From Cliona cf. orientalis (taxonomy: Eukaryota > Porifera > Demospongiae > Clionaida > Clionaidae): DNA of 64,000 nt. A program made the position numbers and the translations under genes. The DNA lies in assembly GCA_963930775.1 (NCBI GenBank), contig OZ005704.1:558001-622000 (forward strand), read 5' to 3'. The notes beneath the pieces were generated by a model. It was not told the origin of the DNA. It saw nothing but the letters and a program-made list of their open reading frames with translations, and did not search any database. The stretch's first letter is position 1. Each line of letters begins with the position of its first letter. This document shows positions 1-64,000 of the stretch, piece by piece.

Positions 1-606
1 TGACTTTTTGATCGAAAGTGCAGCCATATCTCTGGACGAAATCTCTCTCAGTTTTGTACACAAGGTCACTTTGTCGTTTTTCCATGAGGAAAACCTACAG
101 CCTTGTTTTCGCTAACGGCAGGCGCCAGCAAGGAAATTTTTATGAAAAAGTTCATGGCCTAGTTTTTTAAAGAGTTGCCTTTCATCTTGGTCAGCGTGTG
201 TACAATATATCCCAGCTCAGCCAAAATATTTACTCATGAAAACGATCACATGCTAGTAGCTATAGTACTATAATAGTACAGTCAGCTGTCACATGTTTAT
301 ATCTTTCTGGTCACATGTACCATGCACCCTTGGTAACCATGGCAATGACCATTACATCACTGCATCACAATGGAGTGGCTTACATATCATATCGTGTCAG
401 GTCAGCGGTTACGATGTATAGGGGTGTGTGTGTATGTTGAAAGGTTGCTGTTGATCTATCCAACCAAGAGGAACGTGAGAAATGACGGTAGGAAAGGGTC
501 ATAGGAGAAGAGAGGTCTTCCCAACTCTCTCTAACCTGAGGGATATGATATGTAGCCTGCTAGTATGTGCAATTGTGTGCTACTGTGAGCATGCTGGCAA
601 AACTCA

Positions 607-857
607 GTGTACTCAGTTGTATGTTGACTTGAACTCGCTTAAAAAGTGATTAGGTTCAAAAGCTGCTAATCTCTTGCTCCATTTGTGCTGGCCGAACTGT
701 CTGTGTACTCAGTTGTATGTCGACATGTGCCATATATAGTAAACAAGTACTTTGGTTCAAGGGGGGCAAGGGGAAGGGAGGGAGCTAGCTGTGTAGTAGT
801 ATGGAGATCAAAGGATTGAGGTCTAAGCTGCTTATCTCCTGCTCCATTTGTTTGTCC
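607..857. repeat. Degenerate two-copy repeat
   Basis: Two diverged copies (about 607-691 and 702-857) share the blocks GTGTACTCAGTTGTATG, a central TTAGGTTCAA/TTTGGTTCAA block, and CTGCT(A/T)ATCTC(T/C)TGCTCCATTTGT. The second copy has gained extra bases in its middle. It looks like an old local duplication with no coding content. Confidence 0.55.
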
Positions 858-1879
858 ATCCCACCATACAAAGAGGCACAGGATGAAGGACAACATATTA
901 TGTAGCTAGAGTAAGCAAACGCATTGTGTGCTTAGGTGCTGTGAGAAAATGGCTTATGATTATTTTTGTTGACGTCATTCATTGACCTATTTGACCACTC
1001 TACACCTGCTCTGGGTTATTAAGTGTGTGAGGGTGTAGAGTTAAAAAGGAAGCATGTGCTCCGTTGCCATGGTAAACCAGGAAGTGACTGGATTTGCACA
1101 AAGGATGTGAGGTCAAAGAGTCTATGGTTATAGAGAATGGTGCAGGGCACTAACTAGTACTGATTGATAAGTGCTATATCCTCACCTCAAGTGCACACAC
1201 ACTCATAAGCAGTGAATTATGAGCTGTAATCTTTTAATCTTTAGCATCATCAACACCTTCTGTTTCCCAACACCCCCCAAAGGAGCATTATTCTCTCTTA
1301 AGAGTTGATCAACATCAGCACTGGTGCCTGTTATTTCCCAGCTGCCTCCCCAGTCCCAGCCCCAGCCAGGGAGCTAGATCTCTCGATTGTGAGGTGATCT
1401 CCATGGGTAGGCACCCATGCCTGACGTTTCCCAACCAATTTGCTTCTCCATTAGGGAATACTATAGCAAATCCATTACCACTAGTGCAGGTATTTCCCAA
1501 CCTCCTGCCCTGTATGATAGTGTATTATATCACTTTTGCCTTAAAGCATTAATTTTAGTGAGAGACCTACACGTAATTATATACACTCTACAACTGCATT
1601 CACTATCTGGGACCTTCATAATATAAACTGGCCTAGTGTTAAAAGGAAGCTCTTATTGTGTTACCCGACCTTAGATGTGGTTTGGGGAAGAGCTGTTTAT
1701 CCATAAGAGTGGCCAGCCTCTCCCTTCCTCTTCCCCTTCCCCTTCCCCTAGCAATAGCTTGACCATTGAATTTTTTTTCTTCTTTATCTCTCCATCTGGT
1801 CTAGTCTGAGAGTGGATGTGGTCTCCCTTCCCACTCTCTCCATGCCCATATCATATTATGTAGTTTTACTAATAGATGG

Positions 1880-2021
1880 TATCAAATTGCGCCCTCTGAC
1901 CTTCCTTCACTCTTAGCTTTGTCGTGGTTTCAAAGTGAAAGTATTCTCTCCTTTTAGAACCAGTGGAGAAGATAAAGAGCAGTTGTTATCAAATTGCCTC
2001 CCTTGTCTTTGTCGTGGTTTC
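1880..2021. repeat. Short dispersed direct repeats
   Basis: The pair TATCAAATTGC ... CTTTGTCGTGGTTTC occurs at 1880-1931 and again at 1987-2021, with spacers of different length. A weaker TGTTGTGGTTTC follows near 2133. This is an old tandem duplication of unknown meaning. Confidence 0.5.
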
Positions 2022-5000
2022 GAGAGTTGCCATAGTCCCTCCTCGATATCATAAATCAAGAGGGGTGAAGATCATCATCATCATCTTTGACTTTCTATCC
2101 CCCCACACCCCCTGCTAGCATGCTCAGTATCTGTTGTGGTTTCACCATGATGTCAAATCATAATTAGTTTTTTGACCTTCCACCCCCATCCTTTCTCCAT
2201 GCGTGTATTTGATGTGGGAAGCAGCCTGGTAATAAATGAGCTGCTAATTCACTAAGTGAAGGAAGTCTGTCTGGGTGAAGGGTAGATCGAGGGCCCAGCC
2301 TGAGGGTGGTTCTTGAACTTTGTGGTGTATGGTTGGAGCAGCTCGCCCCCTGGACAGGATGCAGTATTGTTTTTACTTCCCTTTTTTTGCATAATGACAT
2401 TTGCTATCATAAGTCACCATTCCTGCTAATGGTGTAGTCTGAATTTCCCTCGTAGCGTCACCACTTCCATGGCTTGCCTTATAACTATTGTACTTCTAGT
2501 GCATTGTCTCTTAGTTCCGGCTTGTGGGCTCAAGTGGCTTCATTGAGTTGTGTATGGCAGATGGGGGAGAGAGAGAGGTAATATTAGGATTTTTGGGCAT
2601 CAATTTTGCTTCATTAGCATAATATGCAAATTAGGAATATTAGGATTTTTTTTTAGCCTTCTACTCCCATAAGGTACAGTGTTGTCCATGATTATCTCAG
2701 GACTTGGGGTAGGATTAATTGTCACAAAAGATCATGGCAGCCCTCAGGTGTGTGTGTGTGTGCATGTGTGTGTACTACACTGTGGGTATCATGTTTGTAC
2801 AGCGCGAGTGAGTGTGAACGGTTGTGGTATCACATTATCACATACCTCATCCCCTGGCCCTCCTGCTGGCTGGCTGACACCAGCCCAGGATGTTTGGTGG
2901 AACTCACTCTAAACATGGGTGTGTCTCCAAAATACCAACCTCTTTTTAGAACATCAAATAAACCCTCTAGAAGGAGAGAGAGAGGGAGAATGCTTGTGTG
3001 TCTGTGTGTGATCTGTTATTGACAGTTTCTTTGCCTTTTGCCTGAGTTACCTAATCAACACGCGTCTCAGCTTACATGTAGTACTGATGTATGTATGTGT
3101 GTGTGTACAGAGGACTGAAACTTGCTACACCTATGTCACAGCCTTCATCAAGCATATCCAATGTTCCTGAGCCATATCATCTCTCTCCCCTCTCTCTTCT
3201 CTCTCTCTTTCTCTCTTTGTGTGCTTGTGTAGCCATCCATCTGGCCTGAGTGCTTGCTGTATTACATCCCTCTGGCTGTGTGGCTATAATAGTTGTTTGC
3301 TTCAATATCTGGGGAAAACAGCTATTATATTATGTCATATTTGAAATATTCATCAAAGGAGTCTCTCCATTTCATTCAGACGGTATATACCCCTTAAATG
3401 GGATAGCTTCAGGTATCCCCTGACTCATCTCGTTGCACTCGGGCTATTTGGGCAATGTGCTGATTAGTGGAGGCCATTTTCATTTCTCTGTTCTCTTCTC
3501 CATTCATCCACTTAGCTGGGAGCCACGCATTCCCCCAACTAACATACTATAATCAACATCCTTGTTTTGTAGCCATTTATGGTATGTAGGCTAGCTAGGA
3601 CTATGGACAACATCTGATTTTTTTAGGTGTTCTCATTTCAACCATACCCTTTTTAAAGCGGTATCCACTATATAGGGGGTATTGGCCCAGACGGAACCAA
3701 TCACTGGAGACTGCATCTAATTAACGACCAAACAATGGAATTCTTCCATTCTCGTCGCGTCCTAAGTGAGCCACCGTGCAATATTTGGAAGTTGGCTAAT
3801 TCGATGCTATTGGTTGCATTTTTACGGCTTGGAAATTGCCCTTCGCCACAATTGCACAAACACAGCCGTACTATAGTACAGCACAGTGTGGCAGGCATGA
3901 AGGATATTATTATATTATTGTATATATGGGGGTAGAGGGAGTGTGCGGTGATGGGGAGAGGGTGATGAGGAATGCTAGATGGTCCGTGGTGAAATTCCAT
4001 ATACGTGGTGCTGCTGATCATCGTCACCTCTACTCCCCCTCACTGCATGCATGTATGTATGGCATTGAATGGCATATTGTTATAGCTATAGCATAAAAGG
4101 GGTTTCCGATTCCAAGTATTACCCCCCCCCCCCCCAAACCAAAACAAGAGAAAAACAACTGTGTTTAATTGCACAGCGGCATAGTGACTGTAGGATGTCT
4201 ACATGTGCATTTTAATGTATGTACCCTGAGAGAGAGAGAATCTCAAAGAGAGAGAGAGAGATATAGAGAAAAGCAACCGCGTACTTTGTTTTGAAAGATC
4301 AAACGCGCCTCCCCAGAAGTGTTTATCAATTTCCTCAAGTAGCTGGACCTCACTCACACAACTCTTCTAATTTTATTATTATCGTTGTTTGTTTTATGTA
4401 GCGGGTAAACATTGTCCAACTCACCGTGTACCGTACTATCGATCGTTTCCTTAACCTAATTTTGTATAAACAACTGTATCTCTTTGATCTGGTCATAAAG
4501 ACACGCTGCAACAGGCGGCAAAGGAGGCCATTTTTAGTTAGCTTTGTATGTTTCTAAAGCTTCTTAGCTTTTTGCTTCTATATACTCCCTCTTCTATACA
4601 ATGTCATCCCCCCTCCAACCCTTGCAGCTGCCGTGAGTCTGGCCAGTGAACAGATGGAAACAGCTCCATGACAACGAAATTTAGATAATTATTAAATAGT
4701 AATATTTAGGATATTATATAACTCTCAAATCACATCACAAATTAAAATTGATATTCATGAAATTTTATTGTATTGAGCTCCAACACAAGACTATTTAAAC
4801 TATATTCACATCCAATGTATATACTCTCTACGGAAACATTCTAATATACTGTATACTGAACTTTAATGTGATACTATCTGTCACAATGTCACAATGTCTG
4901 TACTATATATTATAATAATAATTTTATGTTCCCTCAGATTAATTAATTTTTTTGCGCATGTATATACACTGCATCTTCACTTGTATCTGTGTACAATATT

Positions 5001-5769
5001 ATTGTATAATATTACTGTATGACAATCTGTTTCTCTGTGATAATTTTTGGCACTGCCACGAGTGTGTTATGGATCTTGGACGTCGACGTTGTTATCATTA
5101 AATATATGTTTTTTTAATGCTCAACTTGTGAGTCTAGTGAGTCCAACAAGCGATAGTTGCATAACTGCATGAAGCGCGCGTGCGCGTGCACGATCGTCGA
5201 TTTCCTTGGAAAATTTTTAATCAACTCAATGGTGGATAAATTTGCCAAAAATGATGACTATATTATTATTAATAACCGAGGCATAATATATAACAGTTGA
5301 TTCAATGAACACAAGACAAGCTATAATTAAAAACAGCTGTGTATATACAACCAAACCAGCATATGTACACAACACACATCTTTCTACAAAAACAACCACA
5401 AACAGACATTCAAATACATACACACTTGTACATACTATAAAATACGACACACACTGGATATAAAATAGTACATAAACACAGTAGTACATGAACATACACA
5501 CATAATTAAGCAAAGTCACTGAACTATGAACAGAATGTACGATCGAATGTTTAGATTACGGATTAAGATAAGAAACATCGAAGAGAGCACAGCACACAAC
5601 TGTTGTTGACAGAGGCTAGGAGATCAAAGGAAAAGAGTTTCAAAAACTGTTACCGTTCAATTCTGAAAACGTTTTCAATTTATCTAGAGAAGGCTGTGTT
5701 GAATTTGATTTGACCAACATACACAAACATAGTACGTACACGAGCGTGTCATATCTGATGCATCAGATC

Positions 5770-8700
5770 TCAGACTAAACTTTCACTTCGTGCGAATATC
5801 AGTTCCATCTGTGCCTGAGTCTGCGGTGGAGCAGGGTCGCATCGGCTCGGCAGCTTGTGTATATCGCCAGCAATCACCTTGAAGCTTTGAGGCACCTTCC
5901 GAGTCGGCGAGAGGGGGGACATGATTTTCGGCTCGCACGGTTCCCCCCCAGACCCCCGCGAATTTATCCTGTGCCTGCTCCCTGGGGTCGTACTCGAGGG
6001 GCGAGTGATGCTCGAAGAGGACGGAGTTTTTGACATGTATCTCTCGCCGCCAGACGATGTCCTCGGGCGGCTTCGGGTCTCGTTGACGGGAATTGGTCGG
6101 AATTGGCAGTCGGAGGCAGCGAGTGCCAAACTGTGGTCCTGTTGTTGGATGATGTAATCCGGTGAGGTTGTCAAGGCAACAGTGGAAGAACCGTGTGGTG
6201 GTGCGGAAAGCTGCAGCTGTTGATAGTTCCCTGCTGCCGATGGAGTAGTGGTGGTGGTCGACTCCATACACAGCGGAGAGGGATTTCTTGGCGACGTATC
6301 GCTCCTCGAAGGCGATTGGCTCGTTCTTCTCTCTCCCCTCCCGCCCCTCCCCCTCTCTCGGCTTCCTCGGGAGGCGTGTGATCCTGCGCTGCCACACCTC
6401 GATCTGTTCAAAACCTCGTAGCCAGTATCCTCATCGTCGTCAATGCTCACTCGCACGGCCGTGATTGGTCGAAATTGTGCGGCGTTCGGTGGCAAATGGT
6501 GGCGTTGGTTCTCACCGCCACTGAAGTATCGGTGAGAGTGCGAATCGAGGGAGCCACAGCTGTCAATTCTCCTCATGTGTCTCTGCTGGTCCAAGACGGA
6601 GATCCTGCCTCCTTCGAGGACGGCGTAGCTGTGCTCTCCCTCTGGTTGGCTGAAAGAGAAGTCACGTGGTGGAGAGGTTTGTAGTCTCTGGTGGCTAGGC
6701 GGGGCCTGAATGGTGTATGCGAGGGAGGGGGAGGGGGAGGGGGAGGGAAAATTAAATTTTTATAGATAACAGTTGATTACACGCACTGTGTGTACATGTG
6801 TGGTATGAAGTATAATAAAGTATACGACCTAACTTTTCTAGAATCTGATAATCTTTACTGACAATAATTGCTTTCCAAGGATGGGCTCAGTGATAAGACC
6901 TTATCGAGTCAGTGTGGTCGTGGAGATTGCATGTTTTGCATGTATTATCAAAAAAATATCAATCCTGTGGTGCAACCATGTGATCATGTGACAATGTCGA
7001 GCGAGTGTACGTGTGCATGCAGGACTTATCGATCGATCGAATGTCGTACCTGGTACCATTGATCGAACCCAAAGGGGATATTATATTTTTAATAATTATC
7101 GTACGTGTCCATGTGCACGGTACGTGGGGCCATTAGAACACACAAGATGCGAAACGGTGTAAATTATTGATCACGCCCGAGAACATCCACTATCCACCCT
7201 GCACCAACACTTTGCACCATGCTCACTATATTATATAGCTAGCTACAAAAAATTCACTAAGTATATGTACATAGCCATGCATGTAGTTCTGATTGGTGTA
7301 TACATACGAACACGCATACATGCGTTGCGTCATAGTATACTGTATACTGTACACATTTTTTTATAAGGTGGTTTGCTTTTATCGGGTGTAACACGAGCCA
7401 GGGAGGCAATTGAGGTCGATCACAGCAAACATGGGAAGACAATTACTAAATAATTTCACAATAATGCAGAGCAAAAGATTAAAGGATTGAAAAACTTCTT
7501 TAAAAAAGAAGAAGAGGAGGGTGCTTAAATACGTTTTATGGAGCAATCGGATTCAGAAAGATCTAGAAATTCTAAAATAACAAGAAATTTATAGCGACTA
7601 TAAATATTGGACAGGAACTATAGATGCATCTATTATTATAGTGTAGATTGATCCTTAAAGCTAACTACGACAAATTAAAAATCAAGGGATCACATGGCTT
7701 GCTACTTGAAATAGGAACACACCGAGCTTGATCAATGTTACAGAATTGCATAATCCATTTGCTTCATCAGTGTAGGTAAACATCGTGTCGTGGTCTATTC
7801 AATGCCGATAAGATATTACAGTACGTGACCACACACTCACTCGCACACAAAGGATTGAATCGGCCAATCACAATGTGTTTCTCCTTTCACACAATTCAAG
7901 AGAGTGAGAACTGAAATAGCTACATTCATACGTACATACATGCGTACACAGTCTGCAATGGAGGCCAAATTCGTCACCATTCAAAGGCTATTCAAAACAT
8001 TGGCCCAACACCATGCCCACCGTGACATGAAATACTACATTCTAGTAGCACGTCTACAGTCTAGTCTGTTGGGACTACCCTCGTGCCAAGCCATGTGTCA
8101 CTACCCTCTACAGTTGTGGTGTATATATATGCAACTAGGAACCAATCAAGAGAGAGAGGGAGAGAGAGAAAGGGTGGCGGCATGCATAAATGTCTGCTTG
8201 TATGTGCGCCAAGCCAAGCCAACTGTCACTACCCTCTACAGTTGTGGTGTAGCAACTATGAACCAACCGAGACAGAGACAGAGAGGGAGAGAGAGAGGGT
8301 GGCGTATGCATAAACATAGCACGTCTGTCTGCCTGTACGCCTAGCCAAGCCAAAGTGTGTTGTTGTCAGGTTAGTAACTGTCAATAGAGACAGAGACAGA
8401 GAGAGAAAACAAAAACAAGCCCCGGCCCTCTCCTTGTGTCTGTGAAAAGCTTAGAAGCCTCAACAATGCATAAACATGGCCAGCTCCCTCCCTCCCTCCC
8501 TATCCAGAGCTGGTGGGCGGGAGGGGAGAGGGGGGGGGGATGAGGGGGAGGCAGGTGCGGGCAAAGGGAGGGATATACGCTATATTTGTTTGTGTGCCAG
8601 ACCGAGTATTGTTTTGTGGTTAGTAGCAGAGAGTCATTGTGATATGGGTGTGTATCAAGTTGTGATCCACCTCACAAAGCCATGCTACGTATATGTTATA

Positions 8701-10321
8701 GTAGCTGCCCTCAAAAGTTTAGAGTAGCCCAAGTCAAAACATCACTGCAGGTTTCCCGTGAATACAATAAAATTGGACCTTTTTTAACCACAGTCAGACT
8801 AAATTGAAGCATAAAATTAGCATTAATTTGATAGTTAATTTGCCCCTTCCTGTCGATACACCTGTTACAAAGTCTTTAATGTTTTGAACAATCAAGTATT
8901 AACTTTGTGCTGGAATGATAAGGGTTAAATTATTTGCTTTGTGCTGGAATGACAAGGCCACACAATACAATAGTTGCGTTTCTTTCAATTTTGAGCTTTT
9001 GGTGCATATGCACCGGTGATCAGTACCACCATTAAAAAAAAAAAAAGCATTTTTTTGGTTGTCCTAACCACACTACAGACATGGGTAGTGTGGGTACGTG
9101 TACTCCTAGACTACATGTAGTTGAGGTTCACCTTTATCTTCCTGGCCACAGTGAGGGTGATGTCTTGGTCTTGTTCGAGGAATAGCAGGACAGCTTCTTC
9201 AGGGTCATAGACCTCAAATCCGTTCACCTGTGGGAAAAAAGGTGAGAGGAGATAGAGAGAGAGGAAGGAGGGAGAGAGAGAGAGAGAGAGAGAGGTGAGG
9301 GGTGAGGGGTAAGTGGTTGAACAGGTGACTAAGATAAGGGTGGCAGTGTTTTGCTTGCTACATGACCACGTACATATTGGGACACGTCCCCTGGCCCTTT
9401 AAAGACTTGGACAATGTGGCAAAATGTATACATGCATGTACATGTACATGCACTAGCTAGAAATGTGACAGCACAGCTGTAGAACTACATGCATAGGTAG
9501 TGTATACATGTACCAGGCCATTGACAAACAGCTCTTCAAATGACAGAAACATAATTGCATTCACTGTGTGTGAGCACTAGCTCTGTAAAGCATGTATACC
9601 ATGGACTCGACGTTTATAACTTAACCCCGTGACCCCGCGGACGTGGTGAGGAGAGTCAAGATCAAGGAAGGGAGAGCATGCACAGACTGGCGGAGACCGA
9701 CCGACCGACCGACACGACAGGGAGTTGACCGACCCAAGATTAGCAAGCTAAACCAAAAATATCTCAAATATCACCGACAGCTGTACAAGTCACATGTCTC
9801 CCTCTGCTGGGGGTCAAAATTATTTTTTACCAATATTATGCGAAATTGATATCCGTCATGAACTGTTAATACAATTGCCTGAATGTTTAATATGATTGTT
9901 AGCCACAGGTTAAGGTTATGGCCCGACAAAATATTAGTGTCTGTCAACTCTGTCCGTCTGTGTGTGTGTCTGCTGGCCAATGGCATGATCATGATCTATG
10001 AAGACAGCTGCTTCTGAGTGGGAAATAGCTGTAAAAAATCCCTTACCCACAGAGTCATGGCACCTCACTCAACACATGTACTTACACACACACATCTGCA
10101 TGCTCATTACATGACAAGCAAAATTTATTAAAAATAGTATTCTTCTCTGCCAAAAATGTTGATGATGGAGAAGAGAGAACCATGCTCTCGTGGTCAAATC
10201 CAGCAACTCAATCTGACCACATTTCCAACCACCCCCAGCTAAGCTGTAGGTTGTCTTGCTAGCTACACATGGCAACCAGGCCCCTCCTAGGCTGTGATCA
10301 AGCTACATTGGAATTCAAGAC

Positions 10322-10352
<31 letters not shown>

Positions 10353-13261
10353 AATAGATCGAGAGAGTGAGGTACGTAGAGAGGAGAGGTTTGCTTTGAT
10401 CCTTGCTGGCTTCCTGGAAACTGAATACCACTGGCACCCACTCTCAGTTCTCATGATCTTAGACACACGAACACCTGAGGATACTCCTTCCCAGAAGGGA
10501 AACCAGCTATATAGACCTTATATACACAACTCGAGTTATACAATAAAACCAGACCCTTTACAGTAACATACATGTACATCCTAGAAGTGCACATACGTAT
10601 ATTAGGCAGTCATTTATATTACGTCATGCACGTGAACTGAGGAAAGGATGTTAGACTGGCTAGCTAGCAATAATGTGTAATTTGAGGAAGGCGGGAAAGG
10701 AAAGGTTGCGTCTGTATAAGCTCTACTTAATTGTGTACACAGCACTTACTTAGATGTACCTTAAAAAACGAAAATGTAACAGTGGACACCACATCCAAAG
10801 GGGACGTGCACTCATCATGGACACACAAGTACAGGAAAGTTTGCCGGGAATGGGGCAAACTATACCTGACCATCACATCAATTTCAGGTGCATCAATTGA
10901 ATCCAAAATCTTGCCAGCCAGGCAGTGCTAATGCATATTTTACGGGCTCAAAGCTAAAGATGAAAGTGGAAGAGACATCACATAATCCATACAAATGGAA
11001 TCTAATTGAAAGCCGCTCAAATTGCAGCGATATGACAAAAATGAGGGTGGCCCCTCGAGCGTACAAGCTAGCTGCTGTATGCTGCAGCTGTGTCTACAGG
11101 AATCCACAGAACACATGCTCGGCTCCTTAGTACCCACATCCACTGCATTCAGCCATAGGCTTTAAGGTCACCGTCGAACATATGCTAGTATCGTATGTTT
11201 GTGCACACAAACATGCGATGATTGAGTTAGCAGGACAAAATATGAGCTGCAGGCAGTAACTTTGAGAACTAGCTATATTATAGCCAAGCTTGTCTTGTCT
11301 TCACTAACTAGAGAGAGAGAGAGAGAGAGAGAGACGGGATGTAGAAATGCAGTTGTTACGTACGTAGTCGGAACATCTCGTTCTCAGCCACACCAAAGGT
11401 CACGCTAACACAGAAGACGTGGGAGAATACGCCCGCAATATGCTGCTTGCTGATTGGCCAGATTGTACGTAGTACGGATGCCGTGAAATTATGCAACACT
11501 TTAGCTCGCTAATAGGTACGAGTTTGCGCATGTTTGGAACAAGTTGGGTGGAGGGTGTAGGGATGTAGGGAGAACTGGAAAGGTTGAGCAATAGTCATTA
11601 TCAGTTGGCAACCCAACGGGCTGCATCGAGCTGTTCCCTGGCAGTGCAGCTAGCTATCTCGCCCCCTCCCTTCTCTTATCAACTGGAACAAACCTTTTAG
11701 TTCAGCTTAATTACCAGCTCCCAGCCTCCCACTCCTCCCAACCCATTCAGCTCAAAAATATCTCTCTCCCTACAGCTATCCATCCCTATCTCTCCCTCTC
11801 CCCCTCGTTTCTCTCTCCCCCCTCCCCCCCTCTCTCTCTCTCCCTCCCTCCCTCCCACTCCAATCTGTTCCTCTCCACCAGCTGGCATCCTCTCTCTCTC
11901 TCCCTCTCCCTCTCCCTCTCCCTCTCGCGAGAAATCGCTGACTTGCAGTCATGTGCAATGCAAATGTTAGTCACCTATCGTTACCCACAACACAAGGTAT
12001 CACTTCCCTCTATCTCCTCCCACGCACCGTGCAAGGTGGCAGCCACTGAGCCATTGTAAATGGCTCCTTTGATGCCGAGGGAGGGAGGATACAATGCAAC
12101 AGTGGACCGATCGAGCTACGTGGCTTATGAATAGCTGGGAAGATAGGCTACCATAGATAGAGAAATCCATGCCTCACTGATTAACTGCACACGCTGAACA
12201 GTATACTACAATAATATACCGGCCACATGTGTACCATGCCCCACTCACTCGTATAATTCCCATAGTATACAATAATAAATTAATAGTATGTATGTCGCAG
12301 TGTTGAACAGAGCATGCGTGCATGCGCGCTCTATTATACGGCCGCTGGGGCATGGGACAGTATGCATGCTCGCTGTACTTACCTTACGGCGCTATGCATG
12401 CCATCCATTGATCACCGTTACGACCGGCGACAGAACTGAGGGTGACTAGCATGGCCGGGATCTGAGGATGTGTCAAAGTGGCCACGGTATGCGAGCACAA
12501 ATTACAACATGATGCAGGTGGCATTCCGATTCGTACCGAGTCAGCTCAAGGGTATCACTACGCACCGTTACTGTAGGACAACTCTTATTACATAGAACAG
12601 CATGGTGTTGGGCGTGTAGCAAATGGGCAGGCAAGGCCCTACTTAATGTGTGAATACTACTGAACACGAAGCATGTCCAAGAGAAATGGTTTTAATTTAC
12701 ATGAAATACTACCCCTATTAAAATAAAGATAAGGCTATCGTAGTCATGATGCACGCACATATCATTATGCATTGTGCAACAGGTCTCCCCCTTCACTATA
12801 CTAATGCCTGCCAAATGCAAACCATTTGTGATTCGGCTTATCATGTGTAATCTATATAAGAAGGTGATCATTATGAAATATCCCGCCAAAATTCAATAGT
12901 TGGTTTATAGCAATTATTATTGCGCAAGCGTGAAGCTTTGAAGGCGGGATGCAGCTATTAACGGAAAGATGAGCCAAGATCTTGTGGTTTGATAACTAAT
13001 GACTTTGCAAGAATAAGATACTTTCAGATCGACCAGAGGATGGGGACATTCGTTCATTCATAGCTACGTAATAATTATTACTTTTCTCCCGTCAGGGCTG
13101 AAGATTGATGTCTTTTGTTAAAGGAAAAGGAATGCCAACTTTTGTTGCTTCAAATAATTCACACTTCTTTTGTCACTGTTCGCTTTAAATTTCTGCTATT
13201 CTCGACGGAACACAGCGGATTCAAACTATGCAATTAGTAAATATTTAAACCATAACACACT

Positions 13262-13301
<40 letters not shown>

Positions 13302-15778
13302 AATATAAACTATTGTTGTTAATGCTCGGCACCATAATACGCATTTTTCTCCTAACTGTCCATTCCATGCATGGCTCCATTGGTTGGTATAGACGCTCGA
13401 GCTTTCTAAACATTCCCACGCACGCAGCTTTGCATACGACAACAGATCGATCGAGTCAACAGACGGCGACAAAAGCAGAATGGAATGGAATTCCAGGCAC
13501 TCGGCTGTTGTTGCTGAGACGAGGTAAGCTAAGACCCAACATCATCCGCAGTTAGACCAACTACACCTAGATAATGTAACAGATCACGTCACCGTTCTGT
13601 CCTCTCTATCTCTATCTCTTTCTCAACTGACAAATTGAAGTGGTGTATACATTTCACCAACATTCTTGTTGACATAGAATCGGGTAAATCGGCCTGTTTA
13701 TTGCCCGAGAGGTTGATAATTAGCGACTCAAAAGGTTCAAAGGTTGAAAAGGCGGACAGCGGGCACATTATGTGTCTTGTTCTCACCTGGCCATACTCAG
13801 CTAGCCAGCAGTGCCAACGCTATTGTTCCAACCCAGAGCCTAATTAATCCCTACCTACCCCCCTCAGACTAACGACTACCTAATCCACATTGTGCATAGC
13901 AAATCTTGCAGCAACTCCAGCCAGCCAGCCAGCTAGACGACATCCCTCTGTTTGGTAGCTAGCTATAGTGTCTGGCGCTAATGGATGCCATTGTGCCGGA
14001 TAGAATTGTGCAAAGACTGCAGTTCTTCAGCACTATTGGCGCTATTCTAGTGCATTCATCCAGATACAAACGTACGCTCACAGCTGACAAAAGGCGCCTC
14101 ATTAGCAGTATAATTATGAGGTATATTATTACGACAGATGGCACAGTATTATAATATTATTGTGGTTCAGGGCATTGATAAAGGTTAGTTACATAGGTGG
14201 CATAAATAATACTGTTGCATAAAATCAATGTGCACCTGCTCTCACACTATGCATGCATAGCTCGACAAAAATCTGGACAGTTTAAGAATTAAGTTTAAGA
14301 TGTGGGCCAAAAAAAAGCATAGTGTTACATGCATACATACCTGAGGTCTGGACCACCATATCACCTGCATAGATCACAGTATACATACTATGTGGCATTT
14401 CGCTGACTATTAAAGATCACAGTATACATACTATGTGGCATTTCGCTGACTATTAAATTGTTTAAGGTTCTTAGAAGGACCGGCCGAGCTAGCCAAGGGA
14501 AGGTGCTGTAGACACTTTGTAGCGGCCATTGATTGGGAAATCACCTCAATCAGCTAGTGGGCTACTAACTAGCTATAATAATAATAGCTAGCTATATAAT
14601 ATAATGTAGCTATACATTTGATTAGATCAGAACTGCTTGATAATTGTTATGGCAGGTCTAGCTAGGGCGTGGGGCCAACTTAAGTGGCCAAAGATGTACT
14701 CCTGGATTCATTCACGGACAGACTCAAACGCTACGCTACACGCTCCAACACGCCACTCTGGCTAGATCTAAGAACTGAATTGGTGGTATTTCAAGAATAA
14801 GACGGGAAGCTCGCCCACTAATCGGGTCATAGCTACGGCAGCGCTATAGGCGGGCAGTCGGGCGTAAAGGTGACAACGCTTGGCAAACATTTCATAGAGT
14901 CTGGTTGCCAAGGATATTCTTGCTGTCTGTATCGCCTAGGCAACCTTACATAATATTACATCACTCTATACGTGCACACACATAGTACACACCACTGCCT
15001 GGTGCACGTCTGCAGTGCGTGTTTTCATAGGGACTGCATGTGCTATATTTGTCGTTTATGGAACATTCGTACGTTTGAAGTTTCAATTTTCGTTTGGACA
15101 CATAATAATAAGAAAGCATACATAATAGTACGTGTAAAGTTAACGTATCAGTTTTTGGTCAGTGGTGTTTGCACAACAGCTGCAGACAGTTAGCTATTCA
15201 CAGCGTGAGAAAGAACACCTGGTATCTTCATTGCACAGGTATACTGATTACAACAGCTGCCCTACAATCATGTAGCATATCCGCTGACTCGGCTAGTGAC
15301 ACACATGCATTCAATTCCCTCTCTCTCCCTCCCTCTCACTCTCTCTCTTTCCCTCTCCCTCCCCCCCCCCCCTCTCTCTCTCTTACACAACCTTGAGTGA
15401 ATCGTAAAAATTCAGTTTTAGTCTGACTAATTTGCCCCAGTGTCCAAGTACAACCGAGTTTATTCCTTCAAAGGGCTGAAAATGGGAGTTAGCTCTGTGA
15501 TGTACCCGTACATTGGTATTGCCACTAAAAACAGCTGTCTGGGATGGCTCTAACTGGCTGTAACTAGCTGTAACTATGCATGTATGAATGTAGCTAGTTG
15601 CATTGGTGTGTATGTTATGTTGTATGTTTGGCGCAATCGATCGAGACAAAGGTAATGGCATAATGCGATTATCGGTACTCACCCTTCGAATGATGTCGCC
15701 ACAGTGAAGTCGGCCATCTTGAGCAGCGAGACCAGTTGGAAGGACCTGCGGAGGGAGGGAGGGAAGGAGAGAGAGAGG

Positions 15779-15810
<32 letters not shown>

Positions 15811-16734
15811 TTTGACAATCAATGTTTTTCTATAGATAATGAATGCTCTTACCTCGCAAACATAGAGATGTCCTTTTGCTGACTGTGTGTCATATCCCAG
15901 AGTAATGCCCAGCTGGCTAGTACCACTCTTCTCCAGGTAGATCTCCTGCAGCAGTGGTCAGCAAAATCGTGAACAATGCTTATCAAAGCTGGCTGAGATC
16001 AGAAAGGAAAGGGAAGTAGCCCCAGGGAAAACACGGTATATGACGTGACGCATGCATGGGCACACGCAGTGGAGTGTATTCATACATGTAGATGGTACAG
16101 CCTCAAGCAGCGTATGATAACAGAGGCGAATTTGGTTATCGGGGAAACACTAGCACTGCCATTGTAAACAGAGGAGTCTCTTTTGACAAACAAGACTACA
16201 AAAACGTGTCTAAACTTGTCTCTCGATGAAAAACAATGAGTCAAGTTCATCACAAATACTAGCTGGCTTGGTTAATGAAGGGAAGTTAGCTAAATCTACT
16301 ACGTGCACATGCGTATGTGTAGCTAAGCAACGGGAACCTGACTGCATGCCTCATGGGCTGAACTGAACTGTGCTCTGGAAATGAGCTAGCTAGGTGACTA
16401 TACTCTTGAGAATAAATATTAACGATGCATAGTGGTAATAGCTATGCATGTACCTTGACCACAGCTACCTGCAAGTCAAATGTACATGTACCTACAAATG
16501 TTTACTAATTGTAAGTCCTTTCGCTGGTCGACTCAAGGTTATGAATCGATCTTTGGAGTATTGAATCTCTACAACAATAGAAGCAAGCTAGGGCCGCACT
16601 ACTGTATGCATGTATACACTGTGCATCTGTGAACCATTAATAGATAATAGCATCCCATGTGTTAGCTAGCACTGCACAGCTTCTCATCAAACACTAGGTA
16701 ACCGTATAGTACCACATTGAAAGGATTCTGGTTT

Positions 16735-16802
<68 letters not shown>

Positions 16803-17906
16803 CGTACCTCCACTTCATACTCTCCATCAATTCTGCAGTTTTTTCCCGCTACAAGTTGTTCAGCCGTGGTGCTGCCATCATCACTCATTCTCTTCCCATC
16901 ACTGCTGCCGTTGTCGAAAAGATACTTCCTCGCCACGTCTTGTTCTGTGCGAAAATTCGAACGTCCCTCATATATAGATCGCTCAAAGGCCTGCATGTCT
17001 CCGACCACATGCTGTGGTTGTCCGACGACGTCGTGCTGTAGGGCGTGGTGATGTCGTCCGCCAGTCCCGCTGCTTCCGCTAGACAGTCCGCTGTCTTTGC
17101 TTCCCTTGCCCTCTCCCGCCGGCAAGTGTCGTGTCTGGTGAGGATGGTGATACTGGTGATGGTGGTGTGACCTGTGTGACTGATGTGACCGATTACTGTG
17201 CGACTGGTGCTTTGGTGCAGGTGGTCCCGAGGACGTTCTAAAAAACGTATTTCCCGCCGGAGAAACTGGTCTCTTGTGAGCCGCCTTCGAGGATCGGTTT
17301 GGTGCATCCTCCATCATAGGAATGCGATGTTTTGATCTGGCGTTCAGTGCACTGACACCGGCGGAAATCACTGGAGGAAGGTTCTCATCTTGTTGCGAAA
17401 GGGCGTCGGCGTACATGATCTCGTCATAAATATGCTGAGCCTCTTGGTCCGATTTGCTGCGATTGAGGTGTGTAGGCTTGGGGAATCCCCTTAGGATCGT
17501 GAGAGCCACCACTGGCTTGTCCTTGATCCGAGCGACTGCTTCTTGAGGATCTATCCTCGCCAAGTCGTAATAGTCGACCTACACAGATACACAAGCAAGC
17601 AAAAAGTGTTAATATTATTCTAGTCCTAGTTTAAGTATTCGTTCAAGAATTATAATTATATGATAATGTCCACAATTGGATTGATGAGTTTTGACGATGG
17701 CAGTGGGGTGGCCAGGCTCTGTCAAAATTACTCAAAACAGTCCCACATTCTGCCGCATTTTTTCCACTCGTTGCCACACACTGGTGGCTAATGAGGCGAA
17801 TAAATATTAACGCTAAGTATATCAACTAACACCTGGGGATTAAACACTTAACTTCGATCTCCAGCCACACAAAGAAGCATGTTGTGCTAACCCTCCCTCC
17901 CTCCCT

Positions 17907-17947
<41 letters not shown>

Positions 17948-19743
17948 CCCATCCCATGTTTGAAGCAACTGCTGCATCAGAGTATCTACGTATGCTACAG
18001 CTAGCTAGAGAAAATTGAAGTTTATTAGCAAAAATTTTAGAAAAGGTGGAAATTTAATTTTATGGTCTCTTGTGACTAGTCCAGTTATCTAAAGTATACT
18101 GGCAAATAAAAATCAATTCTCAGAATATTGAATACAGTGGTCCTGGAAAAAAAAATCTCATTTTTAGAGCCGCCAGTAGCCAAGGTACCACCCAAGCATT
18201 GTTTTGTCCCATTTCCTTTCCAAGAGGAATCCACTTGGCATTTACTGTGTGTGTGCATTATACTGATTGGCTGGATATAGAGATGTTTACCAGGCTGCCA
18301 GACCCGACAGTCTGGGACAACACTCTGCACTTTGTTGGAAACGGCAATACCAAAAAAATAGGCACGAAAACCTACTGATACGCAACACAATGCTATATAC
18401 GATCATGGATGGAATACCATCCTCCCTCAGTCCCCCATGCATGCAACTAGCATGCAATTAATTTTGCTGCATGCCTGTATAATTATTATTTTTTTATCAA
18501 CTTACTTGAACGATTCTGTCCCCTGCTTCGATGCCTGCTCTCCATCCCAGAGTGTCGGGATTGACCTTCTTCACGTAGAAGCTGAGCGGCTTTCCCTCGG
18601 GAGTCTGCAGAAACAAGAAACAAAAGGAGGCTTCTAATTAATCAGCCTTTTGAATGGCTTGCCATGATCAAAGAGAGATACAGATGCCTTTGCACAGGCT
18701 ACTATGCAATCGGCACGCAATGCATGCATGCAGCCCGCCTATCGTTTGAAATTTGGAGGGATCTTACAGTCTGGGTAGCTACCACTAATTCCCCCACATC
18801 ACTGACTCTAGGAGACCTTTGAATGTCGATGCATGCACACTTTTTCCGAGTCTTAATCGACCATACCTTTTCTCCGCAGACCAGTACAAGACCCAGCGGC
18901 TCTTTGGCGCGGGTCCTCTTCAGACGAAAGCTGTGCGTTGTACCTTGCATGGCCGCCGTCTGACGATGGTTCTGCAAAGAATGACAGGTTGCAAGGAGTT
19001 AGGGAGAGTGAAGTGCGAAAGATTGACAAACAGCAATTAGCTAACTATTGGCGGCGCGATAAAAGCTGCCAAGTGTCAATAACGCTGATTAGCGTAAAAC
19101 CCAAACAATGGAGACGCACCATTCCAGTTGGTATGCGCTGCTGTTGCTGCTGTAAGTGTTGTATCTGGCACGTCCTGTTTGTGCACAGACTCGGCGATCT
19201 CTTTGTCGTTGCTCCGCTTTTCGTCGTCAGCTGCACGGCGGCGTTATGATGGCCGAGTCCCGATCCGGAGCTTCGCGTTCTCTTGTGATGCACTTTGTAT
19301 GGAGGTTGCGATGCTTGCTCCTTACTACTCTTCTTGCCCTCGACTGTGGAGCGTCCGAGCTGAAATTGATTCGATAGCGCTTTGGTCAATTTTGGTTTTG
19401 GCCTGTATGGACAGGTGCTCTCGTGTAGTGCTTTATCAGCGAGTGGAACTTGGACTGTGCAACCGAAGTGTTGATATTTGCATAGCGTGAGTAGACCGGA
19501 TATGCGTTTTTCGATGTGAAGCGGTCTTTTCATCTGATCCGCTTCCACCTCCCCGCAGCGTTGCGGGCAAATTCCATAAACATCGATCCACCCCAGAAGG
19601 CACGATAAGCAGAAAACGTGACCGCAATTGGTGGTGCGAGGATCACGAAGGACGTTCCCGCAGATCCCACACTTGAGATAGTCGTCAACTGAATGGCGAT
19701 CAACGAACCATTGAAGTGGGTAGCCGCTCTCCGAAGATAGCAT
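5770..19743 (-). CDS. RING/TRAF-zinc-finger/double-PDZ E3 ubiquitin ligase (PDZRN/LNX-like)
   Basis: Predicted scaffold-type ubiquitin ligase that picks membrane or junction partners with its PDZ domains. Exons (minus): 19743-19120, 18971-18867, 18604-18506, 17578-16808, 15945-15853, 15745-15683, 9227-9132, about 6649-5770. Residues 25-63 are a C3HC4 RING (CGIC, CGHVFCLSC, CPQRC). Residues about 92-118 are a TRAF-type zinc finger. PDZ1 (about 223-308) has the carboxylate loop PLGLVL and is split over exons 2-4; PDZ2 (about 534-617) has QLGITL over exons 5-7. Between them lies a His/Ser-rich linker. The last exon encodes a Ser/Arg-rich tail ending SLV, a class I PDZ-ligand type. Exons 1-7 join in phase 0, but the favoured last acceptor is one base out of frame, so that junction is wrong or an exon in 6650-9131 is missing. 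PDZRN3/4 is favoured over LNX. Confidence 0.82.
6650..9131 (-). other. Penultimate intron or spacer of the RING/PDZ ligase
   Basis: About 2.5 kb between the end of PDZ2 and the terminal exon. It has G-rich and GA-rich simple repeats (near 6721-6750 and 8495-8570) and the 130-bp triplication at 8085-8400. I could not find the small exon that the reading-frame mismatch of the last junction would predict. Confidence 0.5.
8085..8400. repeat. Three-copy tandem repeat, period about 130 bp
   Basis: The word GCCAAGCC starts at about 8085, 8214 and 8344. The first two copies continue with TGTCACTACCCTCTACAG, a GTTGTGGTGTA block, a GA-rich tract, a GGGTGGCG block and a GCATAAA block. The third copy is shorter and diverged but keeps the GA tract. 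It lies inside the ligase intron. Confidence 0.7.
9228..15682 (-). other. Long intron inside PDZ2 of the RING/PDZ ligase
   Basis: A 6.45-kb intron splits the PDZ2 coding sequence between GDIIRR and VNGFEV. It carries (GA)n at about 10322-10349 and 11309-11334, a pyrimidine-rich block at 11760-11930, (CA)n at 13264-13296, another pyrimidine block at 15320-15382, and the 43-bp tandem duplication at 14371-14456. No nested gene is supported. A CpG-containing patch near 12310-12460 was considered as an alternative promoter but not accepted. Confidence 0.6.
14371..14456. repeat. 43-bp perfect tandem duplication
   Basis: Two adjacent, apparently identical 43-bp units (14371-14413 and 14414-14456) begin AGATCACAGTATACATAC and end CGCTGACTATTAA. 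The lack of divergence suggests a recent replication slippage or repair duplication. It lies in the long PDZ2 intron. Confidence 0.85.
16740..16798. repeat. (TC)n microsatellite next to a splice donor
   Basis: About 59 bp of uninterrupted TC repeat, which is (GA)n on the sense strand of the ligase gene. It starts about 10 bp after the donor of the large linker exon (exon end 16808). Reading through it gives an artificial Arg-Glu run that I do not count as protein. Confidence 0.9.
17891..17948. repeat. (CCCT)n-(CT)n simple repeat
   Basis: A compound pyrimidine repeat in the intron upstream of the large linker exon of the minus-strand ligase gene. Confidence 0.9.
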
Positions 19744-20215
19744 ACTGTTTATACGAAGACAACGAAGGCGATAGGCTAGCGATACAATAACAATCCTACC
19801 ACAAACTCTTTCTTCTCTTTCTAGTTATATCTTATTAGTCGACTAACAAAGAACCGGTTTTTGGAAGCTGTTTTCACGCGGATGCTAGTCTTAATATGAA
19901 CGCTGGCTTGCGATCAAAACCATAATAGTGGGTGTCTAACTGCATTAGGCGCATTCTAAGATTATGGAAATTCCATATTGAATTTGTTAACCGTAAACAA
20001 ACATTAGCTCTCGTGCTAGTGGAATGTGATTGCGTATCTGCGTGTATTATTGTTTGAATTTCGCGCGCTCAGCATGCAAAAATCTGCATCAGGCACATGC
20101 GCGCATGCGCAGTACGGTAGGCGGGCGAAAATTTGGCGGGTAATCAGCTGTTTCTGCACTAGGAGCTCTTGTCTTTGGCTGTTTAAGCAATAAAAGCGTC
20201 TAAAAACTTTCTACC
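19744..20215. promoter_or_regulatory. Bidirectional promoter, RING/PDZ ligase and claspin
   Basis: A 472-bp spacer separates the divergent start codons. Near the claspin side it has an NRF1-like palindrome TGCGCGCATGCGCA at 20099-20112 and an E2F-like TTTGGCGGG at 20132-20140. Vertebrate claspin is an S-phase gene under E2F control (established knowledge); use of these sites here is inference. No TATA box was seen at a convincing distance. Confidence 0.5.
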
Positions 20216-23200
20216 ATGAGTATCGAGCAAGACAGAGGCGGGAACGAAGTTTTGAAGAAGGTAAAGGAGTATATACACGAATAAAACCACTTCAAGCTTC
20301 TTGCCTTTCTGCCCTGCTCTCTCCATTCAGCTTCTGGAGAACTCTGACTTGTTTGGGACTGGGAATGAGAGCGACAGTGGAAGTGAGGGAGACAGCCAGC
20401 CAGCTGCCAGCCAACAAAAAGCTTCTTCTCAAGCTTGGAGGGAAGAAAGGGAGGAGGAAGGAGGAGAAGAGAGTTCTCCATCACCTCAAGTGGAAGCTAA
20501 GAAGGGTAGGAAAAGCAGAAAGGAGACAACTAAGACAGCAAAGGTAGTATATATGTGTGTGAGAGAGAGGGAGAGATGTAAGGGAGCAAGAAATTATAAG
20601 GTGGTGGTGCGTTTGAAAATTATAATACCACTATTGCATGTATTGCAGCCCAAAAAGGTGAAGAAAGCTGAAGTTCAGATGATGTACAGTGACAGTCAGA
20701 AGCTGGTGCGAGGTGAGAAAATCAGTTGATAACTGTTTATTAAGTTGTATTCACACCTTAATACCCTTATCAACACATACCCATTACCCCATACACGCAT
20801 ACCCCGCAGAGTCCTCAGTCAATCTTCCCAAATACCAATCTCGAACAAAAACGCTCGATGGCTTCTTGTCTAAGCTACGGAATAGAAAATCTCATGGAGG
20901 GGCTGCCACTGTCGGTGCCATACCCAGCGCTGTGGCTAGGATGAAGACCAGCACTCCATTTACTGACCAGGAGACAATAATATTGGACAAGTACATAAAA
21001 TTATTCACCCTTATGATAGTTTTGGTTGTCCTAATTAAAGGGGCTATCTCATTCAGGGGTAGGTACATTATTTATCTCAGAAGATATTAGATATTCTCGA
21101 ATCAGATATGACCTATCAATGTCACTTTCTCATGATTTGGAAGAGTATCCCTTTATTTGGTGTGTGGTAGTGGACTGGTGCCCAGACAGCTAATTTGTAT
21201 AGGAGGGTGTCAATTACGTACTGGTCTGTGATAAAAACAGGATGCTCAGGAAATAGCTGAAAGGGGGGAGTCATATTATAGGTATAGGTCACGCTCATGA
21301 TCATTTTCATATTCAAATGAAATTGACCTTCACTAAAGCATTTCAGTCTGCACAAGGGGCAAACCCATCAGTCAGTGCTAAAAGCACATGTGATGGTTGC
21401 ATTTCATTTCAATGAATGAAATGAATTGACCCTCCACTTTCAAGTCTATCTGAAATTAACAGCTCATATTGGACACCCCCTGCACATGCAATAGTGTTTG
21501 TAGTCGAATACTAAGGAAATTAATGTCATTTTCATTCTGTTTATTGGCAGGATTGCTAAGGGTTCTAGCTTTGTTGGAAAGTTGGAAGGGAAAGGGACAT
21601 TAAGGGGAGGGGGAGTGTCTTCCTGTTTCAATAGTTAGCCAACACTTCAAGAGAAATACTTTCACCAATTTGCAACTTAGAGCTGCTTAGTTGGCAAAAC
21701 ACATTACCTAATCCGTACGCAAGACCTTCCCCCCAGGCCAGGCCACACACACTCGCACGTACACTAGTGTTGCCATGTAAACATTGTATAATTCGAATAT
21801 TTGTTACAACACTCGTGCATGACAAATAGTTTGCTTCCTTTTTTGCAGGGAAAATGACCCACCACTGCCTCCAGCCTGCTTAGAAACCTCTACTAGCCCA
21901 CAGGAGCTTACCTCACCAAGTGTTGACAATATGGCAGGTATTGCTAAGCAGGAGAAGTCCACTCCAGAGTCAACATCCACTCTGGATATGCACCTAAGCC
22001 AAACTAATGCCTTGGAGGAAGAGAACACATGTGCTTGTGAAATGGACACTGAAAGTAAATCCGATCCTAATATAGAGACTCATGGGTGTGTGGATGAAGG
22101 TGAAAGATTGGAATTCGAGGATGATGATAATTCTAAGGGAACGGATCAGATGGCGACTGGGGTTACTGAAATGGAGACGGGTGATAATAACAATATTGAA
22201 GGAACACTGTGTACTGATTTGGGAGAGCAGAAAGAGAGTACAAAGATAGACACTGAAAAGAGTGACCATCTTGATTCATTGACACGTGACTCTGATAAGA
22301 AGAATCTTGTGCCAGCTAGCGAGATGAGGAAAACTAGGCAACAGCCAACACTGTTGACAATGTTTGCTGCAAACAGTGCCGCAGCTCAGCAGCTAAAGCA
22401 ACAAAAATCACTCAAAAAACAAGAGTCCACCACAACGACAAAACTCGCTCCATCCACCTCTAGCTCTACCCCTCTACCAACACCAGCCCCCTCACTCGTA
22501 GCTTTAGATGAATTTTTGCTCGAAAATGACGATAAAATGACAGTGGACGTGCCAGTCATTCCTTCCAAACCGCTAACTCCCATGGAGAGGTTTCAACAGA
22601 GACTGATGAAGCACATGAGCGTGTCATCGTCGTCATCGTCACAGCCGGTGAGAAGGGAAAGGGAGTCAGCAGCGACAAGGGAGGGGGATGACGGAAAGAG
22701 CATCCTCGTTCCAGAAGATGTTATCACAAAGTTAAAGGATAAACCTGGTGAGTTTTACTTCAGTAGAAGCCCCCTATTCCTGACACCCTTGGGACAGCTT
22801 AGTATCATGATCAAAGGAGCTAGGTGTCAGGTAGTCTAGCCATGTACTATAGCTGGAACCGTCCTGAATAAGGGAGACGTCCTCATTTTAGGGGGTGACC
22901 TTATATAGGGGTTCCACTGTATACACAATGTAACTACCGGTATACTGTTATGATAGTCTTTCTTTCTTGAAATTAGGAGCCGTTCGTGAGCACTGGCGGT
23001 CGGCCATTAGACAGAAGCTGTCCAAGAGCCGAGCGGAGGAGAGGAAGGCAATGGAAGAGAGGAGAAAGTGGTACAATGAAGAAGTGGGTGGAGCCAGTGA
23101 TGAGGAAGAGGCGGAGCTTACTGGTATGTGCTTTATTGAATCCGATATACATGTACTAATGTGATATTGCTAGATGTACATGTGCAAAATGCTTAGATGT

Positions 23201-26200
23201 GTTTAATTTGATCTTAGATGGTGATACCAGCGATGAGGAGTACATTCAAGATGAAGAAGCAGCTAAAGCCGATAGCGATGCCTGTAGTGATTTTGACGAT
23301 GATGAGGCCGAAAAGGAGGTGGAGCCTGAGGAGGCAGATCAGTCGACCAATCAGGAACCAGACGACCACTCTGATAATGATGGAGATATAGACACTGATG
23401 ACGACGACGATAAAGATGATACAAAAAATGTGATTTCCCAGAGTCGCAAACGTACAACAGCTTCACGCCGAGTTCTAGATTCTGATTCAGAAGATGAAGA
23501 CGAAATGAAATCTCCAAACAATTGTCAAAGCGAGAGAGAGATTTTACTACGCCAAGCTGAGAGCACTAGTGAACATCTCTGTGCTTCATCAACTGTCAGT
23601 GATAACACAGTATACAGTGCTCTACTGTTTGAGGACACGAGAGACTGTAATGAACCAATAACAAACCAGACTGTCCAGAGAGATGAGGTGAAGTCACGTC
23701 CGCTCAAAAAGGGAGGTCCCAGGAGGAGGTCTAGCACCACGCTGGGGGGTGCCTTATTAGAAGAAGCCAGCATGCCTCCTCTGATGCTCAATGTCTCTGT
23801 GCATAGTGATGAAAGCAGTGAGAGTTCATTTGCCGATAATTCTGAGGCAAATGGTGAAATGAAGGCCACTTCCTCTGCTGCTAACGATGAAGATTTAGGC
23901 TTTCATTCCGAAGATGCCAGGCAACCTTTCTCTACTCAGCCTGTACGGGAAGAGGAGGAGGGAGAGAGAGACGAGGCCGAGGGAGGAGGAGGGGAGCAGG
24001 ACAACAGTAGCCTGGAACTGAGTCTACTCTGGCAGCCATCCATGCCCCCACCAGCTCAGGTCAGGAAGGACTCCAGTGAGGAACTACTGCCACCAACCAA
24101 AGTGAGTTTTGTATATTGACGACCTATACCCACTATACTAAGGCGACGATGTACTCCAATTGACGCACACTATGAACCCTGTGACCCCTGGTTTATTCTA
24201 ATAGGTACACACTTTGACGACCCTTTACCTGTTTTAGAAAGTGAGTTTTGTATATTGACGACCTATACCACTATACTAAGGCGACGATGTACTCCAATTG
24301 ACGCACACTATGAACCCCGTGACCCCTGGTTTATTCTAATTGGTACACACTTTGACGACCCTTTACCTGTTTTTAGAGGAGCCGCTTGACTGGTGAGTCT
24401 CAGTGGCCTGCCAGGGGGTATGGTGATCATGACTCCACACTGGGGGAGGGCCTATCTCAGGATATGTCAGTGGATGAAGAGACACAGCTGCTTGATGCAA
24501 ATGGGTAAGTTCCTATGCTAATTAATTTAATAATTATATCCCCCACCTGCTCCCTAGCTACCTTAGCATTATATGCATATGTGTGTCATTGTATGTGAAA
24601 TGTACCTAATGTTACTAAATTCACATAAATTTAAATTGTTGATGTGTTCCTCTGGACATTATATTATATCCAGCTTTCTGTGTGTGAGATCGGAGAGAAA
24701 GCACCGTCCGTCACCGTTCTCTGCCATCAAGGACTCCCTTGACCCCACGCAGGAGGGTTGCTCACAGTCCGAGCTCTTGGCTCTCTGCTCCGGACAGTTT
24801 GCCCCCGATGAAGATGCTCAAATGGTGGGAGGAGAAAGTGGCACTAGAGATGTCTTCTTTGCTCATCACGAGCGTAACCTCTCCGATAGCAGCACACAGG
24901 GAGTGAGGGAGCTCCTAGGGTTAACTGTGGAATCAAAGAAGGATAACGATCGAAGTAAGGCGACTGACTCGATTGCAAGATTGTTCTCATCTTTCGAAGG
25001 TGTGTCTAAGTCTCACGCTTCAAGCAATGCTGGGATTGGTGCACAGATGACAGACGGCCAAAACTTCACCCAGATGAGCGAAGTGATTGGTTTATGCTCT
25101 GGGGTCTTCCCCACAACACAAATGCACCAGAATGATTCCCAGAAGTCAAAATCCTCTTTTAAGCTTTCGTCTCGTATGAGTAGTGCTGGCACTAGCGATG
25201 GGATGAGCAACCACAGCAGCAGTGAGGGAGAGGGAGAAAGGAAAGAGAATGGAAGAGAACAGAAAATGGCCGGAGATCAGGCAGTGATAAGATGGGCCAA
25301 GCGACAGAGACAGCTACAGCTGGGAGTCGGTGGAGCCAAGCAGGGAGGAGGAGGAGGGGGAGAGAGTGAGAGTGAGGATGAAGATATGCCACTTCTCAAG
25401 AGAAGGAGGATTCGAGTGAAACAGAAGCCATCAAAGCAGTAAGTTCTCTTCCCATCCAACCCCCCCCCCCCCCCCCCCCCCCAAAAATCTCTCACACAGT
25501 GCATGTATACAAACTCATCAATTACGCTAGTTTGAACCATGAGACTGAATATCAGGTGACTTGTCGTATGTATCCAATTGTTGACTAAACTAAACATCGT
25601 GCCATATGAGACAATACCTATCACCTCGTGACTTACATAATACATATGCATACATAATCATAGTGGGACATTACACAAACATGCACTGTTTATTGTTATC
25701 CAAACATGCTTGATTGGTTTTGCTTTACTGCCTGCAGGGATCGTTTGGCTGAGTTTGTTGAGAGCGAGGCGGAGCTGTCCGGATCAGACGTGGGATCTGA
25801 CAAGGACGAGGAGGACTACCTCTACGCCGGACAGGACTACGAGAACGATGAGGGGGCGGGGTCAGACCTCCCACTCTCCGACTCCGAACTAAAGGAACAA
25901 ATCAACAAAGTCCACATGTACGTATATGATGTAATAATTATACTGTATAATTAATTGATACATACAGGTTCTTACTCAAAATTCTTTTTTTTTTTCTGTT
26001 TTAGGAAGCACACTCTCGCTGATGATAAAGCAGATCTGAAGGAGTTCAAAGAGAGATTCCTGAAAGGTACTTGAAAGAGTGGATTCTCTTGCTTGTTTTT
26101 GCACATGTGGCGTTTTGTGATAGTTTATTGTAAATAATTCCACGTGTACAAAAGCAGAAATCTGATCTTCAGTGTCCTATTGCATGTACATGTACTTGTG

Positions 26201-27807
26201 TTCTTATAATTATTGTACAGAGGGAGACTTGTATGAAGACGGACTTTTCATGAAAAATGGATTTTTCCGTACAAGACACTTCAATCGCAACGGTGGCTCG
26301 GAGGCTGGATCTCTGGACCTCTTTGCTGATGACCAGCTCAGCGATGGGGAGGGGGGAGGGGGAGGAGGTGTGGGGGCAGACGGGGGGAGGGCGGAGCTAA
26401 ACACTCAGGCGGAGGCCAAGAGGAGAAAGGACAGGTTGGAGAGAGAGGAATTCCTCAGGAAATTCAGAGTAAGTTGGAATAAGTTATTCGTTACATTTTC
26501 TGAAAGCTAAACGTTTGTAAATTTTGTGAGGCATAAGTTTAAAGACACTACTACATGTGGTACAAAACAATGTGTGTATAGTTGTTATTATGAAGTTGTA
26601 ACTGAAAACGAAAGTGGCTTTGTTGGTTTGTGTTCATCTTTCCTGAAACATACGCTGTTCCTACATGTAGCTGTGTGTGCCCAAATTGTTTTTTCCTCTT
26701 TAGTATTCAAATTTAACATCACTTTCAGATTAGCAGATGTTACAGACTTGAGTAACTGATACTGGTAGATCGACATTGTGCATATGCTATGCATGTTAAG
26801 GTATTACCCTTTCTGTTAGGAAAAGGAGTGCAGTCTATTGGAGATGGACGAGGACAGTCAGAGCATTCTCGGTATCATCAAAGACACCAGTACTTCACAC
26901 TCTCTCCTCAGCAGTAAGTACTTCATAACTATCTATTGTAGCTCGAACCTTTGGAAGTCCTTGTTATTACAACCATGTATCTCCATACATACAACCAGCA
27001 TACTACGAATGACAAACAATCGCCTTTGTCACAGCTGGTCACAGCTTACTTTTGATGACATTGTATGTATGTATAATATACAGCACCCTCTGTCAGCGAT
27101 AAACAACCACTATGTCAAATGGGGCCGAGATTTTCTGGCATTAAAAGGACACGAGGCTCTTTCTTAAAGCAGACCCCCTCCACTGTGATGAGGAGAAACT
27201 CATCTCTCACTCCCAAAACTGCATCGACCACTGCCACACCAACACCCGTCGGCACATCCACTGGGCGGGGCTTCGTTTTCCAGAAAGGTGTCGCCAAACC
27301 ACCTTCATCAGCTGGAAGCAATCAGGTAAGTATCTTTCAGGTCATGAATAAAGCATTTGCACCCCCCCCCCCCCCCCCCACCAATATAGATCAAGGGCAC
27401 TGGAGCATGGAAATGATACAGTACCACAATGTCATGCATGTTTGTCTTGGTTGATGGTTAACCAGACATGTAGTATCACAGCAAGGGGGGACCCTTTGCA
27501 AAGTTGACATTTTTATGGCTTGGAACTTAACTTAAGACTAGAGGTGACTTGGAGCAAAAAATGTGATCATGTAATTGGAGGTCAGGTGCAAATATATATA
27601 TGTATGGGTGGGAGGGAGGTCACATGAAGTACATGTATGATGTGATGGAATGTGGTGCCATGTGTGCAGGTGGAGAAATCGTCAAATAAGGGCAGAAAAA
27701 GCTCGCAACAACAGAAGAGGCCGAGGCTGGATCGCACCATCTCTGCCCCACCGCTACCTGCTGACACGGACAACTCTAACAGTATTTTCAGTATTCTAAA
27801 GTATTGA
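20216..27807 (+). CDS. CLSPN: Claspin, checkpoint mediator
   Basis: Adaptor of the replication fork that presents Chk1 to ATR and supports fork speed (family knowledge). Fifteen exons: 20216-20260, 20331-20543, 20649-20712, 20810-20990, 21849-22747, 22977-23123, 23218-24101, 24377-24504, 24674-25438, 25738-25917, 26005-26066, 26221-26468, 26820-26913, 27084-27325, 27670-27807. They give 1429 residues, near the human 1339. Landmarks are [14 protein letters not shown] near the N terminus, a basic [12 protein letters not shown] segment, long acidic tracts, two Chk1-binding-type motifs (LLALCSGQF and VIGLCSGVF, about residues 888 and 990), and the signature [16 protein letters not shown] followed by GDLYEDG. 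The start ATG follows an E2F/NRF1-like promoter. Intron 7 is a tandem duplicate (see 24099-24376). Confidence 0.93.
24099..24376 (+). repeat. 139-bp tandem duplication of a whole intron in claspin
   Basis: Copies 24099-24237 and 24238-24376 differ at only a few positions. Each consists of the last exon codon AAA followed by a complete intron starting GTGAGT and ending TTTTAG. Splicing from 24101 to 24377 keeps the frame. Splicing each copy separately would leave a 3-nt micro-exon AAA (24238-24240), adding one lysine, also in frame. Confidence 0.9.
25460..25482. repeat. C23 homopolymer in a claspin intron
   Basis: Uninterrupted run of 23 C on the sense strand, 22 bp after the exon ending at 25438. 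A similar C18 run lies at 27362-27379 in a later claspin intron. The lengths may be assembly-dependent. Confidence 0.8.
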
Positions 27808-27963
27808 CTTGCTGTAATAAGTTGTTAAATTAACTCAATATTTCTGTCAGCGGTTTTGATCAAATACATACATACAATAATTATGTTATTATTAAGGGTT
27901 GGTGGCACAAGAACAGTCTATATAATTGTTAGTATCTTCGAGGGTTCAGACCACAGATGGACT

Positions 27964-28935
27964 TCAAGAGGTAATCTGGAGGGGGACTTCGAAGCAAGCC
28001 AGTATATCTTTTCCATCACTATCATCCGTCAATTTCCACTCTGCAATCAGTTTGATCTGCAAAATTAATGTTCAAAAAAATATTCACAAGCGGGACGGTG
28101 AAACCTAATAAATTGATTGGTACATGCATTTTCCATGTATATCTTACAAGTTGGAGTCCAAAGCACTCCACGATACTTAATAATGAGTACACATTAAATT
28201 TTGATGCTGATAATATCCTACCATTGCCATCATGAATACTATCATTCCAGTTTGTGCTTTAAATTTACTAAATTTGCAAAGAGTTACCAAACGTCCTTTT
28301 TAACACTAAAAATAAACTCACAGAAGGATCTGATGATGCGACGGGAAGTGCTACCGTCTCGGTATATGCAGTTCCAGCCACCCCAGGACACTTCATCCCG
28401 AGAGAGCATGCATTCTTCTGGCTGTCTGGATAGCCAGGGAACTTGATGGGAATCCCACCGATTATTCCATACACCTGATTGTACACTGCTTTCACATCCT
28501 TACCTGCGAAAAAATAGTATGCAGCTATTAATAAATTTATAGGATCCCTGAGCATCAACAGCACAAATTATTAATACGATCTTTCAGTAAAATGCACATC
28601 TTCATGGTATCAGTTCAAAACGTTACATGTGATGTCTTGAAAAGTTCATTATTGAACATTTAGCTGGACTTACTCAACTTGTAGTTAATGGTCACAGTTG
28701 CGTTGGTGCCCTTTTTCAGCATACACGGCGCAGCAGTGCAGCCTTCAACAACCACGTTGACCACGGTAATGGATCCAGTGACGCCTGCAACGAAAAATAA
28801 GAAAAACGGTACACTTCACTTCACATGCAACTACAAAAATTTAATACTGGACTGACCTTTGCACGGCTCCCAGTAGGGACTCTGAGCGAGCGTGGTGCCC
28901 ACAACGGCCAAAAGGAGCGCTAGTACAGTCTTCAT
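27964..28935 (-). CDS. NPC2: NPC2-like secreted sterol-binding protein (ML domain)
   Basis: Lumenal lysosomal cholesterol carrier that passes sterol to NPC1 (family knowledge). Exons (minus): 28935-28857, 28784-28674, 28503-28322, 28056-27964, giving 154 residues, the usual NPC2 size. The first exon encodes a signal peptide, MKTVLALLLAVVGTTLA, followed by QSPYWEPC. The ML domain has the expected cysteines (EPCK, EGCTAAPCMLKKG, NACSLGMKCPG, ILACFEVPLQI), the YNQVYGIIGGIPIKFP segment and the C-terminal IKLIAEWKLTDD strand. It is convergent with claspin, with only 156 bp between the two stop codons. Other ML-domain proteins (MD-2 or GM2A type) are less likely because the cysteine spacing and length fit NPC2. 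Confidence 0.93.
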
Positions 28936-29044
28936 AGCGGAATGAAGGAGGACCTCACAATATACTCTCTTTCTCCTCGTTTATATTAAATGGCAAACCG
29001 ATCAGACCACGTTCGCGTGTTTGCGTAATTGCATGGTCGTATGA

Positions 29045-29066
29045 TTGTGGGTACGCATGCGCATAT
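29045..29066. promoter_or_regulatory. NRF1-like palindrome upstream of NPC2
   Basis: TACGCATGCGCAT at about 29052-29064 lies about 120 bp upstream of the NPC2 start codon, within the short spacer before the end of the next minus-strand gene. Factor binding is inference. Confidence 0.35.
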
Positions 29067-29121
29067 GATAAGTATTATCCCGGGAAATTTGAATTGAACA
29101 GAAAAAATTGCTACTCCTATT

Positions 29122-32100
29122 CTATTTGGATACAACTAAAGTTAACATATCCTGGAAGCCTGTATTGAAGCCAAGTTCCATTTGTTTTAGGCCTGCCTCA
29201 AGACACTGTCTTTCCTCTTCGTGTTTCTGTTGTGCTGCAACCATCGTTTCTAACTTTGCCACGAGATCATAATCGCTCAGACTAGCCGCCTCCTTTCCTC
29301 TACTTTCCACTAGGAGCTTATGTACAGCCGTTCTGAATGTGCTCAGCTACAGAAATTAAAGAAATTTGTAAATTTTAAACATTGGATATTTTTGATGGTA
29401 GCTCACTTCTTTGCTCTTTTCTTTAACTTTCTCCAGCTCCTTTTTAGCCATTTTCAGCTCACCCTCCAGTTTGTCCATCTCGTCCCTCTCCTTAATCAGG
29501 CTTGCTTGTACTTTTTGTCTTGCTTCAGCTAGCTGCTTAGCTTGGTGCACTCTGGACTGGGAGAGCTCCTCAATTTGCGACATCTGACGAGCCAGCCTCT
29601 CTTCCATTTCACAGCATCGTCTCTGCAATCGTGAAATTTGCATGATTGTGAAGACTATAATCTCACAAAGTCACTCATTTCTAGGTTTGTTCCCAAATCA
29701 ATATTCAATGTGCAGCACAAGTGGGGTGTAAGGGAAGGGGGATGTAGCTTAGTACTTACCCTTAGTGCCTCAGATTCTGAAGTTTCTGCCTTCAATTTGG
29801 TAATCGTTTCTCTCTGTAGCGATGCTCGGTCTTGAAGTCTCTCGAGCTGTCTCTCAATCTTTCTTGCCTTATTCGTGGTGTTCTCCCAGTCTGCCTCTCT
29901 GTGACTATATGTTTGAAGCCTGTCCTCTAAAGCCACTACCTTCTTCTGCACCAAGCCAAGGTGTAATTCTTTGCTTTCCAATGCTTGCCTGGATGATTTG
30001 AGCTTTCGTTGAAGAGTGTAGATGGCAGTCTGTTTTTCAGTGACTGATTGGGTCTGTATTGTACACAAGAAGGTAAAAAAAGTTTCAACAAAGGCCTAAT
30101 CTTGCACCACGCTACTAAATTTTGACGAACCTCTTGCTTCATAAGTTGTTCAATCTTTAGTAGGACGGCGTCATGGGCAAAATCTCCAGATAACATTTCA
30201 GCAACACCACTATCAAGCTGAACTGCCTTGCTCAGCCTCTTACAGAATGCCTTATGCTATACACAACAGAGTACAAAATCAATAATACAGCTAATAATCA
30301 ATGATCAGCCCCCATAATTACCTTGTCGAGCTCCTTTCCGAGGCCTTCCTTGACAATATCTAGTGTTGCTAACTCTCCCTCCAATTGTTGCACTTTTGAC
30401 CTTTCCTGTAGGAGGCTCTCCTCGACTTGTGCCAGCTTACTCTGTCGTCTGTCACGGGTCAACTCAAGCTCACTTATCTGGGACGACAGTTGAGTCAGTT
30501 GACTACTCTGACTCAATACATTCTGCAGGAAAGAAATACAGTCATAATAATCCTGTCTACAAAATTGGCTTTATAGGTGAAATATTATTGTGGTCATGGT
30601 TGCTTACTGATTTTAATTGTTCTACTTGTTGCAGTAAGGCTACACTGTCGTTGGTTTGTGATTCCAGCATTGATGCAAGAGACTCGCACAATTCCTCATA
30701 CTACCATAACATTGTGTGTGTGTGAGTGTGTGTGTGTGTGTATGTGTATGGTGACCCATTGGTATTGAAGTCAAAATAATACTTATTGCACTTGCTATAC
30801 GACTAGATATTATCTCACCTTAAGTTGAATTGAGTCAGTGAGAGATTTTTCATTGGCTGATGTTAGTCTCAGTGACTGCGCTGTTTGATTAAGTTCAGAA
30901 ATTCTGCCAAAATGAGTGATCCAATAATGTATAGTTATTGCCCCTTATTAATTTCCTAGTTCCTACCTTCTTTCCTTTGCTTGAAGCTCCTTCTCTTGAG
31001 CCGTTAGTGTCTCCTGGGAAGCTGCCAACCTTTGGTACAAGTCTCCTCTCTCCTTTTCAAACGATTTCATCGAGGACTGCAGTTGATCTTTCGTCTGCCT
31101 CAGCTCTAGCAGTTCACTAGCACTCTTCTCATGCTTCTTGGACTCGGACACGAGACGTAAAATTGTCTCTCTTTTAATAAAGAATGATAAAATGGCTGAG
31201 TTGAATTCAGCTATTGATTTGTATGACATACCTGCTAGCTTTGGAGTCCAGTTCTGCTGAATTGATCGTCTTTGTCATAGTTTCTATTCTCAATTTCAAC
31301 TCGCTGGTCTCCTGTGCTACTGAGTGTACCTACATAATATTATATTATTGACAGAATATCATATCAAAAATTCGTCATGAATTGATCATTGTAAACTCAC
31401 CTGTGATATAAGAAAGTCAATATCTGTGGAATCATTATCCTCATACTGGAGAGCAGCAGCCAACTGGGAACACAGGTCAGCATACTGGAGCACAAAATCA
31501 ACGATAATCTTTGAAAGAATAATACCACTGTTAACTGGGTTACCATCATGTCAGAGTTGGCCAATCTCTCCTCTACACTATCATGTTCGGCCTGCTTAGA
31601 AGACAGCCTCATTTCAAGCTCACATATGCTGTCCTCCTGCAAAAGATTCATTCATAATTGCCACAGTATACAAAGAATTATGAGCACTACAAATATCGTA
31701 CTGATGCACACCTTTTTCTTGAGGTCTGTCTTTATCCGTCCAACCTCTGCTTGTAGCTGGGCCACGTCATCTGATTTGGTTGAATTTGACGCTAGTTTCT
31801 GTTCAGACTCTGCTAACTGTTGTCTCAGCGATTGTACCATGGCTCCAGTACGTGCACTAGTCTGTTGAAGGGATTCTAGCTCAGACTGAAAGGGGAGGGA
31901 GACAAAAATAATTATTATTATTTCAACTCCTTATCCCGTTGCGAAATTACCACATAAGAGTCATACCTTTGTTTGCTTCACTTCAGTGTCCCTGGTTGCT
32001 AGAGCAGTCCTCAGCTGTGCTACCTGTGTGTCAAGATGGGAGCTCTTCACATTTGCGGCTGCCAGCTCTCCTTTGCAGCACTCCAGCTCACCCCTACAGC

Positions 32101-33003
32101 CACTCAACTAAAAACAGCACAAAATTAATAATTATTATCCTATTCGAGCACAATATTTAGTATTGTGACACACTTGTTGGTTAGCTTGTAGACTGTCTTG
32201 AGAGAGCTGGTTGATTTTTCCTGTCAAGATATCTCTCACGGAATCTGCAGCCACTCCATCAATGGAGCAACCAAGATGCTGAGCCAGCTTGCCACAAGCC
32301 GAGTGAAGCTAGAAGGGAAAATATATATTTAATTTCCTAGTGATCTAATCACGGTTGTAGCTCACTCACCAATGCATAATTTTCAGCACCCTGTTCCAAT
32401 TCTCGGATTTTTGTCTGCAATTTGAGGTTTTCCGCTCTGTAAATGAGATAAATATAGTCTCTCCAGTTAACAGTTAGTTGCAAACGGATGCCGTATCCAA
32501 AGCAACCATTATCACCACATGCCCTGACTAGCTGCAAATACCTGAGACTTGATATGGCTTGCTCTCTGCGATCGAGTTCACCACGAGATAAACGCACGTA
32601 CTCCAGTGACTGCAAATAAAAAATTATTTGTGCATTGTGAGCTAAATTTGACAAACTAAATGGCAGGGAGACCACTTACTCTGCGAAGTTGTGGTTGCCC
32701 CCTAGGACTTGGAGATATCCCGCCATTTCTCAATATTGGACCCCCGGGAGGTGGCGAGGGGGTCAGTGCACCACCTGGAGGTGATCTTCCTGCAGCCCCG
32801 GTGCTAACTAACGATCTATTACTGCAGTTCAGGTCCGCACGAGTCGAGTAGGCGCTGGTCAGCGACTCCTTGAGGTCCAGTCCGGAGTCTTCGAAGTTTG
32901 TCTGCGCGCTGCGGGCAGTTCGTTTGCCCGAGGCTTCCACGAGGCTCGGCTTTAGTTTTGGGATTTCCGGTAGAGACTCCACCGTGCTCTCCTTTGAAGC
33001 CAT
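29122..33003 (-). CDS. Large coiled-coil protein, family not identified
   Basis: Seventeen exons (minus): 33003-32680, 32609-32542, 32436-32370, 32308-32174, 32107-31967, 31885-31712, 31636-31544, 31484-31401, 31329-31232, 31170-30967, 30903-30819, 30700-30608, 30522-30322, 30256-30131, 30053-29760, 29622-29407, 29346-29122. The frame stays open for 875 residues. The first about 108 residues are low complexity, rich in Pro, Gly and Ser (GRSPPGG, LTPSPPPGG). The rest is almost unbroken heptad-like coiled coil rich in Leu, Glu, Gln, Lys and Ser, with a less helical insert AHLG-type segment in exon 4 (KLAQHLGCSID). No enzymatic motif, signal peptide or membrane segment was seen. A centrosomal, ciliary or vesicle-tether role is possible from composition alone. 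It is head-to-head with TADA2B. Confidence 0.82.
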
Positions 33004-33163
33004 GGCCTAAGGCGAACACAAATCGGCGACAAACGTTGCAGCTCCTTTGCTTAGTATGCAATCGCTTGTTGCTATGGTAACTTGTCATGTGACATGCGCG
33101 AGGGTAACATGTGACATATTGACCTTTGACCCCACAATCAACACAACTCGGAAGAGATCGAGA
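33004..33163. promoter_or_regulatory. Short bidirectional promoter, coiled-coil gene and TADA2B
   Basis: Only 160 bp separate the divergent start codons, so the two genes must share core promoter sequence. It contains ATGTGACATGCGCGAGG and a CATGTGACATATTGACC stretch (repeated CATGTGACAT). No TATA box was recognised. Confidence 0.5.
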
Positions 33164-36100
33164 ATGGCTGATGGTATTTTACCATTTTCCCCGTGGTAGA
33201 GTACTGTAGGTACTTTAAATTTTTTGCTTTAAATTTTATAGTAGACGACACGCGGTATCACTGTACGTACTGTGGCTGTGACATCACCCTCAGGCTAAAG
33301 TGTGCGGTCTGCCCCGACTTCGATCTCTGTCTAGAGGTATAAAATTAAATTGAATTTTTTATATACCATAATATTGATAAAATTCTTCATTAATTTTGTT
33401 CAGTGATGGGGTATAGGTATCTTCATGTACATGTTTATTGGAGGGCTTTAATTAGAATTCATTACCTCGTCCTCTTACTGCAGTGTTTTGCAGCAGGAGC
33501 CACAGCTGGTGGACATAAGAGAGACCACTCCTATCAATTGATCGTAAGTGCATTCATTCCAGTGTAGTATAAGCCCTTGGTAATACGCATCCATATGGTT
33601 CAGGATGAGGGTAGCTTCCCCCTGCTGGTCCAGGACTGGGGGGCCATTGAGGAAGTACTTTTATTGGATGCTGTAGAGCAAGATGGCTTTGGAAACTGGT
33701 GGGTATTTCAACTATGTGTATGTGTATGTAATATTCATGACTGTCATCTCGCCATAGGGAGGACATTGCTGCACATGTGGTGACCAAGACAGCTAGAGGT
33801 ACATATAAGATTGTTAAGTTACATTGGATAATCTTTCTCCATGTGATATGCAGAGAGTAAGGAGCACTACAATGACATGTACATCAATGGAGTCATTGGC
33901 GAAGGTGAGGGTAAACCCCTACTAATAACAGTGGCACTAGTATATAATGTCAATGGCTGCTCAGGTTGTATTCCGTCCAATCACCATGCTACTGTACTGG
34001 AAGGCAGTGGAGGAGAAGGTATGTGAGAGAGAGAGATCACTTATTTTATGTTAACAATTTGACTTGAGATATTCTAACCTCCACAGTTCCCCCTTCTCCT
34101 CGTAACTTCACTCCTGTGAAGCTGGAACATGCTGAGCAGCTGGAGCTGGGCTACATGCCTCTCAGGGACGACTTTGAAAAGGCACAAAATCTCATTACCT
34201 TTGGATTTGTACACTGTCACTAACTGCAATTTACTTCTCTTCCCCTCCTTCTACCTCCAGGAGTATGATAATGATTCAGAGACCCTTGTGAGTGGCCTAA
34301 CAGTGAACCCTGATGATGAGGATGTGGAGAAATCGCTCAAACTGGCACACATTGACATGTACAACAAGAGACTCAAGGAGAGAGAGAAGAGAAAAACGTA
34401 AACCATGTACACTTCAGCTACCCTAATATGTGTAGGGAGCCTAGTCTCTTGTACTTGGGCCTTCTCGTATCATTCAATGTTTCATGTGCAACGTTGAAAA
34501 ATTATGAGACAGCCTAGACAATTTTAATTGATGATGTCGAATTTTTTCTTTGCAGAGTGGCAAGGCAGCATAACTTAATAGCAGGCAAACAACGACAAAA
34601 TGGTATGCTAAGTTAATACACACAAGCCATGTGGCCTTGTGCCATTACAACTATTTTATCAATGACAAATTTACAGCTCTGAAGCGCAAGTTTACGAAGG
34701 AGGAACGAGATCTGAGGGGTAAGTACAAGCTGCTGGCCCGACTGATGGACGCTGAAGAGTACGAGAAGTTCATTGGCTCCATCAAGAAGGAGAAACAGCT
34801 GAGACAGAGAATCAAGGAGCTCTCGAGATACCGCAAAAATGGAATCACCAAACTAGAAGGTAGATCTCTATGAACACAACATAATCTCTCCAAATCCATT
34901 TCACTATTTTTTACAGAATGCAGTGAGTTTGATACTTTGAGGCCGGACAAAGGGAAGAAGCAGGATTCAGAGAACATGGAAGACAATGCTCAAGATGGTA
35001 TGTTCACAACAGTGGCATACAATCTTATCAAAATTTGACGTTTTTATTTGTTCTCTCCTCTCTATCAGATTTGGACCAGGAGTTGTTGATGGCTCCAGGG
35101 GTCAGCCTGCTATCAGCCAGTGAGAGAAAGGTACAGACTGACCCCACAGTTATTATATCTATCTATCTAACTTGACAGTATTCAACTGGTCGAGTACCAG
35201 CACTACAGTTTGCAGTGACTACTATAATAACCGACATTCTATACTACAGCTTTGTTCAAGTCTCTCTCTCAAGCCAAAGGACTACCTTTCTGTCAAGACT
35301 GACATTGTCAAGGTATCCACCCACATGTGTATCTAGTACTTGTACCATGGTTGTAACATTCTGACCAATCAGATTAATTTATAGGAGGTGTCTAAATAAA
35401 ATAGACACCTCCTAGGAGGTGTCTATACCTACCTCTGAGGCTATGAAATTTTACATGATCATGCCTGCTAGGGTAGTTAAAGCATCTTTTGTTAGTGAAA
35501 GAGATAAAGTACAGAGCTCTACATGTAGTGCTATGCAGAGTAGCTACTGTATGCAGATGATTAGTGGGCAGGTCTTACTGCGTTAATTGAATGGGTGGAG
35601 CCAAGTCAGCAGTAGTAAAAACTGATGACTACCTCGAGTTGAAATCAAGACAGCGATGACATGGCCCGGCAGCCTTTTGTACGCAGCGACGATAGTATTG
35701 TGGTTCTGAATGTCAAGGAAGAAGCTCGAGTTGGACAGAAAACGGCGTCGGCTCACTATGCATCGATGTCCAGCGTCGACTCGATCAACGACGATGGTTT
35801 GAACTGTTGCTAGGTACGCGCTCGAGCCTTTTATGGCCGGCGCTGTAGTTGCTATGCCGTAGATGCGTTGTCAGGACTACGTAGCCCATGGTACAAGTCA
35901 GTTACATCACTCGCGATCGGTTCGGTCTCTACGCGATTTACACAGCCTCGGGCCTCCGGCCCTCGGTGTATAAATCCCGTAGAGACCTCCACCTCGTGAT
36001 GTAACCTATACTAGTACGCTATGACATTGTGATGTACCTCCCCTTCCCCTTGCCGTAGAACTCGGCCCTAAAGCAGAGTGGTTATCCCGTCAAGACAAGA

Positions 36101-36175
36101 TTCCCGAAGATTCTCACCACGGAACAGAAACAAAAACTTCAACAACACTTCAGTCGAGTCGGCTGGCTTGGCTGA
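33164..36175 (+). CDS. TADA2B: Transcriptional adaptor ADA2-beta
   Basis: Subunit of the SAGA histone acetyltransferase module that binds GCN5 and ADA3 (family knowledge). Fifteen exons: 33164-33173, 33242-33336, 33484-33543, 33604-33698, 33758-33798, 33854-33904, 33965-34018, 34087-34181, 34261-34397, 34556-34602, 34677-34859, 34917-34997, 35069-35130, 35250-35312, 36059-36175; 396 residues against about 420 in human. Residues about 8-50 form a ZZ zinc finger (CTYCGCD, CAVCPDFDLCLECF). A SANT-like domain follows (LLLDAVEQDGFGNWEDIAAHV). The signature LGYMPLRDDFE and the ALKRKFTKEERDLR helical region mark the beta rather than alpha form. The C-terminal SWIRM-like part is shortened. Intron 8 begins GC, not GT. 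The last intron is 746 bp and carries foldback DNA and a short ORF. Confidence 0.93.
35381..35425. repeat. Stacked perfect palindromes in TADA2B intron 14
   Basis: ATAGGAGGTGTCT (35381-35393) is followed after 9 bases by its reverse complement, and that arm is itself the first half of a perfect 22-bp palindrome (35403-35424, centred on CCTAGG). The arrangement arm, inverse arm, arm could form alternative hairpins. Confidence 0.85.
35661..35813 (+). other. Possible 50-codon ORF inside TADA2B intron 14
   Basis: ATG at 35661 opens 50 codons ending TAG at 35811-35813. The product begins MARQPFVRSDDSIVVLN and ends SINDDGLNCC; composition and GC content look more protein-like than the surrounding intron. 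The final bases TAG are followed by GTACGC, which resembles a splice donor, so it could instead be a first exon in another frame. I recognise no family. It may be a relic brought in with the neighbouring foldback DNA. Confidence 0.25.
35901..36005. mobile_element. 105-bp foldback element
   Basis: The ends GTTACATCAC and GTGATGTAAC are perfect inverse copies. Inner arms GGTCTCTACG / CGTAGAGACC and GGGCC TCC GGCCC continue the hairpin to its centre, with small bulges. It is a short MITE-like or hairpin element in the last TADA2B intron. Confidence 0.7.
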
Positions 36176-36341
36176 TGTACCCAACCGCATATAACAGTCC
36201 TATAATACATAATATTATCAATATCAAATTTTATTTCCAACTATACCACAGTCACTATTATAATTCTTCATTGAAAATTCCAATAATGGAGGTGTGCGAG
36301 GTGATACAGTACATACACAGATTTTTGGCGTCTATTGTCTA

Positions 36342-36534
36342 TTACTGTAGATCGGGATATTTTCGCCAGTAAAATATTTCACTTGTAAATTTTTCGTGTA
36401 GTCTAATTTTCGCCGCCAGGCTGAACTTGGTATAGGTCGTCATACATTACTCAAATATTTCGCACGTTTAATTTTCGCCACCTAAGCAACTGGCGAAAAA
36501 TTTTTAACGGTAAAAATTTCCCGATCTACGGTAA
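36342..36534. mobile_element. MITE-like element between TADA2B and NDUFAF7
   Basis: Left end TTACTGTAGATCGGGATAT and the reverse complement of the right end, TTACCGTAGATCGGGAAAT, match at 17 of 19 positions, and the imperfect match continues inward through repeated TTTTCGCCA blocks. The 193-bp element fills most of the gap between the convergent genes and reaches to within 13 bp of the NDUFAF7 stop. Confidence 0.75.
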
Positions 36535-36546
36535 TTTTGTTGCATG

Positions 36547-38972
36547 TCAGCTGTTTGACTCACTGAATGGAGTGGGTATGTGCTGTGAGTTTGAGGTGAT
36601 GGAGAGAAACTTGAATCTCTGTCCCATCCTGTCAGGGCTGGTTAGGACTTCATAGCTGCTCACTAGATCTTCTGCTTGGGACGAAGATGCCCCTTTCATT
36701 AGTGCCTGCGTTCATAGGGAGCATGAAATCATAGCCTATACTTAGCTTCGTCCCCAATGGCCAGCCGGCTGGGTCTGGGATCAAGGCTAGCGTATACTCA
36801 CTTCTATTCTCTGTCTGATTCCCATTCTGTGGAGAAATTCATTCTGGGGCATTGGACCAAAGCATCCAGCACCTGAACAGTACAACATCACAACCAGGGC
36901 TTATGAAGCATAATATTATTTTGTGTATTGGAGGCTCCTACCTTCAGCAAGGACTGCTCTCCTAATGGCTCCAAAGTCCACATCGGCAGTGATATCAGCA
37001 CTGCCTGGAGATTCTAGAACATCGTGGAGAGCATGCCTCTTGAAACCCTATAGGCCACAAGACAGAATTCATGAAGATAATTACTTAAGAATAAGATGAT
37101 CCACTAACTAACTCTCAGAGTATTCTTGGTAATTTTTTCCTCGCCATAGTCGGCTATGAGGGCAGCTCCTCCATCTTCGCTCACTCGTGAAGCCAGCTCC
37201 TTGGCTAGGACCAACCCCTCAGGGCATATCTCACACCACTCACCATCATCACCATCACCCCCTCTAGCTCTGTTGTCCTCCTGTGTTGCCCAAGGAGGTA
37301 GCAGGGAGGAGTATGCAGCAGTGGCAGGTGTCTGGCCTGGAGCTAGGACGAATCTTAGTCCCTTCTCTGGCAAAACCTTACTGGGATCGATGTCGACTAA
37401 TACTTCTCTCCATCCCTTGGCTGTTCTCTGATAATTAAAAAAATTAATATGAATCATAATACCGTATAGCCGGAAATATTGGCGGGCATTAAATTTGGCG
37501 GTTGAGCCCAAAATCATTATTGCAAGAATATTGGCGGATTTAAATTTGGCGGTTCGGTACGGGATCGCCATACGTATATATGAGAGTAGGAAATTTTGGC
37601 GGATTTTAATTTGGCGGTTGTAGTATAATATATAGACCGCCAAACCGCCAAATTTAATTCCCCGCCAAATTTTCCGGCTATACAGTATGTAACAAACTGG
37701 CATTATCTGCAGTTTTATGGAAATCTGTGATAAAATTTAATTTCTCTCTTCTCTCACCTGAAACTGGTGGATCGGTAGAGCATCAAAGAATTCATGAGCA
37801 ATGAAGTAGGAATGCCCTACGAACATTAAACAGTAGTGATTTGCAAGATTAGTGATTCTATTGATTTCATTGATCACAGGTGATACCTCTGGGCACATCC
37901 TGGACTTGCTGGTACCACGAAGCCTGTATGCCATGATGAGAGTTCAAAGTGCACGTCTTGTAGGGAATGGCCGAACTTAGCGTATCAGCAGCAGCAGCAG
38001 ATGAGGGGGAATCCCCATCGGTCTCTGAAATTATCATCATACATTAGTAATTATTTGCGCTAGACATCAATTGATGAGATAAAGTTAACCTTGAAGAGTC
38101 TTCTCTTGTATGGTGCTCAGGGCGGGGCTGGCTTCAATAAGATGCACAGATAAACCATTCGTCAGAATAGAGCTAAGATTCTTGTGATTGAAAACCTATA
38201 AGTAGTTACATCATAAGTCAAATATTAGCTTTGTACCCGGGCTCCTCTTGGTTCTGAGAGAATCCTGAGTAGTACGTACATGTATATAACTCTTACTCTT
38301 AGTATATCTTTGAGCAGTGTTCCTCTCCCTGGCCCCAGCTCCACCAGCTGACAGTTTGATGGCTGGCCACTGTTCATCCAATCAGAGAGTACCCACACTG
38401 CTAGCAGCTGCACTGGAATGAAGGATTGATTGGCTTGATACGATGTTACGCAGAGTGACTCAGAGAAAGATGCACCCACCTCTCCAAACACTTGACTGAC
38501 TTCGGGAGAAGTCATAAAGTCACCCTTCTGTCCAAACACATCCTTTTGCATGTAGTAGCCCTGTTCAGTAGTAGATGGAGAATCTCAAGGTTAAATTTAC
38601 TGCACCTCTCATTTTGATGTTCTTGGACAATTTGGTGATATATTATACTCACTCACGCACTTTGCCCCACCTTAATATCGTAGATTAATAATGTATGTTT
38701 GATATGATCTAGTACTGCAAGACAGATATTAGAAGTGAGTCTTACAAAGCTGGGATGAATGAGGCATTCTCTCATGTAGTCAGCCACCGTCACGGGACCT
38801 GCAAACTTATTAAAAATCATAGTGACACTATTTTATTACAATAAGCAGTTTTCATGGGTACCTTGATTTTGTCTATAACATGCTCCAGTCCTATGTCAGT
38901 GGAATAGAGGCAGGAAGAGATCGTCTGGGAAACCCTTCGAAACAGGCAGCATAAAGACATGGTCAATGGCAT
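36547..38972 (-). CDS. NDUFAF7: Mitochondrial arginine methyltransferase NDUFAF7 (MidA family)
   Basis: SAM-dependent enzyme that dimethylates an arginine of NDUFS2 during complex I assembly in the mitochondrial matrix (family knowledge). Exons (minus): 38972-38862, 38805-38746, 38560-38480, 38407-38297, 38195-38090, 38024-37887, 37816-37758, 37427-37113, 37047-36942, 36872-36802, 36705-36547. The frame stays open for 438 residues, close to the human 441. The N terminus ([16 protein letters not shown]) is a plausible targeting peptide; a second ATG lies at 38960. Family signatures are [27 protein letters not shown], the SAM-binding [52 protein letters not shown] and [14 protein letters not shown]. 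An MITE sits in the intron before exon 8. Confidence 0.94.
37459..37688. mobile_element. MITE-like element in an NDUFAF7 intron
   Basis: A 230-bp element with inverse ends ATACCGTATAGCCGGAAA (left) and, as reverse complement of the right end, ATACTGTATAGCCGGAAA. The match continues imperfectly through ATTTGGCGGG and AATTTGGCGGTT blocks for over 40 bp. Several internal TTGGCGGT repeats are present. Its ends resemble those of the element at 36342-36534 (TA-C-GTA core followed by GGGA or GGAAA), so the two may be related families. Confidence 0.8.
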
Positions 38973-39109
38973 GTGGCTCACGATTTGCGCATGCGCATTA
39001 AAAGGTGTGGCTACATCCAGCCCCTCCCACGAAATTTTTCACTCTCTCGGATCGTATTACCATTCCCTTCAGCAGTCACCAGGCGTCAGGACCCACCATA
39101 CTTTTCGAT
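38973..39109. promoter_or_regulatory. Short bidirectional promoter, NDUFAF7 and lipase gene A
   Basis: Only 137 bp separate the start codons. It holds a perfect NRF1-type palindrome TGCGCATGCGCA at 38986-38997, fitting a nuclear-encoded mitochondrial gene. Gene A, the first member of the immune-like cluster, would share this promoter. Confidence 0.5.
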
Positions 39110-41146
39110 ATGGCGACGCAAGGATTTGAAGGAATCCAGAAACGCACCGCAGCTTCAATGGACCAGGCTGTCGACACTTCCACGGCTGAGCAGCCGCCAC
39201 TCTTTTCTAAGGACACACTCTACCATGCTAGCCTGGGCTGTTACATTGTCAACATCTGTAACGATATGAATTACGAAATTGGTGGTTTGAATATACCCGG
39301 CCATCGGTTTGTGGAAGCCACCATGTCTATCCGAGGCTATGGCCAGCAGAAGCCCTACGTGGATCGATACATGATTGCCAAACATGCTGATGATACGTAC
39401 TTTGTAGCCTTCCAGGGTGACCGCGGGTGGAGGTCCAAGTATGCTTCATTTACTGATAGTTAGTTGGAAATATTGCATTCAGAGTATCCTCAATTTACCC
39501 TCCCACCCCCCCCCCCCCCCCCCTTCCAGCCTTGGAGAAGCAGACTGATAAAATCCCTGTTCAGTTCTTCTTGGAGCTGTTAAAGAACAAAAAGCGACTT
39601 GTTCTCACAGGTAGGCCTATCATTATGGTATGTGTACATGTGCATTCCGAGTCTTTGGAGAACGTACAGCAGTCCTGCCAAGAAATGGCTAAGAGATCCC
39701 ACCAATGAACACTGACTATTCTAAATTCGGAATTGTATCACTATGCATACACATGCAGGGTTCTCATTCGGTGGAATGATGGCCTGTCATATGGCGGCCA
39801 TTCTCTGGAAGGGAAGCTCTCTTGATAGAGACATCCTCAAGAAAAATATCATTTGCATAACATTTGGCCAACCGCTGATACCAATCCTATCAGTGGAAGA
39901 GGCAATAAACGATCATCCACAATTTGAAGACACCATTCATGCGGTGTACGAGAAGGATGACTTCTTTCCGAGGGTGTTGTACTACTATAATATTGGGTGT
40001 CAGCTCTGTCATGACCATGGCGACCAGATACTAGGCCAGAGCGATAATCCACTAGTGCTTCAGATGATTCAGACAATAAAGAGCCAGACTCAGTCTAAAT
40101 CTGGCGATCAACCACAAGCCACCTCTGTGCTAGTAAGTGGTGTTGTATAATAATACCTTTGGGGAGGGAATGCATACCAGTTAAGAATCCACAATAAATG
40201 CATAGAGGGTATCAATTACATGGCTACATAATATATTATTGTGGCTAAAATTGATGTTCATACAGTTATTATTCTATCATTGTAGGATTTCAGCTCATCG
40301 TTTGCCAACAGCTTTCTCACGTGTTTTCTATTCATTGAAGGGGTATAGACCTACAATAATCATTATGATTGTACATAACTAGTTAATAATGCTATTGCTC
40401 TTTTGTGTATGCAGCAAATACCAAATCGATCCATTGAGAGGGCTAATGCTCAAATATTGCCCTTCCTAAGAGAGTTCAACAGGCTACTGTCACAGATCAT
40501 ACCACACTCTGACAAGTACGATCCTGGCCAGGCGTACGTTGGCAATGGTTACCTCATGACTGCCACTGATGAAGGAATGCAGTGGGTATCTATGCCTTGT
40601 AAGACGATATCTGAAAGGGGGATTTTAAAACTTACTTCTCGAGATACTGAGCTTGATATTACATCATTCCGGAAGGTACATGGTTCATATAATTATGCCA
40701 TAGCTATTACATTATTCATTAATCACGGTACACTGCAGCATGATGTGATCACGTATGGAAGAATCTTATCTGAAAGTTACTTGGAGCGGGAGCCAGATAG
40801 ACACATGCCTGCTACTGGAGCTGTGGAGAAGGTTGGGCGTATTGGTATGCTGATCCCAACTCTGGCAAGGATAGAACTTCAGATTCACCCAAATGAACAC
40901 GTTCTAGTGCTGGAGGGAAAGAATCTTTGGTTCTGCCATAAACTTCAGCTTGGGGATTACAGCAATATGATTGATATCGATACTAACTTCCAGAATGTGA
41001 CACAACATAGAATCCGCTTTAATTTCCCTCCCAATGAGAGGCTGCTAGGTCTTGCAGCTGAAGGCATGGTGAAGATAACCCTTAACAGTCACTTTGCAAA
41101 TCCTATTCGACAGAATATGAATATTCAAGTAATACAGATGACATGA
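39110..41146 (+). CDS. Gene A: short class-3-lipase-like protein with C-terminal beta domain
   Basis: Six exons: 39110-39458, 39530-39610, 39759-40132, 40286-40342, 40415-40675, 40739-41146; 509 residues. Residues about 30-280 match the lipase-3 fold: a strand YFVAFQGD in place of the usual VAFRGT, then the nucleophile elbow GFSFGG and EKDDFFPRVLYYY, comparable to the lipase D-x-V-P aspartate segment. The last exon holds the beta domain shared by the whole cluster (VLVLEGKNLWFCHKL ... SHFANPIRQN). The paralogues C and E continue from here into a long region and a GTPase; A stops with TGA instead. It also lacks the CARD and helical modules, so it is a truncated or simpler member. The start could also be an upstream in-frame ATG at 39005, but that would overlap the promoter. 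No signal peptide, so probably cytosolic. Confidence 0.78.
39506..39523. repeat. C18 run inside a polypyrimidine tract of gene A
   Basis: The homopolymer ends 6 bp before the acceptor of exon 2 (TTCCAG), forming the polypyrimidine tract itself. Length polymorphism here could influence splicing. Confidence 0.75.
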
Positions 41147-41306
41147 GAAGAAGCTACACAGTATACGAAATACAAATATTATTATAGAAACCCTAGAAAA
41201 ATTAATATTAATTTGGAAATGATTTGAGGTTCGTCCCACAATTCGCAAAAATTACAGATTAGAATGCGCACGGAAAATTACCACACCCCAGTTCATTTCT
41301 GCCATA
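41147..41306 (+). promoter_or_regulatory. Spacer between gene A and CARD-kinase gene B
   Basis: 160 bp that must hold the end of gene A and the promoter of gene B. A weak GCGC site (AATGCGCACGG) lies at about 41262-41272. Nothing else was recognised. Confidence 0.3.
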
Positions 41307-43078
41307 ATGGCTTCGGTGAACACAGCACCAACTGCCGAGGAGTGTGCCGCCGCTGGAGAAGCAGCTCAAGAAGTGGTTAGAAAGTATTATGTGCAGCTGT
41401 GTAATGCGATCCCTAGAGGCGATGTTGTGGGGCACTTGTACGCCAATAAACTCATAGACCAGATCACTTTCGAGCGTTACGTAGAGTCTGGCACTCTGAG
41501 CACGACTGAAAAGGCGAGACAGGTCGTTTTAGACGTCCGATCAAGTGTTGCCCGTGGTTGCGATAAAGCTGCAAGTAGTGAAATAACCAGCTTGTGCAAC
41601 ATCCTTCGCGGAGAAAAGGACCAAGAGCTAACCGGGTTAGCCAACGCCATTGAAGGTATGGACCCGCCCACTGATTAAATAAAATTGTGTTTGAAAATTA
41701 ATGATAGTAGGGGCAAGCTTGTTTGTGAAATATGAAATACAGTAAAACAAAATCTTTCTATACTCTTATAGAGTCGTACAAAGATGAATGGGAAACCCGA
41801 AAAGCCGCGATAAAGGGTACGATCTTTTGGTCGTGGGTACATCTGTGGTGGTTAACATTGCTTGTGTTTGATTATTAGCTCAAATGGCTGACCGTGAAAG
41901 CAAGGAACTCGAAAAAATAAGGTTACAGCTCACTGCATTCAAAGTAACGAGCCAACTTCAAGATCCACCTGTGGACAATCTAAGAGAGATCACCGAACGT
42001 GTAATTCAGAATTTTGTTAAAATTTCGTTCGATACTGCCATGAATATCACAACCATCCGAGAGCAGCTCAAGGAGCTGCACGAAGATAATCTGATTTCAT
42101 CACAACAATATACTTGGGCCCTCCAAGAGGTTGAGAAGACTCACACAACTCAGGCTGATATACCATCTATTAGTAAGTCAATATGGTTCCTTTCTATTAG
42201 TATACCATACCATTTCACTTCCTAAATCCTTTTTTTGCTCAGATCCATACATTAGTGTATACCCATTGCCAGGCAAGCTTCTTGGCGATGGCCCACATGG
42301 AAAGGTTCTACTTGTTGTTGATAAGAATGGAGTTAAGCATGCTGCAAAATGCTTTCAGCGCGCTCATAGCAAAGAGTTTACTTCAGAGTTTGGGTTGCTG
42401 GCTCTTGCACGGCATAAGAACATTGTACAATACATAGGCCTGGCTCGACTTCCTTCCTATGAAAACCCGGCAGTGGTGATGGAATTGATGAATGTTGATC
42501 TGCACGAACGAATCTTGCAACAACCTTCAATAGAGCTTTCAAATAAATTCAATATGCTTCGAGATATAGCGGAAGGACTTGATTACCTTCACACATATCA
42601 GCCAATGATTATACATCGAGATCTGACCGCAAAAAATGTTTTATTAAGCACATCAGGTGTTGCAAAAATAGCTGATTTTGGAAATTCTCGTATGGTGAAT
42701 CAAGAGCAATTAACCGAGATGTCGTCTGTGGCTGGGACTCTTGTGTACTTGGCTCCTGAAGCACAAGGCAATGAATACAATGAAAAGATCGACATTTTCT
42801 CTTACGGTCACCTCATGCTGTTTATCTTCATTGATGAATTTCCTAATGTCCTCTCGTCGCCATCATACCCCGTATTAGATCCAAATAAGCCCAATATGCC
42901 AGTGCCAAGGATTCGACTCGAAACCGATCGCAGGAGAAACTATCTTGAGAAACTTGAGAAACGTCTTCATCAAGGCACTTCTGTTGTTGAGTTGGTGGAG
43001 AAATGTCTTTCAAATATACCGGCGGATCGTCCTGCAGCTTCTCAATTAGTAGAGTTTCATACTAAGCACATAGTCTAG
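41307..43078 (+). CDS. Gene B: CARD-like/helical/RIPK-TKL-like protein kinase
   Basis: Four exons: 41307-41655, 41772-41816, 41879-42172, 42243-43078; 507 residues. Exon 1 encodes a CARD-like six-helix fold (about 15-110; hydrophobic pattern VVRKYYVQL, LIDQITFERYV, LCNILRGEKDQELTGLANAI). Exon 2 is a 15-codon linker. Exon 3 holds the cluster-wide helical domain (ELEKIRLQLTAFKVT ... YTWALQEVEK). Exon 4 is a full kinase domain: glycine loop GDGPHG (about 244-249), ATP lysine in HAAKCF (265), HRDLTAKN (354-361), DFG (374-376) and LAPEA. All catalytic residues are present. The layout recalls RIPK2 with the CARD at the other end; family placement as TKL/RIPK-like is inference. All introns are phase 1, a format that allows exon shuffling. 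The paralogue is gene G. Confidence 0.85.
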
Positions 43079-43369
43079 TATTATATAATATGATTATAGT
43101 AGTTTGTATGATTTGTCACATAATAGCTACTTATTAGTAACTGTTATATTCTGAATAATTTTGTAGTACTATATCAAGGCATTTCCCAGTCATAAAAGCT
43201 TAATAATCATGTATGGCAGGGTTATATAGCCGGTTTATGGTATGGCTATGGGATATCCTGACTGTGAGAATTGCGCACGCGCAGTAAGAAAATGCAGTGC
43301 ATGTACCACGCCCCTTATGATTACTTGTACTAGCCGATCGAGTCTCGCTGACCTCAGTCCTGGTCGTTT
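43079..43369 (+). promoter_or_regulatory. Spacer and promoter upstream of gene C
   Basis: Holds the 3' end of gene B and, near 43272-43283, an NRF1-like palindrome TGCGCACGCGCA about 90 bp before the start of gene C. No other gene is seen. Confidence 0.4.
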
Positions 43370-46300
43370 ATGAATATGGAGGCAAAGAAGAGCGTCGTTG
43401 CAGCCGAGGCTGCTCATGCCGTGATCAGAAAATTCTTTGTTTCATTACATAAAGCTGTTACAGATGACTACACTCAAATGGAGCTTTACGCTCGCGAGCT
43501 GATTGATAAATCGACGTTGAAGTTGGGCGAGCCCGAGAGAGGTAGAAGGATCCTATTCGATCTGCAAGAGAAAATTAGCCAAAAAATGGAAGAAGAGGTG
43601 ATAGACGAGCTGTGTAAGATTTTAGACCAGAGAAAAGACGATCAAATGGATTCCCTTGTTCAAGATATTCGTGGTAAGTCAATCATGATTGTGACTATGA
43701 TAAAATTTAAAATTATGTTTGCGTACCTGTAGCTAATATATTATAAGCATGTGGATCCTTAGAGAGTTATAGAAAGCTAGAATGTTGTAGCCGTAGTGTG
43801 GCAGATGCTGGTGCGGCATGATGTCACACTGAGTCAGCTATTAGTATGCTGACTGTACTAGTATAAGATGTGTGTGAATAATATTAGCCGTTGACATACT
43901 GTAATATTATTGCTGTGTATCTACTATTACTGCCATGGATATAGTAATATAGGGTCAGCCTTAGAGGACAAATGTTAAATTAGCACTTGGATTGAGAATG
44001 GTACATCAGCCTATCACCATGTACTGAGCAAGTGCAAATTTGGATGCTTTTACCCCTATTGTTTACAGCTGCTTACAGAAAGGAATTGGAAGCAAGAGAA
44101 AGTGCAAGCAATGGTGTGTTTCACTCTTTATTTTATTTTTTTTTTTATTTCTAGTATGATAATGTTGAACTATAATTGTAGCTCAATCATCTGGGAGAAA
44201 TGAGCTTGAGTGTTTGAAAAAGCAACTTGAAGCTTTTAAGCTCACTAGCCAGATGCCAGACCCTCCTGATGGTCTCAACACAGTCATCGAAAGGACTCTG
44301 CAGAATTATATTGAGACATCTTTGGAAGCAAGCTTGACTGCAGATACTATACAGGAGCATTTGAATGAATTAGAATCGCTTCTTGATTCTGATATGCTTG
44401 CATGGGCTCTATCAGAGCTCAAGAACATTGTGAAGCGACAGGCACCTGCCGATGCCGAAGGAAAAGAAATTGCTCCCATTGTACAAGTTCAAGAAATTGC
44501 TTCCCCATTAGAAGCCAGTGCTCCTCCGCTCACATCTTCCATACTCCATCATGCCAGTCTAATTTGCCAAGCTGTCAACACTTGTGGTAACACACGATCA
44601 GTACAGGAGTTCCTGAAGCAAGAAAATCACGAGTTGCACGAAGCCTCGCTCTCACAGCCCCTTTATGATGATGATATTGATCGATATCTAATAGCCAAAA
44701 ATGGAAGCACAATATATGTGGCGTTTCGAAGCAAAACTTCACTCAAGAGCTGGCAAGAAAAGTATAAATCATTTGAAGAAGGTAAAATTAATGTTCGTGA
44801 TGTTGGATTTCATTCCCTTCATGACATGCTGTATAATTAAATAGGTTTAAAGGATCAAACCATAAAAGTGCCGATCAGATTTTTCATTGAGCAACTATTG
44901 AAGAAACACAAGATTGTGTTTACAGGTAAGTGAATTATCATAAAATTAATGAAAACTTGACCACGTGCCCAGTAACTGCATAATGGTTCGTATGGTAAAA
45001 GGTCGTCAACATAGCGCGTACACTGTCTAAGCCACATTGATGATGGCACCTCAATCGCAGAGATGGTGTCTGAGACCGACTCTCGACCTCGATACTGACA
45101 GTTTTCAATCACATGAGATGAATTCGACAGCGCCATACAGCTTCTGAACATCGGATTGGTCGCGGCATGGCCCCCGGGCATGCTCTGTGCGTGCTATATA
45201 TAGCGCAAGGCTAGCTTTATTTATCCACAGGATTACGTCATCCAAGAGAACGCGTGAAGTTCGGCCGGCGGTACTTATCAGAGAAGGTAGCACTCAGCTT
45301 GTAATGTATTCGCTGGATACATGCGTTAGATACTCCACTACATATATACCGATTTCAAGTCTCAGAAAGGCTCCATGAAGGCCCTGAATTTACTGGCAAT
45401 TACCTCATAGATTACACCATAGGTTTCATCATACATTACACTATAATTACCTCATAACCACAGAAAAGTAAATTGTGTTACTGGTCACGTAATTATTGTA
45501 GAATATAAAAAGCAAGTTTATTCATCTATTTAATAGGATTCTCATATGGAGGATTATTAGCCACTTGCTTTACTAGCCACCTCTGGAGAGCTGGTATCTT
45601 ATTGAGGGTGCCACTTCTGCAGAAGAATGTGATGTGCGTCACATTCGGACAGCCACTAATCAGCATTCCATTTGTTACGAACACAATTTTGAGATTCCCA
45701 GCACTTGAAAACACCATCCATCTGGTATTAAACAAGCAGGACAAGGTGCCAGGTGTGCTCCACTACTTTCAGCTTGGGTGTGTATTGAAAGCTCAAGAAA
45801 AAAGAGATGAAACTTGCAAAACCACTGTGAGTGAGGCTCAACTCTGAATCACGATAGATATTATGCAATTAATATATCATTATTATTGGCGTCTATTCCA
45901 CAGGATAATTATTTTGAAGGTCCATTTAGCACAGAATTTGCACATGCTGTGAGTATGTTACAAGAAAGGGTAAGCAAAGATCATAATATTATTATGTATC
46001 ATACCCTCACAAAAGAGAGCCCACTATAAGGCCACTCCAATATGATTAGTTGTTTCCCATTTCCCGCCCGCATCCTTTTCATATTTTCCAGATTTTGTTC
46101 ATTATAGTGTATTAGTATACCCGCTCTTATCTCGTTGTCTAACAGTAGCTTTGGCAGAGGTCGTCAATGTTGCTGGCGCTCTAATACGTATAGTGATAAT
46201 GAATAATGAACCGCCCGCCCGCATGCCCCAGGCTTTCTGATGAAAGGGGAAACAGTGAATCATATTGGAGTGGCCTAATATGAATATCCTCAATATCTTG

Positions 46301-49300
46301 CTTTGATCATTGAAAGAGTCACAGTGCCCACCTAGTACTGCTCATGGGTCCCTTTGCTAGGCTATAGTATAATACCGTATTTAATCTAACACAATGCATG
46401 GAAAAATTTTTCAATTTTGAAATATGCGCGTTTTTATGGTAAAGGTCGTCAATCGTTCCATATATAAACGTTATGAGAATATGTAAAATGCTCTATGGTA
46501 TTAATTTTTAGCATAATAGTGGTTGTGTATACTACTGCAGTATGCATGGGTTATGTTTTATATTTCCCAATGTAATGTTTCAAAGTTTATTGTTTGATCG
46601 CTACTGATAGGCAACTAAGGCATCCTACTCAAGTGCTCTCCAGCAGAGTCCCTCAAAGATAAAACCGACAGAAGTTTTGGCTGAAATTATGAGAACTCTT
46701 ACAGCAATGGGTGCAAGTGAAATATGGAGTAATCCTGAAATGCTGTTTGGAAAGTTCTACTTGATGAAACCTGAAGGTGAAAGGAAGATGGTATGGAAAA
46801 GTGAAGTTACCAAAGCTATAATGTTCAAGGAGTTGCTTCGTGATGCTCTCACGGAAGAGATAAAAGAAGCCTCTTTCAAACCAGTGAGTGAATAATAATA
46901 ATAACTAAGTTATATGGGTTACTATGATGTGCATTGTGTATTCAGCACACAGCAGAGGATTATCGACAGAAGATAATAGCAAGCTATCTCAGTAAGGAGC
47001 CTCCAACATCCATACCTTCCACCACAGTTAAGCGTCTTCAAGATGTGAGCTTTCTCAAGCCGAAAGGAACCACTGTCGAATTCCACCTATACCCAACTGA
47101 GCATGTCATAGTTCTCGAGGGTAATAATCTCTGGTTCTGCCACAAAGTGTGCATTGGTCGTCATGAGAACAGCATTGTGATTGATTCTCCATCAAATATC
47201 ATGCGACGATCCATCCAGTTCAACTTCAAACCGTCAGAGTTAACAGAGAAGCTTTGTGAAAATGGTGGGGTTCATGTCACGCTGTACAGCCATTTTGCCC
47301 AAGAAATCAGCAAGCGACTTCGTGCCAAAAAGGTAGCTACTGTGTTACTGTAGTGCTTTTACATTAGTATAGCATTATCAAAATTAATGGTTAGTCCACT
47401 TCCCTATAACTATTGTTGTGGCGTAAGTATAACCTCTTAGGGTTGCTAATACTCATTCCCTACTATTAGGCACATATTGTGTGGAATGTGGTGAAATTCT
47501 TGGTGTAATATGGGTTGATAATTTTATCCAAAAAAATATCAAGGGCTTATTATAGAGTCTATAACCCTTGATAGAGTAGCTATTATGTATGTATTAATGT
47601 AAAGTGTGAGCATAGCAATCTCACATTGACTTAACAGTACTTCTTATGCTGTAGGAACCATATTCATTTTCATTGAGACAAATTCAGCTAGCTAAGCATA
47701 CTCCCACGGAGATCATCCAGGTAGCATACTGCACTGCCATGCTTGAACAATCTTTGAAGCAAACATCTGTGAATCAACCCACAACTTCAAAGCGCTATGA
47801 AGTAGTGAAGAGCTTCTTAGAGGAAACAGGGAAGATCGTTCCTCTAGAGAGTGTTTTTCATGTGATTGCACATGATAGCAAGGACACAGCCTTACAATGT
47901 GGAAAAGCTCTACAGGTGTCTGGCGTCAACTTTCCTCCATCGTATGTAATGCTATTTTGCTGCCATGCAGCAGCAGCGCGAGTCACCACTGGGCTTACCT
48001 TCGAAGAGTTCTTGAAGGAGGAGAGGGAAAAATCAAGTAGTATGAGTTTGACGGGTGGATTGGAGCTGATGTTTCCGATTGCAGTTTCAAAATCTGATCC
48101 GCTTTTTGGTCCTCCATTGTCGACTGATGACATAAGTCTTGCATCAGAACCATTGCAAAATCAAAAGCAGTCACCTCCGCAGCCAAAAAATAAGCTATAC
48201 TCAGAAGTTGCCGAAAAGCTGCAAGTTCCTGAAGGTATGCCATCTATAGACACTCTAAACCTCCTATTTCCCTTCTCTCAGCTGTCTGAAAGCTCATCTC
48301 CGTCAGCTCAAAGACGGTCACCATTTCATGAAGCTGAACAGTTACAAAACGGTGTGCCCCCAGTCATGTCACCCGTGGCTACTATCAGATCATCACTCGA
48401 ATTTGGAGCCCTTCCTCCACGTACACCTCCTTTGGATTCTGAGCTGGCAACATATTTACAAAGGGTATTATCACAATTGTACACCAAAGCTCGTGGCAGA
48501 GGGGATAATTTGCCACTGATATCTAACCGGAGTATTGAACAATTTTGTCCATTCAGTCTAAAGCGTCATGTACCTGGAGCTACCTTGCAGTCACCTATTC
48601 AAGCTCTAATCGATGCTAGGCGGCAATTGATGTTATTCTCAGAGGCAGCTCAGCGAAGTGAAATCGGTACTACTCACTCACAGTCAGCATCGAAAATCAA
48701 CGAAGAAATGATCCAAGTGGTCAAACACATTCAAGAATTCAGTCTCAATATGTGTTCAGCCCTGCTTGCAGCATTTATGGAGCAGCAAATTCGAATTCCA
48801 CTGATTAAATCTCAACTTGATACTGCTAAGGTTCTTTCATCCGCCCAAAATTCTGTTGCAATGGGTTCCTGGGCCTTTGTCAGTATGAATTTGGAAGAAA
48901 TAGAGGAAATTTTGATGTCTTCTGAAGGTAGTCCATTAATAGTCGAAATTGGTGACTACATTGCTAGTGTGATTGAACAAGCGAAGAAAACTTCCACCAT
49001 GGGCAATGATCTGACAGACTTCCTTGCAGCCGACATCAAATATGCTGACAAATTGCTCTTTCTAGTACAGGGAATCAAGAGTGGAGCAACACTCACTTGT
49101 AGCACTCAGTTCATCAGCTACTCGCTCGAACGTCAGCTATACCAGCTCTCAAAACAGCTTAAATTTGATAAGACTGTCAATGTCAAGAAACTAGTTGCAG
49201 AATGGGATACTGTCTTCAAGAATAATGCCCTCTCCCTCGTTGCATCCACTCACCGTCCTCTGATAGCTCGCTGGCTAAAATGGGCCCTCCTGGTTCACGA

Positions 49301-50280
49301 CCTTCGTGAGACGTTAGCCGAATACACCTGTGTGGGAACCATTGGCCTTTCAAACTCGGGAAAATCTCATCTTGTCAACACACTGTTTGATGTTCAGGTA
49401 AAGCATTGGCCTCGTACTGAGGCCCTTCATAAATTTATATATAATATATAGCTTAGTGACATTGGTAATATGCATTGCTTTTTGTTCATAACATTCTTGT
49501 GTACTCCGTATATTTATTTTCTTAACTTGCAGGCACATGTTGGAACCACAGAAAAGAAACGTACAGTTGTGCCGTTTCTCTACAATATGGATGGTCGTAT
49601 TGATAAGCTAGACGTTATCGATTTCCCAGGGGTTGATGACGTGAACACTGTGCCCGAAGTGACAAAGCTATTGGTCAACCTTGCTCAAGTTGTCATTTTT
49701 GTAGTAGACTACAGGTAAGTATTCACTCCCCTTTCAAGCTTCATAGTCCTAAAATTATATAATATTATTATATTATTTTTTACTTAGTCTTCCTTTGTGC
49801 ATGTATTGTATTAGGAATATCAGAAGCAAGATATCAGTTGAATGGATAAAACAGCTAGGAAACGAAGATGTCCAGTTACTTGTGTGTTTGACCCATGCCG
49901 ACATACTATATTCAGAATTGAAGAGAGAACTGCAAGATTCAGACACCACCAACTTGAAGGACAGAATTGGATACGAGCTCGCTGTAAGTATGGGATATTA
50001 GTTTATGAATTGGCGCTAATGCTAGTTTTTTACAATATTATAGCTAACAATAGATAACATGGAGAAGGTGGTACATCATCCTTCTCGAACGATCAAGTAC
50101 TATTGCTTTGACCTACCAAGCAATGACAAGAATTTGACCTTTCAGGCCCTGAGGGAAGCTGGAATATACTCCCCTAAGGATGTTGGCGATTGGCTAGTGG
50201 AGACATTTGATCAAAAACTTGCTCAGCGCAAACTTGCTGAAAAGCTGAGTAAGTACCTAAACAGTCGTTCCATGTCCTAA
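43370..50280 (+). CDS. Gene C: CARD-like/helical/lipase-3/beta/GTPase protein
   Basis: Twelve exons: 43370-43673, 44069-44113, 44182-44781, 44845-44925, 45537-45826, 45904-45969, 46611-46883, 46946-47332, 47655-49397, 49533-49714, 49815-49983, 50044-50280; the frame stays open for 1458 residues. Order: CARD-like (about 8-98), linker, helical domain (120-205), lipase-3-like hydrolase (240-460) with IYVAFRSK, nucleophile elbow GFSYGG (344-349) and NKQDKVPGVLHYF; a linker; the beta domain (about 560-680; VIVLEGNNLWFCHK); a long mostly helical region with no family I recognise (683-1240); then a P-loop GTPase with GLSNSGKS (about 1246-1253), DFPGVDD (about 1293) and G4-type THAD (about 1351). An intron splits the P loop from switch I. 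Start could be the second ATG at 43376. A cytosolic immune or cell-death role is inference. Confidence 0.85.
46029..46276. mobile_element. MITE-like element in intron 6 of gene C
   Basis: About 247 bp bounded by AGGCCACTCCAATATGATT and its exact inverse copy AATCATATTGGAGTGGCCT. The match continues inward (TGTTTCCC near the left end, GGGGAAACA near the right end), and both arms carry CCGCCCGC words. It looks like a non-autonomous DNA transposon. Target-site copies are not clear. Confidence 0.8.
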
Positions 50281-50465
50281 TGATAATATTACATAAAAAA
50301 GTTAACATTCACAGTACTATCAAGAATATACTCTTGGTACTATGTTATAGTTGCACATTTACAAGGTTGTATATTCTGTGTTAGTATAAGATATACTCGT
50401 GGTTCTATTGCCATGGAATCATAAGTTATTGAATAAAATTAATTTTTGTGTCTTAAGTTTGTTTT

Positions 50466-50607
50466 GTACTGGTGAGTGTCCATGGTCCCCCACAGAGGCA
50501 GCTGTTGGTCCAGGCTGTCCTCCACTGCTGCACAGGGTGACCTCCACCAACACTCAAAGACAGCTGCTCAGACTGGAGACCCTCAGACGCCAAAGTCCAA
50601 CTACGAC
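50466..50607 (-). other. Coding-like block, possible orphan exon (downstream)
   Basis: On the minus strand this block follows an acceptor-like TTATAATATGCAG and is GC-richer than its surroundings. One frame reads CRSWTLASEGLQSEQLSL and stays open to about 50453. It does not join in the open frame to the candidate exon at 50835-51070: phase-0 joining gives an immediate stop. It may be a decayed gene piece or non-coding. Confidence 0.2.
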
Positions 50608-50834
50608 ACCTGCATATTATAATATAATAAGAGTGTGACAAAAGGAAGGTATTTAACACAATAGGAGGAGGAAACCCCTGGTATGTGGCTGCATAGCAGA
50701 ATCAAAGCCTGACTAATCATTGAGAGCAAGCACCACATAGTAAGATTTCTGATGGACAAGTCCTCTTGTTTTTGGCAAGGATTTTTTTTCTCATTTTAGC
50801 TTTGTATATTGACAGAAAAAGCTCACCAGCTTAC

Positions 50835-51070
50835 CTGCTGCATTGCTTTAGTTTTGCATGTGTTCTGCACCAAAGCCTTGGACAGGGCCCCTCCGTGAAG
50901 AACATCCTTCTGCCCCTCGATGAAGCAGTCCCTCCAGGGGGGAGAGAGGCCTTCGGGGACCACCAGGGTCAGGGGGGAATAGGGGTCCGGGGAGCAATAT
51001 TTAGACTTTACGTGGGGTCTGATTCGAGGGGCCATGCCATGCTGAAAGGACTCGGGGAGGGTGGCTGCTG
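50835..51070 (-). other. Coding-like block, possible orphan exon (upstream)
   Basis: The minus strand reads a protein-like segment containing HGMAPRIRPHVKSKY, SPLTLVVPEGLSPPW and GGALSKALVQNTCK, ending in a good donor (CAGCAG followed by GTAAGC at 50834). Composition is unlike the AT-rich spacer. I do not recognise a family. It may be an exon of a small gene on the opposite strand or a relic. Confidence 0.28.
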
Positions 51071-51210
51071 ACAGACCACATCCTGATACATGTTCATAAC
51101 CACATTACCAGTCACGATAACCGAAATAATAGCTAATGGCTCCCTTTGTAGCTCAGTATTCCATGGAATCAACTACAGATGTGAGTAGCAAAGTAAATTG
51201 ATGGCTGATA

Positions 51211-51625
51211 ACTGATGTGACCACATATATATAGACAAATCTTATCTGAAAGTTACTTGGAGTGGGATCCAGATAAACACATGCCTGCTGCTGGAGCTGT
51301 GGAGAAGGTTGGGCGTATTGGTATGCTGATCCCTACTCTGGCAAGGATAGAACTTCAGATTCACCCAAATGAACACATTCTAGTGCTGGAGGGGGAGAAT
51401 CTTTGGTTCTGCTACGAACTTCAGCTTGGGGATTACAGCAACATGGTTGATATCGATACCAACTTCCAGAATGTGACACAACGTATGATCCGATTTAATT
51501 TCCCTCCCAACGAGAGACTGCTAGGTCTTGCAGCTGAAGATTTGGTGAAGATAACTCTTACCAGTCAATTTGCAAATCCTATTCGACAGAATATGAATAT
51601 TCAAGTGATGCAGATGACAGTTTGA
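51211..51625 (+). pseudogene. Gene D: isolated copy of the last exon of gene A
   Basis: From about 51211 the DNA closely follows the last exon of gene A (GAATTT-type beta domain, LVLEGENLWFCYEL ... QFANPIRQN) up to a stop TGA at 51623-51625. The frame is intact over about 120 codons, but the splice acceptor present in A is missing and no lipase, CARD or GTPase exons lie upstream. Nucleotide similarity to A is far higher than between the full-length paralogues, so the copy is recent. It is a non-processed fragment; transcription is not excluded. Confidence 0.72.
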
Positions 51626-51924
51626 GATCTTTCTACAGCATACAGAACACCTTAGGGCAGCCATTAAATGCAATAATATAATATTATTATTATTGATCAA
51701 CAACTTTTCCCGCTCTCCTGCTCTCTATCTAGCTGTTTCTTTTATCTTAGCCTATTCCTTGTTGTGGTCAATTAGCAGTCATTTCCAGAGCTAGAGGAGG
51801 AGCTGGGCTGCGTCAGCGTTTTGGGAAATAAAAGGCGTGTTCACTGTTTGAATGTGGGTGTACCATGCACCCTATAAGGCAGCGTATATGAAGACGGTAC
51901 CTAGTATTTAAACTCAATCGAAAG
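51626..51924 (+). promoter_or_regulatory. Spacer and promoter upstream of gene E
   Basis: About 300 bp with GGGCTGCGTCAGCG near 51806-51819 and no other recognisable element. It separates fragment D from gene E, as similar spacers separate A from B and F from G. Confidence 0.3.
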
Positions 51925-54900
51925 ATGGACGGACAGCAGGAAGAATTTTGTCCCGAAGGGCAAGCTGCACACAGAGCGATCAAGTCATACTTCTCGAAGC
52001 TGGTAATAGCTATCATGAGAGAGAGTATTCCGGATACCCTATACTCAATTGGCGTTCTTGGCGATGAAGCGATGGACACGCTTCTAGATCGGACCCAAAC
52101 CGACAAGCAGAAGGGAAGGATATTTGTTCGAGAAGTACAAAACGCAGTACATATCGATCCAAAATGCTTCTTCAAGTTTTGTGACATTCTTACAGAGGAA
52201 AAATTGTCCAAGGATCTATCTCAAGATCTCAGGAGTAAGCCAGACTCTAGCTTCTAGACAATCGCTTTATAGTACCACCTCATATGATTAAAATTTAATA
52301 TTAAATTTGACTGTAGGTAAATATGATGAGTACTTGAAAGAAGAAAAGGCAAAATCTGAATCAAATCAAGATCGTGAAGGTGTGTGGCCTGAATGTACAT
52401 AAATAGCCTTGTCCCCAGGCCACTCCCATGTTTTCAATCAATGAAAAACCTGGGGACAAGGCTGATGATGGCTAGTATGGTCAAAATTAATGGTAAACCA
52501 TGATGGTAAACCATGATGGTAATCATTATAATAACACAGGTTTGAGTGGAGAATTTCAGCTACTAATGAGTGACCTCGACGTATTCGGTCGTCAGCTTAC
52601 AAGAGGAGTCAGCTCCAACAGTGATAACATTTTTCAGTGCATCAAAGACTCCATCCATCATGCAATTGACAGTGTGCTGAAAGCAGGTGAAGAGGTTGAA
52701 ACTGTTCGAGAGCAGATGTGGTCACTGTGTTACAAACATTTCAAGGTGCCAACGGATCTCTGTAAATGGGCACTGAATGAAGTCGACGCTGTGAACAAGG
52801 CTCTTCTACCTTCAGAACCTTCAGCTCCTGTCGAGCCAATTGCTCCTACTGCTCCAAGCAAGGATCAACCATCGCTTTTTTCCAAAGATACCCTCCACCA
52901 TGCAGGACTCTGTTGCCAAGCGGTTAGTACTTGCAATGCCGGGACCTTCATGAAATTCTTCGACAACCAAGTTACTAACCATCTCCTACAAGAGGTGTCC
53001 ATGTCTATTTCATCAGAAAAGAAGAACGTCGATCGTTATATCATTGCCAAGCAAGGCAATGTTATCTACGTGGCGTTTGAGAGTGAACCAACGCTCTCAC
53101 AGTGGATGGATAGTATGTATACCTCCTTTGAAGATGGTGAGTATTATAATATTATGTACTAGTTTGTGTCATTGTATTGTGTGCATATGTGCATGTATGT
53201 ATGATAATATCCATTGGCACATAGGTCTACATCAGCAGATGAATCGCATCCCTCTCAAATTCTTTGTTGAGCAATTAGGAGACCAAAAAAGGATTGTTTT
53301 TACCGGTGAGCTATTTATTAGTCAAAACAAAGACTATTCTCATACCAGGAGCGCATGATAAATCATACTATTAAAAGCCTGCCACCCCTAATTAGTTCTC
53401 AAGACTATAACCTCAGCCTTTTGTGTGTCTAAATAGGCACTGTAGGTGGGGTTGTTCCCCTAGTATAGATAAGGGATCCATGTGGAGGGTGGACTTTTAT
53501 CTTTTATGATACACTGTTACAGGGTTTTCATTTGGAGGAATGCTTGCTTGTTGCGTAGCTGCCAATCTTTGGGAAGAGACCTACGTCAGCATCGACACGC
53601 TACAGAAGAATGTCATTTGCATCACTTATGGGCAGCCAATGATCAACATTCCCTTTGTTCAGGAAGCTATCAGACACTTTCCACAGCTTCGCAACACTAT
53701 CCACTTAATCTATGACAAGGAGGATACATTCCCACTCGTGTTTCGGTACTTCAACATCGGCTGTATCCACTATAAGGGCACAGGAGTACCAGTGAAAGGT
53801 GTGAAGGCTCTGACTGCTGGAAAAAGCACAGTTTCTGAGCCTCCATTGGTTAAAGAGGTTAGATATAATATCTTGTATATATCTTTAGTCTCTGTATTCA
53901 TCATACACGCAATTGATATTCATTTATAGGCTTTTCAAGCTCTATTCCCGAAGAAATTTCTTGGTAGTTTATCTACCCTTCATGAGGTACTTTACATTCA
54001 CCATTTATATTGCTATCAATGAATTGATGCTAAAAATTACCATTTTTAGCAATTGTATTCCAACTCGGTGACCAGTCAACCACATGTACAATCGATCGAG
54101 TTTGCCCTCAGCAGCCTGAAAGAAACTCTTAGAGAGGTCATTCCTCACGAGGATGTGGAGAGAAATGTCTTGCTTGGTGAGCACTATCTCATTTCTTCCG
54201 AGGAGCATCAAGGGCTTGTGTGGAATAAAATAACCAAGGCAATAGGAGCTCAGGCATTAGGAGCATTGACCGTTGCAGCTGCCGAAAAATTGGAAATTTC
54301 TGCTTTTAAGAAGGTTAATATATATGATTAAATGATGTAAGCATTCTAAATTCATGATTGTTTACTCTATAGCATTCTGCTATTGAATATCGTCACAAGA
54401 TCTTCAGAAGTCATCTGGAGAAGCAGCCCAAGTATGAGATCCCTGGTCCTTCCAAGGACGTCAGGGAGATAAGCTCCCTAAAACCGGACGTGAAAGCTGT
54501 TGAACTGCACAAGTATCATAGCGAAGTTGTCATCACCCTGGAAGGAGAGAATTTATGGTTTTGCCACGCCGTTAGGCTTGGCGATACAGAGATCACAATT
54601 CCCGAGACATTGTCACGTCGTTCACTTACGTTCAATCTCTATGCTAGCGAAAAAACCGAGAAGCTAATGAAACGCAATGCATCGGTGAAGATAACTCTCC
54701 TGAGTCACTTTGCCAATCCAATCAGGAGAAATATTAAGGTCGATCAGGTAAGTCATTGTATAGAGTGAAGCCCTTTACCACCAAAGGAGTAGATGGAGGG
54801 GGGATTGCACTTTCATGGGGGGGGGGGGGGGGGGATCCACCTAGGCCTCCTGCCATGCACTGCTTTGCCATAGACTGATCATGTATCCCCCCCCACCACC

Positions 54901-57600
54901 ACTTTAAAACTCATGTCTATGCCCCATTTTAAATGGTATTCACCACTGTAGGAACCACACAACTATTCCCTGAGGCAGATTCAGCTGGCTAAGCACACAC
55001 CGACTGAGGTGATTCAGCTCGCTTTTTGGAGTGCCTTGCTTGAGCAGTATTCGCCACGTGCTGCTAAACATGATCAGGAAGCACCATCACAACGAATGGC
55101 CGCCGTCATCCATTTTTTGGAAGAAGCAGTGAAAGTGGTTCCCATTGAAAGTATCCTCTTCGCAATCTCTCATTCAGATTATGATGCCGGTGTCAAGTGT
55201 GCTGAAGCTCTTCTTGCCTGCCGACAGCAGTTACCCAGATCCGTAATGATGACCACCGGAGCTCTAACAGCCATTGCTCGAATGCGTACTGGATTACATG
55301 GGTCAGACATCGACAAGTATACTGACCTAGCAATGAAGAAGCTTGCAGCTTATTCTGGCTGTACAACAGGATTGTCTACTATTGAAGCTGTGAGCAGTGA
55401 TAAACTGAGATTTGGGTTTATACCTGCACTTGAGTATGTGACACATCTAAAATGCCCAGTACCCATGCCAGTTCATTCATATGCTGAAGCTGCTGCACGT
55501 AGAAACGTACCCCATTCATCTCGCCAACCATGGTCTGCTCCAATTGCAAGAATGGCTGATCTCAATCTTGAGATTGTTGTCCCATTCCTTAGCCCACAAA
55601 GTCATAATATGGATATTGACTTAAAGCCAGATCCATCAAGAGTTACCAATCCTTGCATTGCAGATAGACTGGATGAGTATTTACTCAAAACAACCAAGGG
55701 GCCAGTGGTACCAAATCGATTTATATGCGATCACAATATTGAGCATCTCTACCCAGTAAGTACGCACAGACGGCACACCTTATATGCTGTTATACTTCAG
55801 TCCCCTCTGGAAGTTTTACGTTCTGCACGTGAAAAGATAGCATCTTTTCTCAAAGATTCTCAGGAGGACCTTGATTCAAGTGCGCAGAGTACGCAGTCTA
55901 GTAACGAACAAATGCTTGCCCTCGTGCGGGAAATCAAAGAAGACAACCTAAGAATCTGTGCCGCTCTTCTTGGAGCTTTCATGGAGCAACAAATTCGCAT
56001 TCCACTTATAAAAACTGAAGATTTGGATACTGCAAATCTGCTTTCGGAAAAATCTTCACCGGTTGCCATGGGTGTCTGGGCACTATTTAGTGTGAGCTAT
56101 GAAGAGCTTGTTGCAAAGCTGAATTTATTGAAGGGTAACCCTCTCTTTGTCGAGATAGCTGGCTACATATCGGGAGTGCTGAGCGATGATTTTAAGAAGC
56201 CATCAAAGAAAACGAGCAACTACAACGGCAAGCTACAGTTCCTACTGCAAGGGATCAAGAAGAAGAAGACCGTTTCTTGTAGTGGCCAGTACATCAGCTA
56301 TTCACTGGAACACCAACTATGCCAAAATCTCAAGTTTGAGAAATCAACTTCCGTCAAGACGCTGATCCGTGATTGGGACGAAATCTTCAAGGAAGATGCT
56401 CTTTCCCTTGTTGCAAGATCCCATCGACCTTTGATTGCTCGTTGGCTGAAATGGGCAGTGCTGATCCATGATCTTCGTGAAGCATTAGCCAAATATACCT
56501 GCATAGGTGTGATAGGGCTAGTGAACTCAGGAAAATCACAGTTGGTCTCCAAGCTCTTTGGAGTTGAGGTATAGACGCTAGCAGATATATTTTGTAGAGG
56601 GGGGGGGGGTGAATTCTAGTATGTGGTAGCGTAGAATGCTCCTCCAGGAAGAGTTTGAAATTTATAGCCGCTGAGACTGTTTCTGAGACCACATAATTAG
56701 TTACCACAATCTACAATAATAGTTTAATACTTGCAATTTTCTGGGGTGGGGGGAGGGATTCCAGGGTGCCCAACCTCTGTATTACTCCTTGTGTTTGTAT
56801 GGTGTTGTACATGCATGTATTTCTGTTAGTTGTTCATAGTAACTATTGGTTTAGGCTGCAGTGGGTACTACTGAAAGAAAAAGGACGACGGTGCCTCTGC
56901 TGTACAATTTGGACGGCAAAGTTGATGGTTTGGACATCATTGATTTCCCTGGTGTTGATGATGAGGACCACAGTATCCCTGAGTTGGCACAGCTATTGCT
57001 TGGCCTTGTCCAAGTAGTAGTCTTAGTAGTTGAATATGGGTAAGATTTGTGTTAGCTAACTATGCAAGAGGATATTACGGTAATTATTAATTTTCTTTGA
57101 GAGTGTACATGACACCATGTTTATTCTCTTTCAGCCGGATATCAACGAAACCAGCCAAGAAATTGCTTGAATCTCTTCTAAAAGAGGAAACTGTCCCTGT
57201 TTTGGTGTGTTTAACACACGTGGATAGGCTCTATGTGGAGCATATTGACAAAGATGTCGATAATAACTGTACCCCACTGCCTACTGAATTCAAGAAGCGT
57301 GTAATTGGTCATGAACTGATGGTAAGACTGTACTCTGAATGTTAGCTTCAGATAATGATAATGATGTACTCTTTGCAGTGTAAAGAGGACGATATTGGGT
57401 ACCATCACTCATGCAAAATTGGCTTCTACTGCTTTAATCTACCTGCTGATTCCAGAGCTCTGTTTAGCATGGAAGATCTGAAGAAGGTTGGCATCGGCAG
57501 TCTCCAAGATGTTGGTGATCAATTGGTGGACATTTTTCGTAACAAGCTCAAACTGACAGATATAGCTTCCAGGCTAGACCAGTTTGTGCATCCTGTATAG
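51925..57600 (+). CDS. Gene E: CARD-like/helical/lipase-3/beta/GTPase protein, paralogue of gene C
   Basis: Twelve exons: 51925-52234, 52317-52379, 52540-53136, 53225-53305, 53523-53857, 53930-53986, 54050-54313, 54373-54747, 54952-56568, 56855-57039, 57135-57321, 57379-57600; the frame stays open for 1430 residues. Exon number and phases match gene C, but the protein is clearly diverged. CARD-like domain about 10-100; longer linker exon (21 codons, not 15); helical domain ending CKWALNEVD; lipase-3-like part with IYVAFESE, GFSFGG (about 350-355) and DKEDTFPLVFRYF; beta domain (VITLEGENLWFCHAV ... SHFANPIRRN); long helical region; GTPase with GLVNSGKS (about 1216-1223), DFPGVDD (about 1263) and THVD (about 1322). 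All key P-loop residues are present. It is the oldest split in the cluster by sequence divergence. Confidence 0.85.
52405..52463. repeat. Perfect 15-bp inverted repeat in intron 2 of gene E
   Basis: AGCCTTGTCCCCAGG (52405-52419) and its exact inverse CCTGGGGACAAGGCT (52449-52463) flank a 29-bp loop. Just downstream, a 15-bp unit containing ATGGTAAACCATG is tandemly repeated near 52489-52520. It could be a small foldback element or an intronic hairpin. Confidence 0.75.
54817..54834. repeat. G18 run in intron 8 of gene E
   Basis: A pure G run on the sense strand within a G/C-rich intron segment. Potential G-quadruplex former; exact length may vary with assembly. Confidence 0.75.
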
Positions 57601-57769
57601 ATGGTTAGCTTATAAGTCAGTTTATTCTGCAGTTTACTCATGCTAAGAAATTACTAGACGTAGTACCACACTAAATATTTTTTTTTAAGTGCACGCGTAC
57701 ATGCATGAGTGTACATGTGGTGGTTGGGGGTATGAGGGGGTGCGTATACATAGCCCGTAGCCTGAAGAC

Positions 57770-58197
57770 TTACTTGCAGCATGATGTGACCACGTATGGA
57801 AGAATCTTGTCTGAAAGTTACTTGGAGCGGGAGCCAGATAGACACATGCCTGCTACTGGAGCTGTGGAGAAGGTTGGGCGTATTGGCATGCTGATCCCTA
57901 CTCTGGCAAGGATAGAACTTCAGATTCACCCAAGTGAACACGTTCTAGTGCTGGAGTACGCTGGAGGGGGAGAATCTTTGGTTCTGCCATAAACTTCAGC
58001 TTGGGGATTACAGCAACATGGTCGATATCGATACTAACTTCCAGAATGTGACACAATGTAGAATCCGATTTAATTTCCCTCCAAATGAGAGACTGCTAGG
58101 TCTTGCTGCTGAAGGTTTAGTGAAAGTTACCCTCCACAGCCATTTTACACGTGCAATTCCAGTTCGACACAATATTCAAGTTGTGCACCTGCACTGA
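57770..58197 (+). pseudogene. Gene F: frameshifted copy of the last exon of gene A
   Basis: Starts with the intron end and acceptor of gene A (CTTGCAG then CATGATGTG) and follows its last exon almost base for base. At about 57959-57968 ten bases (TACGCTGGAG) are inserted, a short tandem duplication of the preceding CTGGAG, which shifts the frame within the LVLEG motif. After the break the original frame resumes through the beta domain to a stop at 58197, whose end is diverged. No upstream exons of the family exist. A decayed fragment, recently copied. Confidence 0.85.
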
Positions 58198-58525
58198 GAA
58201 ATAATATTATTATAATAATTATTATACATAATATTATTATGCAAGTCCTCCACTGTCAATAAGATACACTGGGTAATATATAATCGCTTGCTCATAAGTC
58301 CACTGGTCAGTATTAGGTGAATAATAGCCTCAGATGATAAATTTGTGATATGATATAATAGCTAGCAATTATAATAATATTATTTAAGCTGGCTATAATA
58401 ATAGAATTTTATAATCAAATCAGGTACCGCATAGCGCATGTGCATGCACGTACATAATAATAGGCGGAGATTCCCCTGGCCGGTAAACGCCCATTAAATT
58501 TGCTAACCCTTCATTTCTGGCCAAG
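58198..58525 (+). promoter_or_regulatory. Spacer and promoter upstream of gene G
   Basis: AT-rich (TAATATTAT runs) followed by a GCGCATGTGCATGC patch near 58435-58448, about 80 bp before the start of gene G. No gene seen. Confidence 0.35.
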
Positions 58526-58994
58526 ATGGAAGAATACGAGCGTAGGGTTGCGAGTGAAGCTGCTCGTGAAATTGTCAGAAAGTATTCCGTCGAGCTATGT
58601 TCCTGTCTCTTGAATCAGGATATTCCTATTCGACTCTATGCCGATCGCTTGATGGATCAAGTAACGTTTGAAAAGTACGTGAATCGTGCCATTGACCTGG
58701 CCGACTCCGAAAAGGCGCAATTGATCTTATTGGATGTTCAAAGAAGTGTTACTCGGGATGTTGAAGGCATAAACAAACTTTGCTCGATTCTTCGCCAGCC
58801 AGAAGATAAAGAATTGTCCGATCTTGCTACAGCGATAAAAGGTAGATAGCTAGATACTAAGCTACCAATGATGATGGCTTAGCTAGCCGCAGCTACTGAG
58901 CTCAGTACTAGTACTGAAGCTCAAGCATTCAAGTTTCTTCATGCCCATTGAGGAACTAGCTCAGAACTCCTTTCCACCTTGGAATACATGATGG

Positions 58995-59031
<37 letters not shown>

Positions 59032-60652
59032 GGGATAATCTTGTGAGAGGGGATATGGGAGGTGGGGGTTACGGTCACTGTGTACCAGGTATAATCACAA
59101 TGTTAACAATTCCATAGTAGCTATAGCTACATTATGGACTGACACATTTGGGCAGGTATACATAGCTAGTTACATGGGTGTAAAATCTCACTGCTGTTAA
59201 ATACGTATATACGTTAGCTACAATCAAACCTCTAGTAACTGTACACCATGCATATTTCAAGCTCTAGTAAAGAACTGTTATCCAGTGATTGCACTAAATT
59301 ATCCACTTTTATAGAGGCATACACATCAGAATTGGACGAACAAATGGCTGCCATAAGAGGTTTGTTAATTATAATTTTGAGTGTCAATCTTGATACTGAC
59401 TTATTGTCTATTCCTTGTCCTTATTGTTTAGCCCAAATGCCGGAAAGACAAGAATTGGAGAAACTGAGGAAACAACTTGAAGCTTTCAAAATTACTAATC
59501 AGATGGACTGCTCACTGACAGAAAATCTTAAGGCTATCTCTCAACGAAGTCTTCAAAATTATTTGGAGAAGTCTCTGAAGGGAGGAAAAGAAGTTCAAAC
59601 AATAAAAAAACATCTGAATGAACTTAAAGAGGACCTCCTAATTTCAGATGAAATGTGTACATGGGCACTTGAAATGGTTGATAAGATGAATTTGGAGCAG
59701 CCATCTACTAGTGAGTATTCTATTCAAACTTTGGCACACACTAAATAGCTAATTAAGCTTTACCCGATATACTTATGACTCAACTTTCCCTATAGATCCA
59801 TATATCAAGGTGGAACAACGTTTGAATAACAGATTTATTGGCGATGGTACATATGCAAGAGTTCAGATCGTTACTGATGAAAAAGGAATTGAGTATGCGG
59901 CAAAGAGATTTCTTCGTTCTCGCTGTAAAGAATTCAGCTCTGAGTTCACTCTACTAGCTCAACTACGGCATGTTAATATCGTCTGCTACATTGGCTTGGC
60001 GGGGCCATTCAGTCCAGACGAACACCCTGCAATCATAATGGAGCTACTAGATATTGATCTTCACAGACGTATCCTCTCTTCTCAGCCGATGGCACTCCCC
60101 ACACAACTCAAAATATTACTAGATGTAGCAGCAGGACTGAACTACTTGCACACTTATACTCCAATAATAATTCATCGAGATCTTACCGCCAAAAACGTTC
60201 TTCTGAATTCAGCTGGTTTGGCAAAAATAGCAGATTTTGGCAATTCACGCATGGTTAGCAAAGAGCAGCTCACCACAATGACATCCGGTGTTGGGACCCT
60301 GGTTTACTTAGCCCCTGAAGCACTTGGTAGCGATTATGACGAAAAAATTGACATTTTTTCATACGGTCACCTCATGTTATTTATCTTGATCGGAAAATTC
60401 CCAGATAACCTCCTTCCCGCATCCTATTTTGATAAAGATCCAGGAAATGGGATTCACGTTCCAAAAGTACGTCTAGAGGTAGATCGTAGACAGGACCATC
60501 TAAACGGTCTCGAGGAGAAAGTCAGTGATGATTCAATTGTGGAGTTGGTCAAAAAATGTCTTTCGAACAACTCAGAAGATCGTCCAGCTGCTTTGCAGCT
60601 GATCAAATTCCTAAAAACCCGTGTTGTAGGTGATTATAGTGCACTTTTGTAA
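58526..60652 (+). CDS. Gene G: CARD-like/helical/RIPK-TKL-like protein kinase, paralogue of gene B
   Basis: Four exons: 58526-58841, 59315-59359, 59432-59710, 59796-60652; 498 residues, same exon count and phases as gene B. The CARD-like domain (about 8-103) has REIVRKYSVEL, LMDQVTFEKYV and LCSILRQPEDKELSDLATAI. A 15-codon linker exon follows, then the helical domain (ELEKLRKQLEAFKIT ... CTWALEMVDK). The kinase has loop GDGTYARV, ATP lysine in YAAKRF (about 250), HRDLTAKN (340-347), DFG (360-362) and LAPEA, so it should be active. An in-frame ATG at 59248 in intron 1 would give a CARD-less form, but this is speculative. A 35-base G run sits in intron 1. Confidence 0.85.
58996..59030. repeat. 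G35 homopolymer in intron 1 of gene G
   Basis: The longest homopolymer of the window, on the sense strand of gene G. Long G tracts form quadruplexes and are length-unstable; the true length may differ from the assembly. Confidence 0.85.
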
Positions 60653-60935
60653 AATTAACGCGCATTGTTGATTTAATAATGTTCGAATGCGCGGCGCGCG
60701 CATGCATGAGCGCGTGCGCGTGCGTGTGATAATCACGTTGTACTTGTAATAATAGCTCATAATAATTACCGGTATAATAATATATACACATAGCTAGCTC
60801 ATGCATGATCATGCAAATTATAAAAGGGGTGGGGTATAGTGCATGTACGTACCTATAGTGCTTACGGCGTGACCCCGATTTGGAGTAGCTTGCATTGACC
60901 CATTTTGGCGATATACTGATCTCCGAGACGTAGCT
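60653..60935 (+). promoter_or_regulatory. Spacer and promoter upstream of gene H
   Basis: Contains a dense cluster of GCGC/CATG words (about 60687-60726, such as GCGCGGCGCGCGCATGC and GCGCGTGCGCGTGCG) about 220 bp before the start of gene H. These resemble NRF1-type sites. Confidence 0.4.
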
Positions 60936-63900
60936 ATGGAGGAAACAGAGACTCGAGTTGCGGCAGAAGCGGCTCACGCAGTCATTAGAAAATTCTTCGC
61001 CCGTCTTTACAAAGTCGTCGTTGATGGCAGTATTCCAGTCAGACTGTATTCAGAGGAATTGATCGAGCAGTCTACTTTGAGTCTGGACGGCGTGGAAGAC
61101 GACAAGGGCCAGAGGATATTATTGGACGTGCAGCAAAAGATAACACAGTCCATGAATGGCGACCTACTGAATGATTTCTGTCGAATTCTACGTGAGGAGA
61201 ATAAAAAGCTAACTAATCTTGCTAAAGATATCCAAGGTGAGTAAATGACTGAAAAATTATAGCTATACTGACTAATTATGGAGCGGCATGTATGATAAAA
61301 CCATCCCACATTCATAGTAGCTAGCAAGAGTAGCTTCGTACCCAAGCCCTTTGAGGGGGAGGAGAAAGGGCCTGGTTCTTATTGCACACGCATGCACCAA
61401 CTACCCCAAGAAAGCGCAGGGTACCACAAACGACTACGTTTTTTTGTCCTCCTCCCGCGGCCTAGGGTACAAGGCTACACCGATAGGACATCGTTTTGTA
61501 CTCTAGGCACGGAAGGAGGGCGAAAAAGCCTACGGTCATTCGTAGCACCCCAGGTTTTCTTGGAGTAGTTGGTACATACACGTGCAATAGGTACCAGGCC
61601 CTTTCTCCTCCTTCCGGGCCTGGGTACGAGGCTATGTTAAGAGTAGTATCTATTATAGCTCTAGTTTCCCCTCTCCCCTCCACCCCACATAGCTATCTAC
61701 TTGGTGTGCATGCCAGTGTGAGGCTTTTCTACATGCAATCAACTACTATAGTGTGGTGTGTGATCCTTTCAATATTATCTAGATGCTTATCAAAACGAAT
61801 TGAAAAAGAAAACGAGTGAATCTGAAGGTGGGTACACTAATAATATTTATTATGTTCAATATAAATACCATAAATCTGGAAACTTTCTTGTAGCTAATAA
61901 AAGCATATAAAAATTTTGTTGCCTGTGGAAATAGTCATGAATAGATTGAAATATTTAATTACTAAAGATTCAATCGACAATAAAATTGTCACCTTGATAC
62001 ACGTACACAGCCAGGGTTGCCACATGTTTTGCTTGAGTGTGTTTCAAAATTTTTTACCATAAAATATTTTATTATTTATGGTTGAAACAGCGAAAATTCC
62101 AGATTTACACATAGTTATTCTTGGCCTATATATACTATAGCTCAAATGTCTGGCAAAAGTGAATTAGAAGTATTGAAGAAGCAACTCCATGCATTCAAAC
62201 TGACTGGTCTGATGCAAAATCCTCCTGAAGGTCTCAAGAGCGTCATCGAAAGAACACTTCAGAATTACATTGAGACCTCACTAGAAGCAAGCGTAGCTCC
62301 TCAGATAATCAAAGAGCAGCTGAATGAGCTATGTGAAAAGCATTCGCTGATCTCTTCAGAGATGTTTATGTGGGCACTACGGGAACATGAAAAGCTCGTA
62401 AAGAAGAAATCACCTACTACTATTCAAGGCACAGAAGTTGCTCAGGTCCCCCAAGAAATTACTTCAGCTAAAGAAATAGGTGCTCCATTGCTTTCACCTT
62501 CAGTCCTGTACCACGCCAGCCTTGTTTGTGAAGCTGTCAACACCTGCGTCAGCACAAAATCCGTTCACGAATTTCTGAAGAAAGAAGGTCATGAACTGCA
62601 TGAGGTTTCATTCTCTCTTCCAAACAACGATATCGATAGGTACCTGGTGGCTATAGCTAAGAGGGAAGGCAGTCACAGTGTCATCTATGTGGCATTCCGT
62701 AGCAAACCTGCACTTAAGAGCTGGCTGTCTCAGCATAAATCCTTTGAAGAAGGTATAGTTAAACTCTATGATAATTTACTTTCTCCAGCCTTTTTTCCTG
62801 TTTTGAAAATATGCTTGATATAGGTTTAAAAGATCAAACCCTGAAAATACCTCTGAGATTTTTCATTGAGCAGCTTTTGAAGAAAAATAAGATTGTCTTC
62901 ACTGGTATGAATTTCTTAATCATGCACATGCATGGTCTATATACCAGATTACAACAATCCTATTACTTTATGAAATGAACATCAATTTTTATAGGGTTCT
63001 CTTATGGCGGTATGTTGGCTAGCTGTGTGACCAGCTACCTTTGGAGGGCAGGATTCTTACTCAGTGTAGCACTGCTTCAGAAAAATGTCACTTGCATCAC
63101 ATTCGGACAGCCACTGATTAATATTCCCTTTGTCGAAAATACACTTGCAAGATTCCCGGAGCTTGAAGATACAATTCACTTGGTGCTGGATAAGCAAGAC
63201 AAGGTGCCTGGTCTTTTCCACTATTTTCAAGTTGGATGCATTTTAAAGGCCCAAAAGGATCAATCGTCTCCCTTGAAGAAGAGTCCCCAAACAGTATGTG
63301 ATGACTGAGACCGTTGTACAAACTATATAATAATAATCATTATGGTCATTATGTACTCAATGTAAATATACAGGATTTCAAAGATCCATTCAGTTCACAG
63401 TTCATGCAAGCACTGTGTGAATTAAAAGAGAAGGTACATGCAAGTGTGTGATCACATGCACTTCTTATCCTCCATTTTGCAGTTGCTTAGAGTACAAGTA
63501 TAATGTACAATTGTTCTTTTAGGCCTCTAAGCCGTCCTATTCAAAGGCAGTTAAATCCCGGAGTCCTACTAAGACAAAGCCAGGGGATTATTTGGCTGGA
63601 ATGATGAAAGACCTGGAAAAGTTGGGTGCCCGTGATGCAACGCAGCCTGATCTTCTCTTTGGCAAGCTTTATCTACTCGTGCTTGATGAATCTCAAAAAG
63701 CAGCAACTATCGTAAGGTGAAAAGGTGAAGTCACCAAAGAAGAGGCCTTCAAGGAGCTACTCCATGATCTTCTCACAGAGAAGCTGCAAGAGGATGCTTT
63801 TAAGTTGGTAAGGAATCATATTTTACCCCACATCTGTGCGTAGGCAGTTTTAGACAGGGACAGACTCGGGTTCATTATGTGGTAAAATAATTATTATCAT

Positions 63901-64000
63901 ATATAGATGTGAAAATTTTTGCCAAGCCCATTGTATTATAGAAAAAAAATTTTTGCCAACACGGTAAAGATCGCCATATCTCTTTAACACAGGACAAAAA
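60936..64000 (+). CDS. Gene H: CARD-like/helical/lipase-3 paralogue of gene C, cut by window end, with an in-frame stop
   Basis: Exons seen: 60936-61236, 61783-61827, 62141-62752, 62824-62904, 62995-63293, 63374-63433, 63523-63807. The CARD-like, linker and helical modules and the lipase part (IYVAFRSK, GFSYGG, DKQDKVPGLFHYF) match gene C closely. Exon 7 continues the same alignment, but at 63718-63720 a TGA stands where C and E encode a conserved tryptophan (VWKSEVTK in C, VWNKITK in E). After the stop the homologous frame goes on to a normal donor at 63807. So H is a recent pseudogene, a null allele, a sequencing error, or it makes a lipase-only protein. Beta domain and GTPase exons, if any, lie beyond the window. 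Confidence 0.75.
61331..61634. mobile_element. 304-bp full-length foldback element in intron 1 of gene H
   Basis: Ends TAGCTTCGTACCCAAGCCC and, inversely, GGGCCTGGGTACGAGGCTA. Nearly the whole element pairs with itself: arms include GAGAAAGGGCCTGG / CCAGGCCCTTTCTC, ACCAACTAC / GTAGTTGGT and TTGTCCTCCTCCCGCGG / its imperfect inverse, down to a short centre near 61475-61490. It looks like a MITE of the long-hairpin type. Confidence 0.8.

Follow-up and report, generated by a model that had tools for sequence, protein, structure and literature searches.

Within the window, by which we mean the whole 64,000-nucleotide stretch of Cliona cf. orientalis DNA that was analyzed, positions 39110 to 64000 hold a block of genes on the forward strand. 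Five of these (B, C, E, G, and H) are spliced, each with a first exon of about 100 residues, modelled as a CARD, followed by a small helical exon that we call D2 and then by one of two C-terminal bodies: a protein kinase in B and G, or a class-3 lipase, a beta domain, a helical region and a GTPase in C, E and H. The sequence-only reading had proposed a CARD-like start, a helical module and one of these C-terminal modules for the five genes, and all five do have them. The first gene in the block, gene A (39110-41146), encodes a class-3 lipase and a beta domain (Lipase_3, 28.4 bits); no CARD or D2 match was found upstream of it, and it lacks the helical region and the GTPase. Gene B consists of the CARD exon (41307-41655), D2, a four-helix domain (41879-42172), and the kinase exon (42243-43078). 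Gene C is longer, with a CARD exon (43376-43673), a second exon covering D2, a linker and the start of the lipase (44182-44781), the remaining lipase domain in several exons (44845-46883), the proposed catalytic histidine (in HTAEDY) with the beta domain (46946-47332), the helical region (47655-49310), which belongs to no known family, and the GTPase domain in several exons, ending in a stop (49311-50280).

Downstream of gene C is fragment D (51221-51622), an orphan copy of the last exon of gene A with 91% DNA identity, and a second such orphan with a broken frame, fragment F (57774-58191), follows gene E. The CARD exon of gene E (51925-52234) is the most divergent of the five, and its D2, lipase, beta domain, helical region and GTPase span 52540-57597. 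In gene G we find the CARD exon used for structure modelling (58526-58841), a D2 exon that was also modelled (59432-59710), and the kinase exon with its stop (59796-60652). Gene H has its CARD exon at 60936-61236, and its D2, lipase and later exons begin at 62141 and run to 64000 and for 3.5 kb beyond the window. Only "probably" a lipase-GTPase gene when the window alone was read, H is indeed one: counting on in window numbering, positions 64574-67485 encode its helical region and GTPase; an in-frame TGA (63718-63720) falls inside a post-lipase exon. The cluster then continues with a sixth gene, I, at 69.8-81.6 kb on the same scale, to which ZU5-Death frames may also belong.

The gene models combine the output of a protein-guided splice aligner with junctions placed by eye at homologous positions. 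At these by-eye junctions, the introns between CARD and D2 have a GT donor, an AG acceptor and phase 1 at homologous places in all five genes, and the D2-kinase introns of B (42173-42242) and G (59711-59795) are likewise both in phase 1 at homologous places. Joined in this way, B and G are open with one stop at the end, and the CARD plus exon 2 is open in C, E and H. The aligner itself chose other D2-kinase sites and, in C, E, H and I, inserted some tiny exons between CARD and D2; in preference to these we used the homologous junctions. The joins between modules that had been proposed earlier are thus backed by splice sites, and the sequence shows that each gene links a CARD exon and a small helical exon, through phase-1 introns, to either a kinase or a lipase-GTPase body. 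An all-against-all blastp among forward-strand frames matched the first modules in nine of ten gene pairs at E <= 0.01 (C-E is absent from the listing), ranging from 1.1e-27 for C-H to 0.004 for B-E; the helical module and lipase start of C and H match at 7e-81, and the kinases of B and G at 1e-106. The homologous phase-1 sites in five of five genes, together with the open joins, led us to reject the idea that the shared N-terminus is an artefact of unspliced frames.

Structure prediction had been set beforehand as the test of whether the N-terminal module is a death-fold domain, and it returned a six-helix CARD-like bundle with a pLDDT of 84.5. This single AF2 model, of exon 1 of gene G, is an antiparallel bundle with a bent first helix (helices 2-19/21-28, 33-39, 45-53, 60-77, 80-89 and 95-104), and the structures that it matched in a fold comparison are CARDs and other death folds. 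We considered a generic helical bundle and rejected it, as the list of structural matches consists of death folds or designs, unlike that obtained for D2, although the aligner's caution about helical bundles stands. Comparison of the D2 model yielded no clear structural relative, which does not make D2 a new fold. In profile searches, Pfam CARD matched two of the 13 first exons scanned at E <= 1 (gene I at 22.2 bits and c7a at 13.7, against a cut-off of 23.9) and none of the five in the window; caspase-9 hits in the PDB were lost with a 10-row CARD profile, and a 13-row profile recovers its own members by construction. Overall, the modelling supports a CARD-like death fold for the N-terminal module.

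The enzymatic identities given earlier to the kinase, the Lipase_3 domain and the MMR_HSR1-type GTPase were borne out, all scoring above their Pfam cut-offs. Pkinase scores are 132.9 bits for B and 133.8 for G (cut-off 31.7), HRD, DFG and APE motifs are present in both, and the nearest solved kinases at E <= 1e-20 are TNNI3K, SYMRK and CERK1. Eight kinase loci were fetched, six of them outside the cluster, from 131 kinase matches listed genome-wide; within 1.5 kb of these six, no CARD or D2 match was better than E 0.2, so we rejected the idea that a CARD is common to other close kinases. For Lipase_3 (cut-off 22), gene C scores 26.1 bits by exon and 37.4 spliced, and E and H score 27.2 and 29.5 in the genome search. 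The putative active-site residues are conserved across the models: the serine (in GFSYGG of gene C) in 13 of 14, the aspartate (in NKQDKVP) in 13 of 14, and the histidine, which we take to be the catalytic one from its conservation and the familiar motif, in all 14. The exceptions, in the present models, are gene I for the serine and c10b for the aspartate. MMR_HSR1 (cut-off 21.9) matches spliced gene C at 39.4 bits and c7f at 29.9; the P-loop is present in 13 of 13 GTPases, while the N/TKxD guanine-specificity motif of TRAFAC-type GTPases is found in none of them, all 13 having TxxD instead. Neither the beta domain nor the helical region has a good Pfam family match, apart from a weak TIG hint (E 0.14) in the gene E copy of the beta domain only, and the helical region of gene C has no Pfam EP match.

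In the trees, C pairs with H and E pairs with I, so the reading that best suits the cluster is an old tandem duplication, with each of the two copies comprising a kinase gene, lipase-GTPase 1 and lipase-GTPase 2. The CARDs of B and G group together (93/92, unstarred), adjoining but apart from those of C and H; the groups compared in the AU tests were named only after the trees had been seen. Synonymous sites are near saturation between the unit copies, and pN is below pS in all 24 usable domain comparisons, a set that excludes the C-H beta domain.

The genome, which silicatein-like genes mark as that of a demosponge, contains three clusters with 13 lipase-GTPase genes in all. On contig C7, first exons of two CARD-like types have been swapped between bodies, and a TRIM-like frame precedes the lipase-GTPase body of c7e, so that this gene may begin TRIM-like. 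The C7 first exons are weakly linked to the C16 CARDs by place, splice phase and profile ranking: a C16 profile built without them reaches c7a at E 0.0025 and c7g at 0.025, the others being at 0.5 or worse or absent, and profile-profile probabilities are 31-36%. No CARD exon was found for the two C10 genes, and no CARD-D2 kinase in the fetched C7 and C10 regions. Matches to NACHT and to CARD are numerous genome-wide; none of the 104 NACHT matches listed (103 of 490 candidates scored) falls in the three clusters, and Pfam found no NACHT or NB-ARC with LRR in the scanned pieces of A, B, C, E and G and the H CARD. A pattern from the helical-end/GTPase alignment matched 157 stretches in genome_contigs and 58 in viral_contigs; all were checked by tblastn and contained no bacterial, archaeal or viral relative, and we reject a recent bacterial or viral gain for this part.

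We tentatively favor, at a little short of an even call, the reading that these demosponge genes encode effectors of immunity or cell death that are tethered by CARDs. It is plausible that the kinase and the lipase-GTPase act in one pathway through matching CARDs, with circumstantial support from the retention of the three-gene unit in two old copies. A CARD oligomer would be started either by self-nucleation or by an upstream CARD sensor (NACHT and CARD matches being plentiful in this genome), on which CARD-CARD contacts would gather the kinase and the lipase-GTPase. GTP binding or hydrolysis might then time the release of the lipase onto membrane lipids, where it would make lipid signals or kill the cell, and the kinase would phosphorylate components of the complex or targets further downstream. 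A more elaborate version seems possible but doubtful: an undescribed sponge immune branch in which swappable CARD exons form a common adaptor code for three outputs (kinase, lipase-GTPase and TRIM-like lipase-GTPase), genes paired head to head but carrying unlike CARDs serve as sensor and executor, and a GTP switch gates a membrane lipase. Our estimate of it is lowered because the C7 exons are reached only weakly by the C16 profile.

An arrangement in which the lipase-GTPase is itself the sensor and switch seems rather unlikely, but it would suit a big NTPase protein with an N-terminal CARD and a large helical region preceding the GTPase. The helical region and GTPase would sense, the lipase would have an effector or a regulatory role, and the CARD-D2 kinases would be recruited signaling partners, much as NOD receptors recruit a CARD kinase. 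The kinase gene lies directly 5' of a lipase-GTPase gene in both units (B-C and G-H), but Pfam finds no repeat-type ligand domain in the helical region of C, and no such kinase turned up in the fetched C7 and C10 regions. We think it unlikely that the pathways are separate, with CARD-D2 a self-assembling tag copied onto the kinase by exon shuffling and adjacency due only to tandem duplication. The phase-1 introns that flank D2 in B and G, the movement of first exons between bodies on C7, and the grouping of the B and G CARDs apart from their neighbors in C and H all fit such shuffling, whereas the three-gene order has been kept in both copies despite near-saturated synonymous sites. Ordinary lipid-signaling enzymes, diacylglycerol-lipase-like and scaffold-held by CARD-like domains with no immune or death role, would account for the intact lipase triad and Lipase_3 match, yet this is improbable, as the clustered expansion, first-exon swapping and TRIM-like frame fit immune genes better.

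The sequence-only reading knew of no described animal system with this gene content, and our search agrees: among the matches listed from open-access full texts, a body of literature outside which most subscription papers lie, none describes such CARD kinase or lipase-GTPase genes. RIPK2 and other animal CARD kinases share with B and G the combination of CARD and protein kinase, but RIPK-type proteins have an N-terminal kinase and a C-terminal CARD, whereas in the sponge genes the CARD is the first exon and D2 lies in between. Plant EDS1, PAD4 and SAG101, which act in immunity, likewise have a helical domain after a class-3 lipase fold; the sponge genes differ in their intact catalytic set and in the added CARD and GTPase. 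In the anti-phage CARD-NLR systems of bacteria (Wein et al. 2025, as described in PMC13236601), a CARD lies upstream of a membrane-acting effector, putatively as in the sponge, and phospholipases occur in place of gasdermins. Those systems consist of bacterial proteins (a CARD protein, an NLR-like one and the effector), whereas the sponge has CARD, lipase and GTPase in one eukaryotic chain and, among the matches listed, no NACHT in its clusters. Some fungal NLRs carry N-terminal lipase domains, sesB-like and Patatin (PMC4986451), and in fungi and sponge alike the lipase is proposed to be an effector in its own right, linked to an NTPase switch, although the fungal switch is a STAND NTPase rather than an MMR_HSR1-type GTPase and the lipase families differ. 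The CARD-NACHT-LRR genes of Dysidea avara are, like those of Cliona, CARD-bearing immune candidates of a demosponge, and words beginning "lipase" or "GTPase" are absent from the text of that paper (PMC12909245).

In Cliona, an early-branching animal, a lipase-GTPase and a kinase are each attached directly to a CARD, and the scanned parts of these genes contain no NLR, caspase or gasdermin, in parallel to phospholipase-using bacterial CARD systems and to plant and fungal immune lipases. Such genes bear on the origin of the animal death-fold code, and the first-exon swaps on contig C7 amount to a natural experiment on CARD specificity.

The five genes that the sequence-only reading had joined by a CARD-like start (the kinase genes B and G and the lipase-GTPase genes C, E and H) are present and coding, and their frames stay open when the exons are joined at phase-1 sites. 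A GT donor capable of phase 1 follows the CARD exon in all 13 genes with such an exon (six on contig C16, where the window spans 558001-622000, and seven on contig C7), and a phase-1 AG acceptor opens exon 2 in all five window genes. In both B and G a further phase-1 intron, identically placed, precedes the kinase; in C, E and H the exon for the four-helix domain D2 continues into the lipase without a break. An automatic splice aligner gave some very short extra exons in the gap between CARD and D2 and different D2-kinase sites, and we adopted the splice sites common to the paralogues over the aligner's choices.

The proposed endings also hold. B and G end in a complete protein kinase in which the HRD, DFG and APE motifs are all present. 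At E <= 1e-20 its closest solved structures are those of TNNI3K and of two plant kinases, SYMRK and CERK1. The lipase body of C, E and H, also found in gene A, scores above the Lipase_3 cut-off, and the GTPase after it is of the MMR_HSR1 type (39.4 bits in gene C against a cut-off of 21.9). Across 14 body models (A, C, E, H and I on C16; c10a and c10b on contig C10; c7a to c7g on C7), the nucleophile serine and the aspartate are each present in 13, and a later histidine, which we take to be the catalytic one, in all 14. The beta domain after the lipase gives a mere trace of TIG, in the gene E copy only (E 0.14), and the helical sequence of about 500 residues that follows it matched no family. 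Every modelled body except A has the GTPase, and all 13 GTPases have the P-loop, DxP and an unusual TxxD instead of NKxD.

Gene H had been called only a probable lipase-GTPase; the cluster continues past the window edge, where its GTPase was found, as was a further member, gene I. Searches of the whole genome (216.8 Mb) with the CARD-D2-lipase-beta part of C (40 matches) and with its GTPase (35 matches) reach three places only: C16 from the window to 639 kb, C10 at 2388-2436 kb and C7 at 840-907 kb. D2 lies ahead of all 13 lipase-GTPases and both kinases (E 3e-44 to 0.0023; five were profile members), and a CARD or CARD-like exon ahead of both kinases and 11 of the 13 lipase-GTPases, none being seen upstream of the C10 pair.

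In the body tree C and H form one pair and E and I another (100/100), in the CARD tree B and G pair up (93/92, unstarred), and, among the matches listed, the kinase closest to that of G is that of B, at 57%, with the next at 50%. From these pairings we read the cluster as one three-gene unit in two copies, (B, C, E) and (G, H, I). C and E as one group was rejected on the body tree (p 1.6e-60). Judged by synonymous divergence the duplication is old, since pS within pairs lies at 0.64-0.94 (for the P-loop exon of C and H, of 29 codons, it is 0.41). Values of pN run from 0.10 to 0.45. They are highest in the CARDs (0.31-0.45) and lowest in the helical and P-loop exons (0.10-0.20); for D2, kinase, lipase and beta domain they are lower than or similar to those of the CARDs (0.13-0.37).

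On C7, first exons are of type 1 in c7a, c7c, c7d and c7g and of type 2 in c7b, c7e and c7f, while body one is found in c7a, c7e and c7g and body two in c7b, c7c, c7d and c7f; the lists disagree, so that all four combinations are present. The c7a exon as query recovers those of c7c, c7d and c7g and not those of c7b, c7e and c7f. Both body groupings are rejected by the CARD tree (p 5.7e-5 and 3.6e-5), and both exon groupings by the body tree (p 2.6e-5 and 1.0e-6). We read the mismatch as exon exchange via the phase-1 intron, for which inversion between head-to-head partners is a possible route. Two lipase-GTPase pairs lie head to head, c7a with c7b (C7 846171-846947) and c7f with c7g (C7 896943-898136); by the chosen start codons the first pair starts 123 bp apart and the second about 0.4 kb apart, and both pairs have unlike first exons and a short common upstream region. 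C16 CARD profiles reach the C7 first exons weakly (best E 0.0025), and we therefore term these exons CARD-like, not CARDs.

CARDs assemble through CARD-CARD contacts. From the conserved three-gene unit and the common CARD-D2 it is plausible, as had been proposed, that kinase and lipase act in one pathway. In the mechanism we infer, CARD assembly would gather the kinase and lipase-GTPase enzymes, the GTPase would gate the lipase, and the outputs would be membrane-lipid cleavage and phosphorylation. Candidate sensors exist, as at least 104 NACHT and at least 71 CARD matches occur in the genome. The effectors of bacterial CARD-NLR systems include phospholipases, according to PMC13236601. Separate pathways are a serious rival to this common pathway, because exon exchange is seen in this very gene family; CARD-D2 would then have been copied onto the kinase by exon shuffling, and the adjacency of the two kinds of gene would reflect tandem duplication only.

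We file the family under CARD-based effector proteins, a kind already known. The combination of parts was found nowhere described among the listed matches of full-text searches of open-access papers, in agreement with the earlier statement that no animal system of this content was known. The texts of PMC8195603, PMC12909245, PMC7159879 and PMC8242945 contain no word beginning 'lipase', phospholipase-type words being uncounted, and the GTPase part has no relative among the bacterial, archaeal and viral contigs searched.

In a single open frame at C7 881001-882572 (+), a RING and two B-boxes score above cut-off and are accompanied by a stretch that looks like coiled coil and by a CARD-like end; the frame lies directly ahead of the c7e D2-lipase-GTPase body, which runs to 889368; with a candidate splice to D2, c7e is a possible TRIM-CARD-lipase-GTPase fusion. 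Right after the gene I GTPase, outside the window (81669-83326 on its scale), a ZU5 domain matches Pfam at E 1.6e-7 and is accompanied by a frame that is Death-like, under cut-off (E 0.012); the two are either the C-terminus of gene I or a separate gene. The last exon of gene A has orphan copies at window 51221-51622 and 57774-58191 and, beyond it, at 68349-68594 and 71670-71950, with 82-91% DNA identity though the adjoining genes are near synonymous saturation; they may be recent copies or the product of gene conversion. Gene H has an in-frame TGA at window 63718-63720, in a post-lipase exon; a null allele, an error of assembly or an overlooked splice could each explain it. Frames at window 37104-38584 (-) resemble the mitochondrial methyltransferase NDUFAF7, which we take to be an ordinary neighbour at the cluster edge. 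Silicateins are markers of demosponges. Six places in the genome match a DNA pattern describing a silicatein-like active site, with Ser replacing the cathepsin Cys, and three of the six share a 5-kb stretch of contig C12; one match, when translated, encodes QGQCGASYAFSAMG in a cathepsin-like context.
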